Source: Lactiplantibacillus mudanjiangensis
GTDB lineage: Bacteria > Bacillota > Bacilli > Lactobacillales > Lactobacillaceae
Length of the DNA stretch: 64,000 nt
Direction: 5' to 3'
Assembly (NCBI RefSeq): GCF_005405385.1
Contig: NZ_BJDY01000003.1
Location: 310,001 to 374,000, forward strand
Shown here: one piece after another, positions 1-64,000 of the stretch
Position numbering within the stretch: the stretch's first letter is position 1
Layout: each line of letters begins with the position of its first letter
Position numbers and translations under genes: made by a program
Notes under the pieces: generated by a model
Told to the model about the DNA's origin: nothing
Database searches by the model: none
Seen by the model: only the letters and a program-made list of their open reading frames with translations

Positions 1-204
1 AATGGCTACATGACGCCGTCAATTAAACGTCTGGAAGCAGAATATAAGGCAACACTAGGTTTAGTGGATCAGCCACTTTTAAATGTGATTGTCAGTAAAA
101 CTGATGCCCAGGTTGGTGATCAAATGGCTAACCTGACTGAACTTTTAGAAAAAGTCTCAGCGACTTTGTCAGAGGTGGTTCAGGATGAAAATACTAACAA
201 TTAA
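1..204 (+). CDS. cas7e: Type I-E CRISPR Cascade backbone protein Cas7e (Cse4/CasC), C-terminal fragment
   Basis: Only the last 67 codons are in the window; the frame is open from base 1. Cas7e is the subunit that polymerises along the crRNA to form the Cascade backbone. The fragment itself is not diagnostic. The call rests on position: it overlaps the start of cas5e by 20 bp, and cas6e follows, which is the standard cas7-cas5-cas6e order of type I-E operons. The in-frame ATG at base 10 is internal and not a real start. The tail is Glu/Asn rich and ends at TAA. Confidence 0.8.
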   Translation, partial: NGYMTPSIKRLEAEYKATLGLVDQPLLNVIVSKTDAQVGDQMANLTELLEKVSATLSEVVQDENTNN

Positions 205-889
205 ATTAGCAGCACCATTACAATCTTACGGCAATGAAGCGACTTTTGAACGCCGTACGACCGCACGTTATCCGACCAAGAGTGCTGTGATTGGGATGGT
301 AGCCGCCGCCTTAGGTTATCGGCGCACCGATTCACGAATTCTAGCGCTCAATGACTTAAGCTTTGCGGTTAGAATTGATCAGGCGGGTACGGTATTAACA
401 GATTACCAAACAGTTGAATGGAAAAAGAATACCCGCAAGATTACTTATCGTGAATATTTACAGGACGCCAAATTTATGGTGGCGTTGGGTAGTGACGATG
501 ATCAATTTATTGAGCAGATTGAGTTAGCGCTAAAACATCCTAAATTTCAACTATTTTTAGGGCGGCTATCAAATGCGCCAGCTGGAGTATTGCGACTCAA
601 CTTGTTTGAGGCAGAATCACCAGTTACTGTTTTAAAAAGGTTAAAATGTCAGGCAATTAATCGGTACAAGCGAAAAACGATTGAAATCATTGCTGATGCT
701 GATTTAATGCCAGATAAACCCAGTTCCTTTGTGAAAGACAAGGTACAATCGTTTGATCAACGAAATCGTCGTTATGGTTTTCGAGCGGTTGCCCAGACGG
801 AAGTTAGCGTAGATAAATTATACTTAGACATAGATCAACCTAAACAGCCAGTAAGTACGCAGCATGATGCGATGAGTCAGCTAGATTAG
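185..889 (+). CDS. cas5e: Type I-E CRISPR-associated protein Cas5e (CasD)
   Basis: Encodes 234 residues, the normal Cas5e size. Cas5e holds the 5' handle of the crRNA in Cascade. The N-terminus reads beta strand then LAAPLQSYG and a Pro-Thr-Lys-Ser-Ala-Val-Ile-Gly-Met helix (residues 30-39), the family hallmark in which Cas5 packs against the crRNA 5' end. The start ATG overlaps the end of cas7e, so the two are probably translationally coupled. cas6e follows after 12 bp behind an AGAAAGGAG ribosome site. No frameshift or missing segment is visible, so the protein looks intact. Confidence 0.93.
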   Translation: MKILTIKLAAPLQSYGNEATFERRTTARYPTKSAVIGMVAAALGYRRTDSRILALNDLSFAVRIDQAGTVLTDYQTVEWKKNTRKITYREYLQDAKFMVALGSDDDQFIEQIELALKHPKFQLFLGRLSNAPAGVLRLNLFEAESPVTVLKRLKCQAINRYKRKTIEIIADADLMPDKPSSFVKDKVQSFDQRNRRYGFRAVAQTEVSVDKLYLDIDQPKQPVSTQHDAMSQLD

Positions 890-901
890 AAAGGAGCCGT
901 T

Positions 902-1573
902 ATGTATTTATCAAGAGTTGAAATTGATACAAAGAATCGTTATAAAACTAGAGATTTAACACATTTGGGGGCCTTTCATAATTGGGTGGAGCAAAGCTTC
1001 CCAAAGGAGCTTGCAACCGGTATTCGGCATCGACATTTGTGGCGGCTAGATACTTTGGCAGGTAAACAATATTTATTAGTTTTAAGTGAAACTGCGCCTG
1101 ATGCGGACTTACTATTAACGTATGGTGTCCCCGGTACAGCAGTTACTAAGTCATACGATCCGTTTTTGTCACGATTACAAGATGGACAGCTTATGCAGTT
1201 CCGCTTAACCGCTAATCCAACGCATACGATTAGTCGGCCCGGGCAAAAACAAGGTCGCGTAGTGCCGCACGTGACAATTGCACAACAACGGCAGTGGTTA
1301 GCGGATCGCGCTGAAAAGTCAGGTTTTCAATTAGTTGAGCAAAGTATTGTGGGTACTGACGAAGACGTGAAGCAAGCTTTTGACATTGTCAGTCGTGATT
1401 GGCCAATGTTGCATCGTAAAACGGGTCGTGGTGTCCGTCTTAGTCGGGTGACCTTTGAAGGCCTGTTACGGATTAGTGATGTTGCTGTATTTAAGCAAAC
1501 GTTGACGACTGGTCTTGGTCGTGAAAAGGCGTTTGGTATGGGACTCATGACGGTTATTTCGGAGAATGCGTGA
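902..1573 (+). CDS. cas6e: Type I-E CRISPR pre-crRNA endoribonuclease Cas6e (CasE)
   Basis: Encodes 223 residues. Cas6e cuts pre-crRNA within each repeat and stays bound to the 3' hairpin. His26, in AFHNWVEQSFP, sits where the catalytic histidine of the family is expected, followed by the His-Arg-His-Leu-Trp-Arg-Leu-Asp strand. The C-terminus carries the glycine-rich loop GLGREKAFGMGLM that contacts RNA. The AGAAAGGAG ribosome site lies 6-7 bases before the ATG. It is the last cas gene present. A type I-E operon would normally continue with cas1, cas2 and the array, but none is found downstream in this window. Confidence 0.93.
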   Translation: MYLSRVEIDTKNRYKTRDLTHLGAFHNWVEQSFPKELATGIRHRHLWRLDTLAGKQYLLVLSETAPDADLLLTYGVPGTAVTKSYDPFLSRLQDGQLMQFRLTANPTHTISRPGQKQGRVVPHVTIAQQRQWLADRAEKSGFQLVEQSIVGTDEDVKQAFDIVSRDWPMLHRKTGRGVRLSRVTFEGLLRISDVAVFKQTLTTGLGREKAFGMGLMTVISENA

Positions 1574-1756
1574 TTCTTAGTGTGTGCCATTCGTAGAGAT
1601 GACTTGAAAATTTATTGTTCCGTGTCTGTAATAAAATCACAAAAATCAGCAGTTGTACCATGAAAAAAGATGGACGTGATCCACGATGGAAAAGGTACTT
1701 GTTGGTTCAGATTTTTCATTCAAGTTTATTGAGCGTGGTTGCAATGTCAGATAAAA

Positions 1757-1807
1757 TCCTCTTTATGTGGACAAGCAAATAATCAAGGCTTGTCCACATA
1801 AAGAGGA
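1757..1807. terminator. Perfect 20-bp inverted repeat downstream of cas6e, probable terminator
   Basis: Arms 1757-1776 and 1788-1807 are perfect complements around an 11-base loop. The left arm is preceded by an A-rich stretch and the right arm followed by GTTTTTG, so it could stop transcription from either side. It is unusually long for a simple terminator and may instead be the end of a lost mobile element. Confidence 0.6.
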
Positions 1808-1919
1808 GTTTTTGTATGAGCCAAAATTGTGCATACTATACAATTCCGGAAAAGCTCTATTATATTGAATTAGTAAACCAAAGAGAAATAAATCTTAACA
1901 TAATATAAAGGACCTATGT

Positions 1920-2240
1920 GCATTAATGCCACGTGTTTTTATGCATATTTCAAGAGCTGCATACTATAAAGGGACCCATTATAGGTTTAGTAAGCGTGAG
2001 ACCATGGAAGACGCTTGGAACCATGCCAAGATAAATTTTTCTGTTCCGAGTATGTGTTGAATAGTGATCAAATGATTTCATTGATTGAACGGGTGTATTT
2101 AATTAGCAGTACGATAATAAACGTCGCCAAAAACACTAAATGGTATATCCTCGAAAGAAATTCAAGACCATACCATTCTAAAACTGCATAGTGAATTTTG
2201 ATTATTTGAACTGTCTTCTTGACTCGGAGTAGCCCCAGCC
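1920..2240 (+). pseudogene. Decayed IS3-family-like transposase (orfB) remnant
   Basis: No intact frame remains. At 1948-1977 one frame reads ISRAAYYKGT, which resembles the N-terminal Ser-Arg-x-x-Tyr-Tyr-Lys motif of IS3-family OrfB. About 170 bases later two other frames read YDNKRRQK (near 2112) and LNGISSKEIQ (near 2140), like the OrfB C-terminus around Tyr-Asn-x-x-Arg-x-x-x-x-Leu-x-Gly-x-Ser-Pro. The order fits an internally deleted and frameshifted orfB. The whole stretch 1574-2482 contains no other credible gene. The family assignment is from short matches only. It probably marks where the adaptation part of the CRISPR locus was lost. Confidence 0.4.
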
Positions 2241-2482
2241 CTGTGTTGAATAGTACTTATTGGAGATTTTTATTGTGATTAAGTGCCATCGAAGAAGAAC
2301 ATTAATATGTTTTTCCATGTTGAATACGAATAGTTATCTTCAGCTGTTGGAAATAACAGAATATAGATTTATTTAGCTTTCCAATAGTATTGTTAGAGAC
2401 TCAGATTTTTATCAAATGAATCATAGGGGGATGATGCGGATTTTTAAGAAATATTATATTTTTAGTATAGACATTAAAAAAA

Positions 2483-3862
2483 CTATGATCTATTTATTTT
2501 TTTACCAATAAATGCTTTATACTCCTTGTAGCAAATACTATAAAAGTCAAGATCAGGTATTATGTCTAGTAAAAGACTATCATTAATTGAACCACTATGC
2601 AGCAGCCAATCAATATTTTCTTTACACTGATCAACAATTTCGGGATTACTGGATTCCATAAATATCACTGAGATATTAAAGATATCATCAATGTTTTCTT
2701 CGCTTTTTTCTAAATTGAAGAAGAAGGACTTTAAAGAATTAGCAAGATTATTTAGTCTTAATTTCTTTGGGTTTTCAAGATAACTAATAAAAATATTTTT
2801 CCAAGTGATTCCCCATTTATTTCCCTTTGAAGATTCTAGCGTACTGGAGTCTAGTCCTTTGAATTTCTCAGGCATATTTAAAAACACACTGATTGTTGCG
2901 ACAGGTGGTTTTAAATAATGTTCAGCAATTTCCAGGTACTCAGAATCCCATGTACTTATTTCAAAAAAATTTCCAATTAATTTTTTTAACAAATAACGTA
3001 GCATATCTATTTCTGTAAATTTGTTCGAAATATTAAAAAAAGGTGTTACAGGCCAACGAAATACAGGCTGAAATAAAATTCTTCCGTGTGCAATTCCATT
3101 CCTGATTTTTACAATTGATTCGGCAAAGTACATTTCATTTTCTGAAGTGATACCATTTTTTGAAAGCAGATACTTTATTTTAGTTGCAAAACTTAAGTTG
3201 TCTGAATCTAAGACTTTTGAGATAAGCTTCAAGTTTTGATCGGCAAAATTTTTTATTTCGCTATCTCTAATTAGCATAAGAGAAGCATACTCCTCTAGAT
3301 CTTCTTGTATCTTTTGTTTTGCTTTTTCTTGTAATTCAAATGCGTAGTTGTTGCTGAGTAATTCCAAAATCTGAAACAAGCCAAGCAAAACTTCGTCACG
3401 ATACAGATGACCATCCATATCTTCATTTTCTAAGCTGAGATTTTTTCGCCATCGATCTAGTAGAGAGATGGCTAACTTACTATCTTTCGAATCATAAATT
3501 TTACTCGTTACTTTGTTTAAATCGCTTGAATAATCATTTTTACCAACCTTAAAGGTTGTTTTATTAGTTTTGTTTTTATCTTCGGGATTATCATCATCTT
3601 TAGTACAACTATTATCAACATGGTTGCCTGACTCTGTAATATCATAAACCGTAACTGGGTAGTCTAAAAAAAGTGACAGTATTCCATGAATGATTAGTAG
3701 CCATGGACGGGTTAATCTTGCTACGTCAAATCGTGAGTAAATAGAATCCATGTCCATAGTACCTTTTATTTCTATTCTAATTTCTTCCTTTCTTTCAGCA
3801 GTTATTGATTGAACTGTTATATCTTTGAGTTGAAAGTATATTTCAATGTCATTCGAATTCAA
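2483..3862 (-). CDS. Uncharacterised HEPN-domain protein, probable RNase-type accessory or defence factor
   Basis: Encodes at least 459 residues, lysine/asparagine rich and clearly more AT-rich than the core genes. Residues 252-260 read KIRNGIAHG, which fits the Arg-x4-His motif of HEPN ribonuclease or RNA-binding domains (Arg254, His259); surrounding residues are predicted helical. Residues 80-115 form a charged, low-complexity linker. No transmembrane segment or signal peptide is seen. The TTG start at 3862 has no ribosome site. The frame stays open upstream and a GAGGA at 3915-3919 lies just before in-frame ATT (3908-3910) and ATA codons, so the true N-terminus may be about 15 residues longer. 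It is flanked by a remnant cas operon and a McrB/DUF3883 gene, which suggests phage defence. No specific function is recognised. Confidence 0.6.
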   Translation of the reverse strand: MNSNDIEIYFQLKDITVQSITAERKEEIRIEIKGTMDMDSIYSRFDVARLTRPWLLIIHGILSLFLDYPVTVYDITESGNHVDNSCTKDDDNPEDKNKTNKTTFKVGKNDYSSDLNKVTSKIYDSKDSKLAISLLDRWRKNLSLENEDMDGHLYRDEVLLGLFQILELLSNNYAFELQEKAKQKIQEDLEEYASLMLIRDSEIKNFADQNLKLISKVLDSDNLSFATKIKYLLSKNGITSENEMYFAESIVKIRNGIAHGRILFQPVFRWPVTPFFNISNKFTEIDMLRYLLKKLIGNFFEISTWDSEYLEIAEHYLKPPVATISVFLNMPEKFKGLDSSTLESSKGNKWGITWKNIFISYLENPKKLRLNNLANSLKSFFFNLEKSEENIDDIFNISVIFMESSNPEIVDQCKENIDWLLHSGSINDSLLLDIIPDLDFYSICYKEYKAFIGKKINRS

Positions 3863-3948
3863 AAAATTAAAGTTAATATCATGGTGTTCGTAAAAATAAA
3901 TTTTTATAATATTGTCCTCGTTTCGCTATTGCTATTATTGATGAATAA

Positions 3949-3976
3949 ATTATACCATCAAGATCCACAATGTTAA
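3949..3976 (-). promoter_or_regulatory. Probable sigma-A promoter of the HEPN gene
   Basis: On the minus strand, TTAACA (3971-3976) and a perfect TATAAT (3949-3954) are separated by 16 bases. Transcription would begin near 3942, about 25 bases before the GAGGA site at 3915-3919. Confidence 0.5.
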
Positions 3977-4340
3977 GAAAATGGGATACTTGTTTTATTT
4001 TCTATGATGAAAGAGAATGATCAGTCTAATGCTAGTTCTTGTTATTATGAACCCTTTATGATTTTAAAATAAAATAATTTAATTCATCTGATGTTTTATA
4101 AGACAACTTTTACATTTTGGAGTGAAATTGAAAACTAATTGCGGGATTTTTAAAAAGTAACTACAAGATGCTTCTTTGTTAGGTTGGAATAGTTTTAGCT
4201 AACTGTTTAGTTATTGATTGTGAGTATAAAATGTTGTTAACAAATGCCAAGCTTTGTGCAGATAATGATGTGTTATTATTACTCTTTGATAGTTAAAGTA
4301 ATAGGATATAGCGAAAAAACGATGAATTAGTAAATTAGAA

Positions 4341-4356
4341 TGTTTCACGTGGAACA
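4341..4356. other. parS site (ParB/Spo0J binding palindrome), one-base variant
   Basis: TGTTTCACGTGGAACA differs from the perfect palindrome TGTTTCACGTGAAACA at one position. This variant is also found among natural Bacillus parS sites. It lies in the 610-bp AT-rich gap 3863-4472 between the divergent HEPN and McrB-like genes; I see no other gene in that gap. Confidence 0.8.
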
Positions 4357-4472
4357 TTTGAAATGATTATGATCAAATAAAAGATGTTCGCTAAAAGCCA
4401 GGCTAGCTTAGATAAGTTTTGTGATATAAATATAGTTAACAGTTAGAATATTGGTTATGAAAAGGGGAATAC

Positions 4473-5684
4473 ATGTTGAATTTGAACCAGCTAATTAATT
4501 ATGTTCTAGATAATTATCCACAAAGAATGGCGGCTGACTTTAGAAACCATCAGTTTAAAGGAAATCAATTGTCAAAATTACTGAACCCCGGATTGAACAG
4601 TATTAATAATAATCAATTAGTTTTAACAGAGGGCTTTGTTTCTAATGGCTCGGCCGGAAAGGGAAATTGGGCAACTATTCCTTGGATTGGACTATTTGAT
4701 AGTGAAATATCAGTTAGTGCTGAAGCGGGTTTTGATATTGTATATTTGTTTTCAGCAGATCTACAATGCGTCTATTTATCGCTTAATCAAGGATGGAGTT
4801 TCTATAAAGATAGGTTTAAACCGAAAGCGAGATTGAAAAATATTCAACGGGTAGCAGATTATTGGCGAAGTAATTTGGCTGTTCAGTCAGATAGAATTAC
4901 AGGTGATGATATTGATTTACACGCTGCTCAATACCAGGGAACAAAGCTACCAACTGGATATGAACGTGGCAATATTTTAAGCATCAAGTATGAAAAAGGA
5001 TCTATTCCTAGTGATGTTAAGCTAATGCAGGATCTGTTAGAAATGAAGTCACTCTTAGTTAGTCTAAAAGCGCAATTATATTTACCAGAAAATCTGGCGT
5101 ATTCTATTTCATTTATTTTAAAGCAGTATAATTCAAGTATTGCTGAAGAAAGTACTGGTTACAGCATAAATAAGGCACACCAGAACTCGGTGCTTAAGAA
5201 AAAACTGAAGTTAACGGCTGGCCCTAAGTTAAAGTCGAAAACCAGCTCAAAAAGGGTAAGTATCAATAAGCCAGATTATGAAAAAAAAGAGCGAGAAAAT
5301 TCAAAAATAGGATTTTCTGGTGAACTATTAATGCTAGCCTATGAGAAAAAACAATTAGTGGATGCCAATCGACCAGATTTAGCCGATAAGGTACAACAAG
5401 TTTCTGAAACTAAAGGTGATGGATTGGGTTATGATGTTATTTCATATTCGATAGAAGGTGAGCCTAAATATATTGAGGTTAAAACGACTGCGAACGGGAT
5501 TAATGCGCCATTTTATGTGACACCTAATGAAATTAGAATATCTCAGAAATACCAAGAAGCATATGAACTGGTTCGTATCTATGATCTTAATGGGGACTGT
5601 AAATTTTATCGAATTATCGGAGATTTAAGTAAAAAATTAAGATTAACTGCCCAAAGCTATCAAGCAATGCCCAATTTTGAATGA
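4473..5684 (+). CDS. McrB-type N-terminal (DUF3578) plus DUF3883 nuclease-like protein
   Basis: Encodes 403 residues in two domains. Residues 1-185 resemble the McrB-family N-terminal domain (DUF3578), a substrate-recognition module, with WATIPWIGLFD near 66-76. A basic linker (about 235-275) is followed by a DUF3883 domain from about 279 on. There, Glu284 in GFSGE, Asp321 in GLGYDV and Glu335-x-Lys337 in IEVKTT give the spacing of a PD-(D/E)xK nuclease fold. No ATPase or GTPase motor is encoded, unlike true McrBC. The start ATG has an AAAGGGGAA ribosome site. The gene is AT-rich and stands alone between parS and a secreted-protein gene. A modification-dependent restriction role is inferred, not shown. 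Confidence 0.7.
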   Translation: MLNLNQLINYVLDNYPQRMAADFRNHQFKGNQLSKLLNPGLNSINNNQLVLTEGFVSNGSAGKGNWATIPWIGLFDSEISVSAEAGFDIVYLFSADLQCVYLSLNQGWSFYKDRFKPKARLKNIQRVADYWRSNLAVQSDRITGDDIDLHAAQYQGTKLPTGYERGNILSIKYEKGSIPSDVKLMQDLLEMKSLLVSLKAQLYLPENLAYSISFILKQYNSSIAEESTGYSINKAHQNSVLKKKLKLTAGPKLKSKTSSKRVSINKPDYEKKERENSKIGFSGELLMLAYEKKQLVDANRPDLADKVQQVSETKGDGLGYDVISYSIEGEPKYIEVKTTANGINAPFYVTPNEIRISQKYQEAYELVRIYDLNGDCKFYRIIGDLSKKLRLTAQSYQAMPNFE

Positions 5685-5801
5685 AAGCGTGAACAACATT
5701 TGAAATGTAATTAGTTGTTTAAACTAATTGAATTTATCTTATCTGTGAACTAAGCTAAAACTAACTCAAAAGCGAGTGAATTTATTTTGGAGGGGTTAAA
5801 C

Positions 5802-6341
5802 ATGCGAGTGAAACGATTATTACTAATGGTCATGCTAGGGGTAGCGATGACTATTATCAGTGTCGGAACAACATCAATGAACCAACCAGCACAGGCGGCG
5901 TCAAAGTACACAATTAAGACATTTCCAAAGCGGTTGCGGGGAACTTGGTACTGGTATGATAATTACGATCATAAAGTTGTCCGAATTAAGATTTCAGCTA
6001 AAAAGATGATCAATGGAAAATATACGTCGAGATTACATCAACGTAAAGAAAGCCAATATCCTAAACAAGGGGCTAAGATGAAGCATCCTAGTTGGATTAT
6101 TGGTCGTAACTTCACGTATAAAGGTGAGAAGTGGACCCAAACTTATGGCTGGTATCAAAGCGCTGGTGCTGGTGATTATTATCGCCGTGTGAGTCACACG
6201 ATTCACGGTAAAAAATATGCAACCTTACAAATGGCTAGCGGTGCTGGTATCTGGACAGATGGTTACGGGTATCATACGAAAAAAGCGGCTAAGGCCAATG
6301 CTAATCGGTGGTTCAAAGGCGACCGTCATAATGCCTATTAA
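5802..6341 (+). CDS. Secreted protein of unknown function
   Basis: Encodes 179 residues from the ATG at 5802, chosen because the GGAGGGG ribosome site at 5788-5794 would lie inside a longer TTG-started frame. A basic start, a hydrophobic core and PAQAAS give a signal peptide cut near residue 33. The mature part is basic and aromatic (LRGTWYWYDN near its start, then many Trp, Tyr, Lys and His), a composition common in small secreted lactobacillus proteins. There is no LPxTG anchor and no catalytic motif I recognise. It is a single gene followed by a strong terminator. The function is unknown. Confidence 0.75.
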   Translation: MRVKRLLLMVMLGVAMTIISVGTTSMNQPAQAASKYTIKTFPKRLRGTWYWYDNYDHKVVRIKISAKKMINGKYTSRLHQRKESQYPKQGAKMKHPSWIIGRNFTYKGEKWTQTYGWYQSAGAGDYYRRVSHTIHGKKYATLQMASGAGIWTDGYGYHTKKAAKANANRWFKGDRHNAY

Positions 6342-6347
6342 TTAACA

Positions 6348-6388
6348 AAAAAGCTGACAATTTCGCAATTGAAATTGTCAGCTTTTTA
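6348..6388. terminator. Bidirectional terminator
   Basis: Stem AAAGCTGACAATTTC / GAAATTGTCAGCTTT with a 6-base loop, A-run before and T-run after. It serves the secreted protein on the plus strand and the HpaB-like gene on the minus strand, whose ends converge here. Confidence 0.9.
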
Positions 6389-6403
6389 TTAGCAAAATTA
6401 AGT

Positions 6404-7816
6404 TTACTTCAACAATCGATCCAACATCGCATCGCCATTAGTCAAATCTTCACCCAAATAATGTTTCGAACGAATACGCATTGGATCTCCGCCGTGATAG
6501 TATTCATACATCAATTGACGTTGTCCAAAACCAGAACTGGTTAAGTCAAACGCTAGGTTCAATAATTTCGAGCGTTCTTCGGCGGTTGCGCGTGAAGTCG
6601 CCAACGCTTGTTGTAAAATTGGGCCATTGTCGCCATTAAACTCGCCAAAACCAGGCACGCCGACCATCGAGCCCGCAGCCAAGTGTTGGGTGACTTTTAA
6701 GGCGTCTTCAAAGTAACCGGGTAAACTAGCTCGGACAGCCAGTAGCGCTTGCTGACTAGGCGTATAGATACCAAATTCATCAAGCTGGCCATTTTCTTCG
6801 GAACGCGTGATGGCCCCTTTGATTAATTCAAGATTAGCCGTTAACCGACCAAGCTGTTCTTGCACACCTAAAAAGCCATCTAGTCCTAAAACGTGCGCGA
6901 CCCGAATGGCTAAACTCGTGGCGAATTCGAGTTTGGTAATTCCACGGACCTCATCTTGGTGAGACGTCTGGATAAAAATCCCTGAGTCAATAAAGAAGCG
7001 ATTACTCATTTGATAATCATTTTCAACGAAGACGTTTTCCCAAGGCACAAAGACGTGATCAAAAACAACATACGCGTCGATCTCGTCTAATGAATTACTT
7101 AATGGATAGTCATCTTCGGTATAGCCAGGATGATCAAGCAATTTACGACAAATGATCTTAACGCCTGGGGTAGTCAATGGGGTGGCAAAAGCGACCGCGT
7201 AGCTGGTATCGCCTTTTTCTAACAGTAACTCTGGTGGATTGAACACGAGTAAATCGTCAGCGATTGGCGCCATCGTGTTGACCATTTTAGCGCCAGAGAC
7301 GACGATACCATCGGCACGGCGTTCAATGGTGTGCACGCCAGCATAGCCACTTGGAATCCCGTTAATCGGTTGGCTGCGGTCCAGCTGTGGATTTTGCAAG
7401 GCATGACTAATAAAGGTATCGTGAGCTTTAACTTGTTCAGCATAACGTTTCGCATTAGCCGCAAAGTCGGTCCAGTCGTTATGGCCCAAAAAGGCACTTC
7501 GTTCAGCGAGCACGGCCATGCCGCTATTGAGAAAGTCGGGCGTTCGACCGAGCATGCCGTTATTTGTTTGGGCAATTTCTTGATAGGCGCGGTGCTTTTG
7601 CCGTAAATCGGCCACATTGCGTGGCACTTTAAAGGCAATGTCATAGGTCTGACCGTCTTCTTGATACGTGTGGACGGTCGGATGTGTTTGTTGCAAGGCG
7701 TAGTACTGATTGTTCAGTGCCAAGGTTTTGCGGAAAATAGGAATAGTTGCAACGTTAATGCGCTGACCGTTGAGATAAACTGCGCGGCCATCGTCTAGTT
7801 GATCAATGGTGTGCAT
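6404..7816 (-). CDS. HpaB-family flavin-dependent hydroxylase (4-hydroxyphenylacetate 3-hydroxylase-like)
   Basis: Encodes 470 residues, typical of the HpaB/PvcC group, which shares the acyl-CoA dehydrogenase fold and uses reduced flavin from a partner reductase to hydroxylate phenols. Family features in order are the N-terminal region with GRTPDFLNSGMA (about 111-122), FISHALQNPQ, a core with SGAKMVNTMAPIADDLLVF, then DAYVVFDHVFVPWENVF (around 250) and a helical C-terminal domain with AAGSMVGVPG. No HpaC reductase gene is adjacent, so the flavin source is unknown; the natural substrate cannot be read from sequence. The ATG follows an AAGGGGGC ribosome site. Upstream, a palindromic AAAGCGCTTT at 7869-7878 resembles a catabolite-control half. 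Confidence 0.8.
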   Translation of the reverse strand: MHTIDQLDDGRAVYLNGQRINVATIPIFRKTLALNNQYYALQQTHPTVHTYQEDGQTYDIAFKVPRNVADLRQKHRAYQEIAQTNNGMLGRTPDFLNSGMAVLAERSAFLGHNDWTDFAANAKRYAEQVKAHDTFISHALQNPQLDRSQPINGIPSGYAGVHTIERRADGIVVSGAKMVNTMAPIADDLLVFNPPELLLEKGDTSYAVAFATPLTTPGVKIICRKLLDHPGYTEDDYPLSNSLDEIDAYVVFDHVFVPWENVFVENDYQMSNRFFIDSGIFIQTSHQDEVRGITKLEFATSLAIRVAHVLGLDGFLGVQEQLGRLTANLELIKGAITRSEENGQLDEFGIYTPSQQALLAVRASLPGYFEDALKVTQHLAAGSMVGVPGFGEFNGDNGPILQQALATSRATAEERSKLLNLAFDLTSSGFGQRQLMYEYYHGGDPMRIRSKHYLGEDLTNGDAMLDRLLK

Positions 7817-7974
7817 GTAAAAGCCCCCTTAGTGATTAATTTCACTATAACAGACTCGTCAGTTAAATAAAGCGCTTTTATATAATTTCTCATTTCTGCG
7901 ACTCGAATCAGCGCATGGGCTTGATTATCTGATAACATAGAACCTAACAAGCAAGATTGAAAGGAAGTGCTGAA

Positions 7975-9936
7975 ATGTCAGCAATCACAGCTGGAATTGT
8001 CGCGCATGTCGATGCCGGCAAGACCACGTTATCCGAAGCGTTACTTTACCGCGCCGGAACGTTACGGCAATTAGGACGAGTGGATAAAGGCGATGCCTTT
8101 TTAGATCCCGATGACTTAGAAAAGCAACGCGGGATTACAATTTTCTCGCATCAAGCCCATTTAAAACTGGAAAATTTGGATTTGACGTTACTTGATACCC
8201 CTGGACACGTTGATTTTGCGGCACAAACGGAACAAGTGCTAAGCGTGTTAGATTACGCGATTCTAGTCGTGTCAGCGACCGATGGGGTTCAAGGCTACAC
8301 GCGCACGCTTTGGCGGCTATTGGCCCACTATCAAGTGCCAACGTTTATCTTTGTGAACAAAATGGATGTCAATGGTGTCGACCAGGCTAAGGTGTTAACC
8401 CAATTCCAAACCGAATTAAGTCCGGGGTGTATTGCCTTTACCGCGCCATTAACTGAATCGGCAATGGAAGCCATTGCGATGCAAGATGACGATGTGTTAG
8501 CACAATACTTAGAAAACGAATCGTTAGACGAAACCACGATTGCCAACCTGATTCAACAACGGGCCGTCTTTCCGTGTTACTTTGGCTCGGCCTTAAAAAT
8601 CGACGGTATCGATGACTTACTGGCCGGGTTACAACAATGGACGCAAACGCCAGCACCCACCGATGACTTTGGGGCTAAGGTCTTTAAAATTTCCTATGAT
8701 GCGGGCGAGCGATTGACGTGGCTACGCCTAACAGGTGGCACGTTAGCGGCGAAAGCCGAACTATTGCCGGAGCAAAAAATCAATCAGATTCGCGTTTACA
8801 ATGGTGCGAAGTATACGATTCAACCGACACTAACTGCCGGAGAAGTTGGGGCAATTCCTAATTTGACGGGAACGTATCCAGGCCAAGGTTTAGGTGTCGT
8901 GCCAGACGACGGTCAGCCGCTAATGCAGCCTGTATTGAATTATACGGTCGATCCCAAAGCCAATGATGTTCATGATTGTTTAACGATTTTTCGGCAACTC
9001 GCCGATGAAGACCCACAATTACATGTGGTTTGGTCAGAAGAGCTGCAAGAAATTCGGTTACAAGTCATGGGGAGTGTTCAGCTAGAAATCTTACAACAAC
9101 GCTTGCAAGATCAGTTTCATTTAGATGTAGGTTTTGGTGAGGGCAGCATTTTATATCAAGAAACGATTACCCAAGCGGTTGAAGGTGTCGGGCATTTTGA
9201 GCCCTTACGGCATTATGCTGAAGTCCATGTTTTACTGCAACCAACGGCGCCGGGAAGTGGGCTGACGTTTGCGGCGGACTGTAATTTAGACGTGTTAGGC
9301 CGTAATTGGCAACATCAGGTGCTGTCTAATTTACAAGCTAAAGTTCAACGAGGGGTGTTGGTTGGCGCACCATTGACTGATGTGCGATTAACCTTAGTCG
9401 GCGGTCGGGCCAGCAACGTGCATTCGGTTGGTGGCGACTTTCGGGAAGCCACGTGGCGCGCGGTGCGCCAAGGGCTAATGATGCTGCGGGAACAACAGAA
9501 GTGTCAGCTACTGGAACCATGGTATCGTTTCCGATTAGTGGTCGGTCAAGACCAAGTTGGGCGTGCGATGACTGATATTCAACGGATGAGTGGCGAATTT
9601 GAGGCGCCCGAAACCAATGCAATGACAGGCATGACTGTTTTAACGGGAACCGCGCCAGTAGCGGAGATGCAAGATTATTCACAGGCTGTGAATGCCTATA
9701 CCCACGGGCAAGGCGAGTTAGAATGTCTGATTGATGGTTATCGGCCGTGCCACAATGCTGAAACAGTGATTACGGCGACTGACTATCAGCCAGTTAGTGA
9801 CCTACCCAATACGCCGGATTCTGTTTTTTGTGCCCATGGTGCCGGCTATCCGGTTCCGTGGGATCAAGTCCCACAGATGGCCCATTGCGATTATCGCTAT
9901 ACAGCCGCTGAGCTGGCTGCTTTAACTGCGGATTAG
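7975..9936 (+). CDS. TetM/TetO-like ribosomal protection GTPase (EF-G paralogue)
   Basis: Encodes 653 residues from the ATG at 7975; the AAAGGAAG ribosome site lies inside the longer TTG-started frame. GTPase motifs are intact: AHVDAGKTT (P-loop), RGIT (switch I), DTPGH (G3) and NKMD (G4). Domains II, III, IV and V of the EF-G fold follow, with GFGEGSILYQETI at the III-IV boundary. The length fits the TetM/TetP class of ribosome-release factors rather than EF-G (about 700). Chromosomal copies occur in lactobacilli, and tetracycline resistance cannot be concluded. The gene is single, with no attenuator-like leader of the tetM kind and no mobile element nearby, suggesting a resident housekeeping paralogue. 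Confidence 0.82.
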   Translation: MSAITAGIVAHVDAGKTTLSEALLYRAGTLRQLGRVDKGDAFLDPDDLEKQRGITIFSHQAHLKLENLDLTLLDTPGHVDFAAQTEQVLSVLDYAILVVSATDGVQGYTRTLWRLLAHYQVPTFIFVNKMDVNGVDQAKVLTQFQTELSPGCIAFTAPLTESAMEAIAMQDDDVLAQYLENESLDETTIANLIQQRAVFPCYFGSALKIDGIDDLLAGLQQWTQTPAPTDDFGAKVFKISYDAGERLTWLRLTGGTLAAKAELLPEQKINQIRVYNGAKYTIQPTLTAGEVGAIPNLTGTYPGQGLGVVPDDGQPLMQPVLNYTVDPKANDVHDCLTIFRQLADEDPQLHVVWSEELQEIRLQVMGSVQLEILQQRLQDQFHLDVGFGEGSILYQETITQAVEGVGHFEPLRHYAEVHVLLQPTAPGSGLTFAADCNLDVLGRNWQHQVLSNLQAKVQRGVLVGAPLTDVRLTLVGGRASNVHSVGGDFREATWRAVRQGLMMLREQQKCQLLEPWYRFRLVVGQDQVGRAMTDIQRMSGEFEAPETNAMTGMTVLTGTAPVAEMQDYSQAVNAYTHGQGELECLIDGYRPCHNAETVITATDYQPVSDLPNTPDSVFCAHGAGYPVPWDQVPQMAHCDYRYTAAELAALTAD

Positions 9937-10015
9937 ATTGCGCTATAATAACTATATTCTGGGCAGTTGCAGGCGATCCCCATGACAAACATTGCCGTTG
10001 ACGAAAGGATTTATC

Positions 10016-10684
10016 ATGCGTATTAATGTGTTGCAACATACCCCAAACGAAGGCCCTGGAATGATCGAAGACTGGGCCAATTTACATGGACATCTGATGT
10101 ACACGTATCATCCGTATCAGTTTGGCACGTTACCGACAGCCGCCGAGACGGATATGTTGGTCATTTTGGGTGGACCGATGAGTCCTAATGATGAGTTGCC
10201 GTGGATTGCCCAAGAACGAGAGTTAATTCGGGTCCTTTTAGCTAAAAAGACGCCGATCTTTGGGGCTTGCTATGGTGCGCAACAAATTGTCAAAGCGTTA
10301 GGATATGCGGTAACTAAAGCGCCGGCCAAAGAAGTGGGTTGGGCGCCGGTCTATCGGCAAACAGCGTTGATTCCAAATTTGCCAACGCAACTTAATGTGT
10401 TGCACTGGCATGAAGAAATGTTCACGGTGCCAGATGACGCGACTTTGCTATTTTCCAGTGATCGCGTGACGAATCAGGGGTTCGTGCTCAATCATCAGGT
10501 GGTCGGGTTACAATTCCACTTTGAACCAAAGGCCAACAATGTGCGCGAAATGGTGGTCAACGATTATCCATATATTGAAGGCTCAGTTTTAGGCCAAAAT
10601 GCGGCCGACATTTTAGCAACACCGGTCCCTGATGAAAATCAAACAACACTATTTAAAATTTTAGATTATATTACCGCTGAATAG
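10016..10684 (+). CDS. Class I glutamine amidotransferase-like protein (GMP synthase subunit-like)
   Basis: Encodes 222 residues from the ATG at 10016, preceded by GAAAGGA. The nucleophile elbow FGACYGAQQI contains the catalytic Cys, and LQFHFEPKANN supplies the His and downstream Glu of the triad; LHWHEEMFTVP matches the family loop. These stand-alone proteins resemble the amidotransferase domain of GMP synthase and often act as glutamine or gamma-glutamyl amidases. No synthetase partner is adjacent. The gene is monocistronic and converges with yaaA across a shared terminator. Confidence 0.82.
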   Translation: MRINVLQHTPNEGPGMIEDWANLHGHLMYTYHPYQFGTLPTAAETDMLVILGGPMSPNDELPWIAQERELIRVLLAKKTPIFGACYGAQQIVKALGYAVTKAPAKEVGWAPVYRQTALIPNLPTQLNVLHWHEEMFTVPDDATLLFSSDRVTNQGFVLNHQVVGLQFHFEPKANNVREMVVNDYPYIEGSVLGQNAADILATPVPDENQTTLFKILDYITAE

Positions 10685-10687
10685 CAC

Positions 10688-10727
10688 AAACGCCGTTAGC
10701 CCAGATTGGGTTAGCGGCGTTTTATTT
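10688..10727. terminator. Bidirectional terminator
   Basis: AAACGCCGTTAGCCCA pairs with TGGGTTAGCGGCGTTT (two G-T pairs) around a short loop, followed by a T-rich tract. It overlaps the last codons of yaaA on the other strand. Confidence 0.85.
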
Positions 10728-11468
10728 TTGATAAATAAAGACTAATTCGGTAGCGGTGGAGCGTTCAGAATCAAACTGATAATCAGGGTGATCGAAGGTC
10801 TTGATTTGATCTAGTTCAGAAACCTGATTTTCAGCTAAGTAGCGGACCATCGCGCCACGCGCCATTTTAGCCAAAGTAGCTTTGACCTTCAAACGACCAG
10901 CTACCAAACTGCCAAACACAATGGTCACAAAGGGCTGTGTGGGTGCTAAATAAGGGGTGATGGCTTTGGCGTATTCTTGTGAGGCTAAGTTAATAATTGG
11001 TTCATCAGGTGTGGCAAGGGCGTCATAGAGACGGGAGGCCCAAAAGTCATACAAGTTAGAATGATCGGCGACGGCTAGTTTAGCTTGCATTTCCAAGCGG
11101 TAAGGCACAATGCCATCGAAGGGACGTAAAATACCATAAAAGCCAGATAAAATGCGCAAGTTAGCTTGAATATAGGCTAAAGCTGGTTCGGTAAAAATAT
11201 CTGGGGCCATGTATTGGTATTGTAATCCGCGATAACTCAAAATGGCAGGGGTTAAGTGGGCATGCAAGTCGAGTTTCTGGAGCCAGTCGTAGTTCGGCTG
11301 CGCCAATTTGTCACTACAATGCCATAATGCTTTAGCCGCTGGATAACTGAGTTGGCGTAATGTGGCTAAAAGCTGTTCCGTCTGGGCTAAGTATTGTGGT
11401 AAAGCTGTATAAGGAAAGTCGTCAGGGGCGACGACCATCTTTTTAGCGGGCGCAATGATGATTTTCAT
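10722..11468 (-). CDS. yaaA: Peroxide stress protein YaaA (DUF328 family)
   Basis: Encodes 248 residues from the ATG at 11468, giving the family N-terminus MKIIIAPAKKM. The longer frame starting at 11507 adds 13 residues with no ribosome site and is not preferred. YaaA proteins bind DNA and limit peroxide damage by lowering free iron. Family blocks include YRGLQYQYM, FYGILRPFDGIVPYRLEM, DFWASRLYDAL, INLASQEYAKA and the C-terminal ARGAMVRYL. It is a single gene, upstream of and divergent from the SDR cassette. Confidence 0.88.
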   Translation of the reverse strand: MKIIIAPAKKMVVAPDDFPYTALPQYLAQTEQLLATLRQLSYPAAKALWHCSDKLAQPNYDWLQKLDLHAHLTPAILSYRGLQYQYMAPDIFTEPALAYIQANLRILSGFYGILRPFDGIVPYRLEMQAKLAVADHSNLYDFWASRLYDALATPDEPIINLASQEYAKAITPYLAPTQPFVTIVFGSLVAGRLKVKATLAKMARGAMVRYLAENQVSELDQIKTFDHPDYQFDSERSTATELVFIYQK

Positions 11469-11626
11469 AGTCAATCTACCGGCTTTCTTCAAACGTGATA
11501 GGTCCATTTTAGCATGGCGGCTGGTTTATTCGGTGAACTTGTGAAATTAAATTCTAATAATCTTTGTGACATTTATACAGTGTGATCCCTATTTTTATGT
11601 AGCTTTTCGCCATTTACCAGTATTTA

Positions 11627-11639
11627 TGTAAGCGCTACA
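11627..11639. promoter_or_regulatory. Possible cre-like (CcpA) palindrome upstream of the SDR operon
   Basis: TGTAAGCGCTACA is a 13-base palindrome one base short of the ideal cre TGTAAGCGCTTACA. It lies about 90 bases before the SDR gene in the 222-bp gap after yaaA. The one-base deletion makes CcpA binding uncertain. Confidence 0.35.
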
Positions 11640-11729
11640 ATGAAGTCGTAAATGCGAATGGTTGTCGACAACCCACATGATTAGATTAAATTGAGTGTTA
11701 ATTCACAATGATGAAGGAGCATATAGATC

Positions 11730-12590
11730 ATGACAGAATTTAAAGATCGGGTAATGTTAATTACGGGTGCGGCTCATGGTTTTGGTCACGTGATCGCCCT
11801 TGGTGGGGCCAAGCGTGGCATGCGGTTAGCGATTGTAGATATTGATGAGGACGCCTTAAAGGCAACCTATGACGAATTAGTGGCAACGGGGGCTGACGTT
11901 GAAATGATCGTGGCCGATGTGACTAAAGAAGCCGATGTTGATGCGATGGTTAAACAAACCATGGCTAAATTCGGCCAGATTGATTTACTCATCAACAACG
12001 CTGGGATCGCCCTACCTGGCCGGATGTGGGAATTACCAAGTCGCGATTGGGAATGGATCATGCATGTTAATGTCATGAGCCAAGTCTACGCGATGCAACA
12101 AGTGATTCCAATTATGATGAAACAAAAGACGCACGCCGATATTTTAAATGTCGCTTCAATTGCTGGGTTAGTTGACACCCCCGGAATGCCCGCTTACCAT
12201 GCTAGCAAGTTTGCCTCCGTTGGGATGACTGAAGCCACGGCTTATGATCTACAGCGTGCCGGTGCGGATATTGACATGCATGTGATGTGTCCAGGCTTTG
12301 TTCAAACGGATCTCTATCACACTGAACAACATCGGCCAGCTCAATATAGTGATCCAAGTGATCCTTATTATCAAAGTGAAGCATTCTTAAAGGGTCAGCA
12401 ATTTGCCAAGTATGTTATTACCAATGGGAAACCAATCGATACGATTGCCGATACCGTATTTGACGCGTTAGCAAATAACCGCTTCTACATTTTGACACAT
12501 CCAGAATTTAATCCGCTGATCTCGGATCGGGTTCATCGGATTGTCAGTGATGGTGCCCCAGATGTTCACGTCATGGATGGGATTATGTAA
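11730..12590 (+). CDS. Short-chain dehydrogenase/reductase (SDR)
   Basis: Encodes 286 residues of the classical SDR type: TGAAHGFGH (TGxxxGxG cofactor loop, 12-20), DIDED after beta 2 (NAD preference), NNAG, and the Ser-Tyr-x3-Lys catalytic set (VASIAG then YHASK). The tail with DTVFDALANNRFYILTHP is typical of larger bacterial SDRs acting on alcohols or ketones. It begins a tight cassette with acetoacetate decarboxylase-like and nitroreductase-like genes (gaps of 31 and 13 bp). The substrate is unknown; reduction of a ketone from the neighbouring decarboxylase is an inference. The ribosome site GAAGGAGC precedes the ATG. Confidence 0.85.
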   Translation: MTEFKDRVMLITGAAHGFGHVIALGGAKRGMRLAIVDIDEDALKATYDELVATGADVEMIVADVTKEADVDAMVKQTMAKFGQIDLLINNAGIALPGRMWELPSRDWEWIMHVNVMSQVYAMQQVIPIMMKQKTHADILNVASIAGLVDTPGMPAYHASKFASVGMTEATAYDLQRAGADIDMHVMCPGFVQTDLYHTEQHRPAQYSDPSDPYYQSEAFLKGQQFAKYVITNGKPIDTIADTVFDALANNRFYILTHPEFNPLISDRVHRIVSDGAPDVHVMDGIM

Positions 12591-12621
12591 GTTATCTTGA
12601 TTGAAAAAGGAGTGTTAAATC

Positions 12622-13467
12622 ATGGGAAGTTATGTCGTTAGCAATGATGATGTTAAAAATTTCTTGAATTTACCAAGTATGAACGATCAAGAAGGGATTG
12701 GCTTTGCTTATGCAACCGATGAAGCGGTTCTTAAAAGCTTAATTCCAGCGCCATTGAAGTTGATGGCACCAGTCGTTTGTGGGTACGTGGTTCACATGGG
12801 CAAGCCAACCTTTGGCGGACCTTACTTGGAGTTGAACCTGTTTGCGATGGTTAGTTATCAAGATAAAATGATGGGCGCTTATCCGATCTCATTATTACTG
12901 CATGGCCCTGGTGCCGAAAACGGGATGATTGCGGGTCGTGAAGGTGCGGGGATTCCTAAGAAGCTCGCAGATATGATTGACTTACGCCGCAATGATAATT
13001 CGGCAACCGCCACAGTAGAACGTCATGGTAAGACGTTATTGAAAGTTGATTGGACTGCTGGTGAATTGAACGATCCGTCAATTATGCAACAATTCGCTGG
13101 GGCATTGGCATTAAACAAAGAAGCTGAAATGAATAGTTTCTTCTACACCTATGATTTGGATCAACATTCAGATGGCTCAAACCACTTTACTAATGTGGAA
13201 TTAGTGGCGACCCAGTTACGGTCCTTAGCTGATCGGGTGGAACCTGGGAACTTATCGATTGAACTACAATCAACCGATGATGATCCATTTGGTGAATTAA
13301 AAGTTTTGAAACCATTGGGGGCTGCTTGGTTCCACTTTGATACCTCGGTGATGTTCAATACATTGAAACTGGAAAAGGTTGACGCCGATAGCACGATGCC
13401 AAAATTATTAACAGGTCGTTATGACCGGGGATTCTTCAATCCTAAAGCCACGTCATATCGGATTTAA
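12622..13467 (+). CDS. Acetoacetate decarboxylase family protein
   Basis: Encodes 281 residues, close to the family length. Acetoacetate decarboxylases use a Schiff-base lysine to decarboxylate beta-keto acids. The Glu-Gly-Ala-Gly-Ile-Pro-Lys-Lys-Leu-Ala segment (residues 107-116) holds the paired Lys113/Lys114 equivalent to the catalytic pair. FGGPYLELNL and the C-terminal GRYDRGFFNPKA are family blocks. AAAGGAG lies before the ATG. Related proteins also act on other keto or enol acids, so acetone formation should not be assumed. It sits second in the SDR-ADC-nitroreductase cassette. Confidence 0.85.
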   Translation: MGSYVVSNDDVKNFLNLPSMNDQEGIGFAYATDEAVLKSLIPAPLKLMAPVVCGYVVHMGKPTFGGPYLELNLFAMVSYQDKMMGAYPISLLLHGPGAENGMIAGREGAGIPKKLADMIDLRRNDNSATATVERHGKTLLKVDWTAGELNDPSIMQQFAGALALNKEAEMNSFFYTYDLDQHSDGSNHFTNVELVATQLRSLADRVEPGNLSIELQSTDDDPFGELKVLKPLGAAWFHFDTSVMFNTLKLEKVDADSTMPKLLTGRYDRGFFNPKATSYRI

Positions 13468-13480
13468 GGAGGAACCTAAC

Positions 13481-14131
13481 ATGTCAGAAGCAACTAAAAC
13501 AATGGTCAATAATGATTTTAGTGATGTCGTTTTCAATCGGCACTCTGTTCGGAAGTTCGATCCAACGGTTAAAATTTCACGAGACGAAATTCAAGCGATG
13601 CTGACAGAAGCTGCTAAAGCCCCATCAGCTTGCAACTTACAATCCTGGCATTTCGTTGTTATTGATACGCCAGAAGCTAAAGAAAAATTCAAAAAGGCAG
13701 TCATGCCATTCAATTATCCGCAAGTTGATAGCGCGTCAGCCATTGTCTTTATCGCTGGTGATACGCAATCACACTTGGTTTATCGGGATGTTTGGAATCA
13801 AGTTTACCAAGCGGGCAACATCACCAAGGAACGGTTAGATCAGATTCTAGGCACCTTCTTACCGTTATATGAAAAGGCAACGCCTGAATTTCTACAACTT
13901 GATGCAACAATGGATTGCTCAATTGTGGGGATGCAACTCTTATTAATGGCTCGGGCGCATGGCTACGATGCCAATGCCTTTTCTGGGATTGATTTTGCCA
14001 ACATGATTCCAACTTTAGGCTTAGACCCTAAGCGTTATGTCCCAGTGATGGGCGTGGCCATTGGGAAGGCCGCGGAAGAACCGTTACACACGGAACGGTA
14101 CGCGACGACCACCCAGACGGAATTTTTATAA
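13481..14131 (+). CDS. Nitroreductase family flavoprotein
   Basis: Encodes 216 residues from the ATG at 13481, 14 bases after the previous stop and behind AAGGAGG. The N-terminal FNRHSVRKFDPTVKIS (Arg-x-Ser-x-Arg, FMN phosphate contact), APSACNLQSWHFVVID and the late PVMGVAIGKA are hallmark blocks of FMN-dependent NAD(P)H nitroreductases. The natural substrate is unknown; in this operon it could reduce an enone or quinone-type intermediate linked to the SDR and decarboxylase. The longer frame from 13421 overlaps the decarboxylase gene and lacks a ribosome site. Confidence 0.87.
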   Translation: MSEATKTMVNNDFSDVVFNRHSVRKFDPTVKISRDEIQAMLTEAAKAPSACNLQSWHFVVIDTPEAKEKFKKAVMPFNYPQVDSASAIVFIAGDTQSHLVYRDVWNQVYQAGNITKERLDQILGTFLPLYEKATPEFLQLDATMDCSIVGMQLLLMARAHGYDANAFSGIDFANMIPTLGLDPKRYVPVMGVAIGKAAEEPLHTERYATTTQTEFL

Positions 14132-14190
14132 ATTTGTAAATTAGTAGCGTCTAGCGATCATTTCGCCAAAACGATTATGGACTACTGATT

Positions 14191-14222
14191 GAAAGCGTTG
14201 CGCACGTTGCAACGCTTTTTTG
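14191..14222 (+). terminator. Terminator of the SDR-ADC-nitroreductase cassette
   Basis: AAAGCGTTGC and GCAACGCTTT form a 10-bp stem with a 7-base loop, followed by a T-run. Confidence 0.85.
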
Positions 14223-14287
14223 GTAGCCTTTACAAGCGCGTAGAAATTCTCTAAAGTAAACAGTGAAGACCAGATGGGGGTGGCAAG

Positions 14288-15838
14288 ATGCAATTACAGC
14301 AACTATTAAACCAACTTAATGCGCAGTTTCCAGTGAGTCACGTGATGCCGAATGTCGGCAATCCTGAAATCACCGAAGCGCAGTTAGATAATCAATCAAT
14401 GCGGCCGTTACCAAGCCAAGTCTTACTGTTAAAACTAGTGGCACCATCGCAAGTACGGCTGAGTTATTATCGTCAAGGCCAGTTATGTGAAGTCGGTCTA
14501 GTCACGTTGGGGGCGATTGTGGCTAATGCGGTTTATACGCAAAATCAGTTATTGAAATTATTGTTTCACTTAGGGCGATTATTGCATCAGCAAGCGACGA
14601 CGTTAACCACGATTAGCCAATTAGCAATGACCGCCATTACGGCCGATTTTGATACAGTTTTGACCAAAACGGTGACCATCTTGCAAAATCCGGTGGCGAT
14701 TATTGATCTTAATGGGCAAATTTTGTCGCGATCCCACACGACCGCTATCGGTGGGGAACAGATTCGAGCCGCGATTGATCAAAATCAAGTGGGAAAATGG
14801 TTACTCGAACATGGTTTTGCGCCAGATAATCCTGATTTTTTAACGCAAATCTATGTTGCGCAGGACAATATCTCGTATGTCCCAATGTTAATTACACCGC
14901 TTGCTAGCCATGATGAGCCGTTGGGTTATTTAGTGATGTCAGCGTTAACCACCCCGTTGAACACGAAGCATGCCTTATTAATTAATGATTTAGGTAAAAT
15001 CATTGCGGGATCTTTAAGCAAAAACCAAATTTTACCGACTGCGACATCACAACGCGACTTGTTATTAAATCGACTGTTAACGGAACGGCGAAGTGCTACA
15101 TTTGAAGATCAGTTTGCTGAACAAAAAGCTGAATTGCCACGATCAATGGTGATGGTGACTTGTGAACCTTTGGCCGGACAGTCGGCATCGGTTTTGCAAC
15201 AACGACTACGCTATTTGTTAACACCGCAATTTAAACAAGTCTTGGTTTCGGTGTACCAGCAACAATGTGTCGCACTGATTACAATCGACTTAGCCGCCTA
15301 CAATCAAGCCACTTTTAAAACGCAGTTGGGCAAAGTAGCCGCGCAAGCCGACTGTCGATTAGTTGTATCGAACTATTATAGCCATCCAGAAGATACGTTT
15401 GCGGCGTATACGGTTTGTCAGCGGACGGCTAAATTGAAAACCGTTCAGCAACAGGTCGTTTTTTGTGAAGATGAATTTTTCAATTTATCGCTTGCCCGCG
15501 TCAACCATTTAGAAATTTTGCCATTCTTTATTAATCCCGCCTTACAGGGGCTAATGGCCTATGATGTCGCCAATCAAACGGATTTGACGCCGACGCTAGA
15601 TGCCTATTTGAAGGCAACGTGTCAGTTAACCCGTACGGCACAGGACTTGTATGTGCATCCGAATACGTTACGCAATCGGTTAAAACAGATCACTAAGATT
15701 ACTGGGTGTGATTTACGTGATGCCGAGACTTGTTTTAAATTAGCGGCGGGATTCAAATTGTATCGGTTTTTAGGTCAAAATCACTATCAACCAACGGCAT
15801 TAGTGCCAGATCATGATGTCCAGCCAGACTCAGAATAG
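14288..15838 (+). CDS. PucR/CdaR-family transcriptional regulator
   Basis: Encodes 516 residues. The C-terminal 60 residues of the regulator domain, with LDAYLKATCQLTRTAQDLY then VHPNTLRNRLKQI, are the PucR-type helix-turn-helix. The middle (about 130-240) resembles a GAF/PAS-like sensor with VAIIDLNGQIL. Such regulators usually activate nearby catabolic genes on sensing a carboxylic acid or purine-like ligand. The gene follows the SDR-ADC-nitroreductase cassette after a terminator and precedes a hydrolase gene with an 11-bp gap, so it likely controls one or both. Confidence 0.8.
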   Translation: MQLQQLLNQLNAQFPVSHVMPNVGNPEITEAQLDNQSMRPLPSQVLLLKLVAPSQVRLSYYRQGQLCEVGLVTLGAIVANAVYTQNQLLKLLFHLGRLLHQQATTLTTISQLAMTAITADFDTVLTKTVTILQNPVAIIDLNGQILSRSHTTAIGGEQIRAAIDQNQVGKWLLEHGFAPDNPDFLTQIYVAQDNISYVPMLITPLASHDEPLGYLVMSALTTPLNTKHALLINDLGKIIAGSLSKNQILPTATSQRDLLLNRLLTERRSATFEDQFAEQKAELPRSMVMVTCEPLAGQSASVLQQRLRYLLTPQFKQVLVSVYQQQCVALITIDLAAYNQATFKTQLGKVAAQADCRLVVSNYYSHPEDTFAAYTVCQRTAKLKTVQQQVVFCEDEFFNLSLARVNHLEILPFFINPALQGLMAYDVANQTDLTPTLDAYLKATCQLTRTAQDLYVHPNTLRNRLKQITKITGCDLRDAETCFKLAAGFKLYRFLGQNHYQPTALVPDHDVQPDSE

Positions 15839-15849
15839 GGGAATTGTGA

Positions 15850-16734
15850 ATGCAAGTTAGAACGGGCTATTTGCCATTTGGACAGTATCAAACGTATTAC
15901 CGAATTGTCGGTGATTTAACTAGTGGGGTCACGCCATTGTTGTTGCTACATGGTGGTCCCGGATCAACCCACAATTATTTTGAAAGCTTTGATCAGTTTG
16001 CTGAACGGGCTGGGCGGCCGCTGGTGATGTATGATCAATTAGGCTGTGGGCAGTCATCAATGCCCACCGATCCGAGCGTCTTTTGTGCCGAAACTTGGGT
16101 CAAAGAACTTCAGAATTTACGAACACAATTGGGATTAACGAAAGTTCATCTGTTAGGTCAATCCTGGGGTGGAATGTTGGCGCTTATCTACCTTTGTGAC
16201 ACGCACCCGAAAGGTGTTCAGAGTTTGATTTTAGCCAGTACGTTGTCATCGGCGGCACTTTGGGCCCAAGAACAGCACCGGTTGATCAATTCATTGTTAC
16301 CCGTTGATCAGGCCGCTATTGCCCAAGCTGAAGCCAGTGGTGATTTTACGCAACCGGCTTATCTTAAAGCCAATGATCACTTTATGCTCCGGCATGCCGC
16401 GGGTCCGATAACGGGGACATCGCCAGAATACTTACGACGTCCAAAACGAGCAGGGACGTTGGCATATCAAACCGCTTGGGGACCGAATGAATATGGACCT
16501 AATGGTAATTTAAAGGCCTATGACTATACGGATAAATTGGCGCAATTAACGTTACCGACGCTCATCACTAGCGGGGTGGATGATCTCTGTACGCCACTGA
16601 TTGCCAAAACGATGGTGGATCACTTACCAAATGCGACTTGGACGTTATTCGCCCATAGTCGGCATATGGCGTTTATTGATGAGTCGGCGGCATATTTTGA
16701 GCGATTGACGACTTGGTTTGCGGATCGAGCTTAA
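15850..16734 (+). CDS. Alpha/beta hydrolase, proline iminopeptidase family
   Basis: Encodes 294 residues. Oxyanion-hole HGGPGS (about 35-40), nucleophile GQSWGG, and the late Asp (SGVDDLCTP) and His (HSRHMAF) make a complete Ser-Asp-His triad; lid residues resemble prolyl aminopeptidases, which remove N-terminal proline from short peptides. The start is 11 bases after the PucR-type gene, with AGGGGAA as ribosome site, so the two are probably co-transcribed. A second gene of the family begins at 63346. Amidase or esterase activity is possible given the PucR neighbour. Confidence 0.83.
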   Translation: MQVRTGYLPFGQYQTYYRIVGDLTSGVTPLLLLHGGPGSTHNYFESFDQFAERAGRPLVMYDQLGCGQSSMPTDPSVFCAETWVKELQNLRTQLGLTKVHLLGQSWGGMLALIYLCDTHPKGVQSLILASTLSSAALWAQEQHRLINSLLPVDQAAIAQAEASGDFTQPAYLKANDHFMLRHAAGPITGTSPEYLRRPKRAGTLAYQTAWGPNEYGPNGNLKAYDYTDKLAQLTLPTLITSGVDDLCTPLIAKTMVDHLPNATWTLFAHSRHMAFIDESAAYFERLTTWFADRA

Positions 16735-16742
16735 AAAAGGCG

Positions 16743-16885
16743 ATAAAAAAAGACATTTCCGCGTTCTACTCGGAAATGTCGTGGTAAGGTGCGGCGACCT
16801 TCTGAATGCTTGCGCACCGATCGCGTACCCTTACCATGGTTTGGCACCAGACTTAGTGTCGCATAGCTGGCCTATGAAAGTCAAT
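16743..16885 (-). ncRNA. Candidate structured small RNA with its own terminator (minus strand)
   Basis: Read on the minus strand the stretch ends in a perfect 10-bp hairpin (arms 16771-16780 and 16752-16761) followed by seven T, a classical terminator with no minus-strand gene in front of it. Before it lie a TGGTAAGG / CCTTACCA stem, an internal GGTGCG / CGCACC stem, and a CATAG / CTATG hairpin near the 5' end. No open frame of useful length is present. I do not recognise the family; it lacks the signal recognition particle GGAAGCAGCC core and any T-box sequence. The plus strand can form the same stems, so the strand is inferred from the terminator. Confidence 0.5.
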
Positions 16886-16927
16886 TAAAAAACCTGATTT
16901 AAGCGTGGGCTTAGATCAGGTTTTTTT
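16886..16927. terminator. Bidirectional terminator
   Basis: AACCTGATTTAAG pairs with CTTAGATCAGGTT (one G-T) with A-run before and T-run after. It ends the minus-strand secreted-protein gene and any plus-strand read-through. Confidence 0.85.
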
Positions 16928-16929
16928 AG

Positions 16930-17457
16930 TTAGTCAAAGGTATGGTAACCAGCTTGATATAAATGATAGAACCGTTTTGGTGTAATCATGAATAAATAAT
17001 GCGTGGTTTTCTTCCCATAACTTAAGTAGTTTTCACTCTTAGGAAAGTCCCATTTGGCTAGATTCGTTTGTTTGGTGGCAAAGGCCTTTTTGACGGTGAC
17101 CGTATGATGTGGCTGCACAATCACAGCACGATGCCGATTCGTGAGTTTGTACGTAAAGCCATCGAATTCACCGCCACTCGTGTCGGCCACAATTTTAGTG
17201 AAGCGGAATCGGAATGGGTGATTGGTCCGATTCGTAATTTTCATATTGAAGTAGTTTTGTGATTGTTTGCCGGTGACGTAATGGCCGTGTTTGGTTTTAT
17301 AAAGTTGTAGTTTGGTGATGGCGTTATCGCTATCCCAATTTTTTTTCACATTGCTAAAATCGCGAACGGTAGCGGCATGTGATGCTAGTGGTGCCGTCAG
17401 TGTGATACCAGCGAGCACCGCCGCGCCGATTAGGCCCAGTTTTGATAATAATTTCAT
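16930..17457 (-). CDS. Secreted protein of unknown function
   Basis: Encodes 175 residues with a clear signal peptide (MKLL start, hydrophobic core, SHAAT cleavage near residue 29). The mature part is basic and beta-rich, with FNMKITNRTNHPFRFRF and HHTVTVKKAF suggesting an immunoglobulin-like fold. It lacks a lipobox, LPxTG or enzymatic motif. The AGGGGGGA ribosome site precedes the ATG. It is a single gene, and similar short extracellular proteins are common in lactobacilli. No function can be given. Confidence 0.7.
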   Translation of the reverse strand: MKLLSKLGLIGAAVLAGITLTAPLASHAATVRDFSNVKKNWDSDNAITKLQLYKTKHGHYVTGKQSQNYFNMKITNRTNHPFRFRFTKIVADTSGGEFDGFTYKLTNRHRAVIVQPHHTVTVKKAFATKQTNLAKWDFPKSENYLSYGKKTTHYLFMITPKRFYHLYQAGYHTFD

Positions 17458-17527
17458 AAGAAATCCCCCCTCGAAACCTTAGTATACCTAAGTTTGCGTC
17501 TGCTAACAATTGCTGATCGGCAATAAT

Positions 17528-18577
17528 TTAAATTGGTTTGACCAAGTTTAAGTCAATCATTGATTGCGCGGTAGCAAGAATCGCCGTTTTAGCTGAGCGG
17601 GGGTGCCAGCCTAATAGTTTTACAGCTTTGGCATTGCTAGTTTCAGCGTAGCCACCAACTAATGTTGCCAACATGCGTAATTGTGGTTTCACTAACGCAG
17701 CTGCTTTAACGGCCGCATTTGGTAAGACTTTTTGTGGTAACCGGTCCGCATATTGTGAGTAAGCAGCTCGCAAAAGGTTGGCAACATCAAGCATCGACAA
17801 GGTTTCACCAGTCGTAGCTAAAAAGCGTTCACCAGCCGCCTGTGGTTGCGTCATGGCTAATAAATGTAAACTGGCAACATCACGCACATCGATATACCCA
17901 GAATCGACTTGTGGCACAGCCTTAACGTCGCCATCTAATAATTGTTGAATTTGGACATTGGAATGTGAGTAGTCACTGGCTAAGACCGGCCCCATGACAC
18001 CAACTGGATTAACGGCTGCCAGTTCTAAGCCATCACCTTCACGCTTAATGAAGTCCCAAGCAGCTCGTTCGGCGAGTGTTTTAGATTTTTGGTAAGGGTG
18101 AATGTTTTTGGCGTCTAAATTCGACCAATCGGCTTCAGTGTAGGGCGTGGTCCGATGGGGATGACCTGCAAAGATCGCGCCGTAAGCCGATGTAAGGACA
18201 ACGCGTTTAACGTGTGCATCGCGGGCGGCAGTCAAGACGCGCAACACGCCGTCAACAGCTGGTTGAATCATTTCGGCTTCGTTTTTGAAGTTCAATTTAG
18301 GTGTTGGTGAGGCAACGTGCATCACATAAGTGGCGTCTTGCATCGCGTTTGCCCAATGTGTGTCATGGGTTAAATCGGCTTCAATTAAGGATAGGTCTTG
18401 GAAATCGGTTAAACCGCCTTGTCGGAGCATGGCTTCAATGACGGGGCGTTTCTTGAGTGAACGGACCGTTGCCCGAACAGCGTAGCCTTGTTGTAAGAGT
18501 TGTAAGATGATGTGAATAGCGATAAAGCCGCTGCCGCCGGTAACGACGACTAAAGGTTTTGCGTTTTGATTGTTCAT
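17528..18577 (-). CDS. NAD(P)-dependent epimerase/dihydroflavonol-4-reductase-like (extended SDR)
   Basis: Encodes 349 residues of the extended SDR type: VTGGSGFIA (TGxxGxxG), RATVRSLKKR (the Arg after beta 2 suggests NADPH), DATYVMHVASPTP, and the Ser-Tyr-x3-Lys set with YQKSKTLAE. Family members reduce aldehydes, ketones or flavonoid-like substrates. It is divergent from the TetR-DMT pair across 117 bp, and a TetR operator there could also regulate this gene. The GGAGGAA ribosome site supports the ATG at 18577. Confidence 0.82.
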   Translation of the reverse strand: MNNQNAKPLVVVTGGSGFIAIHIILQLLQQGYAVRATVRSLKKRPVIEAMLRQGGLTDFQDLSLIEADLTHDTHWANAMQDATYVMHVASPTPKLNFKNEAEMIQPAVDGVLRVLTAARDAHVKRVVLTSAYGAIFAGHPHRTTPYTEADWSNLDAKNIHPYQKSKTLAERAAWDFIKREGDGLELAAVNPVGVMGPVLASDYSHSNVQIQQLLDGDVKAVPQVDSGYIDVRDVASLHLLAMTQPQAAGERFLATTGETLSMLDVANLLRAAYSQYADRLPQKVLPNAAVKAAALVKPQLRMLATLVGGYAETSNAKAVKLLGWHPRSAKTAILATAQSMIDLNLVKPI

Positions 18578-18607
18578 TTTTTAAATTCCTCCATTTGTCT
18601 GTGACAT

Positions 18608-18636
18608 TTGTAACGTCTGTGGAGATAGCTTACAAT
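18608..18636 (+). promoter_or_regulatory. Probable TetR-gene promoter flanked by TCTGTGACA repeats
   Basis: TTGTAA (18608-18613) and TACAAT (18631-18636) are 17 bases apart. The 9-mer TCTGTGACA occurs at 18598-18606 and again at 18670-18678, flanking the promoter; these may be operator half-sites. Confidence 0.45.
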
Positions 18637-18694
18637 GAAAACTAGGGTTAAACAAGCAAGATCAACGCATCTGTGACAAAAAGGAGAAAGTGTA

Positions 18695-19255
18695 ATGGCA
18701 GCGACAAATCATGCGCAAGCAATCAAACAAGATTCACAGACTTACTTAGCAACGGCGTTATTACAATTACTACAAACCAAGGATTTGAGTGACATCACGG
18801 TTACGCAAGTCGTCAAACGTGCGGGAGTTAGCCGGATGGCGTTTTATCGGAATTTTGAGACCTTAGCTGATATCCTAACAGCTTATTTCAAGCCGGCCAT
18901 CGATGCCCGCTTTGATGATATTCGGCAACAGGTTGACGTCGCGCAAAAGCAAGCAGCGATTAGCCAGTTTTTTAAAGATTACGCGGATTTGTTGCGATTG
19001 GCTAGTGAACGCGGGTTTGAGCTGGTGATTCAACAGTTGTTTGCAGCGAATATGCAACAACTCTATGCGGAATTGCTGGCACCGTTGGCGTTAACCGAGA
19101 GCCAACGGAAGTATTGGCCGGAGTTTATGAGTGCTGGCGTGTATGCCATCTGGCGGACATGGTTAATTAGCGATCAACCTGAAACATTGGCCACGATTCA
19201 TCAGTTACTCGCCACATTCCAGACCAGTACCTTACAAGCCTTATTGAAAGGATGA
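18695..19255 (+). CDS. TetR/AcrR-family transcriptional regulator
   Basis: Encodes 186 residues. The N-terminal helix-turn-helix reads LSDITVTQVVKRAGVSRMAFYRNFETLADIL (given here only as the match region, residues 29-60), typical of TetR. The C-terminal ligand domain is not diagnostic. Its stop overlaps the start of the DMT transporter gene (ATGA), so the repressor and transporter are co-expressed, a common arrangement for ligand-controlled export. It likely represses its own operon and perhaps the divergent reductase gene. AAAGGAGAAAG precedes the ATG. Confidence 0.87.
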   Translation: MAATNHAQAIKQDSQTYLATALLQLLQTKDLSDITVTQVVKRAGVSRMAFYRNFETLADILTAYFKPAIDARFDDIRQQVDVAQKQAAISQFFKDYADLLRLASERGFELVIQQLFAANMQQLYAELLAPLALTESQRKYWPEFMSAGVYAIWRTWLISDQPETLATIHQLLATFQTSTLQALLKG

Positions 19256-20145
19256 GTGCTTTGAAAAGATTAGCGCCAATTATGGTGGCGCTGGGGGCCA
19301 TCAGCTATGGTGTCCCAGCCACTTTATTTAAATTAGCTAACCGTGCTGGCGTAGAAAATGGGCCACTTTTGTTTTGGTCCTTCTTGAGTTCAGCGATTGT
19401 CTTAACCGTTATTCAACTGGTTCATGGTCAGCCATTACATCAACAAACGGCTGACCGACGGCAAATTGGTTGGGTGCTGCTAGCAGGAACGGCATCAGGC
19501 TTTACCAACACGTTTTATATGTTGGCGCTACAAACCATTCCAGTGGCGGTAGCCGCCGTAATGCTGATGCAGTCGGTCTGGTTATCTGTTTTACTTGGTG
19601 CCTTAGTTCAGCATCGTCGACCAACGCGGATGCAAGTGTTGAGTATTATTGTCGTATTGATTGGAACGGTGTTAGCGGCTGATTTATTGCCGGTTACGGC
19701 GCCAATTGCTTGGTCCGGTCTTGGGTTGAGCTTTTTAGCGGCAGTAGCGTACGCCGTCACGATTCAAGCCACTGCCAGTTTAGGTAATCAACTACAACCA
19801 TTGACTAAGACGTGGTTACTAGGATTAGGTGCTCTAGGCTTAATTACGGTTGTTTGGGGACCCCAGTTGTTAACAACGCCTGTTACTTTGGCTGCCATCA
19901 AGTGGGGTGGGATCACAGCATTCTTTTCACTAGTTTTGCCGTTAGCCTGCTACTCATTTTTTATGCCGCAATTGGCATTAGGCGTGGGGCCAATCTTGTC
20001 ATCACTGGAATTGCCCGCTTCAATTGTGGTGGCTTACTTGGTTTTACGAGAACCAGTTAGTGGTTGGCAGTTAGTTGGTGTTGGGTTGATTATTTTAGCG
20101 GTGATTGTTAGTAATCGGTGGTCAGCTAAGCGTGTGTCGCGGTAA
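19252..20145 (+). CDS. DMT-superfamily (EamA) transporter
   Basis: Encodes 297 residues with about ten hydrophobic helices in two repeated EamA halves (GAISYGVPATLFKLA near the start, GIILAVIVSNRW-like end). EamA permeases export amino acids or metabolites across the cytoplasmic membrane. The start overlaps the TetR stop by four bases. The stop codon is followed directly by a perfect parS site. The substrate is unknown. Confidence 0.85.
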   Translation: MSALKRLAPIMVALGAISYGVPATLFKLANRAGVENGPLLFWSFLSSAIVLTVIQLVHGQPLHQQTADRRQIGWVLLAGTASGFTNTFYMLALQTIPVAVAAVMLMQSVWLSVLLGALVQHRRPTRMQVLSIIVVLIGTVLAADLLPVTAPIAWSGLGLSFLAAVAYAVTIQATASLGNQLQPLTKTWLLGLGALGLITVVWGPQLLTTPVTLAAIKWGGITAFFSLVLPLACYSFFMPQLALGVGPILSSLELPASIVVAYLVLREPVSGWQLVGVGLIILAVIVSNRWSAKRVSR

Positions 20146-20161
20146 TGTTTCACGTGAAACA
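20146..20161. other. parS site (perfect)
   Basis: TGTTTCACGTGAAACA, embedded in a 24-base perfect palindrome (20142-20165), begins on the base after the DMT transporter stop codon. Confidence 0.92.
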
Positions 20162-20235
20162 TTACTATAAAAGTGATTCAACGTTGGTTAAGAATATGGT
20201 TAAATACGGTTTAGAAGAATAAATCATTAGCAAAA

Positions 20236-20280
20236 TAAATCCCCTTATAGAATCTAAATTTGATTCTATAAGGGGATTTA
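20236..20280. terminator. Long perfect inverted repeat, bidirectional terminator
   Basis: Arms 20236-20254 and 20262-20280 are 19-bp perfect complements with a 7-base loop. It separates the plus-strand DMT gene from the converging minus-strand small membrane gene. Confidence 0.75.
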
Positions 20281-20336
20281 TTCGTAGTTTTTAAATGAGT
20301 TTCTAAAATGAAATAATATCCTAAAATTTTTGACAG

Positions 20337-20648
20337 TTATGATAACGCTTTGAATTTTTGATTATAGTACAGTAATCCAATAACGAATAAAAAGGCAGTG
20401 ATTGTCAGGCTTGAAAAAGTGTTGGTGTCATTGATTGATAGAATATTCTTACCTTGAAATAGGTCAATTACTGACAAAATCACCTGTATGATGACGATAT
20501 ATTTTAATGTAGTTGCCGCAGTTTTATCAAGAATCATCTTTCGACGTTCATCTCCACCGCGTGCAATCACTACCAACATGATGCCGATACAAATTGTAAA
20601 AATTGCCAATAAACCAATTGCTATAACTGCTGCTAATAGCATCCCCAT
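20337..20648 (-). CDS. Small membrane protein paired with an XRE regulator
   Basis: Encodes 103 residues with about three or four transmembrane helices and a short basic loop (GGDERRKMILDK) after the first. It starts 8 bases after the XRE regulator stop, so they form a two-gene operon. XRE plus small membrane protein pairs are widespread in Firmicutes; the function of the membrane partner is not established. There is no signal peptide or catalytic motif. Confidence 0.7.
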   Translation of the reverse strand: MGMLLAAVIAIGLLAIFTICIGIMLVVIARGGDERRKMILDKTAATTLKYIVIIQVILSVIDLFQGKNILSINDTNTFSSLTITAFLFVIGLLYYNQKFKALS

Positions 20649-20656
20649 ATGCCCCC

Positions 20657-20845
20657 TTATTGTATAAATAATTCATCCACCGTAGTATGCAAACTGCTAG
20701 CTAAAGCAAATGCTAATTTTAAGGTGGGATCGTATTTATCGTTCTCAATTGCGTTAATCGTTTGACGCGACACACCGCAATTTTTTGCTAATTCTTGTTG
20801 CGTAAGGTGAGCCTGAATACGCTTTGTATTAATTCTATTTTGCAT
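20657..20845 (-). CDS. XRE-family helix-turn-helix regulator
   Basis: Encodes 62 residues, essentially one HTH_3 domain: LTQQELAKNCGVSRQTINAI followed by ENDKYDPTLKLAFALA, the standard Cro/CI type found in single-domain regulators. It lies immediately upstream of the small membrane protein gene and probably controls that operon. No recognisable operator could be assigned. Confidence 0.85.
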   Translation of the reverse strand: MQNRINTKRIQAHLTQQELAKNCGVSRQTINAIENDKYDPTLKLAFALASSLHTTVDELFIQ

Positions 20846-21104
20846 TAGTTCATCATCCGTTCCAAAAAGTCAAATTGTTTTGACATTCGTAGGATATCAG
20901 TAAATAAATTTGATGTCAAATCCTTTTTACACTATTGGCTGTTGCCAGCTTGAACATGACAGGTTAAATGAAATTACACGGTAATTAGTATTTCCTGAGT
21001 GTGTTCATCACGGATACTTTAGGGGAGGGAACGTTTGTTTGCTTTGACGCTGATTTGCGGTATAATCAAGTTATGAGTTAACTAACGAAGGGATGGAATC
21101 AATT

Positions 21105-21542
21105 ATGGATCTTGCAGGTTTCAAACAAGTTAAAGCAACTACGAATAAAATTGCGCTGAGCACGGCAGTTAATGGTGAGGCCGATGTCAAAATCGTTAAT
21201 ATCGTTTGGCGAGAAGCACAGCCAGATACGTTGTACTTTTCATCCGTGAAAGATAGTCCAGCCTTGGCCGTCTATGATCAAAATCCGGATGTGGCCTTTA
21301 TTACGGTGCCCAATGACGGGACACCAGGCAATCCATACATGCGGGCACAACATGTGCAGTTAAAGCGTTCTGACTTAACGATGGCAGATGACTTGTTGCC
21401 ACTATATTTGGAAACGGTGCCCCATTATCAAACCGTTTGGGACATGATTGGGCCATCCCTAGTTGTTTTTGAATTGAAATTAAAAGATGTTTATGTCGAT
21501 CCTGGTTTAGGACAAAACAAAGGAACACTCCATTTTAACTAA
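21105..21542 (+). CDS. Pyridoxamine 5'-phosphate oxidase-like flavin-binding protein
   Basis: Encodes 145 residues from the ATG at 21105, which has AAGGG about 12 bases upstream; the ATG at 21093 leaves no spacing. The split-barrel FMN-binding fold is indicated by LYFSSVKDSPALAVYDQNP-like sequence and TPGNPYMRAQHVQLKRS. Members reduce F420, flavin or heme-related substrates; the specific reaction is unknown. A TATAAT at 21060-21065 with TTGCTT 16 bases before may be its promoter. A single gene closed by a terminator. Confidence 0.75.
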   Translation: MDLAGFKQVKATTNKIALSTAVNGEADVKIVNIVWREAQPDTLYFSSVKDSPALAVYDQNPDVAFITVPNDGTPGNPYMRAQHVQLKRSDLTMADDLLPLYLETVPHYQTVWDMIGPSLVVFELKLKDVYVDPGLGQNKGTLHFN

Positions 21543-21545
21543 ACT

Positions 21546-21587
21546 AAAAGCCAACGATTGCCTTATTGAGGGCAGTCGTTGGCTTTT
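21546..21587. terminator. Bidirectional terminator
   Basis: AAAAGCCAACGATTGCC pairs with GGGCAGTCGTTGGCTTTT apart from a few mismatches; it lies between the converging PNPOx-like and OppA-like genes. Confidence 0.8.
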
Positions 21588-21594
21588 GATTGAG

Positions 21595-23238
21595 TTATTT
21601 TACATAGGCTGTTCGGAAGTTCATATCACCACTGAATTGGTTATAAACCACACCTTTTAAGTGGGATTTCACTAAAATATGTGATCGACCTTCATAGAGT
21701 GGGGTCACTGCTTGATCTTGCATTGCCGTTTTAGCTGCTTTAACCAGATCTTGATAGCGTGCCGTCGTGTTCATAGCATCGGAGCCATCCGCTTTGGCCA
21801 ATGCTTGGTCATAGGTTTTGTTCGTATAATGGCCCATATTAGAATTACTATGAGTCGTCAAAATCGTTAAGACCTGTGCTGGATCAGCAAAATCAATGCC
21901 CCAGCTTGTTAAATTAAGCTGGAAGTCACCTTGGGAAACTTTAGTGAGCATCGATGTAAATGGCATTGCCCGGACGTTAACCTTTACCCCAGATAAATGG
22001 CTGGTCAATTGTCCTTGGATAAATTCGGCTGCTTGATGACTGGTATCGTCATCCGCACATGTAATGGTTAAAGTTAATTGTGAGCGATGCAGTTGTTTCT
22101 TCGCCGTTGCTAGTAATTTTTTAGCTTCAGTTAAATTGTAATCGACCGTATTTTTGACTTTAGCATCGGTGACAAAATCAGTCCCAGTCTTAGGATTCTT
22201 CAACATATTGCTAACGCCAAAGCTTTTGGCCGCAACTGAGCCGTTTTCAAGGACTTTGTTAACTAATTGTTTACGGTTGATAGCGAGTGAAATCGCCGTT
22301 CGTAAGTCGCGATTAGCCGCGGTTTTGTCTTTCTGGTTGTATTGAATAAAGCCCACTCGACCAGCGGGTAAGGTCTTTAGCGCCGTGTTAGCTTTATTTT
22401 GAACGTTTTGTTCACCGGTTAACGTTACCATATCAAGTTTATTGGCTTGGTAAAGGTTGTAAGCCGTGGTCCCAGACTTAATGACCTGATAGCTGATTGA
22501 CTTGAGTTTGACCACGTTTTTAGCGCGATAGGTTGGATTCTTTTTCAACGTCCAGCTATCGTTAGTCCCAGTCCAGCCAGTGACGATGAAGGGACCATTA
22601 TAGACCGTTTTGCTAGCGGTGGTACCGTACTTAGTGCCATATTTCTGAACAGCGGTCTTGTTCAACGGATAGAACGTGGTATTAGCAAGTAGCTTCTTAA
22701 AGTAGGCCGCGGGTTTACTTAATGTAATCGTTAATTGATACTTACCAGTTGCTTTGACGCCGAGGCTATTGGCTGATTTTTTACCGGCTGCGATGGCATC
22801 GGCATTTTTAATGTTGGTAAACAAATAAGTGAATTCTGACTTAGTTTTAGGGTTAAGCGTCCGTTTCCATGAGTAAACAAAGTCTTGAGCCGTCACTTTT
22901 TGACCGTTACTCCAGCGACCATTGTGATGTAAGTCGATTGTGTAGGTCTTGCCATGATTGGTAATTGTGGTCTTAGTGGCTAGGGCGTTGACGGGTTGGC
23001 TGTTTTTATTTAACCGATAGAGGCCTTCGTCAACTTGACTGAGTTGTGCGCTAGAAACACCGTCGGTAATCTTAGATGTGTCGAGACTAGTTAAATTGGT
23101 GCTTTCGTATAAATTGATTTTTTGAACTGCGGCAGTTTTGGTTGCGTGTGAGTTCGCTTTAACGGTAAACGCAATGCCGCCGATAATAATAATGCCGCCT
23201 AAAACTAATAATGATTTTTTGTGTGCCATTAAGCTCAT
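21595..23238 (-). CDS. OppA-like oligopeptide ABC binding protein lacking a lipobox (orphan)
   Basis: Encodes 547 residues of the SBP_bac_5 family, with WSNGQKVTAQDFVYSWKRTL, NGPFIVTGW and ADDDTSHQAAEF-type blocks. The N-terminus has a basic start and a hydrophobic helix (residues 10-28) but no cysteine for lipid attachment, unlike the copy at 47701. It may be held by an uncleaved helix or be released. No permease or ATPase genes are adjacent. A T-box leader (23331-23625) controls it. The ATG at 23238 follows GGAGGACATTTATC. Confidence 0.83.
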   Translation of the reverse strand: MSLMAHKKSLLVLGGIIIIGGIAFTVKANSHATKTAAVQKINLYESTNLTSLDTSKITDGVSSAQLSQVDEGLYRLNKNSQPVNALATKTTITNHGKTYTIDLHHNGRWSNGQKVTAQDFVYSWKRTLNPKTKSEFTYLFTNIKNADAIAAGKKSANSLGVKATGKYQLTITLSKPAAYFKKLLANTTFYPLNKTAVQKYGTKYGTTASKTVYNGPFIVTGWTGTNDSWTLKKNPTYRAKNVVKLKSISYQVIKSGTTAYNLYQANKLDMVTLTGEQNVQNKANTALKTLPAGRVGFIQYNQKDKTAANRDLRTAISLAINRKQLVNKVLENGSVAAKSFGVSNMLKNPKTGTDFVTDAKVKNTVDYNLTEAKKLLATAKKQLHRSQLTLTITCADDDTSHQAAEFIQGQLTSHLSGVKVNVRAMPFTSMLTKVSQGDFQLNLTSWGIDFADPAQVLTILTTHSNSNMGHYTNKTYDQALAKADGSDAMNTTARYQDLVKAAKTAMQDQAVTPLYEGRSHILVKSHLKGVVYNQFSGDMNFRTAYVK

Positions 23239-23330
23239 GATAAATGTCCTCCAAAATAAGTTGTTTGTTGGTTTAGTTCATCATTAAGCTTTGCCATCGT
23301 TGTTGCATGTGGTTCACCCCGTTTTAAAAG

Positions 23331-23625
23331 TCAAAAAAACCGTCCTTTATCAGCCAATGCTGGTATAAGGACGGTTAAAAACCGCGGTGCCACCTTAATT
23401 GCGCCCACTTTAGCCACTAATTGACTAAATATGCACGCCAACTCCATAGAGAACTAACATTCTCCTGACAACTCACGTATGTCACACGTCTTTTCGTACT
23501 CTCGTAATTTCGGAAAAGCCCTCGGTGGTCCATTTAATTATCTGCGTTCGGTCATACTCTCAGCAACGATGACTCTCTGGGCGGGCACGATAATCTTGAT
23601 CTCCACGTCATTGGTTTAAAAGGAC
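23331..23625 (-). promoter_or_regulatory. T-box riboswitch leader of the OppA-like gene
   Basis: On the minus strand the conserved GGTGGCACCGCGG (plus 23382-23394) precedes a terminator stem with AACCGTCCTT / AAGGACGGTT and a T-run ending near 23331. Stem I is visible: GTGG / CCAC base, an ATTATCGTG / CGCAGATAAT arm, an AGAGAG bulge and a GTCAT / ATGAC upper stem. The specifier loop reads UAAAUGGA: UGG followed by A (Trp; plus 23530-23532) fits the codon-plus-purine rule best, AUG (Met; 23531-23533) is the alternative. Leader about 295 bases. Confidence 0.93.
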
Positions 23626-23644
23626 GGATATTTAAGTTGGGACT

Positions 23645-23674
23645 AGTGTACAGCTTAGGGAAATCGTTTGTCAA
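23645..23674 (-). promoter_or_regulatory. Promoter of the T-box / OppA-like gene
   Basis: TTGACA (23669-23674) and TACACT (23645-23650) on the minus strand, 18 bases apart; transcription would start just upstream of T-box stem I. Confidence 0.65.
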
Positions 23675-23747
23675 CATAAAATTCTATTTGATGGTTTTCT
23701 AAACAAGCTTAATTTAAACTAGCATATATGAGATAAGGGGGGAATTC

Positions 23748-24287
23748 ATGCTAATCGAAACTTTTCAAAAACAGCGATTTTTAAAACAGTCTGGGGATAT
23801 TTTGACGACTAGCCGACAATGTGAAATGGGGATTGTGTATCCAGATGTAAAGTTTCAACAGGCTTATGATTGGTTACGCGACCAATATGTTAAAAGACGT
23901 GGTCCACTAGATACAAGACAAGCCTTGATTTGGGGTTGGCCCAGTCCGTATCCAATCGAGGCTTATCAATTAAATCCACCTATGGATAAACGTGTGGCCG
24001 CCGTCCATTTATGGGTAGAGGTACCGGATGAGCTAATTCTTGAAACTAACTTTGAAAGTTGGTCAATTGTTTTAAATCGCCTACTTTTTGATGAGGATAG
24101 CGGTTTGACTCTGGAAAAAGACTGGGAGAAATTGTTTGATACGAAATGGTTAGAACAACATGAATATGCTTATGAGTTAGACGCTAACTCAGCACAAACG
24201 GTTTTTCTTTATATTAAGCAGGAGTGGATTAAAAAAGTTAAGTATATAAGAGGCCTTCCTTTAATTTTGACTATTCGGTCAAATTAG
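23748..24287 (+). CDS. DUF3841 domain protein
   Basis: Encodes 179 residues, soluble, without signal or membrane segments. The pattern AYDWLRDQY, WGWPSP and VHLWVEVPDELILETNFESW matches the DUF3841 family, whose function is unknown. The GGGGG ribosome site precedes the ATG at 23748. It is monocistronic, divergent from the T-box-OppA unit and convergent with the LysR gene across a terminator. Confidence 0.7.
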   Translation: MLIETFQKQRFLKQSGDILTTSRQCEMGIVYPDVKFQQAYDWLRDQYVKRRGPLDTRQALIWGWPSPYPIEAYQLNPPMDKRVAAVHLWVEVPDELILETNFESWSIVLNRLLFDEDSGLTLEKDWEKLFDTKWLEQHEYAYELDANSAQTVFLYIKQEWIKKVKYIRGLPLILTIRSN

Positions 24288-24317
24288 ATGCTATAAGTAT
24301 GACTGTCAAAGTGATAT

Positions 24318-24357
24318 AAAAAGGTAAGCAGGGAACCGATTCCTTGCTTACCTTTTT
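24318..24357. terminator. Bidirectional terminator
   Basis: AAAAAGGTAAGCA pairs with TGCTTACCTTTTT around a loop carrying a small GGAA / TTCC inner stem. Confidence 0.88.
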
Positions 24358-24366
24358 ATATCAAGC

Positions 24367-25296
24367 TTAAATCATTTTCCCAACATTCGTATAATGTTGC
24401 CAACAATAACTACGCACAAACTCGACAAACCGATGCACAGATGGTGTCATAAACCGGTTTTGTTTGACGACTAAATACATCTGATGGTTCAAGTCGTTAT
24501 CAGCGAGATGGCGTAAACGGATCTTCTTTTGATCTAATAATGGTAAATAAGGCATCAAAGCGACCCCTAAACCGTACTGTACAAAGCCAGCCATTGTATG
24601 ATCTTCTTCAACTTCATACAAGATTTGTGGCTCGACCGTGGCGGTTTGGATAATTTGATCAATTAAGGGGCGTAGACCACTATTCTTAGAGAACATAATT
24701 AACGGATAAGCGAGTAAGTCATCTAAAGTAAGCTTTTCAAGTCGCGCTAACTCACTATCAGCGGGAACGGCGCCCATGATTTCTTGTTGGACGATCGGAA
24801 TGAACTGAAAGCGATTGTCCGTTTCATAGTCGCCCAATTTATCGACGTAAGAGGCAATCACAACATCATACTTTTCGCGATCGAGATCCTGTAAAAGGTG
24901 CGCTGAATTACTTTGTCCCATGGTAAATGTGATGGCGTGGTTATTTTCTTCAGCTTTGAAATGGGTAACCAGCTCTGGGACGAGCTGCTGGCCCATCGTA
25001 TAAGTGAATCCAAAATTGACATGTCCTTGATTCGGGTCCATCAACTGACTGATGAGTTCATTACCTTGTGATAAATCGTTTAAACTGGCGGTAACGTATT
25101 TTAAGTAGACCTCACCAAGTTGAGTAAGCTTAATGTTGCGGCCATCGGGTTCGAACAACGGCACACCCAATTCATCTTCGAGTTTTTTAATGGCGTAACT
25201 GAGTGATGGTTGCGAAATACCAAGGTTTTCCGCGGCTTGAGACATATGTTGTGTCCGTGCGAGTTCTTTGAAGAAAAGCAAGTGCCGTAAGTTCAT
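24367..25296 (-). CDS. LysR-family transcriptional regulator of the shikimate/flavoprotein operon
   Basis: Encodes 309 residues: N-terminal winged helix-turn-helix (RTQHMSQAAENLGISQPSL) and a C-terminal periplasmic-binding-like ligand domain with FTYTMGQQL. AAAAGGAG precedes the ATG. It is divergent from the aroE-like gene across 143 bp, the usual arrangement for a LysR activator sensing a substrate of the adjacent pathway, here probably a shikimate or quinate-type acid (inference). No clear T-N11-A operator could be chosen by eye in the AT-rich gap. Confidence 0.85.
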   Translation of the reverse strand: MNLRHLLFFKELARTQHMSQAAENLGISQPSLSYAIKKLEDELGVPLFEPDGRNIKLTQLGEVYLKYVTASLNDLSQGNELISQLMDPNQGHVNFGFTYTMGQQLVPELVTHFKAEENNHAITFTMGQSNSAHLLQDLDREKYDVVIASYVDKLGDYETDNRFQFIPIVQQEIMGAVPADSELARLEKLTLDDLLAYPLIMFSKNSGLRPLIDQIIQTATVEPQILYEVEEDHTMAGFVQYGLGVALMPYLPLLDQKKIRLRHLADNDLNHQMYLVVKQNRFMTPSVHRFVEFVRSYCWQHYTNVGKMI

Positions 25297-25439
25297 GAGC
25301 GCAACTCCTTTTGACTAATAGAATTTTTTAATAAATTAAACGACGTATCCCTATTTAATATAATAAATGAAACTGCTAACATAGCAAGTGAATTAAGTAA
25401 CAATTTAAAAAATAATCAGAAATTTAGGAGTGATTTGAA

Positions 25440-26321
25440 ATGACGGAACGAATCGATGGACACACAATTTTAATTGGCCTGATGGCGTACCCAATCAGAC
25501 ATTCAATGTCACCAACCATGCACAACAACGCGTTCGCAAAGTTGGGATTAAACTACGCATACTTGGCATTTGAAGTGACTAACGAGACGTTGCCGGCCGC
25601 GATTCAATCCATTCGGACCCTTGATATGCGCGGTTCTAACATTTCAATGCCTAACAAACAAAAAGTTATCCCATTATTGGATAAATTAGATCCAGCCGCT
25701 GAAATGATTGGCGCGGTGAATACGATTGTTAACGACGACGGAATTTTAACCGGTTACACGACTGATGGGATCGGGTTTATGAAGTCTTTGGATGACGAAG
25801 GGATTAACATCCGTGGCCATAAGATGACCTTAGCTGGTGCTGGTGGTGCTGGTACCGCAATTGCGGTTCAGGCTGCCTTAGATGGCGTTACTGAAATGTC
25901 GATTTTTAACTTGCATGATGATTCTTGGGACAATGCCAAGCGCAATGTTGAGTTATTGAATGAAAAGACTGATTGCAAGGCCACGTTACATGAACTTGAA
26001 GATCGCGATGATTTAAAGGCTGAAATTGCTGATTCGTTTATTTATACTGATGCTACGGGGGTTGGGATGAAACCCTTAGAAAATGAAACGTTGGTCACTG
26101 ATCCAAGTTGGTTCCGTGAAGATTTAGTCGTTTTTGATACCGTTTATGCACCACGGAATACGAAACTCATGCAAGTCGCTGAACAAGCGGGTGTTAAACA
26201 TGTTTTCAACGGTTTAGGTATGATGCTTGAACAAGGTGCCGCGGCCTTTAAACTTTGGACAGGTGAAGATATGCCAGTTGACTATATTCGCCAAATTCTC
26301 TTTGATGATGACCAACAGTAG
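25440..26321 (+). CDS. Shikimate/quinate 5-dehydrogenase family (AroE/YdiB-like)
   Basis: Encodes 293 residues. PIRHSMSPTMHNNAF is the substrate-binding Ser-x-Ser region, SNISMPNKQKV carries the catalytic Lys, and GAGGAGTAIAVQAAL the nucleotide loop. It reversibly oxidises shikimate (and perhaps quinate) to dehydro forms with NAD(P)+. The length is YdiB-like. Its place beside aroD, apbE and a flavoprotein, under LysR control and away from other aro genes, suggests catabolic or redox use of quinate/shikimate rather than aromatic biosynthesis. TAGGAG precedes the ATG. Confidence 0.88.
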   Translation: MTERIDGHTILIGLMAYPIRHSMSPTMHNNAFAKLGLNYAYLAFEVTNETLPAAIQSIRTLDMRGSNISMPNKQKVIPLLDKLDPAAEMIGAVNTIVNDDGILTGYTTDGIGFMKSLDDEGINIRGHKMTLAGAGGAGTAIAVQAALDGVTEMSIFNLHDDSWDNAKRNVELLNEKTDCKATLHELEDRDDLKAEIADSFIYTDATGVGMKPLENETLVTDPSWFREDLVVFDTVYAPRNTKLMQVAEQAGVKHVFNGLGMMLEQGAAAFKLWTGEDMPVDYIRQILFDDDQQ

Positions 26322-26344
26322 TTTCACGAGAGGAGTCATTTAAC

Positions 26345-27106
26345 ATGACACAAGCAGTAAAAGTTCGCAATATTTTCTTAGGTCAAGATCGGCCCAAACT
26401 GGCTGTGCCAATTACTGGACGTACAACGGCAGCCTTATTAAAACAATTAAAACCAATCGTCGCTGAAAAGCCTGATTTAGTGGAATGGCGGATTGATTAT
26501 TTCGCCGATGTGACGAATGCGGAAAAATTAGTCGCTGCCGGACAACAAATTCGGCAAGCTTTGGGTGATATTGCCTTATTAACGACATTTCGGACCCAAG
26601 GCGAAGGCGGGGCATTGTTATTACCGTCTGAGCAGGCTTACTTTGACATCTGCCAAGCGGTGATTAACGGTCAATTCACCGATGCCTTAGATGTTGAACG
26701 TTATCACGATGAAACGGCTGTTAAGGCAACCGTTGCCGCGGCTCATGATCAACATGTCGTTATTGTGATGAGTAATCATGATTTTCAAGCGACCCCCAGC
26801 GCGGCTGAAATTGTGTCACGCTTAACTAGTATGGCTGAATTCGGCGCGGACGTACCTAAGATTGCGGTGATGCCACAGTCCGTGGATGATGTGTTGACGT
26901 TATTGACGGCGACTAATCAAGCGCGGCAAACGTTATCTCAACCAGTGATTACGATGTCAATGGGTGATCTAGGGAAAGTTTCGCGACTTGCCGGCGAAGT
27001 CTTTGGGTCGTGTTTATCGTTTGCGACAGTTGGGGCCGGGTCGGCACCTGGTCAAATGGCGCTGACCCAATTACGCCCAATGTTACAAGCATTGAAATTG
27101 AGTTAG
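26345..27106 (+). CDS. aroD: Type I 3-dehydroquinate dehydratase
   Basis: Encodes 253 residues, normal for the class I enzyme, which interconverts 3-dehydroquinate and 3-dehydroshikimate through a Schiff-base lysine. LVEWRIDYF, TFRTQGEGG, VIVMSNHDFQATP (catalytic His) and ADVPKIAVMPQ (catalytic Lys) are all present, and the end GSAPGQM matches the substrate lid. It follows the aroE-like gene by 23 bp behind GAGAGGAG, forming one transcription unit. Together the two genes would interconvert quinate, dehydroquinate, dehydroshikimate and shikimate. Confidence 0.93.
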   Translation: MTQAVKVRNIFLGQDRPKLAVPITGRTTAALLKQLKPIVAEKPDLVEWRIDYFADVTNAEKLVAAGQQIRQALGDIALLTTFRTQGEGGALLLPSEQAYFDICQAVINGQFTDALDVERYHDETAVKATVAAAHDQHVVIVMSNHDFQATPSAAEIVSRLTSMAEFGADVPKIAVMPQSVDDVLTLLTATNQARQTLSQPVITMSMGDLGKVSRLAGEVFGSCLSFATVGAGSAPGQMALTQLRPMLQALKLS

Positions 27107-27134
27107 GTTTTTAACCGATAGGGAGGTGATGGTG

Positions 27135-28085
27135 ATGACGCAAAAAAAATATATTTCCCAATTTACGATGATGGGAACTGTCATCACCATTACGCTCTTT
27201 ACGCCCAATCAACCGTTAGTCGAGGCACTTTACGACTATTTAACAAAAATGGATCAAACGTTTTCGATGAACCGCCCAGATTCAGAGCTGATGGCGATTA
27301 ATCGCCAAGCTGGCGTACGACCAGTCGTGGTAAGCCCCACGTGTTTTGATTTAGTCCAGCGGGCAGTCAAAGCGTCACAGGTCTACTCACAGAGCTTCAA
27401 CGTGTTGATGGGACCAGTCGTCAAGCTTTGGCAGATTGGTTTTGGTGGGCAAACGGTGCCGGCATCCACGCAAATTCAGCGGTGCTTAGCGTTAACGAAT
27501 CCGCAAGACGTGGTCCTTGATGCGCAGGCACACAGTGTTTACTTAACGAAACCTGGGATGCAACTCGATTTAGGGGCGATCGCGAAAGGTTATTTTGCCG
27601 ATCAACTGATTGAACGCTTGCAACAAGCTGGGGTGACCCAAGCTATCGTTAATCTAGGTGGCAACGTAAAGGTATTGGGCGTTAACCCGACAACCGATAC
27701 CGGGCTTTGGGCAGTAGGCATTCAGGCACCTAAAGCCCCTCGTGGGACGCCAGTTTTGCAAGTGGTGACGCCGGCTAAAACGGTCGTCACTTCCGGGATT
27801 TTTGAGCGGTATTTTCGGATTGGATCAAAACTCTATCATCATATTTTAGATCCACAAACCGGCTATCCGGTGGCTAATCCGATCGAGCAAGTATCGATCT
27901 TGACTGATCAGTCCGAATACGCTGAAATTTTATCAACCGTAAGTTTTTTTAAAGGCGCCGTGGCTGGCGTCCGATGGCTGAATCAATTACCTAATGTCGA
28001 GGCCATCTTTATCGATCGCCAGCAGCACGTTCATGTGACGGCTGGGTTACAGCATTTGAGTGAAGGAGTGTATTGCTATGAGTAA
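27135..28085 (+). CDS. apbE: FAD:protein FMN transferase (ApbE family)
   Basis: Encodes 316 residues from the ATG at 27135, eight bases after GGGAGG; GTG/ATG codons at 27126-27131 overlap that site. ApbE transfers FMN from FAD to a Ser/Thr of a target flavoprotein. Motifs: MGTVITITLF, LDLGAIAKGYFADQ (FAD/Mg site), NLGGNVKVLG and LYHHILDPQTGYP. There is no lipoprotein signal, so it acts in the cytoplasm. The next gene, overlapping by 8 bp, carries the Asp-x-x-Ser-Gly-Ala-Thr modification motif, so it is the evident substrate. Confidence 0.92.
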   Translation: MTQKKYISQFTMMGTVITITLFTPNQPLVEALYDYLTKMDQTFSMNRPDSELMAINRQAGVRPVVVSPTCFDLVQRAVKASQVYSQSFNVLMGPVVKLWQIGFGGQTVPASTQIQRCLALTNPQDVVLDAQAHSVYLTKPGMQLDLGAIAKGYFADQLIERLQQAGVTQAIVNLGGNVKVLGVNPTTDTGLWAVGIQAPKAPRGTPVLQVVTPAKTVVTSGIFERYFRIGSKLYHHILDPQTGYPVANPIEQVSILTDQSEYAEILSTVSFFKGAVAGVRWLNQLPNVEAIFIDRQQHVHVTAGLQHLSEGVYCYE

Positions 28086-30375
28086 TGTCAAACAAATTAA
28101 GGGTCAAGCTCAAGGTCACAATGGCATCATTAGTTACGAAGTCGATGTCGATGATAACCAAATTGAAGATTTAAAGATTCTGAAGCATTCTGAAACATCG
28201 GGAATTTTTAACCAAGTAATTGATAAGTTAAAAAAGAGCGTGATTACCGCGCAATCTTTTAACGTTGATACCATTAGTGGCGCGACGGTCATGACCCAAG
28301 CATTACTCGATTCGGCGAAAAAAGCAGTGGCGGCTAACGATGTCAAATTGACGCCGAAACCCATGGCTGCTAAGTCGACCAATACGCAACACTTAAGTGC
28401 TGACGTCGTGGTGATTGGTGGTGGAGAAGCTGGGTTAGTCGCTGGGAGTCGCGCTTTAACGAAGGGGCAATCAGTCATCTTAGTTGAAAAGAACGGCTAC
28501 TTAGGTGGCGCCACTATTTTAAACGGCTCAAATGTAACCGGAACTGGGTCTAAAGTGGCCGCTAAGATTTTTGGCGATAATCATGATACGCCGGCAACGT
28601 TAGCGGCGGATGTGGCTCGCGAAAGTAAGCACACTAATTATCCGGCGATGACCGATTTAATGGCAGCCAACATTGGTCCAGCGATTGATTTCATTAGTGA
28701 CTTTGCTGATTTGCACTATCAAAAAGCGCAAACTCAAACGCCAGAACATTCGATTAATCGTCAAATTGAACTACCCACGGCTAGCAGTTACGAATTTATT
28801 CAAAAAGTCTCAAAAGCCTTTAATGCGCATGGTGGCAAGACGTTGTTAGATACGCGGGTGGAGGAATTAACGTTTAACCGCCATGGCGAAGTTAATGGCC
28901 TCGTTGCTTATCAACATTCAACGCCAGTTAAAATCAAAGCCCGTTCAATCGTGTTGGCTACCGGTGGTCACGGTGCCAGTCAAAAGATGCGTGGCGCTGA
29001 AAGCCAAGGCCTCGACTATTATGGCCCGATGACATCCACCGGCGATGCTTATGATTTCAATGCGAAATTAAACTTGCAAACGCATGATTTAGGTTGGTAT
29101 AAAGTTTACCCACATGGGGTCGAAGTTGAACCAGGCGTTGCGAAGTTAACGACGTATGCCTCGAAGCAAGCGACTGATATGGGCGCCTTGTATGTGAATA
29201 CCAAAGGCCATCGGATCGTTAATGAATCGGCCGTTTACAGCGATTTTCGGGATGCGATTTTGGCACAACCAGATAAAGTAGCTTATTTGTTGATGGACGA
29301 GCGGACTTGGAAACAAGTTTACGATTTACTTGTGTTACATGACTTTACACCAAAAGAAATTCAAGGCTTCTTTGATAATCCCGATCAAACACCGATCTTT
29401 ACAAAAGGTAGCTTAACGGATGTTGCTAAAGCTGCAGGTATCGATGTTGAACAATTACAACAAACTGTCACGACTTATCAAGGCTATGCACAAGCTGGTC
29501 AGGATCCTGAATTCAAACGGGATGCCCAATATTTGCACACCTTTGACGGTGACACGTATTACTTAATTGAACAGCGTGGCCGGTTTGCCACTACGTTAGG
29601 TGGCTATTCGGTGACGACACCTGACTTGGAACTGATCACTAAAGATACCGTTCCCGTGGCGAATTACTATGCAGCCGGCGAAGTGGCCGGCGGCGCTAAT
29701 GGTCATGACTCAATGCCAAGTATGATGAATACTTGGGGCATTTCATCCGGGTATGTCGCTGGTGCGGCAGCCAGCGACAATGCTGAGGCCCAAAAAGCGA
29801 CCGGCGATACTGAGTTAAATATCGTCGCCTTGATGGGTACTAATGCTAGCAAGTCTTATAACCGGGATTTGTTAAGTGCGATGCAGGATTTATTTGACGC
29901 TAAAGTTGATTTTAGTATTGAAGAAATCAAAGATTTACCACTATTCTGCGAAGACTGTGTTGATGAGGCACCGGCATCGGTTACCGATCTGAGCGCTAAG
30001 ATTGATGCAGCTGATGGGGTTGTGATTGCGGTCCCTGAATACGATCACGCAGTTCCAGCGGCGCTCAAGAGTGCGTTAGAATGGTTATCTTGCAAGGAAC
30101 ATCCATTTAAAGGCAAACCAGTCATGATTGTCGGGACCTCTTTAGGGATTCAAGGCACGGTTCGTGCGCAAATGAACTTACGGCAAATTTTGGATTCACC
30201 CGGTGTTGATGCTAAAGTATTACCTGGCAATGAATTCATGTTGCCACAAGCAGCGAAACAGTTTGATGATCGCGGCCAATTAATGGATCAAGGGAGCGTT
30301 GATTTCTTAAAGCAATGCTTTGACAACTTCTTAATGTTTATTGAAACTGACGAATCAACACCAGTTTTGGCTTAA
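28078..30375 (+). CDS. Three-domain flavoprotein reductase (FMN-binding, FAD fumarate-reductase-like, NADPH FMN-reductase)
   Basis: Encodes 765 residues from the ATG at 28078, which follows GAAGGAG and overlaps apbE. Residues 1-90 form an FMN_bind domain with DTISGAT (64-70), where Thr70 is the expected FMN attachment residue. Residues 100-570 are a FAD_binding_2/fumarate-reductase flavoprotein (GGGEAGLVAG, HGASQKMRG, PSMMNTWGI, substrate-domain HGVEVEP). Residues 585-765 are an NAD(P)H-dependent FMN reductase (IVALMGTNASKSYNRDLL, VIAVPEYDHAVPAALKSALEW). The architecture matches the lactobacillus hydroxycinnamate reductase HcrB. Here the operon suggests an enoic cyclic acid such as a (dehydro)shikimate as electron acceptor. 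No signal peptide is present, so it is cytoplasmic. Confidence 0.87.
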   Translation: MSNVKQIKGQAQGHNGIISYEVDVDDNQIEDLKILKHSETSGIFNQVIDKLKKSVITAQSFNVDTISGATVMTQALLDSAKKAVAANDVKLTPKPMAAKSTNTQHLSADVVVIGGGEAGLVAGSRALTKGQSVILVEKNGYLGGATILNGSNVTGTGSKVAAKIFGDNHDTPATLAADVARESKHTNYPAMTDLMAANIGPAIDFISDFADLHYQKAQTQTPEHSINRQIELPTASSYEFIQKVSKAFNAHGGKTLLDTRVEELTFNRHGEVNGLVAYQHSTPVKIKARSIVLATGGHGASQKMRGAESQGLDYYGPMTSTGDAYDFNAKLNLQTHDLGWYKVYPHGVEVEPGVAKLTTYASKQATDMGALYVNTKGHRIVNESAVYSDFRDAILAQPDKVAYLLMDERTWKQVYDLLVLHDFTPKEIQGFFDNPDQTPIFTKGSLTDVAKAAGIDVEQLQQTVTTYQGYAQAGQDPEFKRDAQYLHTFDGDTYYLIEQRGRFATTLGGYSVTTPDLELITKDTVPVANYYAAGEVAGGANGHDSMPSMMNTWGISSGYVAGAAASDNAEAQKATGDTELNIVALMGTNASKSYNRDLLSAMQDLFDAKVDFSIEEIKDLPLFCEDCVDEAPASVTDLSAKIDAADGVVIAVPEYDHAVPAALKSALEWLSCKEHPFKGKPVMIVGTSLGIQGTVRAQMNLRQILDSPGVDAKVLPGNEFMLPQAAKQFDDRGQLMDQGSVDFLKQCFDNFLMFIETDESTPVLA

Positions 30376-30381
30376 GTGCCT

Positions 30382-30432
30382 AAAAAGATGAGCAACCAAA
30401 CTCAAATTTGAGTGGTTGCCCATCTTTTTTTA
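30382..30432 (+). terminator. Terminator of the shikimate/flavoprotein operon
   Basis: AAAAAGATG-AGCAACCA pairs with TGGTTGC-CATCTTTTTTT, with an inner ACTCAAATTTGAGT palindrome. The dispersed element at 30437 begins five bases after it. Confidence 0.88.
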
Positions 30433-30436
30433 TTAT

Positions 30437-30971
30437 CTAAAGACTGAAAGTTGCTTATTTAGTAATAATCGGTTGATATGGTAAGTATTCACCACTTACT
30501 TGCCACCTATCGTTCGCCCACATTGAGCCGGAACGCTGTGGGTGGACCGGTTCAGCCAAAAAGCGGTCTGAACCGTCGTTTTGAACCGCCTAACCCGCGT
30601 TTCAAAAGCGCCAGGCTCTAAGCGATAAATCACTAAGAGCTTCCCACGGCTGGGCTCAATGTGGACTCGCTCTGGTTATGATGGTGATTACGAAATTGAT
30701 TGCTATTCGCAATACAACCGGAGCCAGTCAGTGATGGCGCCGGCCGTGAAAATATCGTTAGTCCGGGTGGTTTCCCCGGACTTTACGATATGGACGACTT
30801 TTGAGACTAGTGATTTTGGCTAGGCTCAAAAGCGAGGTGGAAGCCTGCGCTTTGGCTGGAACCGGTCCCCACAGCCGGCAGAATCGCTAGCTGGCGTAGG
30901 TGATCAATTTAGCATGACTTAAGGCAATTCTAGTAAAGCTTTTACCGTCATACTTAACTTTCAACCTTTAG
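30437..30971 (-). mobile_element. Dispersed non-coding element with terminal inverted repeats, copy A (reverse)
   Basis: 535 bases of GC-rich, hairpin-rich, non-coding DNA. The ends are CTAAAGACTGAAAG (30437-30450) and CTTTCAACCTTTAG (30958-30971), inverted repeats with two mismatches. The interior is the reverse of copy B at 47154: for example, 30820-30840 complements the block at 47240-47260, and the CGATATTTTCACGGCC and CACATTGAGCCCAGCC blocks recur. It fills the gap between the flavoprotein terminator and the 3' end of the antiporter gene. It encodes no transposase, as in a MITE. Confidence 0.8.
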
Positions 30972-30979
30972 ATTTTTTG

Positions 30980-32572
30980 CTAGTTATCTGTTTGATCGGC
31001 GTCAAAAATAGTTGGCCCAATAATCAACGATTCTGCCAGTAACGTTTCGTTATAAAGTTTAAACACATAAGTCTGATATTTAACTTCTCGTTGTGAAACC
31101 ATGTCGAGATATTGCCGTTCTTGGTCGAGCGCGTTCATGAAGGCGCGCATTTCTAGTTCTTTTTCCGCGCCTGTAAATTCTGGACGGCGCACGACGCTTA
31201 CCCAAGCGCGGGTAAAATCACGTGTGCGGGTGCGTTGCTTTTGGGTCATTAAATCGAAAATAACGGATTCCTTGACGTTAGGCGGTAGATACATTTTTTG
31301 TACCGTTTCAATCGCCCGATGCACCATTTCGACCCGCAATTTATCGATTTCAGTTGTTGCTTGTTCATCGGTGACAGCCGGCTTAAGTAGCCACCGAAAA
31401 ACGATGGTGGGGACTAACATGCTTAAAATAATGAGCGTACTAGCAGCCATTAAGACTAAACGGAAATCGGCAGTTTTAATGGCAGTTTCCGTCAAGGTGT
31501 AGGCTAGCGCCAACGTGACGGCGCCATGCACACCGCCTAACGCAAAAATCCAAGCGGCCCGTTGGTTGAATTTTAAGCGGAGACGACTATAGCCAAACCG
31601 GACGACTAGATTGGCGAAGTAGAGGACGACTCCAATGAGCAGAAAGTTCCAAGAGCCGATGCCTAAGTGTTCGGTAGCGGTGATCTTAACGAACATGAAG
31701 CCCAGAATAACAAACACGATGCTGTTGAAAATTTCGGTGATCATGCCGACTAGATCAAAAGCGAAGTGCACTTGTTGCGGATTAATCAGGCGACTACGCT
31801 GCGCTTCAGCGTTATGCACTAATCCAGCGACCACAACGGCGATGATCCCAGAAACATGAATCGCTTCTGCCGTGTAGTAGAGGACAAACGGTGTCGCTAA
31901 GTAGACTAACAGTGAGGCGTTCAAGGCATTATAGGAAGAACGCAATAAGACCTGGCGAAATAAAACGATGATCCAAGCCATAACGGCGCCAAATAGCACC
32001 CCGCCGCCAGCCGATACTAGAAAGTCAATCAAGGTTTGCCCATAATTAATGCGCCCATTGACCGTCCACAAAACGGCCATATTCAACAAAATGATTCCGG
32101 AAGCATCGTTGAAGAGCGACTCCATTTTCAGAAAGGTACCTTCGGTTGGTGGCATCGTTAGGCCGTTAGTGACGGATTCCATGGCAGTGGCATCAGTGGG
32201 GGTACTTACCGCGGCTAAAATAAAGGCCAGTGGTAAACTAACCATGCCTAGTAACCGGATGCTGAAACCAGCCACAATAGTTGCAAGAATGACTAAGACC
32301 ACCGTGGTTTGAATAATGTGTTTAAGCTCTTTACCAACGGCATTTAATCGGGTTGCTTGGCCTTCAAAAAAGAGCAATGGTGCCACAATTAGGCCAATAA
32401 AAATTTCTGAATCAAACTTCTCAATGTGATGACTCAATACTGGAATCAGATAGAGTCCGACCCCAACGAGCATGCTAATATAGTTGACCGAAATCTTGGT
32501 TAAGACGCGTGAAGCGAAAATACTGATAATAGCGGCTAAAACCAGAATGAACGTCGAAAGCATCAGATGCAT
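30980..32572 (-). CDS. CPA1-family Na+(K+)/H+ antiporter (NhaP-like)
   Basis: Encodes 530 residues: about twelve transmembrane helices in residues 1-390, then a 140-residue cytoplasmic tail with many charged residues. Core helices include VSTPTDATAMESV and FLKMESLFNDASGIILLN, the Asn-Asp ion-binding pair typical of CPA1 exchangers. It exchanges monovalent cations for protons at the membrane, relevant to acid and salt tolerance. Monocistronic; its 3' end lies 9 bases from the inverted repeat of element copy A. The ribosome site is weak (GAGGGGGTGTTG before the ATG). Confidence 0.86.
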   Translation of the reverse strand: MHLMLSTFILVLAAIISIFASRVLTKISVNYISMLVGVGLYLIPVLSHHIEKFDSEIFIGLIVAPLLFFEGQATRLNAVGKELKHIIQTTVVLVILATIVAGFSIRLLGMVSLPLAFILAAVSTPTDATAMESVTNGLTMPPTEGTFLKMESLFNDASGIILLNMAVLWTVNGRINYGQTLIDFLVSAGGGVLFGAVMAWIIVLFRQVLLRSSYNALNASLLVYLATPFVLYYTAEAIHVSGIIAVVVAGLVHNAEAQRSRLINPQQVHFAFDLVGMITEIFNSIVFVILGFMFVKITATEHLGIGSWNFLLIGVVLYFANLVVRFGYSRLRLKFNQRAAWIFALGGVHGAVTLALAYTLTETAIKTADFRLVLMAASTLIILSMLVPTIVFRWLLKPAVTDEQATTEIDKLRVEMVHRAIETVQKMYLPPNVKESVIFDLMTQKQRTRTRDFTRAWVSVVRRPEFTGAEKELEMRAFMNALDQERQYLDMVSQREVKYQTYVFKLYNETLLAESLIIGPTIFDADQTDN

Positions 32573-32655
32573 CAGTCAACACCCCCTCTGTTTTTTAATG
32601 ATCAACTTATTGTACCTGTTGTGTGCGAAAGGCTGAATTAAAGAGTCCTTAAATT

Positions 32656-32709
32656 AAAACCCAGCAAGCTAAAATTGCGGTGATCGCAACCTTAGCTAGC
32701 TGGGTTTTA
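32656..32709. terminator. Bidirectional hairpin between the antiporter gene and larO
   Basis: AAAACCCAGC-AGCTAA pairs with TTAGCT-AGCTGGGTTTT (one unpaired base per side), with an inner GCGGTGATCGC hairpin and flanking A/T runs. A parS site follows after three bases. Confidence 0.8.
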
Positions 32710-32712
32710 AAA

Positions 32713-32728
32713 TGTTTCACGTGAAACA
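32713..32728. other. parS site (perfect)
   Basis: TGTTTCACGTGAAACA between a terminator and the last codons of larO. Confidence 0.92.
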
Positions 32729-32735
32729 AAGGGGG

Positions 32736-33467
32736 CTATAAAGTCATTAATTGTGCTTGTAAATCAGGGAGTGTCGCTAACTCGCTGGCAGTGACATCAG
32801 CGGTGACCTGGTGATCGGCATTAAAAATTAGGAATCGCTGACCCACCGGTTGAACTTGTTGAAAGTTGTGACTGGCCATAATGATGGTTTTACCAGCAGC
32901 TTGTAATTGTTGCAGCAAGGTTAACATCTGCTGTTGAGCCGCGATGGTGAGGCCGTTAAGTGGTTCGTCTAACAATAAAACTTGCGGATTTAGTGCCAGC
33001 ACACTCGCTAAGGCGACCCGTTTCTTTTCCCCACCAGAAAGTTGGTAGGGGACACGATCGCGTAAATCAGCACTGCGCGTTAAGGCCAAACAATCGTTAA
33101 TGCGCTTAGTCACTTCACTCGGTGATAGTCCAAGTTGTTGGGGACCAAAGGCGACTTCTTCAGCAACCGTTGGATTAAATAATTGCACATCGGTATTTTG
33201 AAAAACCATCCCAATTTGTTGATGAAGTTGTTGGCGTTTTACCGCATCCGCTAAGTAGCCTGAATCAACTAACTGTTGATTAAAATGGTAAGTCCCTTGA
33301 GTAGCCGTTGCTAGGCCGCTTAACAAGCGTAGTAAAGTTGATTTGCCAGAACCATTTGGCCCCATTAAACAGACGAATTCACCGGGATTGATGGTTAAGC
33401 TTAAAGACGCTAGGCCGCAAGTATTGGGGTAGTCATAACTTAGATCCGTTAAGTCAATTAATGCCAA
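32736..33467 (-). CDS. larO: LarO, ATPase of the nickel ECF-type transporter
   Basis: Encodes 243 residues. The TTG at 33467 is preferred, eight bases after GGAGG; a longer frame to 33482 would contain that site. Walker A GPNGSGKST, signature LSGGEKKRV, Walker B VLLLDEPLNG and the His switch ASHNF are intact, as in CbiO-type ATPases. With LarMN and LarQ it imports Ni2+ for the LarA pincer cofactor. It overlaps the larQ end by 14 bp, so translation is coupled. In L. plantarum the lar genes are controlled by LarR and by L-lactate. Confidence 0.93.
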   Translation of the reverse strand: MALIDLTDLSYDYPNTCGLASLSLTINPGEFVCLMGPNGSGKSTLLRLLSGLATATQGTYHFNQQLVDSGYLADAVKRQQLHQQIGMVFQNTDVQLFNPTVAEEVAFGPQQLGLSPSEVTKRINDCLALTRSADLRDRVPYQLSGGEKKRVALASVLALNPQVLLLDEPLNGLTIAAQQQMLTLLQQLQAAGKTIIMASHNFQQVQPVGQRFLIFNADHQVTADVTASELATLPDLQAQLMTL

Positions 33468-34287
33468 AATAATGTCCTCCAAACAGCCACAAGCCCATTA
33501 ATAGCAAACTAGGACTGACGGCCAAGTAGTCACGCCAACGATTGGTGGCAGTGGCTTTAACGTATTGTCCGTTGAAGCCGCGAGCCTCCATTGCAGCGTA
33601 AAGTTCCAAGGCATAGGTGTAGCTTTTTAAATAAAGATTGCCGAATAAGGCCCCGATTAAGTGATAAGGATGTCGCGCTGGCGCCACCAAACGCAAATCC
33701 ATGGCTTCAGTGGTTTGCAATAAATATTGACCAAGCATTCGTAAATAAATCATGGCAATTGCCAACGTCATGATGATGACATTGGGACAATGCCAAGCTT
33801 TTAATCCAGTCAAAATAGCTGCAAAAGGCGTTGTTAAACGAAAATGCAGGGCCTGCGCCAGCATTAAGCTGGTTTTGAGTCCAAAGAAGAGCACCGTTGT
33901 GGGTCCTGCCAACCAATAACTTGGTAAGACGACCAGGCCAGCAACTAGGCAATCCAGTAGCCAATGACGACCAAAATAACGGAGTTGGCGTGGCGGCAAT
34001 AGCATGAGTTGTATGCCGAGCATTAGGCCTAATAGCCATAACCAACTTGGACTTTGAACGCTGGCAATCAGTCCAAGCATTAAACCTAAACGTAAAAGTT
34101 TAGCTTGAGCTGACAAGTGCCAGTTGCTGGTGACAACTGGTGCTGGTTGGGCTAATCGTCGTAATAAATGGCGTAACCGGCGTTGATTATGTGCTAAAAA
34201 TTGTCGGGAATAGCGTCGTCGAATTTTAGTCGGCGGCGTTGGCCGTTGTAGCCAGTTTGGTAGTTCAGTTTTTGGGTTGGGGATCAT
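33454..34287 (-). CDS. larQ: LarQ, transmembrane (CbiQ-like) component of the nickel transporter
   Basis: Encodes 277 residues. A basic N-terminal 75 residues precede five or six transmembrane helices; the family coupling motif is the Ala-Arg-Gly segment AMEARGFNGQYVKAT near the end, which contacts the ATPase. Both ends overlap neighbours (larMN by 23 bp, larO by 14 bp). GAGG lies ten bases before the ATG. Together with LarMN and LarO it makes an energy-coupling Ni2+ importer. Confidence 0.92.
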   Translation of the reverse strand: MIPNPKTELPNWLQRPTPPTKIRRRYSRQFLAHNQRRLRHLLRRLAQPAPVVTSNWHLSAQAKLLRLGLMLGLIASVQSPSWLWLLGLMLGIQLMLLPPRQLRYFGRHWLLDCLVAGLVVLPSYWLAGPTTVLFFGLKTSLMLAQALHFRLTTPFAAILTGLKAWHCPNVIIMTLAIAMIYLRMLGQYLLQTTEAMDLRLVAPARHPYHLIGALFGNLYLKSYTYALELYAAMEARGFNGQYVKATATNRWRDYLAVSPSLLLMGLWLFGGHYFGIN

Positions 34288-35248
34288 GTTGTAAACCTCG
34301 AATCAATAAGCCGAAAATCACGATCGCAGTTAAGGCCGATAAAATGTAGCCTAAGCTCACCGGTAAGCCGGCAATCGCATAATCACTAAATAACGCTTGG
34401 AAATGAAAACCGTGGGCCATCCCTTGTGGGACTTGAGCAGCCAAATGTTGTTGTGCCAGTAAGTGTTTCAACTCACTAGGTCCCCATTCCCCCCAAGCAG
34501 TATTGCTAGCCAGTAAACCAAGTGGTGTCAAGATGGCTAGCCCGAGTAATAGGCCCAGCCACCGGCGTTGACTCGTTTTAGGTGCCGTTTGATAGAGGCT
34601 AGTTGGCGCCACTTTTTGGACAAATTGATAAACTAACAAGGTGAAGCCGACCTCAACCCAACCAGCAACGAGTAAGTGCGCGCCAAGCATGGCGGGAACG
34701 GCAATGTTCAAGCCATAGGGGCAATAAAGGGGGGCGCCACTAGCTGTATGCGCAATTAAGGGCTGTAAACCGAGCTCAATACCGGCAACCAGTGCTGCGG
34801 TATTGATGCCAAGGTAAGCACCGATGGCTAAACCTACTTTTGGATGATGCCACTTTTGTCCAAGGCGATAGCAAGCATAGCCGACAAATGGCATGATGAC
34901 CGCCATATTGAGCGCATTGGCGCCAAAGGCCAAAATACCGCCATCACCAAAGAGTAGTGCCTGTAGGAATAAGGTGACGGTCAAAGCTAAACATGCCGCC
35001 CAAGGGCCAATGAGTACGGCTAACAAAGTACCACCGACCGCATGAGCAGTAGTGCCACCAGGAATCGGTAAATTAAACATCATGATTAAAAACGCCAGTG
35101 AAGCGGCGATCCCCAACATGGGTAATGTTTCACGCTGACGTTTGAGTTGAACTTTAACTTTTAAAACCGCCACAGTCCAAATGGGGACCATCGCGGTAAC
35201 CAGCGTCCCACAAGTAGCGGGGCTTAAATAATTATCCGGAATATGCAC
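34265..35248 (-). CDS. larMN: LarMN, fused CbiM/CbiN-type nickel substrate-binding membrane protein
   Basis: Encodes 327 residues. The N-terminus MHIPD is the metal-binding start of CbiM/NikM proteins, where the His2 side chain and terminal amine coordinate Ni2+ or Co2+; helices of the CbiM part follow (NLPIPGGTTAHAVGG). The last 100 residues form a CbiN-like part with an extracellular loop between two helices, here fused in one chain. It follows larR by 14 bp. Confidence 0.93.
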   Translation of the reverse strand: MHIPDNYLSPATCGTLVTAMVPIWTVAVLKVKVQLKRQRETLPMLGIAASLAFLIMMFNLPIPGGTTAHAVGGTLLAVLIGPWAACLALTVTLFLQALLFGDGGILAFGANALNMAVIMPFVGYACYRLGQKWHHPKVGLAIGAYLGINTAALVAGIELGLQPLIAHTASGAPLYCPYGLNIAVPAMLGAHLLVAGWVEVGFTLLVYQFVQKVAPTSLYQTAPKTSQRRWLGLLLGLAILTPLGLLASNTAWGEWGPSELKHLLAQQHLAAQVPQGMAHGFHFQALFSDYAIAGLPVSLGYILSALTAIVIFGLLIRGLQHDPQPKN

Positions 35249-35262
35249 GGATGAGCACCTCT

Positions 35263-35928
35263 TTAATTTGCAATTTGATCTAAGAGGTAGCTAATATCTT
35301 GAATAACAAATTTGTGATTTTTGACTGAGAGCACGCCGTCTTCACGTAGTTCTTTGAGCATCCGATTGACACTGCTTCGGGAACTAATGCCACAGAATCC
35401 GGCAATATCATCGTTAGTCACCACGAAATCAATTAAAATGCCATCTTTAATTTTGCGGCCGAATAGGTCCACAAGACTATAAATAAACGCACAAATAGCG
35501 CCTTTCTTCCCATTCATAACCATTCGTTGTAGGCGAAAAATATTTTCAGACAACTTTTTTCGATAGTAGTTTTTAACGTAGTTTTGTAATTCTGGTGTTC
35601 GATTAACGTACTTCCAGAAATCCACGCGATTCACTTGATAAAAAGTCGCATAGTCAGATTCAATTCGGACGTTGAATGGTTGATCCGTTGACCGGGAGAC
35701 TTCGTCACGCAATAACGAGATCACATCGGGTTTGGCAATATAGGATAAGTTAAACTCGCGACCATCTTGCAAGATGATGCTGTTTTTAATGATGCCATCT
35801 TTTAAAACATACGTATAATGTTCGGCCAAACCGTGATACGTCAAATACGTATGACGCTTTTTTTGAATGGTCGGCACGTGGTGCGCCTCTAAATAGCTTA
35901 ATAAGTATTCAATATCTGTTAGTACCAT
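35263..35928 (-). CDS. larR: LarR, Crp/Fnr-family regulator of lactate racemase genes
   Basis: Encodes 221 residues: an N-terminal cyclic-nucleotide-binding-like beta roll (DGIIKNSIILQDGREFNLSY) and a C-terminal winged helix-turn-helix (DDIAGFCGISSRSSVNRMLKEL). There is no Cys cluster of the Fnr type. In L. plantarum LarR activates the lar operon at a favourable L- to D-lactate ratio. It is divergent from larA, with likely operators in the 223-bp gap (35929-36151). No strong ribosome site is visible before the ATG. Confidence 0.92.
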   Translation of the reverse strand: MVLTDIEYLLSYLEAHHVPTIQKKRHTYLTYHGLAEHYTYVLKDGIIKNSIILQDGREFNLSYIAKPDVISLLRDEVSRSTDQPFNVRIESDYATFYQVNRVDFWKYVNRTPELQNYVKNYYRKKLSENIFRLQRMVMNGKKGAICAFIYSLVDLFGRKIKDGILIDFVVTNDDIAGFCGISSRSSVNRMLKELREDGVLSVKNHKFVIQDISYLLDQIAN

Positions 35929-36025
35929 CTTAGATTCAGTTCTTTCATTTATGAGATTAGGGCGGCGATTGACCGAAAACTAATCACTCTGCCCATCATA
36001 CCGTTTTTTGAAATCGAGACAATCG

Positions 36026-36070
36026 CATTTAAAGTATACATTTGTTAACACGTTTTGAACACTTTAAATG
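36026..36070. promoter_or_regulatory. Candidate LarR operator (inverted repeat) in the larR-larA gap
   Basis: CATTTAAAGT (36026-36035) and ACTTTAAATG (36061-36070) are perfect 10-bp inverted repeats 25 bases apart; TGTTAACA (36043-36050) lies close to the centre. The arrangement fits divergent regulation by a dimeric or multimeric regulator. Assignment to LarR is inferred from position. Confidence 0.5.
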
Positions 36071-36151
36071 TCACGGACAAGTTGATTAGAAACGCGTATA
36101 ACCAGAGCTACGTGTTAAAAAATTAATTGATGAAAGAGGATGCCCAATACC

Positions 36152-37426
36152 ATGGTTGCAATCAAGCTACCTTATGACAAAACCACGTTGACCGCTGAAA
36201 TACCAGCTGCAAATTTTGCTGGTAAATTAGTTTCGCAAGCGGCAACATATCATAACAAACTCTCTGAAAGTGAAACAGTTGAAAAATCGTTAGACAACCC
36301 GATCGGGACGCCTAGCTTAGAAAGTCTCGCAAAAGGCAAAACCAATATCGTGATTATCAGTTCAGATCACACACGGCCAGTACCGTCACACATTATCACG
36401 CCGATTTTGTTACGGCGGTTACGATCGGTGGCACCAGATGCACGGATTCGGATTTTAGTGGCGACTGGTTTTCACCGGCCATCAACCCATGAAGAATTAG
36501 TTAACAAATATGGTGAAGATATTGTGGCTAATGAAGAGATCGTGATGCATGTGTCTACCGATGATGACAGTATGGTCAAAATTGGCCAATTACCTTCTGG
36601 TGGTGATTGCATTATTAATAAAGTTGCGGCGGAAGCCGACTTACTTATTTCTGAAGGGTTCATCGAATCGCATTTCTTTGCCGGTTTTTCCGGTGGTCGA
36701 AAATCGGTCTTGCCAGGGATTGCGTCTTATAAAACGATTATGGCTAACCATTCTGGGGAATTTATTAACTCACCAAAAGCGCGGACCGGGAATTTAATGC
36801 ATAATCCGATCCATCATGACATGGTCTATGCGGCGCGGACCGCGAAGTTGGCGTTTATCGTTAATGTTGTTTTAGACGAAGATAAAAAGATCATCGGCTC
36901 ATTTGCTGGTGATATGGAAGCTGCCCACAAGGTCGGATGTGATTTTGTCAAAGACTTGTCTAGTGTCCCCGCAATTCCTTGCGACATCGCCATTTCAACT
37001 AATGGGGGCTACCCATTAGATCAAAACATTTATCAAGCCGTTAAAGGGATGACAGCGGCGGAAGCGACTAACAAAGAAGGTGGCACGATTGTGATGGTTG
37101 CTGGGGCTCGTGATGGTCACGGTGGTGAAGGGTTCTACCATAATCTAGCTGATGTTGATGATCCTAAAGACTTTTTAGATCAAGCCATTAATACGCCACG
37201 ACTAAAGACAATTCCTGATCAATGGACGGCGCAAATTTTTGCCCGGATCTTGGTTCATCATCATGTCATTTTTGTGTCAGATTTAGTTGATCCAGACTTA
37301 ATTACAGGGATGCATATGGAATTAGCTAAAACCTTGGATGAAGCCATGACAAAAGCCTATGAGCGTGAAGGTCAGGATGCTAAAGTTACCGTTGTGCCTG
37401 ATGGGCTTGGCGTGATCGTCAAGTAA
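36152..37426 (+). CDS. larA: Lactate racemase LarA (nickel-pincer enzyme)
   Basis: Encodes 424 residues from the ATG at 36152, which places His108, His174, Lys184 and His200 at exactly the L. plantarum LarA positions; the ATG at 36140 touches the GAGG site and would shift this. LarA interconverts L- and D-lactate using a nickel pincer derived from nicotinic acid, bound through Lys184 ([11 protein letters not shown]) and His200. D-lactate is needed for the D-Ala-D-Lac wall of this group. It heads the larABCDE operon, divergent from larR. Confidence 0.97.
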
Positions 37427-37427
37427 G

Positions 37428-38165
37428 ATGACGACGTTAGATATTTTACAGGCAGTGGCGGCTGGGCAACTAACGCCCACCGCGGCTAGCGCACAACTAG
37501 AAGCCAGTCAAACTGCCGACTTGGGTTTTGCCAACGTTGATTTAAGTCGTCAACAGCGCAATGGTGTGCCGGAAGTCGTTTACGGTGCCGGTAAAACGGC
37601 CACTCAAATTGTTGGGATCATTCAAGCGATGCCCAAACAAATCACGCCGATTTTGACGACGCGATTGTCGGCCGAAAAATTTGCAGCGCTGCAACCCGCA
37701 TTACCACAAGCGGTGTATCATGCGGCAGCCCAATGTATGACGGTGGGGACCTTACCAACGCCAGCCACGGACGATTACATCGCTGTCGTGACGGCCGGAA
37801 CCTCTGATCAACCGGTGGCCGAAGAAGCAGCCATTACAGCTCAAGCTTTTGGCAATCATGTTGAACGGGTCTACGATGTCGGTGTGGCAGGGATTCATCG
37901 TTTGTTTGCCAAGCTGGATGTCATCCGCGGTGCCAAAGTGGTCATCGTTATTGCTGGCATGGAGGGCGCGCTGGCTAGTGTGGTTGGTGGTTTGATTGAT
38001 AAACCACTAATTGCGGTGCCCACGAGTGTTGGCTATGGGACGAACTTTCAAGGCATGACAGCGTTACTTACGATGCTCAATAGCTGTGCTTCTGGGATTA
38101 CCGTTGTCAATATTGATAATGGGTTTGGTGCCGCTTATTCAGCAAGTATGATTAATCAATTGTAG
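37428..38165 (+). CDS. larB: LarB, nicotinic acid adenine dinucleotide carboxylase/hydrolase
   Basis: Encodes 245 residues. LarB carboxylates the pyridinium ring of NaAD and cleaves the phosphoanhydride, the first step of pincer synthesis. The C-terminal PurE-like domain is seen ([31 protein letters not shown]). Cys220 in NSCASGI corresponds to the catalytic cysteine. The gene starts one base after the larA stop with no good ribosome site, so it depends on translational coupling. Confidence 0.96.
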
Positions 38166-38201
38166 AAAAATTCAGTTAACTGAACAAAGGAGGTACTTGA
38201 C

Positions 38202-39020
38202 GTGCGATTATTGTATTTGGATGCTTTTTCTGGCATTAGCGGTGATATGTTTTTAGGTGCAATGCTAGATTTAGGCTTGGATTTTGAGGCCTTAAAACAA
38301 GAACTAGCTAAATTACCAGTCTCTGGCTATCAGTTGACTCACGAACGGCTGGCTAAAAGCAGCATTTATGGGACCAGTTTTGACGTTCAAGTCGCTGGCG
38401 GAAAAGATCACGGCTTTGTGGAACATCATCACCACGATCATTCGGAAGCAACGCCACATCAGCAGGTTGCCGAACATGCGCATCATCATGATCATGAGGC
38501 TCGGCATTTAAATGACATTTTAGCGTTGATTAATGGCAGTGACTTATCAGCAACGGTTAAGCAACGCGCTATCGCCATTTTTACGGAGATCGCCAAAGCC
38601 GAAGCGACGGTTCACCAAATGCCATTGGCCGAGGTGCACTTTCATGAGGTTGGGGCATTAGATTCAATTGTCGATATTGTCGGTTGTTGTGTGGCCCTGG
38701 AACTAATGAAAATTGATGACGTTCAAGCGTCACCGCTCACTGACGGCAGTGGCTTTATCAATGTCGCTCACGGTCAAATGCCAGTGCCGGTGCCCGCAGT
38801 CATGCAGATGCGAGTCGGGACAGACATTCCGATTCATCAACGATTGGATGTGAAGACGGAATTGATTACCCCAACTGGGATGGGGATTGTCAAAACGTTG
38901 GTCACCGCATTTGGACCACTACCAACGAGTACGCCAACCAAAGTCGGCTATGGTTTTGGTCAGCGTGAAACGGGTAGCTTGAATGGCTTACGGGCCGTTT
39001 TATTCGAAAAAAAAAACTAA
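38202..39020 (+). CDS. larC1: LarC1, N-terminal part of nickel insertion enzyme LarC
   Basis: Encodes 272 residues ending at TAA just after a run of ten A. LarC is the CTP-dependent cyclometallase that puts Ni into the pincer. YLDAFSGISGDMFLGAMLD begins the domain, and a His-rich loop (residues 74-101, over ten His) probably binds nickel. The larC2 frame continues the protein in the -1 frame with no gap. AAAGGAGG precedes the start ATG/GTG region at 38202 (GTG). Confidence 0.95.
   Translation: MRLLYLDAFSGISGDMFLGAMLDLGLDFEALKQELAKLPVSGYQLTHERLAKSSIYGTSFDVQVAGGKDHGFVEHHHHDHSEATPHQQVAEHAHHHDHEARHLNDILALINGSDLSATVKQRAIAIFTEIAKAEATVHQMPLAEVHFHEVGALDSIVDIVGCCVALELMKIDDVQASPLTDGSGFINVAHGQMPVPVPAVMQMRVGTDIPIHQRLDVKTELITPTGMGIVKTLVTAFGPLPTSTPTKVGYGFGQRETGSLNGLRAVLFEKKN
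39011..39017 (+). other. -1 ribosomal frameshift slippery site joining larC1 and larC2
   Basis: A-AAA-AAC in the larC1 frame, inside a ten-A run (39007-39016) and immediately before the zero-frame TAA (39018-39020). Slipping back one base gives Glu-Lys-Lys-Lys-Leu-Ser-Gln-Gln and continues unbroken into the larC2 domain. LarC of L. plantarum is known to be made by programmed frameshifting. Confidence 0.85.
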
Positions 39021-39490
39021 GTCAACAAGTTGTTGATCAAACTAAAGATGCCGTCATTTTGATGGAAGCGAATTTAGATGATCAGGCTGGCGAAGGTCTG
39101 GGCTATGTGATGACGCAGTTGTTAGCTGCCGGGGCCTATGACGTGTATTTTACGTCGATTCAAATGAAAAAGAATCGACCGGCAATTAAGTTGTCAGTGT
39201 TAAGTGCACCGAGTGATCGGCTGGCTTTAACCAAGTTGATTTTAGCCGAGACCAGTACCATCGGCGTGCGTTATCAAACGTGGCACCGAACGATCATGCG
39301 GCGGCATTTCGTAACGGCCACTACGCCGTATGGACCGGTCAAAATAAAGGTTGCCACATATGATGGCATCATTAAAAAAACACCGGAATATGCGGATTGT
39401 GCTAGCTTGGCACGAATACAGCAAGTGCCATTGATGATGGTCTATCAAGCGGCTTTAGCAGCATTAGAACAACTAGATGAGGAGGGCTAA
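39014..39490 (+). CDS. larC2: LarC2, C-terminal part of LarC made by -1 frameshift
   Basis: Open in the -1 frame from 39005 to 39490, with no ribosome site before the TTG/ATG at 39059-39064. Codons from 39014 on extend LarC1 directly: LSQQVVDQTKDAVI then LMEANLDDQAGEGLGY, the start of the conserved C-terminal domain that binds CTP/Mg and metal. KIKVATYDGIIKKTPEYADC is the last family block. It is not a pseudogene; the split is shared with L. plantarum, where both parts are needed. Confidence 0.93.
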   Translation, partial: KLSQQVVDQTKDAVILMEANLDDQAGEGLGYVMTQLLAAGAYDVYFTSIQMKKNRPAIKLSVLSAPSDRLALTKLILAETSTIGVRYQTWHRTIMRRHFVTATTPYGPVKIKVATYDGIIKKTPEYADCASLARIQQVPLMMVYQAALAALEQLDEEG

Positions 39491-39493
39491 TCG

Positions 39494-40210
39494 GTGTTAC
39501 ACGCATTAGTAGCAGAATTTATGGGCACTGCCTTGATGATTATCTTCGGGGTTGGGGTGCATTGTAGTACGGTACTCAAGGGGACAAAATATCGTGGCTC
39601 AGGACACATCTTTGCGATTACGACTTGGGGATTTGGGATTAGTATTGCGTTATTTATTTTTGGCAATGTGTGCATTAACCCGGCGATGGTTTTAGCACAA
39701 TGTTTGTTAGGCAATTTACCTTGGACGAGCTTTATCCCCTATTCACTAGCCGATCTGTTTGGTGGGGTGATTGGATCGGTGATCGTGTGGGTCATGTATG
39801 CCGATCACTTTAAAGCTTCAGAGGGTGAAATTTCCCCAATTACGATTCGCAATTTATTTTGTACGTCACCAGCGGTTCGTCATTTACCGCGGAACTTTTT
39901 TGTGGAATTTTTCGATACGTTTATTTTTATTTCTGGGATTTTAGCCATTTCGACAGTCAAAACGCCTGGAGTCGTGCCGATTGGTGTCGGTTTACTGGTT
40001 TGGGCAATTGGGATGGGTCTGGGTGGCCCAACTGGATTTGCGATGAATTTGGCGCGAGATATGGGACCACGGATCGCACACGCTATTTTACCGATTGCGA
40101 ATAAAGCGGATAGCGACTGGCAATATGGAATTGTTGTCCCTGGAATTGCGCCGTTTATTGGCGCGGCCTGTGCGGCTTGGTTCATGCACGGATTTTTTGG
40201 AATTAACTAA
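39494..40210 (+). CDS. larD: LarD, aquaglyceroporin-type lactic acid channel
   Basis: Encodes 238 residues from a GTG start that follows GAGGAGGGC; six transmembrane helices. The first pore motif is Asn-Pro-Ala (CINPAMVLA), while the second reads Asn-Leu-Ala (FAMNLARDMGP) instead of NPA. MIP-family channels of this group conduct D/L-lactic acid and glycerol by diffusion. It lies three bases after larC2 inside the lar operon, matching its role in lactate uptake or efflux. Confidence 0.93.
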   Translation: MLHALVAEFMGTALMIIFGVGVHCSTVLKGTKYRGSGHIFAITTWGFGISIALFIFGNVCINPAMVLAQCLLGNLPWTSFIPYSLADLFGGVIGSVIVWVMYADHFKASEGEISPITIRNLFCTSPAVRHLPRNFFVEFFDTFIFISGILAISTVKTPGVVPIGVGLLVWAIGMGLGGPTGFAMNLARDMGPRIAHAILPIANKADSDWQYGIVVPGIAPFIGAACAAWFMHGFFGIN

Positions 40211-40233
40211 TTAAAATGAAGAAGGCAATTATA

Positions 40234-41064
40234 ATGACAACTTTAGCAACGAAGAAAGCAACATTAACTGATTTATTGAAAGGTTTAGGCCGCGTGACGG
40301 TCGCCTTTTCTGGTGGGATTGACAGTACGGTCATCTTAAAAATGGCCTTGGATGTTTTAGGCGCTGATCATGTGACGGCGGTCGTGGCTAACTCTGAATT
40401 ATTTACCGATGAAGAATTCGATAAAGCAGTTAGTTTGGCCCAAGAAATCGGCGCACCGATTGAAACTACGATTTTGGATTACTTGAGTGATGATCATATT
40501 GAACATAACACGCCAGATAGCTGGTACTATGCGAAGAAGATGTTCTACACGCGTTTGACAGCAATGGCTGCCGAAAACGGAAGTACGGCAGTTTTAGATG
40601 GGATGATCAAAAACGATGAGCAAGATTATCGTCCCGGTTTAAAGGCACGGACCGAAGCTGGTGCCCGGAGTTTATTACAAGAAGCTGGTTTTTACAAAGT
40701 TGATGTTCGGGCCTTAGCTCAAGAATTAAACTTAAACAACTGGAATAAAGTAGCTTCATGCTCGGTTTCATCACGCTTCCCATATGGCACGACCTTAACG
40801 TCTGAAAACATTGCTCAAGTAATGGCTGCTGAAAGTTACTTACGTGGCTTAGGTTTTCCAACCGTCCGGGTTCGTTATCACGATGATATTGCGCGGATCG
40901 AATTACCTGAAGCACGTATCGGTGACTTCTTAGTCTTTAACGATCGCGTCAATCGTCAATTACAATCATTAGGCTTCCGGTATGTGACTTTAGATTTAGG
41001 TGGCTTCCGTAGTGGTCGGATGAACGATACATTAACGAAACAACAATTAGCAACATTCGCTTAA
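40234..41064 (+). CDS. larE: LarE, ATP-dependent sacrificial sulfur transferase
   Basis: Encodes 276 residues from the ATG at 40234, chosen because it puts the sacrificial cysteine at position 176 (NKVASCSVSS) as in L. plantarum; GAAGAAGG lies upstream. The PP-loop SGGIDS (26-31) adenylates the pincer carboxylates, and the Cys sulfur is then donated, leaving dehydroalanine, so each LarE acts once per sulfur. WYYAKKMFYTRL matches the family. It is the last gene of the lar operon. Confidence 0.96.
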   Translation: MTTLATKKATLTDLLKGLGRVTVAFSGGIDSTVILKMALDVLGADHVTAVVANSELFTDEEFDKAVSLAQEIGAPIETTILDYLSDDHIEHNTPDSWYYAKKMFYTRLTAMAAENGSTAVLDGMIKNDEQDYRPGLKARTEAGARSLLQEAGFYKVDVRALAQELNLNNWNKVASCSVSSRFPYGTTLTSENIAQVMAAESYLRGLGFPTVRVRYHDDIARIELPEARIGDFLVFNDRVNRQLQSLGFRYVTLDLGGFRSGRMNDTLTKQQLATFA

Positions 41065-41074
41065 ATTAGAGTGA

Positions 41075-41116
41075 GACAGAAGTCGGGGAGTTAATGCTCA
41101 CTAACTGACTTCTGTC
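41075..41116 (+). terminator. Hairpin after larE
   Basis: GACAGAAGTC / GACTTCTGTC form a 10-bp stem with a long loop; no T-run follows. It may stabilise the mRNA end rather than terminate. Confidence 0.5.
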
Positions 41117-41145
41117 ACGTTTCGACAATAAATATTTAGAGATTG

Positions 41146-41182
41146 AAATGAGTTTGGGGTTTTTGTCCTAAACTCATTTTTT
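41146..41182 (+). terminator. Terminator of the lar operon
   Basis: AAATGAGTTT pairs with AAACTCATTT, followed by six T. A parS site begins two bases later. Confidence 0.8.
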
Positions 41183-41183
41183 A

Positions 41184-41199
41184 TGTTTCACGTGAAACA
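41184..41199. other. parS site (perfect)
   Basis: TGTTTCACGTGAAACA between the lar terminator and the TPP riboswitch. Confidence 0.92.
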
Positions 41200-41271
41200 T
41201 AGTTAAAATCTATGGTTGACGATAACGGTTACAACCGCTACACTGAATGCATACAAATAGTTATCTTAAAC

Positions 41272-41361
41272 ACTAGGGGTGTCCGTAGTCGGGCTGAGAC
41301 GGTGCAAGTGCGCACCGATCCCTTCGAACCTGTAAGTTCAGACTTGCGTAGGGAAAGTGTC
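41272..41361 (+). promoter_or_regulatory. TPP riboswitch (THI box)
   Basis: Core blocks GGGGTG, GGGCTGAGA, a GGTGC-loop-GCACC arm, CCCTTCGAACCTG and GCGTAGGGAA are in the correct order. It controls the thiM-thiD-thiE-cytX operon by thiamine pyrophosphate. Confidence 0.96.
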
Positions 41362-41376
41362 ACTGCAGCTTTATTT

Positions 41377-41420
41377 AGCGGCCCTAGGTTCAATGTGTCA
41401 TTGAACTGGGACCGCTTTTT
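41377..41420 (+). terminator. Attenuator hairpin of the TPP riboswitch
   Basis: AGCGGCCCTAGGTTCAATG pairs with CATTGAACTGGGACCGCT (few mismatches), followed by TTTT. It would stop transcription when TPP is bound. Confidence 0.85.
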
Positions 41421-41459
41421 GAGTTGGCGTGATACGAGGCTTAAAAGGAGGAATTTCAA

Positions 41460-42254
41460 ATGAAGTTAGACTTATTAACCACGTTGCGCCAACAAAATCC
41501 GGTGGTCTTTAATATTGCCAATTTCGTGACTGTTCAAGATGTTGCTAATGGGTTAAATGCGGTTGGGGCATCGCCAATTATGTCAGCCGAAGTTGCCGAA
41601 GCCGATCAAATGATTGCCATTGCTGGTGCTGTTTGTCTTAACCTGGGGACGTTAACAACCACCCAAGTTAACCAAATGCAAATAGTCGGCCGGTTGGCAA
41701 ATGAGCGGCAGTTACCGATTGTTTTTGATCCAGTCGCGGTTGGGGCCGTACCGTATCGCTTACAAGTGGCACAGGACTTGTTGGCAACGATCCAAATGAC
41801 GGTGATTCGTGGGAATGCCGGAGAGATTGCCGCGTTAGCTGGTGTGGATTGGCAAGCCAAGGGTATTGATGCCGGGAACGGGTCGGGCGATGTGGTAGCT
41901 ATTGCTAAAGCTTGTGCGCAAAAATATCATTGTGTGATCGTCCTGTCAGGGCCAACGGATGTCATTACCGATGGCACGCAAGTCGCTAAAGTCCACAACG
42001 GCACTGAGTTATTTCAATTGCATGTCGGTTCTGGCGATTTGCTATCGAGTATTGTGGCGGCATTTACAGCCGTACAATCCGATGCACCATTTGATGCGGC
42101 GCAAACGGCGTGCTTAGTTTTGGCCGGTACCGGTGAGTTGGTGGCTAAACAATTTACGGCACCAAGACCAGGCACATTTGCGGCTGACTTAATTGATAAA
42201 TTACATTTGGTGACCGTATCGGAATTAACTGAGGTGGCTGATTATGAGGATTAA
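41460..42254 (+). CDS. thiM: Hydroxyethylthiazole kinase ThiM
   Basis: Encodes 264 residues. ThiM phosphorylates 4-methyl-5-hydroxyethylthiazole with ATP during thiamine salvage. NFVTVQDVANGLNAVGASPIMS is the substrate-binding N-terminus (first 20 residues matter), DPVAVGAVPYR, RGNAGEIAALAG and the end HVGSGDLLSS match the ribokinase-like fold. Position 193 has Gly-Ser-Gly-Asp where most relatives have Gly-Thr-Gly-Cys. It is first after the riboswitch, with AAAAGGAGG before the ATG. Confidence 0.94.
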   Translation: MKLDLLTTLRQQNPVVFNIANFVTVQDVANGLNAVGASPIMSAEVAEADQMIAIAGAVCLNLGTLTTTQVNQMQIVGRLANERQLPIVFDPVAVGAVPYRLQVAQDLLATIQMTVIRGNAGEIAALAGVDWQAKGIDAGNGSGDVVAIAKACAQKYHCVIVLSGPTDVITDGTQVAKVHNGTELFQLHVGSGDLLSSIVAAFTAVQSDAPFDAAQTACLVLAGTGELVAKQFTAPRPGTFAADLIDKLHLVTVSELTEVADYED

Positions 42255-42268
42255 TGGAGGTAAAGCAA

Positions 42269-43096
42269 ATGGCAAATGAATTTCCACAAGTGGTAACCAT
42301 TGCAGGGACTGATAGTGGCGGTGGCGCTGGTGTGATGGCGGATCTAAAGACATTACAAGCTCGGCATGTTTTCGGGCAGGCTGTGATTGTGGCAGTGACG
42401 GCGCAAAATACGTTAGGGGTTCAAGATTTTATGGCCTTACCGACCAAACTAATTGATGAACAGTTTGCATCATTAGCTGCGGATTTAAAACCACGGGCTT
42501 GCAAGACGGGTATGTTGGCAGATGCTGAACATGTGCATGCGGTTGTCGAGAATTTGAAAAAAGTGGATTTTGGGCCATTGATAGTTGATCCGGTCATGAT
42601 TGCCAAAGGTGGTGCGGCTTTGTTAGCAGCGGATGCCATTCAAACGGTGCGCGAGGAACTCGTACCATTGGCCACCTTAGTAACGCCGAATTTGCCGGAA
42701 GCCGTGGCACTCACGGATCGACCGATTGAAAGCACGGCTGACATGATCGAGGCGGCTAAGCTGATTCAACAATTAGGAGCTAAAAATGTGATGATCAAAG
42801 GTGGTCATGGTGATAACCCTGAGTTAGCAAGTGATTTTGTCCTGTTGGCTGATGGGTCACATTTCTGGTTGAGTGCGCCACGGATTGCGACGAAGCGAAC
42901 CCATGGCACGGGCGATACGTTGTCAGCTTGCATTGCCGCAGAACTTGCAAAAGGGGCTGATTTATCAATTTCGATTGAAACGGGTAAAGCTTTTGTGGCC
43001 GCGGCCATTAAAGCTACGATCCAAGTTGGCCACGGTCATGGACCCTTGAATCATTGGGTGACACCTAGTACGGAGGTGAGCCGCGATGACCATTAA
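42269..43096 (+). CDS. thiD: Hydroxymethylpyrimidine/phosphomethylpyrimidine kinase ThiD
   Basis: Encodes 275 residues from the ATG at 42269, eight bases after GGAGG; the ATG at 42254 overlaps both that site and the thiM stop. It phosphorylates HMP and HMP-phosphate. TIAGTDSGGGAGVMADLK, the Lys-Thr-Gly-Met motif, DPVMIAKGG, TPNLPEA and KRTHGTGDTLSA are all present. It overlaps thiE by 11 bp. Confidence 0.95.
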   Translation: MANEFPQVVTIAGTDSGGGAGVMADLKTLQARHVFGQAVIVAVTAQNTLGVQDFMALPTKLIDEQFASLAADLKPRACKTGMLADAEHVHAVVENLKKVDFGPLIVDPVMIAKGGAALLAADAIQTVREELVPLATLVTPNLPEAVALTDRPIESTADMIEAAKLIQQLGAKNVMIKGGHGDNPELASDFVLLADGSHFWLSAPRIATKRTHGTGDTLSACIAAELAKGADLSISIETGKAFVAAAIKATIQVGHGHGPLNHWVTPSTEVSRDDH

Positions 43097-43751
43097 CTTT
43101 AATCCGGCACAATTACAAGTTTATTTAGTTGCTGGCACTCAAGATGTACCAGGTCGCTCATTGGTCACCGTTGTTCAACAAGCCTTAGCTGCGGGGATTA
43201 CAGCGTTTCAGTTTCGCGATAAAGGGGCCAGCCAACTAACAGCAACTGAACGATTAGCGTTGGGACGTCAATTGAAAGCGTTGTGTACAGCTAAAGGTGT
43301 GCCGTTTATTGTGGATGATGATGTGGACTTGGCGTTGGCGATTGGCGCGGATGGCATTCATGTTGGTCAAAGCGATGATCAAATTCAACACGTCTTGCAA
43401 CGCGTTCAAGGTCGACTGTTCGTTGGTTTATCTTGTTCGACCTTAACGGAAATTCAGCAGGCTAATCGATTAACTGGTTTGGCTTATATCGGTAGTGGTC
43501 CGATCTTTCCGACGACATCTAAAGCCGATGCTGATCCAGTGGTCGGTCTCAAGCAACTTAAACAGTTGGTGCAGACCGCTCGAGTGCCAATTGTGGCGAT
43601 TGGTGGCATCACTGAATCGCAATTACCGGCAATTAGACGGACCGGAGCAGCCGGTAGTGCGGTTATTTCGATGGTGACCCAAAGCCCAAATATTCAACGA
43701 ACGGTGCGGGCGATGCTCAGCACGGGGGTGACCGATGACAAAATTATATAG
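43086..43751 (+). CDS. thiE: Thiamine phosphate synthase ThiE
   Basis: Encodes 221 residues. ThiE joins HMP-PP and thiazole phosphate to thiamine phosphate. QFRDKGASQLTATERL, FIVDDDVDLALAIGADGIHVGQ, YIGSGPIFPTTSKADA and AIGGI are family blocks of the TIM barrel. The start lies in the thiD end, behind GGAGGTGAG. It overlaps cytX by 17 bp. With ThiM and ThiD it completes thiamine salvage, but the operon lacks de novo ring-synthesis genes. Confidence 0.95.
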   Translation: MTINFNPAQLQVYLVAGTQDVPGRSLVTVVQQALAAGITAFQFRDKGASQLTATERLALGRQLKALCTAKGVPFIVDDDVDLALAIGADGIHVGQSDDQIQHVLQRVQGRLFVGLSCSTLTEIQQANRLTGLAYIGSGPIFPTTSKADADPVVGLKQLKQLVQTARVPIVAIGGITESQLPAIRRTGAAGSAVISMVTQSPNIQRTVRAMLSTGVTDDKII

Positions 43752-44910
43752 GAGCCAATTTTTATTGTGGCTCGGCGCTGCGATTTCGATTGCAGAAATC
43801 GTGACCGGGACACTACTAGCCCCATTAGGCTTATCGCGTGGGATCGCAGCTATTTTACTCGGTCATCTGATTGGTGGGGGCTTGTTCTTGTTTCCGGCTG
43901 GTTATTTAGGTGCCAAGTTGCAGCGCTCAGCCCTTGGTACCGCTAAATTAGCCTTTGGTAAGTTGGGCGTCACCTTGGCTTCCGGGTTAAATGCCTTGCA
44001 ATTGATCGGCTGGACAGCCGTGATGATTGTCAATGCGCAACTGGCAATGAATGCAGTTAGTCGTCAGCTTATTCATTTCCAAAGCCCGTTAGTGATGGCA
44101 TTGATTGTTACTGGGTTGATTTTAATTTGGCTACGGTTAGATGCTCAGCGGTTATTCCAATTAAACAATGTCATTGTTGGATTATTGGTGATCGGGGTAA
44201 TCGTCATGCTTGGCTTGGTTTTTGCCACGCCGGCAAGCGCTGGTGTACCGACGACCAGTTCACTATCTTTTGGGCAAGCGGTGGAATTGAATGTCACGAT
44301 GGCTTTGTCATGGTTACCAGTCATTGGGGATTACACCCAACGCGTTGATCGACCGGCGCCGATTGCATTAGTTAGTGCTGGGGGGTATTGTCTAGGCAGC
44401 ATCGTGATGTTTATGACTGGCTTGTTGGTTGTCTTGCGGACTGGGCAAACGGATATCACGACGGTTTTAACGCAGTCGGGATTAGGATTGGTCGCGTTAC
44501 TCATTATCGTTTTTTCAACCGTGACGACAACCTTCTTGGATGCCTATTCAGCCGCGACCAGCTTAGCTAATATTACTGGCAGTCGAGCGATTAACCGGGT
44601 GGCGATGGTCGTGACGGTGATGGGATTCATCATTGCAGTGACCTTATCGATGCGCTATTATGAAAACTTTTTATACTTAATTGGATCAGTGTTTACGCCA
44701 CTTTATACCATTATTTTCGTCACTTACTTTGTACGGCAAGCGAGTTTGCCATTATGGGCGAACTTTAGTTGGTGGTTAATTGGGGCCGTGGGTTATTACC
44801 CGCTACAACAATTAGATTTCCCGGGTGGGACAACACTGTTAGTGCTAGTTGGCTTAGGCGGCTTAGTATGGCTGTCAGGGCAAGCTTTACCGCTGAAACG
44901 ATTAGCTTAA
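43735..44910 (+). CDS. cytX: CytX-type permease, probable thiamine precursor (HMP) transporter
   Basis: Encodes 391 residues with about twelve transmembrane helices of the nucleobase:cation symporter-1 family (WLGAAISIAEIVTGTLLAPLG near the start). CytX members under TPP riboswitches are thought to import hydroxymethylpyrimidine. It is the last gene of the thi operon, translated from an ATG within the thiE end. The NCS1 signature is weak by eye, so the substrate comes from context. Confidence 0.87.
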   Translation: MTKLYRSQFLLWLGAAISIAEIVTGTLLAPLGLSRGIAAILLGHLIGGGLFLFPAGYLGAKLQRSALGTAKLAFGKLGVTLASGLNALQLIGWTAVMIVNAQLAMNAVSRQLIHFQSPLVMALIVTGLILIWLRLDAQRLFQLNNVIVGLLVIGVIVMLGLVFATPASAGVPTTSSLSFGQAVELNVTMALSWLPVIGDYTQRVDRPAPIALVSAGGYCLGSIVMFMTGLLVVLRTGQTDITTVLTQSGLGLVALLIIVFSTVTTTFLDAYSAATSLANITGSRAINRVAMVVTVMGFIIAVTLSMRYYENFLYLIGSVFTPLYTIIFVTYFVRQASLPLWANFSWWLIGAVGYYPLQQLDFPGGTTLLVLVGLGGLVWLSGQALPLKRLA

Positions 44911-44935
44911 AAAACGTCGGAAACGACGTTTTTTT
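44911..44935 (+). terminator. Terminator of the thi operon
   Basis: AAACGTCG-GAAA-CGACGTTT with a following T-run. Confidence 0.92.
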
Positions 44936-45063
44936 GTTTACTTTAAAGACACATTATTTCCCGGGGAATATTTCTAGTTTCACCGAGTAATCTAACCGGT
45001 GTTTTCTGCGCATTAGGCGTAAAATAAAGCTAGTTAAACAAACCATATTAAAAGGGGGGACTG

Positions 45064-46083
45064 ATGATGAAAATGCGTCAGTTAAAGATCTATGGGTTAA
45101 GTTTGTTAGTGGTTATCGGCGGTTTGGGGAGTGCTGGGTTGCCAGCACAGGCTGCCAGTCAGTCAAAGACTGTTACGTTTGGTCAATTAACCAATCAAAA
45201 TCCGCATCGGTTAGCCGCAATTCGGGAAGTTGCCCGCCAAGCGATTTTAACGAAAACACACGCTAAAGCTAGTCGGGTGCCGGCAGTTTATCAAGTGAAG
45301 TTGCCAACGCATATGACGAAAAAGGCGACCTTAACGACTAGTGGCCTACGGATGAACCTGTTACCAAATAAATTTAACGTTAAACAGGTCACTTTGCCGT
45401 ACGCCCAACTTACTGGTAAGATTTTGAACCGCTATTTACCAAAATCAGCGCGGACTAGTCCGTTGAAATACAAGAAAGTGGTGGCGTTGACGTTCGATGA
45501 TGGTCCTGATCCAACTTTGACACCGCGGTTACTAAAAACGTTAAAAGCCAACCATGTGCATGCAACGTTCTTTGAAGTAGGTCAAAGCGTGAGTCGTTAT
45601 CCAAAAATCACGCGAGCCGTCTTGGCGGCTGGCAATGAAGTGGGGAACCATTCCTGGAATCATCCTGACTTTAGTCGAATTGGCACTAGCGCCAGTGTGA
45701 ACCAAGTGATTCGGACTGATCAGGCGATTTATGCGGCAACCGGCAAATTACCACAGTACATGCGACCACCATATGGCAATATTACCGCTGCTGAAGGACG
45801 GCAAATTCAGCATCCAATTATTCGTTGGTCGGTTGACTCGCGTGACTGGGCACTGCTGAATACACAAAAAGATATTCAGTCCGTGTTAAGCGCGACCCGG
45901 TCAGGAAGTATTGTGTTGATGCATGACATTCATGCACCATCAGTCGCCGCGGTCCCAACGATTATTAAACGATTAAAAGCGAAGGGGTACCATTTTGTCA
46001 CGGTCAGTCAGTTATTGAATCAACAAGCCTTACCAGGCTTACAATACTTTGCGGCTGGTAATTATCGGACGGCTGGTAAATAA
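45064..46083 (+). CDS. Secreted polysaccharide deacetylase (NodB domain)
   Basis: Encodes 339 residues: signal peptide cut after PAQA (near 30), a 100-residue N-terminal region, then a NodB domain. LTFDDGPDP (Asp145, Asp146), HSWNHPD (His196, His200), RPPYGN and VLMHDIH complete the metal and catalytic set. It likely deacetylates cell-wall N-acetylglucosamine or a related polymer, which affects lysozyme sensitivity. No membrane anchor follows the signal, so it is released or loosely bound. AAAGGGGGGA precedes the ATG pair at 45064. Confidence 0.88.
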   Translation: MMKMRQLKIYGLSLLVVIGGLGSAGLPAQAASQSKTVTFGQLTNQNPHRLAAIREVARQAILTKTHAKASRVPAVYQVKLPTHMTKKATLTTSGLRMNLLPNKFNVKQVTLPYAQLTGKILNRYLPKSARTSPLKYKKVVALTFDDGPDPTLTPRLLKTLKANHVHATFFEVGQSVSRYPKITRAVLAAGNEVGNHSWNHPDFSRIGTSASVNQVIRTDQAIYAATGKLPQYMRPPYGNITAAEGRQIQHPIIRWSVDSRDWALLNTQKDIQSVLSATRSGSIVLMHDIHAPSVAAVPTIIKRLKAKGYHFVTVSQLLNQQALPGLQYFAAGNYRTAGK

Positions 46084-46109
46084 GTTTTTAAGGCTAGCCA
46101 ACTTTTCGG

Positions 46110-46138
46110 TTGACAATTGTAATCAATAAATTTAATCT
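46110..46138 (+). promoter_or_regulatory. Promoter of the T-box / C26 peptidase gene
   Basis: TTGACA (46110-46115), a 17-base spacer and TAATCT (46133-46138); transcription would begin near 46146, about 40 bases before stem I of the T-box. Confidence 0.6.
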
Positions 46139-46182
46139 ATAACTAACCAAACAACCATTTAATTTTAATTATTAATAACAAT

Positions 46183-46398
46183 GATGAGCAGAGTACGTGT
46201 GGCGGGCTAGACTAGCGACTGTCGACAGTGAAAGGGCAGCTAGACCAAATACGGAAGATGGGCTCGGAGTATTACTAGTGTGAGCTAGTGCGCATGGTCG
46301 CGATAGGAACCAGCTGAGGTGACGAATTGTCACAAGTCAGGGTGGTACCGCGAAACCAATCGTCCCTGCAGGCAAGTTGATGCCTGTAGGGATTTTTC
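46183..46398 (+). promoter_or_regulatory. T-box riboswitch leader of the C26 peptidase gene
   Basis: GGTGGTACCGCG (46341-46352) is the antiterminator sequence, followed by the terminator TCCCTGCAGGCA / TGCCTGTAGGGA and T-run to 46397. Stem I has a GAGC / GCTC base, AGTA on the 5' side of the specifier loop, and CGTGT / ATACG above it. The opposite strand reads GAAGAUGG: GAU (Asp; 46257-46259) directly after the GAA bulge or AUG (Met; 46258-46260) are the specifier choices. The frame that runs through the leader from 46319 is not coding. Confidence 0.93.
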
Positions 46399-46429
46399 TT
46401 GGCAAAAAAGAGAGGGAGTCGTGTTTAAA

Positions 46430-47164
46430 ATGAGTAAACCAATTATTGGGATTGCGCCGGGTGTCATTACCGTCAATAGTCAAATCTTTCCTGGACGGCA
46501 ACGAGACTATGTCAATCGCGTCTATTTGCGGTCGATTTCAGATAATGGTGGGATACCGTTGATGTTGCCAGTGACTGATGATGCTGACACGATTGCCCGC
46601 TACGTCGGCTTAATCGATGGGTTATTACTATGTGGTGGCGACGATATTGATCCGCTAACTTATGGCGAAGAACCATTAGCCAAGTTAAGCCAGATCGATC
46701 CAGAACGAGATGCCTATGAACAAGCCTTGGTTCAAGCCACGCATGCACAGCACAAGCCGATTTTGGGCATTTGTCGCGGCGTGCAACTCTTGAATGCGTG
46801 TTATGGCGGGACGTTGTACCAAGATACCAGTTATATGCCGGCCGGTCAGGGGACCTTAAAGCATATGCAATTACAACATCCCGATTATGGGATGCACCAT
46901 ATTGACGTTGAAGCTGATTCGATATTAGCTGAGTGGCTGGGACAAACTAAACTGACAGTCAATTCATTTCATCATCAGACATTAAAACAAGTGGCATCGG
47001 GATTTAAAGCCGTTGCTAGTGCACCCGATCAAGTCATCGAAGCGATTGAATCAACCGCAGGCGGCTTACAATTAGGGGTGCAATGGCATCCTGAAGAAAT
47101 GCAGGCAGTTAATCCCGTGATGGCGCAATTATTTAAACATTTTATTCAAGTAACTAAAGGTTGA
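46430..47164 (+). CDS. Peptidase C26 / class I glutamine amidotransferase (gamma-glutamyl-GABA hydrolase-like)
   Basis: Encodes 244 residues from the ATG at 46430 (GGGAG 12 bases upstream). LLCGGDDIDPLTYGEEP, the nucleophile elbow LGICRGVQLLN (Cys), NSFHHQ and GVQWHPEEM (His, Glu) match PuuD-type gamma-glutamyl hydrolases. These release glutamate from gamma-glutamyl amides. No puu operon accompanies it; T-box control ties it to an amino acid shortage. The stop codon TGA (47162-47164) lies inside the left inverted repeat of element copy B. Confidence 0.87.
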   Translation: MSKPIIGIAPGVITVNSQIFPGRQRDYVNRVYLRSISDNGGIPLMLPVTDDADTIARYVGLIDGLLLCGGDDIDPLTYGEEPLAKLSQIDPERDAYEQALVQATHAQHKPILGICRGVQLLNACYGGTLYQDTSYMPAGQGTLKHMQLQHPDYGMHHIDVEADSILAEWLGQTKLTVNSFHHQTLKQVASGFKAVASAPDQVIEAIESTAGGLQLGVQWHPEEMQAVNPVMAQLFKHFIQVTKG

Positions 47165-47653
47165 AAGTTAACTATGTCACCTACGCCAGCCAGCGATTCT
47201 GCCGGCTGTGGGACCGGTTCCAGCCAAAGTGCGGGCTTTCCACCTCGCTTTTGAGCCTAGCTAAAACCGCTAGTCTTAAAAGTCGTCCATATCGTAAGTC
47301 CGGGAAAATCATCCGGACTAACGATATTTTCACGGCCAGCGCCATCACTGGCTGACTTCGGTTATTTCGCGAACACAAACTGATCTAGTCACCACTATCA
47401 TAACCGAGAGTGAGCTCACATTGAGCCCAGCCATGGGAGTCTCTTAGCGATTTATCGCTTAGAGCTCGGCGCTTTTGAAACGTGGGTTTGACGGTTCAAA
47501 ACGATGGTCGAGACCGTTTTGTGGCTCGACCAGTTCGTCCACAGCGTTCCGGCTCGATGTGGGTGAATGGCAGGTGGCAAGCATAACTATTTTTGATTGG
47601 TAAACACTTGCCATATCAATGATAGTTGCTAAAATACACCTTTCAACCTTTAG
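47154..47653 (+). mobile_element. Dispersed non-coding element with terminal inverted repeats, copy B (full length)
   Basis: 500 bases ending in perfect 14-bp inverted repeats CTAAAGGTTGAAAG (47154-47167) and CTTTCAACCTTTAG (47640-47653). Immediate flanks are TCAAGTAA and TCAAGCAA, a possible 8-bp target duplication with one change. The interior has several hairpins, including an ATATCG-CCGG palindromic block around 47300-47335 and TAGCGATTTATCGCTTAGAGC. No frame longer than about 65 codons is credible. It lies between the C26 gene and the OppA lipoprotein gene. Confidence 0.85.
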
Positions 47654-47700
47654 TCAAGCAACTACATTAAAATAATGGGTTTTAAGTTAGGGGTAAATAT

Positions 47701-49329
47701 ATGCAAACATCAAAAAAGTGGCTCAGTGGGTTGGGCCTGGTTGCACTAGGCTTAGTTTTAGCCAGCTGTGGTCAAAATAAATCAACGAGTTCAACAACCA
47801 ACAAGACTTTAACGGTGACGGCTTCCCAAGCGATTGCCACAGCTGATCCAAATAAAGCCGACGATATTGCTAGTCAGGCTGCCATTGCCCAGTTCATGGA
47901 AGGGTTGTATACGACTAATCAAAAAGGGAAGATCGTTCCGGCGATTGCCACAAAGATTGTGAAACCAACTAATGGCGGCAAAACGTACACCTTTAATTTA
48001 CGGCACAATGCGAAATGGTCGAACGGTCAAGCCGTAACGGCAGCGGATTTTGTTTATTCATTACAACGACAAGTGAACCCCAAGACGAAGTCACAAGAAG
48101 TCGGTCATGTGGCGGAGATTAAGAATGCCACCGCGATTACGAGTGGCAAAAAAGCCGTCAGCAGTCTAGGGGCCAAAGCGATCGGCAAATACAAGCTACA
48201 GATTACTTTGAAACAAAAAGTACCGTATTTTAATTATCGGTTAGCAACCGAAATTTATCCGTTAAAACAGAGTTTTACTGAAAAGTATGGTAACAAGTAT
48301 GGAACGACTGCGACTAAGACGTTGTCAAATGGACCATACGTCTTAAAGGACTGGGATGGTACGAGTGATACGTGGCGGTATGCCAAGAATACGCATTACT
48401 ATGCAGCCAAATCGGTTAAGATCAAAAATGTAAAAGTTCAAACGGTTAAGACGAATACGACGGCACAAAATTTATTTGAAAGTAATGCGGTGCAAGTCAC
48501 TCAAATTACTGGGACTCAAGTGGCCAGTGCCCAACAAGGCAAGCTTAACAAGAATCTGACCATCACTAAGCTCAATCAGTTATATTTCATGCCATGGAAC
48601 CAAAAACGGACGCTCACCAAGAATGCTGATTTACGGCGTGCGGTGAGTTACGCTTTGAATCGCCAGTCATTAGTGAAGAATGTCTTGAAGGATGGATCGG
48701 TAGCGGCCACGTCGTTAGTTCCAACGGGAAATACCAAGAACCCAACGACGGGTAAAGACTTCAACACTGACACCGGTAATCTATATACGTACAGTCCAGC
48801 CAAGGCTAAGAAATATTGGCGTCGGGCTCAAGCTAGTTTGGGCAAAAAGAAGATTACCTTGCAGTTGTTGACCAATGACAATGATGTTAACAAGTCGGTT
48901 GCCGAATTTATTCAAGCCGCGATTGAAAAGAACTTGTCGGGGGTCACAGTTAATGTGAAGTCCGTGCCATTGACCAATGAAATCTCAACGTTGAGTAAAG
49001 GTAACTTTGACTTTGCCACCTTATCTTGGTCAAGTGATTTCCAAGATCCAATTGATTTCTTGAACAAAGCTTCGGTTACGAATTCGGTTGATTTTGGGAA
49101 GTTTAAGAATACGCAATATGAAAGCTTGATTGCTAAAATTACGGCTGGCACGCAGTCAAAGCCTGCGCGTTATCAGACCATGCAACAAGCGGCTAAACTC
49201 GTTGCTGAAAAACAAGGGGTTACACCGTTGTATCAAACGGCCGCAGCACATTTGATCAGTAGTAAAGTCGGTGGTGTCCACTTTACGTTGTTGCGGGATG
49301 CCCTTTATCGTTACGCTTATTGGAAGTAA
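47701..49329 (+). CDS. Oligopeptide ABC transporter substrate-binding lipoprotein (OppA family)
   Basis: Encodes 542 residues. Lipobox LASC (residues 20-23) gives Cys23 as the lipidated residue, so the protein sits on the outer face of the membrane. SBP_bac_5 blocks include WSNGQAVTAADFVYSLQRQV and SNGPYVLKDWDGTSDTW. It is a paralogue of the lipobox-free copy at 21595. No permease or ATPase gene is nearby, so it must use components encoded elsewhere. AGGGG precedes the ATG; the rest of the upstream gap is element copy B. Confidence 0.9.
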   Translation: MQTSKKWLSGLGLVALGLVLASCGQNKSTSSTTNKTLTVTASQAIATADPNKADDIASQAAIAQFMEGLYTTNQKGKIVPAIATKIVKPTNGGKTYTFNLRHNAKWSNGQAVTAADFVYSLQRQVNPKTKSQEVGHVAEIKNATAITSGKKAVSSLGAKAIGKYKLQITLKQKVPYFNYRLATEIYPLKQSFTEKYGNKYGTTATKTLSNGPYVLKDWDGTSDTWRYAKNTHYYAAKSVKIKNVKVQTVKTNTTAQNLFESNAVQVTQITGTQVASAQQGKLNKNLTITKLNQLYFMPWNQKRTLTKNADLRRAVSYALNRQSLVKNVLKDGSVAATSLVPTGNTKNPTTGKDFNTDTGNLYTYSPAKAKKYWRRAQASLGKKKITLQLLTNDNDVNKSVAEFIQAAIEKNLSGVTVNVKSVPLTNEISTLSKGNFDFATLSWSSDFQDPIDFLNKASVTNSVDFGKFKNTQYESLIAKITAGTQSKPARYQTMQQAAKLVAEKQGVTPLYQTAAAHLISSKVGGVHFTLLRDALYRYAYWK

Positions 49330-49340
49330 ACGAGTTGTTA

Positions 49341-49374
49341 ATCGTTCAGTCTGAGATGACTGAGCGATTTTTTT
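49341..49374 (+). terminator. Terminator of the OppA lipoprotein gene
   Basis: ATCGTTCAGTC pairs with GACTGAGCGAT (one G-T), loop TGAGAT, followed by a T-run. Confidence 0.88.
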
Positions 49375-49502
49375 GTCCTCAGAGGTATTTTATACAGTAT
49401 ATTTCGAATAAAATGCATAAAAATACTTTTATTTCAAAAAATATTGTATTAATAATCATTAACGCTTATACTTGGTTTAATTTTGTAACGGAGGCAAGCG
49501 GG

Positions 49503-50981
49503 ATGAAAAAAGGACAGTTAGGCGTTTGGTTGCTGGGAATAGTGAGCTTAATCATGCTGATGGGCGGATTAAACTTGTCAGTCCATGCAGCAACTAGCGA
49601 TCAATCATTGGCACGTGTCAAAGCCAAAGGGACGTTGGTTATGGGAACATCACCGAATTACCCACCATATGAATTTCAGATCAATGAGCATGGACAAGCT
49701 AAGATTGTGGGGATGGATGTCGAATTGGGCAAACAGATTGCTCATGATCTAGGCGTTAAGTTGGTCGTTAAGAAGCTGGCATTTGACTCATTACTGCCGG
49801 CTTTAACGACTGGTAAAGTAGATATGATTTTATCTGGCATGAGCCCAACACCAGCCCGACGTAAGAGTGTTGATTTTACCAACATTTACTATACCGAAGG
49901 CGAGGCGTTGCTGGTTAATCGGGCAGACCAGGCTAAGTATGCGAATAAAAAAGCTTTAGCGGGTCAAAAAGTCGCTGCCGAAACTGGCACGCTACAATAT
50001 AATTTAATCAAACAACAGCTTCCAGCTGCCAAATTAACCGGGATGAGTAGTGCGGCTAATTTAATTTTGGCGTTAAAGACCCATAAAGTGGCGGCCGTGG
50101 TTAAAGGAACAGCCTCAGCGACGGCGTATGCTAAAAATGATCCAAGTTTAGTGGCGATTAATGGTCACTTTAAAACCAGTACGGCCCAAGCGGGGAATGC
50201 GATTGCCTTGAAAAAAGGATCAACTAGCTTGAAGCAAGCGATTAATCGATCGTTAGCTAAGGTTAAACGGCATGGCTGGATTCAAAAGCGGTATTTAAAA
50301 ACGGCCGGAAAATACTTAAAGGTGAATACGGCTAATACGTCAATGTGGCATTATCGTGATTATTTCATTAAGGGTTTGCAATATACGTTATTGATTGCTG
50401 TAGTGGGGATTATTACGGGGAGTATCTTAGGCTTGTTATTAACCTTATTACGGGTGAGTGCCGGTCGACCACTGCGCTGGTTAGCAACGGCCTATGTTGA
50501 ATTCGTTCGTGGGACACCACTTATGGTTCAAATTATGTTCGTCTACTTTGGCATTGGGATGTTTGTCGATGTCTCGGCCTTAACAGCCGGGATGATTGCG
50601 ATTGGCTTGAATAGCGCGGCCTATTTGAGCGAGATTATCCGGGGCGGTATTCAAGCCGTGGATAAAGGGCAAACCGAAGCCGCTGCCAGTCTCGGATTAT
50701 CGCAATGGGCCACGTTACGTTATGTGGTTTTACCACAAACTTTGAAAATCATTTGGCCATCACTGGGTAACCAATTCATTAACCTGATCAAAGATACGTC
50801 AATGGTCTCGATCATTGGGGTCACAGAATTGATTTATCAATTAGGTATTGTGCAAGCTGATACGTATCGGGGCGTGGCACCAATTGGGGTAGCGATGGTG
50901 ATTTACTTTGTTATCTGTTGGCTATTGACACGGGTATTGCGGTATTATGAACGACGGATTAATCATGGTCAAACCGTTTAG
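49503..50981 (+). CDS. Fused amino-acid ABC transporter substrate-binding and permease protein
   Basis: Encodes 492 residues from the ATG at 49503, preceded by GGAGG at 49490; the longer frame to 49320 runs through the terminator and is rejected. Signal peptide to about residue 31, SBP_bac_3 domain about 35-270 (NYPPYEFQ, DMILSGMSPTPARRKSVDFT), then a polar amino-acid permease domain (about 285-490) with the EAA-type loop EAAASLGLSQWATLRYVVLPQ. The fusion tethers the binding protein to its channel, as in GlnPH. The ATPase is not adjacent. The substrate is probably a polar amino acid. Confidence 0.9.
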   Translation: MKKGQLGVWLLGIVSLIMLMGGLNLSVHAATSDQSLARVKAKGTLVMGTSPNYPPYEFQINEHGQAKIVGMDVELGKQIAHDLGVKLVVKKLAFDSLLPALTTGKVDMILSGMSPTPARRKSVDFTNIYYTEGEALLVNRADQAKYANKKALAGQKVAAETGTLQYNLIKQQLPAAKLTGMSSAANLILALKTHKVAAVVKGTASATAYAKNDPSLVAINGHFKTSTAQAGNAIALKKGSTSLKQAINRSLAKVKRHGWIQKRYLKTAGKYLKVNTANTSMWHYRDYFIKGLQYTLLIAVVGIITGSILGLLLTLLRVSAGRPLRWLATAYVEFVRGTPLMVQIMFVYFGIGMFVDVSALTAGMIAIGLNSAAYLSEIIRGGIQAVDKGQTEAAASLGLSQWATLRYVVLPQTLKIIWPSLGNQFINLIKDTSMVSIIGVTELIYQLGIVQADTYRGVAPIGVAMVIYFVICWLLTRVLRYYERRINHGQTV

Positions 50982-51054
50982 CATGCGCCTACCGATTTTA
51001 AACGAATGGTGGTAGGATAAAAGCAAGGTTACAAATAAAAAACGGGGTGATCGA

Positions 51055-52317
51055 ATGAAGTGGCGCATTGGGTTGTTGACACTTATTGCAGGTTTGGCAC
51101 TGGGGAGTGTCGGTGGTCAGGCGGCGAGTCGACCTAAGAGTGACTGGTTGCATGCAAAGGGTAATCGAATTGTGGATGCACGGGGCAAAACGGTTCGGAT
51201 TACGGGGTTAAATTGGTTTTGGTATAACACTGGGACCAATACGTTTGATGGACTATGGACCGCGAACTTAGATAAGACGGTTAAATCGGTGGCTAATCAT
51301 GGATTTAATACGATTCGGGTGCCATTTTCTGTTCAATTGGTAAAAGCTTGGTCACAGAAAAAGTATCCCAAGGCGAACATTAATTTAAGTACCAATGCCG
51401 CTTTGAAGGGCAAAAATAGTTTACAGATCTGGCAACGGTTCTTGGCTGATTGCCAGAAAAATGGGATTAAAGTCATCATTGATATGCATAGTGCCAAGAG
51501 TGATCCACAAGGCCACAATGCACCATTATGGAAATCCGGTAAATATACCACTAAAGACTATTATGCGGCGTTAACTTGGTTAGCTAAGCGTTACAAGAAG
51601 AATGATACGATCATTGGTTATGACTTGAAGAATGAACCACATGGCCTCGTGACTGATGCCAGCTATGCGAAATGGGACGGCTCCAAAGCAAGTAACAACT
51701 GGCGCTATATCGCCGCTCAAGCGGGTAAGAAAGTGTTGAAAGCTAATCCGCATGCGTTGATCTTCGTCGAAGGGGTTCAAAGCACCCCGAAGAGTTGGAA
51801 GACTGGCTATAAGAAGTCAGCGCAATACAACTACACGTTGTGGGGTGCCAACTTACGTGGGGTCGCTAAATATCCAGTCAAGGTGAAGAAGTCACAACTG
51901 GTCTATTCGATTCATGATTACGGTCCTAGTGTGGCACCAGGGAGCTCATGGTTACAAGGTAACTTTACTTACAATTCATTGATGAAGAACTACTGGCGGC
52001 CGAACTGGTACTTTATTCATGCGAAGAAGACCGCACCATTGTACATTGGTGAATGGGGCGGCTACTTAACCGGTAGCAATCTGAAATGGATGAAAGCTGA
52101 ACGTAAGTTGATTACGACGCATAAGTTGAACTTTACGTTCTGGTGCTTGAATAACAACTCCGGTGATACTGGTGGCTTGTTGAATAGCGACTGGACGACT
52201 TGGAATAGCAAGTTATACAAGTTCGTGAAACCGACTCTTTGGCAATCGAAGAAGGGTCAATTCTACAGTCTAGACGGTCAAGTTAAATTAGGGACCAAAG
52301 GTTTACGGAAACCATAA
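51055..52317 (+). CDS. Secreted glycoside hydrolase family 5 endoglucanase-like enzyme
   Basis: Encodes 420 residues with a signal peptide (cut near GGQAAS, residue 25). The GH5 fold is clear: RITGLNWFW, TIRVPFS, VIIDMHSAKSDPQGHNAPLW, YDLKNEPHG with acid/base Glu194, HDYGP, and nucleophile Glu333 in LYIGEWGGY. GH5 enzymes of this type cut beta-1,4-glucan or mixed-linkage glucan. There is no carbohydrate-binding module or anchor. GGGGTGATCG precedes the ATG. It is a plant-fibre trait that is uncommon in lactobacilli. Confidence 0.88.
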   Translation: MKWRIGLLTLIAGLALGSVGGQAASRPKSDWLHAKGNRIVDARGKTVRITGLNWFWYNTGTNTFDGLWTANLDKTVKSVANHGFNTIRVPFSVQLVKAWSQKKYPKANINLSTNAALKGKNSLQIWQRFLADCQKNGIKVIIDMHSAKSDPQGHNAPLWKSGKYTTKDYYAALTWLAKRYKKNDTIIGYDLKNEPHGLVTDASYAKWDGSKASNNWRYIAAQAGKKVLKANPHALIFVEGVQSTPKSWKTGYKKSAQYNYTLWGANLRGVAKYPVKVKKSQLVYSIHDYGPSVAPGSSWLQGNFTYNSLMKNYWRPNWYFIHAKKTAPLYIGEWGGYLTGSNLKWMKAERKLITTHKLNFTFWCLNNNSGDTGGLLNSDWTTWNSKLYKFVKPTLWQSKKGQFYSLDGQVKLGTKGLRKP

Positions 52318-52322
52318 ATTTC

Positions 52323-52363
52323 AAAGAGGATGTCCAGTTAAAATGACTGAACATCCTCTTTTT
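52323..52363. terminator. Bidirectional terminator
   Basis: AAAGAGGATGTCCAGT pairs with ACTGAACATCCTCTTT (one mismatch), then a T-run; shared by the converging GH5 and Nudix genes. Confidence 0.88.
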
Positions 52364-52367
52364 ATGT

Positions 52368-52823
52368 TTATTTTTTAATAAATTCAGCGGCTGCCGCTAA
52401 CATATCGGCTGTTTGTTGGTTCATTAATGGGGGTAAGTTGTCAAAGTCAAAGTAATCTAGGCGCACCGTTTCGTCAGTGGCCTCGTCTAACACATGACCA
52501 CCAACGGCGCGAACCAAGAAGAGTCGTGAGATGGTCTGGGTGACGTCCCCATTGGGATAGACGGTTTCGCCACGATCAAAGAGTCCAATGGGGGCGACAA
52601 TTTCAACATCAACGCCGCTATCTTCACGATATTCACGAACACAGGCTTCGGCGAAGGTTTCCCCATATTCGAGATAGCCACCTGGTAGGCTCCAGTCATG
52701 AGTGTCGGTCCGTAAGTTCAATAAAACTTGTTGCTGATCATTCACTAGAATGCCGGCGGCCGTATTTAACAGTAACGGTTTGTGCCCAACTAAAGCGCGA
52801 ATTTCTTGGATATAATTTGCCAT
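52368..52823 (-). CDS. Nudix hydrolase
   Basis: Encodes 151 residues from the ATG at 52823, which follows GAAGAAAG; the longer frame to 52856 adds 11 residues without a site. The Nudix box is present as Gly-x5-Glu-x7-Arg-Glu-x2-Glu-Asp-x-Gly-Val, with Asp in place of the last catalytic Glu. Such enzymes hydrolyse nucleoside diphosphate derivatives; the exact substrate cannot be predicted. It is single, convergent with GH5. Confidence 0.86.
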   Translation of the reverse strand: MANYIQEIRALVGHKPLLLNTAAGILVNDQQQVLLNLRTDTHDWSLPGGYLEYGETFAEACVREYREDSGVDVEIVAPIGLFDRGETVYPNGDVTQTISRLFLVRAVGGHVLDEATDETVRLDYFDFDNLPPLMNQQTADMLAAAAEFIKK

Positions 52824-53045
52824 CGAATCACAACTTTCTTCATAGGATAAGTCCATTATACGCGAAAATAAGTCGGGGTTGATTTGTAAATTAAATTTTA
52901 CTAAGAATGACTAAAGCCGCAGTGTGGCGCATTTATCAGCTTTTAAAGTGAAAATACCGAGTTGCGTATCAGTATTTTTTTAGTTAACATGGAAGTTATA
53001 GCTTATTTGGGCTAGTGTTCTTTATTAACGAAAAGAGAGAAGTTT

Positions 53046-54407
53046 ATGCAAAGAAAATTAAGTACGGGCCAGATGCAGATGATTGCACTGGGCGGCACGA
53101 TCGGGGTGGGACTCTTCATGGGGTCGAGCTCGACGATCAAATGGACGGGGCCGTCGGTGTTAATTGCGTATCTCATTTCAGGCGCCTTTTTGTATCTGAT
53201 TATGCGGGCCCTCGGGGAAATGCTGTATGTCGATCCCAATACCGGTTCATTTGCGAAGTTTGCTTCCGAGTATATTCATCCAGTTTTTGGCTTTTTGACG
53301 GCATGGAGTAATGTTTTCCAATTTGTCGTGGTTGGGATGAGTGAAATGATCGCCCTGGGTGGTTATTGTCGCTACTGGTGGCCTAACTTGCCGGACTGGG
53401 TTCCAGGACTCATTGCGATTGTTTTCCTATGTTTAGCTAATTTGATTTCGGTCAAAATGTTTGGGACGTTGGAAACCTGGTTCTCACTTATTAAAGTGGT
53501 CACGATTATCTTAATGATTATTGCCGGCTTAGGGTTAATTCTCTTTGGGTTTGGGAATAATGGTCATGCGATTGGGATTAGTAACTTATGGTCACATGGG
53601 TTCTTTACCGGTGGGGTCAAAGGGTTTGTCTTCGCACTGTCAATTGTGTTGGCCTCCTATCAAGGTATCGAATTGATTGGGGTCACCGCTGGGGAAGCTG
53701 AAAATCCACAAAGTACCTTGGTTAAAGCGATTCGTTCAACGGTTGCCCGCATTTTGATCTTTTATGTCGGCGCAATCTTCGTGATTGTCAGCATTTATCC
53801 ATGGGACAAATTAAGTCAAATTGGCTCACCATTCGTTCAAACGTTTGCCAAGATTGGGATTACCGCTGCCGCTTCGATTATTAACTTCGTGGTGATTACG
53901 GCGTCCTTATCCGGGACGAATTCCGGGATCTATAGTGCGAGTCGGATGACATACACGTTGGCTGAAAATCGCCAATTACCAAAAAAGATGACCTTGTTAA
54001 ACCGGCATGGGGTGCCATTTTATGCCGTGATCGCTATTTCGGTCGGTATCTTGATCGGGGTTGTCTTAAACGTTATTTTGCCGATGTTTTTCAAAGATGC
54101 CAGTGAAATCTTCGTGATGGTTTATAGTTCTAGTGTCTTGCCGGGGATGGTCCCGTGGTTTGTGATCTTGGTTAGTCAAATTGCGTTTCGTAAACAAAAT
54201 GCAGATAAAATGGCCAATCATCCGTTTAAAATGCCATTATCACCTTACTCAAACTATTTAACGTTAGCATTTTTGGCGTTAACGTTGGTCTTCATGTTCA
54301 TCAATCCAGAAACACGGTACTCAATCTTAGTTGGGGTCGTTTTCTTAGCGATTATGACGTTGATCTATTTCCGAAAATATCATCACCGAACCATTAGTGA
54401 GGATTAA
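53046..54407 (+). CDS. Amino acid permease (APC superfamily, AAT family)
   Basis: Encodes 453 residues with twelve transmembrane helices. The first helix GGTIGVGLFMGSS and ALGEMLYVDPNTGSFAKFA are AAT-family landmarks; ENPQSTLVKAI lies in the loop after helix 6. It imports an amino acid by proton symport; relatives take up aromatic, basic or small neutral amino acids and the choice cannot be made here. GAGAGAAG precedes the ATG. Monocistronic, ending with a terminator at 54410. Confidence 0.88.
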   Translation: MQRKLSTGQMQMIALGGTIGVGLFMGSSSTIKWTGPSVLIAYLISGAFLYLIMRALGEMLYVDPNTGSFAKFASEYIHPVFGFLTAWSNVFQFVVVGMSEMIALGGYCRYWWPNLPDWVPGLIAIVFLCLANLISVKMFGTLETWFSLIKVVTIILMIIAGLGLILFGFGNNGHAIGISNLWSHGFFTGGVKGFVFALSIVLASYQGIELIGVTAGEAENPQSTLVKAIRSTVARILIFYVGAIFVIVSIYPWDKLSQIGSPFVQTFAKIGITAAASIINFVVITASLSGTNSGIYSASRMTYTLAENRQLPKKMTLLNRHGVPFYAVIAISVGILIGVVLNVILPMFFKDASEIFVMVYSSSVLPGMVPWFVILVSQIAFRKQNADKMANHPFKMPLSPYSNYLTLAFLALTLVFMFINPETRYSILVGVVFLAIMTLIYFRKYHHRTISED

Positions 54408-54409
54408 TC

Positions 54410-54442
54410 AAAAGCCGTGTCGATTAACGATGCGGCTTTTTT
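54410..54442 (+). terminator. Terminator of the amino acid permease gene
   Basis: AAAAGCCG-TG-TCG pairs with CGA-TG-CGGCTTTT, followed by T-run. Confidence 0.8.
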
Positions 54443-54496
54443 ATTTGGCTTTTAGGCGTTAAAATGGAAACTATTCAATTAACGGAGGACATCGGG

Positions 54497-55177
54497 ATGG
54501 TTAAACAAGGACATTATGCGAAAGCTAGTCGTAAAAAAGTGGTGCGGCAGTTTAAACAACATCACGCGGCGCATGAAGATCAAGCAATTGATGACCGTAA
54601 AGTGAAAGACTATTTATTGGTCCGCTACCATTTGACGCAATCCAAGCATCAACGGGTCGTGATTCAAAAGACGATGCAACAATTCTTTGGTCAGTGGTTA
54701 GATTTTGCGACAACGAATGATGAGGCACCTGCTTGGGACGTAGCGGCACTCACCGAACGCACCTTGCAATTAACCAATTGGCAATTGCCGTGGCAATATT
54801 ATGCGGTGCTCGACCAACAGTTTGCAACGTGGCAAGCCTTTTTAGTTAAGGAAGCACCGGCCGTACCGTTGACCACTCGGTTACGTGTGACGACCACGTT
54901 GACACCGGCAGCTTGGCAGCAGTTATTAACCCAGCAATTGGCGATTAATGGATTGTTAGGATCGCTAGGTGGCGATGCCCAAAAGCTGCCACAATTGACC
55001 ACAGCGCAAGTTGAGCAATTACAAACATCGCTGCAGACTGATGATCAAGTGAACTGGGCCCAAGTTGCCGCTTTATGTGGGCCGATTAAAATTGACATGG
55101 CGGCTTTTGATCAAGGGATGCAAGGGCTGTTGCGACGCTTAGCAAAATTAACGGCGGCCGACTTTGGTAAAGATTAG
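54497..55177 (+). CDS. Uncharacterised soluble protein
   Basis: Encodes 226 residues from the ATG at 54497, nine bases after GGAGG (the frame extends to 54464 without a site). Rich in Gln, Leu and Ala, mostly helical by appearance, with a basic N-terminus (KQGHYAKASRKKVVRQFKQ) and repeated Leu-Thr-x-x-Gln segments. No signal peptide, membrane helix, or known catalytic motif. It sits alone between two terminators. I do not recognise it; a conserved lactobacillus protein is likely. Confidence 0.6.
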   Translation: MVKQGHYAKASRKKVVRQFKQHHAAHEDQAIDDRKVKDYLLVRYHLTQSKHQRVVIQKTMQQFFGQWLDFATTNDEAPAWDVAALTERTLQLTNWQLPWQYYAVLDQQFATWQAFLVKEAPAVPLTTRLRVTTTLTPAAWQQLLTQQLAINGLLGSLGGDAQKLPQLTTAQVEQLQTSLQTDDQVNWAQVAALCGPIKIDMAAFDQGMQGLLRRLAKLTAADFGKD

Positions 55178-55185
55178 TGTGATTT

Positions 55186-55220
55186 AAAATGACCTGAACA
55201 ACGCGTTCAGGTCATTTTTT
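55186..55220 (+). terminator. Terminator upstream of element copy C
   Basis: AAAATGACCTGAAC-AACGC-GTTCAGGTCATTTTTT. Element copy C begins nine bases later. Confidence 0.9.
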
Positions 55221-55228
55221 ACTAGTTT

Positions 55229-55456
55229 CTAAAGCCACCTGTGGGGACCAGCTCCAGCCAAAAATCGGGCTTCCACCTCGCTTTTAAGCCTAGCCAACAC
55301 CGCTAAGTCTTAAAAGTCATCCATATCGTAAAATCCGGATGGTTTTGCCGGACTTTACGATATTTTCACGGCCGGTGCCATCACTAACTGGCTCCGGTTA
55401 TATCGCGGATGTTAATTAAGTTTGTGCTTACTAATAAGGTAACTTTCAACCTTTAG
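55229..55456 (+). mobile_element. Dispersed non-coding element, copy C (shortened)
   Basis: 228 bases. The right end CTTTCAACCTTTAG (55443-55456) is the perfect inverted repeat; the left end keeps only CTAAAG. The interior matches the first half of copy B (55273-55293 against 47240-47260, one change; the same TCCGG-palindrome and CACGGCCGGTGCCATCAC), and the second half is missing. The right repeat contains the stop codon of the MFS gene on the other strand. Confidence 0.8.
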
Positions 55457-56583
55457 TTCATTTTATCCAGTTGTTGACCGACAAAAATTGTCGCTAACAT
55501 AAAGCCACCTAGTACAAAGAGTGCTGGTAGCCAGCTGTGCATCAAACTTTGGCCCTGACCGATTAGAATCGGACCAACAGCGGCTAATAAATAACCGAGC
55601 GATTGGGCTAGAGCTGACCGACTGGTAATGACGTCGGGGTGTGAGCTACTAGTGGCAATCTGGTTTAAAGCGATGCTAAACATTAAAGCACAAGTGAACC
55701 CTAAGATGCCCGCCGATAGCCACCAACCGATTCCAGACCAGGCCATGCTAGTTAAACCGAGTGTGTAACCGGCAAGTAGTAACCACCATTTTTGGCGTGA
55801 ATTTGGTAAAATTGTTAACAATAATGCCGCTGGAACCCCGACCAATTGAAAAATAGAAGCAAGCATGCCAGCAGTTGCAGCGGTAGCGCCACTAGCTTGA
55901 TAAATGGCAGGTAACCAAGTTGCTAACGTATAAAAAGTGAGTGATTGTAGACCCATTAGTAAAGCCAGATGTCGAGCGATGCGGTCATGGGTAAATACGA
56001 TCCATAAGTTAGGCGTCGTTGACGTCTTTTGATGTGGTGTCGCCGCTGTAGTTGGTGATAACCAGAAAGTACTTAACCAGGCGATAACAGCAGGAATTGC
56101 AAAGAAACAAATGACGAGTCGCCAACCGAGCCAAGTGGCTAATGGAATGGCTAACGCTGTACCAATCGCGGCCACGATATTCATCGTGGCTGAGTAATAG
56201 CTGGTTAGCTGTGTGACCTTAGTCTTAGTAGATTGTGCAATCATTGTGGGTACGGTAATGTTTAAAATCGCAATGGCTAGACCAGTTAATAACGTGCCAC
56301 CTAGTAAGATACTGGTATTGTAAGGACGAATTAGGCTGGCAATAGTTAATAGACCAGTCATGACTTGTAAGACGGTTTTAAGTCGGTGCGTTTGCAAGTA
56401 ATGTGGCGCAAATAAAGCACCGCCAGCAAAGCAAAGTAGTGGAATCGTGATCAGTAGGGACATGATCGCGTTATTGAGGCCTAGTTGTTGCTGGATCAAG
56501 GTAAATAATGGGGTAATCGCGGTTACGGCCAAGCGTAGATTCATGGCAACGATTAATAGTAAGCTAGTTGATTTTTTCATCAA
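55453..56583 (-). CDS. Major facilitator superfamily transporter (CynX/NimT-like)
   Basis: Encodes 376 residues, twelve helices. MNLRLAVTAITPLFTLIQQQLGL is the N-terminal region of CynX/NimT carriers (first 20 residues are diagnostic). The substrate is unknown; relatives export cyanate, nitroimidazoles or amino acids. The TAA stop is supplied by the inverted repeat of element copy C. AAAGGAGTG lies before the ATG. Monocistronic. Confidence 0.83.
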   Translation of the reverse strand: MMKKSTSLLLIVAMNLRLAVTAITPLFTLIQQQLGLNNAIMSLLITIPLLCFAGGALFAPHYLQTHRLKTVLQVMTGLLTIASLIRPYNTSILLGGTLLTGLAIAILNITVPTMIAQSTKTKVTQLTSYYSATMNIVAAIGTALAIPLATWLGWRLVICFFAIPAVIAWLSTFWLSPTTAATPHQKTSTTPNLWIVFTHDRIARHLALLMGLQSLTFYTLATWLPAIYQASGATAATAGMLASIFQLVGVPAALLLTILPNSRQKWWLLLAGYTLGLTSMAWSGIGWWLSAGILGFTCALMFSIALNQIATSSSHPDVITSRSALAQSLGYLLAAVGPILIGQGQSLMHSWLPALFVLGGFMLATIFVGQQLDKMN

Positions 56584-56745
56584 AAAAACACTCCTTTAGG
56601 CATTTCCAGCCTAGTAGCAGTGTTTACTAGTAACATGACGAGTGTGAACTCGCTATCGGAATTAAGATTTATCCATAGCTTATCGTAAAAAGTGAAATTT
56701 GACAAGCATTATAAAAAACATCGAACTAGACTAAACAGTCAAAAT

Positions 56746-56776
56746 AAAAAACTAGCCTCAACTAGACTAGTTTTTT
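56746..56776 (-). terminator. Terminator of the muropeptide-sugar operon
   Basis: AAAAAACTAG and CTAGTTTTTT form the stem around an 11-base loop (minus strand ends in T-run). Confidence 0.82.
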
Positions 56777-56778
56777 AT

Positions 56779-57669
56779 TTAATCTTGGTAGTCATATACC
56801 GCCGCAATCGCGTTGCTAACTGTCGGCGTAATTGGTAAATAGGTGAATGGCAAGCCGGCAGCCATAACGGCTTGTTTGAGGATGTCACGATAATAAGTAT
56901 TTTTCTCAAGAACGGAGCCAGTTACCGCAATCTTAACAGTGTCGGTATCGGACCAATCCCCTTTACGCCGGGCTTGGATGATTTTAGTGGCTAGGCCTTG
57001 AGCGGATTTTTTGACGATGCCAATCGCGGTTGGATCGCCAGCTTCAGCTTGGGCTAAGACGAATGGTGCGAGTTTAGCCACGCGGGCTTTATCCCACTGA
57101 TAAAAATGATCGATCAGTTCAAAGACTGAGCGCAAATTCAAGTGAGCTAATAAGGCCTGCCCAAAAGCGGTCGCTTGGCGGTCATCAGCTTCCATAGTGA
57201 CTTGTTGGACGGCTAATAAACTGAGATGATAGCCACTACCTTCGTCACCAAGTAAATGACCCCAGCCGCCAGCACTGAATTGTCGTTGATCAGCCGTACC
57301 AATGACAATGGCTCCAGTCCCGGCAATCACGACCAAACCATCTTGACCATGTAGTTTGGCAATAAGGGCTAATTGCGCGTCATTGATTAATTGGATATTT
57401 TCAGTTGGTAAATTAAGTTGTTGACGGAACCGTTCTTTAAATTGATAAGCTCGTAAGCCGGCTAAGCCAACAGTAATGGCTTGGCAAGTGCCATCAACGC
57501 TGGCTAACAATTTCCGCAAGGCGTTGCGGACGTTGTTTAAGGCACGCGAGTCATCCACCATTAAGTTGGCTGGCCCGGTTACGGTGGTTTTTATTGGTGT
57601 GCCATCCAAGTTATAGGCAATTGCGGTGGTATTGGTACCGCCGCAATCAACCCCGATCACATAATCCAT
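56779..57669 (-). CDS. BadF/BcrA-type sugar kinase, probable N-acetylglucosamine kinase
   Basis: Encodes 296 residues from the ATG at 57669, nine bases after GGGAG (a longer frame starts at 57678). IGVDCGGTNTTAIAY (phosphate 1), INDAQLALIAK, VVIAGTGAIVIG (phosphate 2), AGGWGHLLGDEGSGYHL and the late TGSVLEKN (adenosine) are in order. This ASKHA group includes GlcNAc/MurNAc kinases. In the operon with MupG and MurQ, GlcNAc released from MurNAc-GlcNAc is the natural substrate (inference). It is the last gene of the operon. Confidence 0.83.
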   Translation of the reverse strand: MDYVIGVDCGGTNTTAIAYNLDGTPIKTTVTGPANLMVDDSRALNNVRNALRKLLASVDGTCQAITVGLAGLRAYQFKERFRQQLNLPTENIQLINDAQLALIAKLHGQDGLVVIAGTGAIVIGTADQRQFSAGGWGHLLGDEGSGYHLSLLAVQQVTMEADDRQATAFGQALLAHLNLRSVFELIDHFYQWDKARVAKLAPFVLAQAEAGDPTAIGIVKKSAQGLATKIIQARRKGDWSDTDTVKIAVTGSVLEKNTYYRDILKQAVMAAGLPFTYLPITPTVSNAIAAVYDYQD

Positions 57670-57687
57670 GTGTCCCATCTCCCTGAG

Positions 57688-58581
57688 TTATAGTGCATCA
57701 CGAACGACGCCATCAGCTTGTTGGAGGCGTTGTTGTGCCGTAGTTACGTCTACATCGGCTAAAGCCATCACAATGGCAGTTTTAACATCTTGATTGGCGG
57801 CGTCAAAAAGACTAGCCGCGGTAACCGCATCGACCCCGGTCGCGAGTTCAATGATGTGTTTTGCACGAATGACGAGTTTTTCGTTCGTGGGTTTCACATC
57901 GACCATTAAATTATGATACACTTTGCCAATTTTTACCATGGCGATTGTCGATAACATATTAAGGACCATCTTTTCGGCGGTGCCGGCCTTTAGACGAGTT
58001 GAACCGGATAAAACTTCGGGACCGGGAGCGACTTCAATGGCGACGTCGGCTAGCTCACTAATGACAGCCTGTTCGTTGCAGGCGAGACTAATCGTTGTTG
58101 CCCCGACTTGGTTAGCGTATTTTAGGGCGCCGATGACGTAAGGGGTACGACCACTAGCGGCTAGCCCAACGACGGCATCGTGTTCAGTTAAGTGCAAGGC
58201 CGTTAAGTCTTGTTCACCAAGCGTTAACGAATCTTCAGCGCCTTCGACGGCAACAGTCATGGCTTGGTCACCACCAGCAATAATGCCCCGAACCATTGCG
58301 GGATCAGTGCCAAACGTCGGCACACATTCGGCGGCGTCTAGCACACCCAAACGTCCACTAGTGCCAGCACCCATATAAATGAGGCGACCACCAGCTTTAA
58401 AGACTGTCACAATCCGATCAACGGCTTGGGCAATTGCTGGAATTTGTGACTGGATACTTTGGCTGACTTTGGCATCTTCTTGATTCATTAACGTGACAAT
58501 GTCGGCGGTTGCCATGTCGTCCAAATGGGCACTGGCCGGATTACGACTTTCAGTGGTGAGTTGATTGATATCAGTTTTCAA
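57688..58581 (-). CDS. murQ: N-acetylmuramic acid 6-phosphate etherase MurQ
   Basis: Encodes 297 residues of the SIS-domain family. MurQ cleaves the lactyl ether of MurNAc-6-P to GlcNAc-6-P and D-lactate. Family blocks: [64 protein letters not shown] and [12 protein letters not shown]. It is preceded by a 74-base gap carrying a GAGC-GGCAATTGCC-GCTC hairpin (58618-58645) that may adjust expression within the operon. Confidence 0.95.
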
Positions 58582-58655
58582 AATAAATTCCTCCTTAAGC
58601 TAAGGTTAAGTCAAAAGAGAGCCACGGCAATTGCCGCAGCTCCCCCAGCTGACTG

Positions 58656-59744
58656 TCATTGAATTGGATGGGCATCTTCAAACCGGAATTTCATCCATGG
58701 TTGAATGTACGGAATTAAGAATTGTTCATCAGGAACTAAATGACCGACAACGTTTTTGTGTTGATCAATGTTTGGCATCGGTTGTTTCACAATGTTGACT
58801 TCACCTTTGTATTGGCCAAAGGAGTCATTGCCAATAACCACATCGCCGGGTTGCAAGGCCGCGCCAGCATGGTTAACAGGAATGGACTGATCTTTATATT
58901 GCAATTTGACAAAGGTAGAGCGAACACTGTAACTATTGACGTCGCCGCGATTGAAGTGTTGATGAGCTAACAAGATCTCTTTTTCAAGTGGTGTGGCGGT
59001 TGGTTCAAAGTCAACGGCTAAGCTGAGTTGTGATTGATTTAATTGACTGAGCTGTTGTAGTTCAGCTTCACTAGCAAATTGATTGCTGATGAGGACATCA
59101 TCAATTAAGCCCGTCGCAAATAAGTGCTTGGCTTGGACCACGATTGGTAAGTCACGATGGATTTCCAACGTTGGCAAGCCATCGTTAAATGGATGTGGTC
59201 CAGTTGTCGCGACTTGTGACGTCACAAAGGCCGCGGTTTTAAGCCCCATTTGCCGATACTTTTCGGTGCACTTGGTAAAGAAATCTAAATCAAGACCGGT
59301 AAAGCGTTGTGGGTAGAAATTGTGACAGCCACTCAGTCGTTGTTTATTGGGGAGGTAAGACATGATATTGCCAATATTTCCCGTGTCGACTGACAGATTC
59401 AATTCGATATCTAAACCAGAGTCTTCGTAACTCATCATCGATTCGGTTAAGCCATCGAAGTTGGCATCTAGGCGAATTGCGCTGGCACCAAGATCTTTGA
59501 ACAAGCCGAGGTGATGATAATCAACGCCTAACGTGTCGAATAACCGTGGATTGGCATCAATTGTGACGTACATGCCGAGCTCGTTAGCTACCGTAAAGAC
59601 GGTTTTAAATTGTGCTAAAATGGCGTCTTTATTTTCAGGTGTCACATCAAGCAAACTCGCAAAGACGCGTTTAAACCCATAGTGCGCCGCTAGTTTAAGA
59701 TAAGCGATGCTTTCTTCAGTCGGATAAACCGAAATTCCTAACAT
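58656..59744 (-). CDS. mupG: 6-phospho-N-acetylmuramidase MupG (DUF871 family)
   Basis: Encodes 362 residues. MupG hydrolyses MurNAc-6-P-GlcNAc imported from wall turnover to MurNAc-6-P and GlcNAc. N-terminal TIM-barrel blocks GISVYPTEES, FKRVFASLLDVTP and RLDANFDG, then CHNFYPQRFTGLDLDFF and the C-terminal beta barrel with NHAGAALQPGDVVIGNDSFGQYKGE. It lies between the PTS gene and murQ. The assignment as MupG rather than another DUF871 protein rests on the operon partners. Confidence 0.88.
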   Translation of the reverse strand: MLGISVYPTEESIAYLKLAAHYGFKRVFASLLDVTPENKDAILAQFKTVFTVANELGMYVTIDANPRLFDTLGVDYHHLGLFKDLGASAIRLDANFDGLTESMMSYEDSGLDIELNLSVDTGNIGNIMSYLPNKQRLSGCHNFYPQRFTGLDLDFFTKCTEKYRQMGLKTAAFVTSQVATTGPHPFNDGLPTLEIHRDLPIVVQAKHLFATGLIDDVLISNQFASEAELQQLSQLNQSQLSLAVDFEPTATPLEKEILLAHQHFNRGDVNSYSVRSTFVKLQYKDQSIPVNHAGAALQPGDVVIGNDSFGQYKGEVNIVKQPMPNIDQHKNVVGHLVPDEQFLIPYIQPWMKFRFEDAHPIQ

Positions 59745-59758
59745 AATTATTAACCTTC

Positions 59759-61108
59759 TTATTCAGCGGGTACAGCTTCGATACCAGCAGCTTTAGCGGC
59801 ATCTTCAGCAGCCGCTTTTTGTTCGTTCTTTAATTGGTTCCGATCCCAAATCTTGAAGAATGGGTAGTAAATGAAGACAGCAACCACGATATTAACGGTA
59901 CATAAGACGGCTGCACGCCAATCCCAAGCAGTGGTCATTAAGGCCCCAATAGGTCCAGGTAAGGTCCATGGTACCAGAGCAACTGTACGACTGACCATAT
60001 GGGTAACCATGGCGAACCAAGTTAAGACCCCCATGGCTAATGGTGCCACGACGAATGGAATCGCAAAGTAAGGGTTCATGACAATTGGCACCCCGAAGAT
60101 AACGGGCTCGTTAATGTTAAAGATCCCAGGAATAATGGTGACTTTCCCGATGGTTTTCCCGTAACTAGATTTTGAGAAGAATGCCAATAAAATACAGAGT
60201 GACAAGGTTGCCCCGGCCCCACCAACATAGACGAACCATTGGAAAAATTGTTCGGTCATGAAGTGAGGGGCATTGGCAGAAGTTACTGAACCGTTAGCAA
60301 CGGCTGCCATGTTGGCATTTAGGTTTGGATACCAGAGTGGCCAGAAGATTGGTGTGGCTAAGGCCGCCCCGTGAATCCCAAATAACCAAGCGATATCGGT
60401 TAACAAGATTGGCACAAGAACTGAAGCTAAATTGTCTTTACCGAAGTAAGCTAATGGGCTAAAAATCCATTGCAAGAAGGCGTTTACATCAAAGCCAAAA
60501 CCAACATGGATCACCCATGCGGCCACGATCAAGAAAGTGGCCGGAATTAATGCTGAAAATGATGCAGAAACAGCAGGCGGTACCCCATCGGGCATTTTAA
60601 TGACCATGTTATGCGTGCGACAGAAGCGGGTCACTTCGGCGGTTGCAATCCCAGCTAGCATCGCAGTAAATAGACCTGCAGCGCCAAAATTGGTCAATGG
60701 GACAACCGTTGCTGCTGCCTTTAAGCCCAGCGCTTTAATCGCTGCTGGTGTAGATGCTGCAATTGGTTTAGCAGCAAGTAGTAAGAACACCATGACAGAA
60801 ACGACCCCAGTTGAAATGCGGTCAAAATCATACTCCTCGGCTAAACGCCCCGCAATTGCGAAGGCCGCATAAATGGCCATAAACCCCATTGAAAAATTAA
60901 TTGGAATAGCTAAACCAGCAGCATAGGGTTTAATGAAATTAGTCCAAGCAGTGATTGGAAATTGCGTGACAACTGTAAAGAAAGAGCCCACGATCGCGAC
61001 CGGAATAATAACGGCCATCCCGTCACGAATTGCCCGTAAATAACGGTTAGCGGCAATTTTACCCATGACGGCGACAGTGTTGTCTTTCCATGAACTTGAT
61101 TGATCCAT
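59759..61108 (-). CDS. PTS EIIC component, lactose/cellobiose (CelB) family
   Basis: Encodes 449 residues with about ten hydrophobic segments and the CelB blocks NRYLRAIRDGMAVIIPVAIVG (start region), GIHGAALATPIFWP, PGIFNINEPVIFGVPIVMNP with the Asn-Glu-Pro phospho-sugar contact. It is a sole EIIC; no EIIA or EIIB is next to it, so shared ones must serve it. Position with mupG and murQ suggests it imports and phosphorylates MurNAc-GlcNAc (inference). AAGGAGATG precedes the ATG. Confidence 0.87.
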   Translation of the reverse strand: MDQSSSWKDNTVAVMGKIAANRYLRAIRDGMAVIIPVAIVGSFFTVVTQFPITAWTNFIKPYAAGLAIPINFSMGFMAIYAAFAIAGRLAEEYDFDRISTGVVSVMVFLLLAAKPIAASTPAAIKALGLKAAATVVPLTNFGAAGLFTAMLAGIATAEVTRFCRTHNMVIKMPDGVPPAVSASFSALIPATFLIVAAWVIHVGFGFDVNAFLQWIFSPLAYFGKDNLASVLVPILLTDIAWLFGIHGAALATPIFWPLWYPNLNANMAAVANGSVTSANAPHFMTEQFFQWFVYVGGAGATLSLCILLAFFSKSSYGKTIGKVTIIPGIFNINEPVIFGVPIVMNPYFAIPFVVAPLAMGVLTWFAMVTHMVSRTVALVPWTLPGPIGALMTTAWDWRAAVLCTVNIVVAVFIYYPFFKIWDRNQLKNEQKAAAEDAAKAAGIEAVPAE

Positions 61109-61141
61109 CAGAACTTCATCTCCTTAAAAAAATAAATCACT

Positions 61142-61161
61142 CAAGTTAACACATTAACTTG
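61142..61161. promoter_or_regulatory. Candidate GntR operator 1 (upstream of the PTS gene)
   Basis: CAAGTTAA-CACA-TTAACTTG, perfect 8-bp arms, 34 bases before the PTS start codon. Confidence 0.6.
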
Positions 61162-61196
61162 AATTCACCACCGAGTATAGCATATGATATTAGTGA

Positions 61197-61210
61197 AGTT
61201 AACGCTTACA
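61197..61210 (-). promoter_or_regulatory. cre site (CcpA) of the muropeptide-sugar operon
   Basis: On the minus strand TGTAAGCGTTAACT matches the TGWNANCGNTNWCA consensus at all but the last base. It sits between the divergent PTS and GntR genes. Confidence 0.6.
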
Positions 61211-61267
61211 ACGCTGAAAAGTCACCAGATACATGAATAGTCGATATAAGTATATACATTTAATGGG

Positions 61268-61279
61268 TTAACTTGTTAA
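61268..61279. promoter_or_regulatory. Candidate GntR operator 2 (autoregulation)
   Basis: TTAAC-TT-GTTAA, sharing the TTAACTTG half of operator 1, lies directly before the GAGGAG ribosome site of the regulator gene. Confidence 0.5.
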
Positions 61280-61295
61280 TTGAGGAGATGCGATC

Positions 61296-62027
61296 ATGAG
61301 TCGAAAAGAACCAATCTATCAAACCATTCTAAATGCGCTCATCACAGAACTAAATTCGAGTCATTTTAAAAAGAATGATCCGTTTTATAGTGAAAGTGAT
61401 TTGCGGCAAAAGTATCAAGTCAGTTCGACCACGGTCGTCCGTGTGTTGAATACGTTGGCCGATCAGGGTTTTATTCATCGCATTCAAGGGAAGGGGAGCT
61501 TTGTGTCCAAGTTTAATCGCGGCACAGCCGTTAAAATTACGGATACCCACACTTATGATGTCGATGCCGAAGAAGTGGCAATATTAGTCGTCAACGATCA
61601 GACCCCCGTTAGTGCGGTGAGTCAGTTTGATCCAGCCACGCCGACTTGGTATTTTGAACGGTTACGTGAAATTAAAGGGGTGCCCTTTGAATTTTCGCAA
61701 TCATGGTACTTGAAAGACTTGTTGTCGGCTGCGAGTGTGCAGCATCCCCGTCAATTACATTCGTTGTATGCGTTGATTCGGCAACAAGCGCATTTAGACT
61801 TGGCGCGCCAGCCGTTTGAGCAAAACTATGCGGTGACGATGGTGCCTAATCAGCGAGTGGCCGATTATTTGCATGTGAGCGCAACCACGATGGTCGTGAA
61901 AGTCGAGCGCTGGGTCTTACAAGCTGGTGCGCCATTAGAATATACCTTGAGTTATTTATTGCCAAACTACTTTGGGTTACACTTAACGAGTGAATCACAA
62001 CCGGTCATGGCTAGTGATATTCGTTAA
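61296..62027 (+). CDS. GntR-family (HutC/UTRA) regulator of the muropeptide-sugar operon
   Basis: Encodes 243 residues: N-terminal winged helix (YSESDLRQKYQVSSTTVVRVL, HRIQGKGSFV) and a UTRA ligand domain with WYFERLREIKGVPFEFSQSW (first 20 residues). UTRA regulators bind phosphorylated sugars, so MurNAc-6-P or GlcNAc-6-P is a plausible effector. It is divergent from the PTS operon across 187 bp that holds two related palindromes and a cre site. GAGGAG precedes the ATG at 61296. Confidence 0.87.
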   Translation: MSRKEPIYQTILNALITELNSSHFKKNDPFYSESDLRQKYQVSSTTVVRVLNTLADQGFIHRIQGKGSFVSKFNRGTAVKITDTHTYDVDAEEVAILVVNDQTPVSAVSQFDPATPTWYFERLREIKGVPFEFSQSWYLKDLLSAASVQHPRQLHSLYALIRQQAHLDLARQPFEQNYAVTMVPNQRVADYLHVSATTMVVKVERWVLQAGAPLEYTLSYLLPNYFGLHLTSESQPVMASDIR

Positions 62028-62044
62028 TGACGGAGGATGCGTAA

Positions 62045-62839
62045 ATGTCGATTCATCAAAATAATTTTTATTCAAATGTGCTAAAACGTCCAACTAACGT
62101 GACGGTGATCTTGCCAGAACCGATGACGGCGTCCGGGTCGGTGGCGACTGATTATGTGAGTGGGTCACGTTTATTACCCACGATTTGGTTGTTACACGGT
62201 CTCGGTGGTGATGCGACGAGTTGGGTGCGGCGTACGAGTATTGAGTTGCTAGCGACTCAGTATCGTGTTGCGGTGGTGATGCCGGAAACGGATCGTGGCT
62301 TCTATACCGATATGGTCGCTGGCCCTAAGTATTGGACGTATTTAACCACGGAACTCATGGCTCGAATGCGATTTATCTTTCCGTTAGCTAGTGAGCGGGC
62401 TCAAAACTTTGTGATGGGAAACTCCATGGGCGGGTACGGTGCGTTACGCTGGGCCCTTAATTTTCCGGAAAAATTTGCCGCCGTGGCGGCGTTATCACCA
62501 GTGACAGATCTCGCTAAATTTCAACAAGAACAAGCTGCCTTAATGCCCGATTTTGAGTTGGCGTTTTCGCCAGAACAATTGGCAACTGGTCCTGCAAACT
62601 TGCCATATTTATTAGCACACTACCAAGCGCCAACGCCCGCGTTACGTGTCTTGATGACCGCGGGTGATGCTGATATTTTGCGTGATATGGACGAACAGTT
62701 TCGCCCGCAGTTGGCAGTCAAACTGGGGTCAGACTTTACTTGGCAACAGCAAGCTGGACGTCATGACTGGACACTATGGAATCAACAATTACCAGCAGCG
62801 ATGCACTGGTTAATTAAAGGAGGTTGGCGAATTGTCTAA
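62045..62839 (+). CDS. Esterase of the tributyrin esterase (EstA) / esterase D family
   Basis: Encodes 264 residues. WLLHGLGGDATSW (oxyanion), GNSMGGYGALRWAL (Ser nucleophile), a late Asp (TAGDADI) and GRHDWTLWNQ (His) complete an alpha/beta-hydrolase triad. Relatives cleave short-chain esters such as tributyrin. Starts 18 bases after the GntR stop behind GACGGAGG, so it may be read with the regulator. No signal peptide. The downstream membrane gene overlaps its end. Confidence 0.85.
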   Translation: MSIHQNNFYSNVLKRPTNVTVILPEPMTASGSVATDYVSGSRLLPTIWLLHGLGGDATSWVRRTSIELLATQYRVAVVMPETDRGFYTDMVAGPKYWTYLTTELMARMRFIFPLASERAQNFVMGNSMGGYGALRWALNFPEKFAAVAALSPVTDLAKFQQEQAALMPDFELAFSPEQLATGPANLPYLLAHYQAPTPALRVLMTAGDADILRDMDEQFRPQLAVKLGSDFTWQQQAGRHDWTLWNQQLPAAMHWLIKGGWRIV

Positions 62840-63203
62840 CTTTACACCGAAATTACGTCATTATAATTTATGGAAACAAACCGGGTTAGCCGGTATCCCG
62901 CTATTGCTGGCGGTGATTGCTTATCCCGTCTTACCGGCAAAGATTTTTGTGCCGACTTCGATTGCCGGCATGACATCGTGGGGGATTCGGAGCAATATCT
63001 TTATTTATCCATTGTTTTGTTTAGCCCTATGGTTTATGGCCTGGTTATTTATCTTTTTTAATCGACTCTATGAGAAAAACTTGCAGACAACCCGGCAAGC
63101 TTATAAACCGTTAGAAAACTATTATATCTGGGGCAGTTGGGTATTGGATGCTTTAGCAGGATTAATGGTGCTGATTCAAATTTTTGTCACGATCATCCAT
63201 TAA
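62832..63203 (+). CDS. Small membrane protein of unknown function
   Basis: Encodes 123 residues from a TTG start that follows GGAGG by eight bases and overlaps the esterase stop. Three transmembrane helices (about 18-37, 58-75 and 96-118) with a basic loop. No recognised domain. Co-translation with the esterase is implied by the overlap. The gene ends before a terminator and parS. Confidence 0.7.
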   Translation: MSNFTPKLRHYNLWKQTGLAGIPLLLAVIAYPVLPAKIFVPTSIAGMTSWGIRSNIFIYPLFCLALWFMAWLFIFFNRLYEKNLQTTRQAYKPLENYYIWGSWVLDALAGLMVLIQIFVTIIH

Positions 63204-63208
63204 TAAAA

Positions 63209-63247
63209 GGTGACGATGAATGCGGACTTGCGTTCATCGTCATTTTT
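63209..63247 (+). terminator. Terminator beside parS
   Basis: GGTGACGATGAATGC pairs with GCGTTCATCGTCATT (G-T pairs), then T-run; the last base overlaps the parS site at 63247. Confidence 0.85.
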
Positions 63248-63262
63248 GTTTCACGTGAAACA
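63247..63262. other. parS site (perfect)
   Basis: TGTTTCACGTGAAACA between the small membrane gene terminator and the last gene of the window. Confidence 0.92.
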
Positions 63263-63345
63263 TTTAGTGATCGAAAAATTAGCGACCAATGTTTCAATAA
63301 TTGGCGTTATACTAAAATAAAACCAATTCTGAAAGGTTCATATAT

Positions 63346-64000
63346 ATGATCAAAACGGGTACTAAAATTATTACGCTCAATAACGGTTATCATCTCTGGA
63401 CGCGGACAGATGGCACCGGTCCGATTAACTTATTATGCTTACATGGTGGTCCTGGGGGGACACATGAAGTCTTCGAAAATTTTGCGCAGCGGTTGCGAGA
63501 TTATCACGTTCAAGTCAGTTTTTATGATCAACTAGGGTCGTATTTTTCAGAATCGCCAGATTGGACCGATGTGACTAACCGAAAGGCGTACCTGAATATT
63601 GATTACTATGTTGACGAAGTGGAAGCGGTTCGCCAAGCATTGGGGCTAGATCAGTTCTACTTGCTTGGTCAGTCGTGGGGTGGCATTTTAGCCCAGGAAT
63701 ATGCGTTGAAATACGTTCAACATCTCAAAGGTCTAATCCTATCGAGTATGATCGACAACTTACCCGAATACATCACGCATATTAATGACTTGCGGGCGCA
63801 ACAGTTCTCGAAACGGGCTGTGATTTACATGCAAGATGTCGAACGCCGGCAAGCGTTTCGTGAGCCGCGCTATCAAAAGCTCATCATGGAGTTAGGCCAT
63901 CATCACTTACATCGGGCCGATGCGCCACATCCACAACATTTAGTTTCAACCTTGGCAACGGATATTTATCGTTATTTTCAAGGTAATAATGAGTTCGTCA
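63346..64000 (+). CDS. Proline iminopeptidase-family hydrolase, 3' end beyond the window
   Basis: The first 218 codons are present and the frame is still open at base 64000. CLHGGPGGTHEVF (oxyanion), SFYDQLGS, and LGQSWGGILAQEY (Ser nucleophile) match the PepI/prolyl aminopeptidase group; HHHLHRADAP lies in the cap domain. The start ATG at 63346 follows GAAAGG. It is a paralogue of the gene at 15850. The catalytic Asp and His would lie in the missing part. Confidence 0.88.
   Translation, partial: MIKTGTKIITLNNGYHLWTRTDGTGPINLLCLHGGPGGTHEVFENFAQRLRDYHVQVSFYDQLGSYFSESPDWTDVTNRKAYLNIDYYVDEVEAVRQALGLDQFYLLGQSWGGILAQEYALKYVQHLKGLILSSMIDNLPEYITHINDLRAQQFSKRAVIYMQDVERRQAFREPRYQKLIMELGHHHLHRADAPHPQHLVSTLATDIYRYFQGNNEFV

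Follow-up and report, generated by a model that had tools for sequence, protein, structure and literature searches.

Recombination DNA of integrons, the attC site, is conserved not as sequence but as a single-strand fold with unpaired bases, and each attC is one hairpin recognised by the integrase. The repeats described here may likewise be conserved as a fold rather than as sequence, in contrast to attC not as a single hairpin. In Streptococcus pneumoniae, the RUP repeat is held to be moved by an insertion sequence and the BOX repeat is modular and structured. The present elements resemble RUP and BOX in being short, non-coding and present in high copy number, but they are larger, with two inverted, multi-arm modules of about 165 nt, and these modules span genera and persist without transposon ends. 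Both pneumococcal repeats appear in a table of PMC2267715. REP sequences are palindromes of 20-40 bp, many of them linked to RAYT tyrosine transposases, and REP/BIME units, which also occur as dimers, are found in high copy number and mostly between convergent or unidirectional genes (PMC3733652). Palindromic units, high copy number and an intergenic position between convergent or unidirectional genes are shared by the present family; its unit, however, is a cloverleaf of about 165 nt rather than a 20-40 bp palindrome with a GTAG or CGTC tag, and its likely mobiliser is a DDE transposase.

The window analysed here is a stretch of 64,000 nucleotides from Lactiplantibacillus mudanjiangensis. Its repeats are probably copies of a non-autonomous IS4-type MITE of about 540 bp, carrying a conserved double-cloverleaf cargo that most likely folds as DNA. 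Only tentatively do we propose a broader reading, in which the cargo would belong to an undescribed class of dispersed repeats in the Lactobacillaceae: a DNA cloverleaf of about 165 nt that occurs in convergent pairs at gene ends, is recognised in folded form by host or selfish machinery, is homogenised within each genome and is only sometimes borne by an IS4-type MITE. In the literature covered, which included few subscription papers, no title or start of abstract was recognised as describing a comparable MITE or structured repeat from Lactobacillus, and an earlier description is possible.

Repeat copies in the window

The original prediction of three related repeats was borne out by direct reading of the letters in the window (Table 1). 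Copies 1 and 2 also proved non-coding, as had been claimed; the longest mechanical open reading frame starting inside them is 65 aa, and they hold no transposase gene. Copy 2 is flanked by TCAAGTAA and TCAAGCAA, an 8-bp duplication with one mismatch, and next to its left end it is about 45 bp shorter than full-length copies. The upstream open reading frame (46319-47164) stops at a TGA (47162-47164) inside the left terminal repeat of this copy. Copy 3 retains CTAAAG alone at its left end and its second module is gone; it is therefore a truncated copy.

Table 1. Positions of the MITE copies and their parts within the window.
Feature	Position	Strand	Remarks
MITE copy 1	30437..30971	-	535 bp; minus strand bears module A, plus strand module B
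Copy 1 left terminal inverted repeat	30437..30450	+	CTAAAGACTGAAAG, 2 mismatches
Copy 1 right terminal inverted repeat	30958..30971	-	exact
Copy 1 module B (short-arm cloverleaf)	30516..30666	+	R1 66.2 bits
Copy 1 module A (cloverleaf)	30727..30894	-	R1 153.3 bits
MITE copy 2	47154..47653	+	500 bp; empty site in relatives
Copy 2 left terminal inverted repeat	47154..47167	+	exact
Copy 2 right terminal inverted repeat	47640..47653	-	exact
Copy 2 module A	47186..47352	+	R1 150.9 bits
Copy 2 module B	47414..47564	-	R1 56.5 bits
Truncated MITE copy 3	55229..55456	+	left end and module B lost
Copy 3 module A	55218..55388	+	R1 99.2 bits
Copy 3 terminal inverted repeat	55443..55456	-	exact

Family size and mobility

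The suggestion of a numerous, MITE-like family was confirmed in the genome. The 14-bp end was found at 132 sites with at most 1 mismatch, compared to 0 sites for the reversed pattern, and the inner modules numbered at least 150. Exact target duplications of 7-9 bp flanked 25 of the 47 sampled copies having both ends (7 bp in 12, 8 bp in 11 and 9 bp in 2), whereas only 5 of 2162 mismatched flank pairs gave such a match; the 22 copies without an exact duplication include copies 1 and 2 of the window. A module was absent from the copy 2 site in 19 of 20 loci fetched from other genomes, the one left out being a locus with a short second match (L307). Ten of the 18 loci read had the same downstream gene with nothing between, and in the closest of these loci (G006) the sequence runs straight through the site. 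Because of the exact target duplications and the empty site for copy 2, the repeats are regarded as MITEs, and the mobility of this non-coding DNA family is well supported.

A full-length relative that carries a transposase and has the same ends, the check proposed with the original prediction, was found. It is an IS4-family, ISPepr1-type insertion sequence of 1562-1567 bp, and five copies in five genomes of three genera (G008, G077, G156, G179 and G201) have 14-bp ends identical to those of the MITE. Its transposase scored 481.5 bits against the NCBIfam model IS4_4 (cut-off 250). Duplications of 7 or 8 bp, the length also seen for the MITE, were detected in six of the seven copies checked (L055, L056, L057 and L063, these four by eye, and L075 and L076) and none was exact in L054. 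The ISPepr1 subgroup is described as having a size of 1500-1600 bp, direct repeats of 7-8 bp, ends of the form YT-AA-YTT---A and a YREK motif (PMC2266710). The autonomous relative agrees in size and duplication length, has 5'-CT ends that fit seven of the eight fixed letters (the exception is position 7, with G in place of Y), and shows a complete YREK motif by eye in P0001 (Y-GR-R-WQI-E-CYFKVA-K). Its transposase is 39% identical to that of ISTeha4 of Tetragenococcus, which has CTAAAACTTGAAA at both its ends.

The MITE does not look like an internally deleted insertion sequence. No module match was detected in the insertion sequence copies L054-L057 and L063, and comparison of MITE and insertion sequence DNA in 20 stretches gave end matches 17-23 bp long and a single 77-bp match at 71%. 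The MITE shares its ends alone with the insertion sequence; the core is unrelated and is not insertion-sequence DNA. A transposase search of the L. mudanjiangensis genome detected a fossil only and no intact gene. Spread by plasmid or phage was rejected, as no similar DNA was found in plasmid and phage collections, from which records close to this genome may be omitted, and viral contigs contained no exact module pattern.

The ends, the duplications, the empty site and the autonomous insertion sequence are observations; transposition itself we infer. The 14-bp ends would be recognised in trans by an IS4-family (ISPepr1-type) DDE transposase, which would cut and paste the element and duplicate 7-9 bp at the new site. 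The insertion sites appear AT-rich by eye and seem to lie mostly downstream of genes.

The claim that the ends of the copies coincide with the 14-bp repeat stood for one mobile form but did not extend to many of the modules. Among 100 end sites listed of the 132, no near-perfect end was near 99 of 150 listed modules, and of 32 module pairs examined in other genomes, 23 had no 14-bp end (at most 2 mismatches) in the 220 bp to their left or right. Since many modules are without nearby ends, the 14-bp repeat marks one mobile form, and the inner double cloverleaf is the conserved unit. The end-less pairs, in L. mudanjiangensis as in other genomes, would also be expected if the double-cloverleaf core were an independent mobile element with a mechanism of its own and the IS4-type ends a later vehicle, and the core has a short inverted repeat of its own at its borders (CACCTAC / GTAGGTG, consensus from this genome). 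We consider such independence quite unlikely: core-only copies showed no noticeable duplication or shared end, decayed ends are still visible in some of them (e.g., L005), and no encoded enzyme was identified. No convincing alternative set of ends was found within 220 bp of the end-less module pairs of other species.

Structure and distribution of the modules

The interior of the MITE consists of two homologous cloverleaf modules of about 165 nt in inverted orientation, which form a conserved core of about 400 bp. All 70 module pairs on opposite strands in the sample from this genome converge. Of 21 genomes from the genus, 19 contained modules, as did 10 of the 40 genera sampled across the family. 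Hairpin-rich blocks had been noted beforehand, and their folding held up, the folding energy of copy 2 lying far under that of 100 shuffles on both strands (z of -9.9 and -8.7); the conserved double cloverleaf had gone unseen.

Each module comprises an outer stem (P1), a GGAC/GTCC stem (P2) and three hairpins (P3, P4 and P5). In a MAFFT alignment of 24 modules, both partners had changed in 25 of 40 pairs, with 133 covarying cells compared to 42.6±5.4 after shuffling. Ninety-five modules aligned to the model gave covariation in 38 of 40 stem pairs and 812 cells compared to 198±14, in an alignment that leans towards the structure of the model. On the evidence of covariation among aligned copies, each module is shown to be a closed cloverleaf. 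Two mismatches are conserved among the 95 modules, C opposite T in P4 (94% and 95%) and A opposite A in P5 (92% and 91%). Membership of an Rfam family was rejected, as the modules had no match; TPP alone reached the gathering score in the window, and the best E value in the stretch around copy 2 was 3.4. A kissing interaction of the P3 and P4 loops was weighed by eye and dropped.

DNA or RNA as the folded molecule

A multi-arm fold upheld by covariation would ordinarily count as proof of a functional RNA. Wobble pairs, however, were not favoured on either strand of the modules. The stems of the 95 modules contained 93 G-T, 100 A-C, 3191 Watson-Crick and 192 other pairs, and the alignment made by MAFFT alone gave 14, 22, 736 and 41, respectively, for P2-P5. 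TPP riboswitches of the same genus, used as a control, contained 102 G-T, 21 A-C, 632 Watson-Crick and 17 other pairs, and differed from the modules in wobble use (Fisher p 4e-10). The sense strand gave the more stable fold in only 11 of 95 modules compared to 29 of 30 TPP riboswitches.

Internal deletions pointed in the same direction. With stem zones that have a 6-bp margin and were drawn once the stems were known, and with breakpoints uncertain by the length of the microhomology, 40 of the 52 endpoints of 26 deletions fell in zones at stem bases, where microhomologies would predict 0.32. Ten of the 26 deletions joined both P1 arms of one module (0.06 expected); two pairs among all 26 share a junction and are perhaps not independent, and the choice of the first 90 loci by module similarity limits where deletions can lie. 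The equal frequencies of G-T and A-C pairs, together with deletion endpoints at the bases of stems, make DNA the most likely molecule to take up the fold, in the form of single-stranded hairpins during replication or of a cruciform.

Strand symmetry could also arise in an RNA obliged to fold from either strand. The modules would then supply read-through transcripts with 3' structures that work in either orientation, whether as terminator, mRNA stabiliser or processing site, and their convergent order would let a transcript from either neighbour reach a sense module first. Strong folding and covariation would be expected of such an RNA, as would the location of the copies: convergent gaps contain 43 of the 85 placed copies, tandem gaps 36 and divergent gaps 6, where the gaps of the window itself, elements included, number 10, 17 and 10, and median distances from stop codon to module are 74-134 bp. 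Mobile elements gather at gene ends anyway, which weakens the argument from location, and the pair counts and strand stabilities differ from those of TPP in the way given above. We therefore consider an RNA function unlikely.

Covariation could also arise without selection, by template switching in palindromes. If the repeats were plain MITEs without function, their hairpins kept by a mutation bias of this kind that perfects palindromes, strict Watson-Crick complementarity without strand preference would be explained. The mismatched letters of P4 and P5, however, are conserved while adjacent pairs change on both sides, junction letters are conserved as well, and the modules stand at about 0.9 whereas the spacer and the ends are near chance, all of which makes this explanation very unlikely.

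Folding as DNA would make the modules a natural system for asking which cell processes read cruciform or hairpin DNA, how dispersed repeats stay intact in many copies, and how far covariation by itself is trustworthy. At least 150 modules in one genome, with relatives across ten sampled genera, covary strongly, lack the wobble asymmetry that RNA shows and carry deletion scars at stem bases. The type of mobiliser named here, an ISPepr1-type transposase, can be tested in food-grade bacteria.

Maintenance of the core

In 39 copies with at least one end beyond 2 mismatches, left ends lay at 0.64-0.67 compared to 0.60-0.68 for shuffled flanks, and right ends at 0.71-0.80 compared to 0.63-0.79; the ends of these copies are thus at or slightly above the level of shuffled flanks. 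Their core outside the spacer lay at 0.84-0.98, like that of 31 intact copies, in a sample picked by module similarity in which copies without a core are under-counted. Among 20 stretches that surround ends but lack an A module, several were deletion derivatives. Mere age is not a clean explanation of the decayed ends, since spacer diversity is the same whether a copy is intact or decayed. The core is kept where the ends have decayed, and we therefore infer that selection acting on the inserted copy or exchange among copies, or the two together, preserves the fold.

Gene conversion among copies, perhaps initiated by breaks at cruciforms, would homogenise the cores and keep them intact while the ends drift. 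Among end-intact copies, the distances of left and right ends are correlated (rho 0.58) and module A is uncorrelated with module B (-0.09) or the left end (0.03); linkage of common sites is near independence beyond 40 bp, and modules cluster mainly by genome. Recurrent mutation at a few tolerated sites would leave the same pattern, module B correlates with its right end (0.54), and no tract was demonstrated, so that gene conversion is a possible but doubtful cause of the uniformity.

The cargo, two homologous modules in convergent inverted orientation, would most likely offer DNA-acting proteins a structure to read at the ends of genes, as with REP/BIME, and the same element would also travel as a selfish MITE. 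Several insertion sites seemed common to different species. Orthologous, vertically inherited insertions were rejected: of four such sites inspected by eye, two (L005/L091 and L116/L042) had the element one gap off. Modules at the seemingly common sites had no special similarity, and independent insertion into tolerant gene-end gaps is the simpler reading.

The element family and its ends

The elements form a real MITE family whose autonomous partner is present in relatives. What is unusual is the cargo, two convergent cloverleaf modules that are widely conserved and show DNA-like statistics of base pairing; we infer the function of this cargo. The original prediction of a numerous MITE-like family was borne out: the host genome (3.29 Mb, 13 contigs) contained 132 sites with at most one mismatch to the 14-bp terminal inverted repeat (the end) and none for the reversed pattern. 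Blastn with copy 2 gave at least 41 matches, 40 of 223 first-look candidates being scored. The repeat had been taken as the boundary of all three window copies; it bounds copies 1 and 2, but copy 3 has the right end and one module only. Full-length elements were about 540 bp long and copy 2 is a 500-bp variant. A 193-bp derivative (L273) that lacks both modules keeps both ends, flanked by an exact 8-bp duplication (TAACATAT); it is a natural ends-only element.

Coordinates of the elements and associated features
Feature	Sequence	Position	Strand	Remark
Copy 1	window	30437-30971	-	
TPP riboswitch	window	41265-41372	+	66.5 bits; belongs to RNA control set
ORF upstream of copy 2	window	46319-47164		
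Stop codon TGA of this ORF	window	47162-47164		
Copy 2	window	47154-47653	+	
Copy 3	window	55229-55456	+	
Ends-only derivative	L273	812-1004		host genome C5:158111
Transposase remnant	L079	from 1342		host genome C2:537758 onwards
Facing ends with the frame between them	L058 (G299)	725-3999		

Convergent cloverleaf modules

The interior of the element is not IS-derived. It comprises module A and its homolog, module B, which lie on opposite strands. All 70 opposite-strand pairs in the host sample were convergent (41 and 29 in the two genomic orientations), a count in which only opposite-strand partners were sought and 22 A modules had none. Convergence was also seen at all 24 distinct sites that had a second, separate match within about 800 bp (one site in the host genome), leaving out a palindromic double match and a pair separated by 1.2 kb. 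Unlike these pairs, two loci of genus g29 (L194 and L199) had same-strand module neighbors too.

Each module folds into an outer stem (P1), a GGAC/GTCC stem (P2) and three hairpins (P3, P4 and P5), the loop of P3 being AGCC-AAAGTGC-GGTCT. Two-sided changes occurred in 25 of 40 pairs in a MAFFT alignment of 24 modules, where slid controls lowered the paired fraction from 91.5% to at most 46.4%, and in 38 of 40 pairs when 95 modules were aligned to the model. Some single-sequence minimum-energy folds lacked one or more of the five stems; examples are L010, L013 and module B of L023.

DNA or RNA folding

RNA stems tolerate G-U and not A-C pairs, and therefore G-T and A-C counts should differ if the stem is RNA. 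The pair cells of 95 modules included 93 G-T, 100 A-C, 3191 Watson-Crick and 192 other combinations; stems P2-P5 in the MAFFT-only alignment gave 14, 22, 736 and 41, respectively. Low-frequency changes in host copies created G-T and A-C in ratios of 65:92 in module A (P3 left out) and 62:70 in module B. The control, 30 of the 41 TPP riboswitches found in the same genus, had 102 G-T, 21 A-C, 632 Watson-Crick and 17 other cells.

Slippage across folded single-stranded DNA leaves deletion scars at stem bases. Among 110 host loci, 26 internal deletions were detected, some possibly non-independent as two pairs share a junction (L126/L136 and L267/L283). Forty of the 52 endpoints lay within stem-base zones, which account for one third of the element's length. 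Ten of the 26 deletions spanned one module from P1 arm to opposite P1 arm; the fractions expected from all microhomologies of at least 5 nt were 0.32 and 0.06, respectively. The deletions independently support DNA folding, alongside the pairing counts. An RNA fold is disfavored rather than excluded, because an RNA obliged to fold from either strand would be strand-symmetric too.

Insertion and gene context

Two ends, each with at most four mismatches, flanked 47 of 92 sampled A-type modules (90 fetched loci and two window pieces). An exact 7-9 bp duplication was present at 25 of these 47 copies vs. 5 of 2162 mismatched flank pairs. Of the 21 genomes in the genus, 20 had the gene upstream of copy 2, the host among them. 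No module was detected at 19 of the 20 corresponding loci from other genomes, the search covering all but a short second match. The downstream gene was also common to 10 of 18 loci read, with nothing between the two genes, and in the closest of these (L288, genome G006) the sequence was uninterrupted across the insertion site. The copy 2 insertion altered the end of the upstream ORF, because the stop codon sits inside the transposon end. The ORF has another tail in relatives. Stop codons in two frames (TAA and TGA) are present in the 14-bp end.

Eighty-five of the 92 modules were placed in gaps between genes (43 convergent, 36 tandem and 6 divergent); three were inside an ORF and four were unplaced. 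Median distances from stop codon to module were 74-134 bp across four groups.

Core retention

Thirty-nine copies with a module pair lacked two ends with at most two mismatches, a few keeping one fairly good end. Their consensus identity was 0.64-0.67 left of the core (shuffled flanks, 0.60-0.68) and 0.71-0.80 right of it (0.63-0.79), equal to the shuffled level or a little higher, and their conservation at consensus positions 61-480 was about that of 31 end-intact copies (0.84-0.98). The exception was spacer 256-285, with low identity in both sets. The sample was picked by module similarity and therefore under-represents losses of the core. Uniform neutral decay would not yield chance-level ends next to 90% modules, and deletion of ends would explain these copies in part; the core is probably under selection or exchanged between copies. 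In end-intact copies, left- and right-end distances correlated (rho 0.58), as did module B and right-end distances (0.54), and module A distance was uncorrelated with B or the left end. Linkage of common sites was about zero past 40 bp. This pattern fits gene conversion and also recurrent mutation at a few tolerated sites.

The autonomous IS4-type partner

The end plus one base, searched family-wide, matched in 38 of 301 genomes and 12 of 40 genera, compared with one match each in four genomes for the reversed control. Some end pairs were spaced about 1565 bp apart, and those fetched were five insertion sequences of 1562-1567 bp. They came from five genomes in three genera, and each has a single open reading frame, 459 or 482 codons long. 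A full-length relative, with a transposase and the same ends, thus exists. Its transposase scored 481.5 bits against NCBIfam IS4_4, where the cut-off is 250, and also matched Pfam DDE_5 and DDE_Tnp_1. Against the ISPepr1 subgroup of the IS4 family, as tabulated in PMC2266710, the element agrees in size, duplication length and YREK motif, and its ends have seven of the eight fixed letters. ISTeha4 of Tetragenococcus, 39% identical to the transposase, was the closest IS-named relative among the matches listed. Seven of 21 genomes of the genus had any transposase match; that of the host is a fossil, with only residues 3-59 and 430-459 adjoining one transposon end.

An L. plantarum plasmid (L233, NZ_CP035114.1) carries an IS copy with no gene annotated there, to which the G008 transposase is 97% identical over 91% of its length, in two pieces. 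At L058, a 762-codon frame, helicase-like by eye, lies between two facing ends that are spaced 3275 bp apart. The arrangement is perhaps a cargo element or perhaps two separate ends, since no target duplication was seen.

Distribution

The covariance model of the module (R1) had at least 150 matches in the host genome (150 scored of 1038 candidates), those listed being nearly all A modules as judged by score. Within the genus, 19 of the 21 genomes had matches; G001 and G002 had none at E 1e-3. Family and order searches gave 46 of 201 genomes (10 of 40 genera) and 6 of 246 genomes, respectively, the six all being Lactobacillaceae; absence here is weak evidence because scoring was limited to 14 and 11 candidates per genome, respectively, under stricter filters. 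Among named genomes, an exact core pattern is carried by Levilactobacillus and Companilactobacillus species, by Lactiplantibacillus fabifermentans and Lactiplantibacillus herbarum, and by one MAG.
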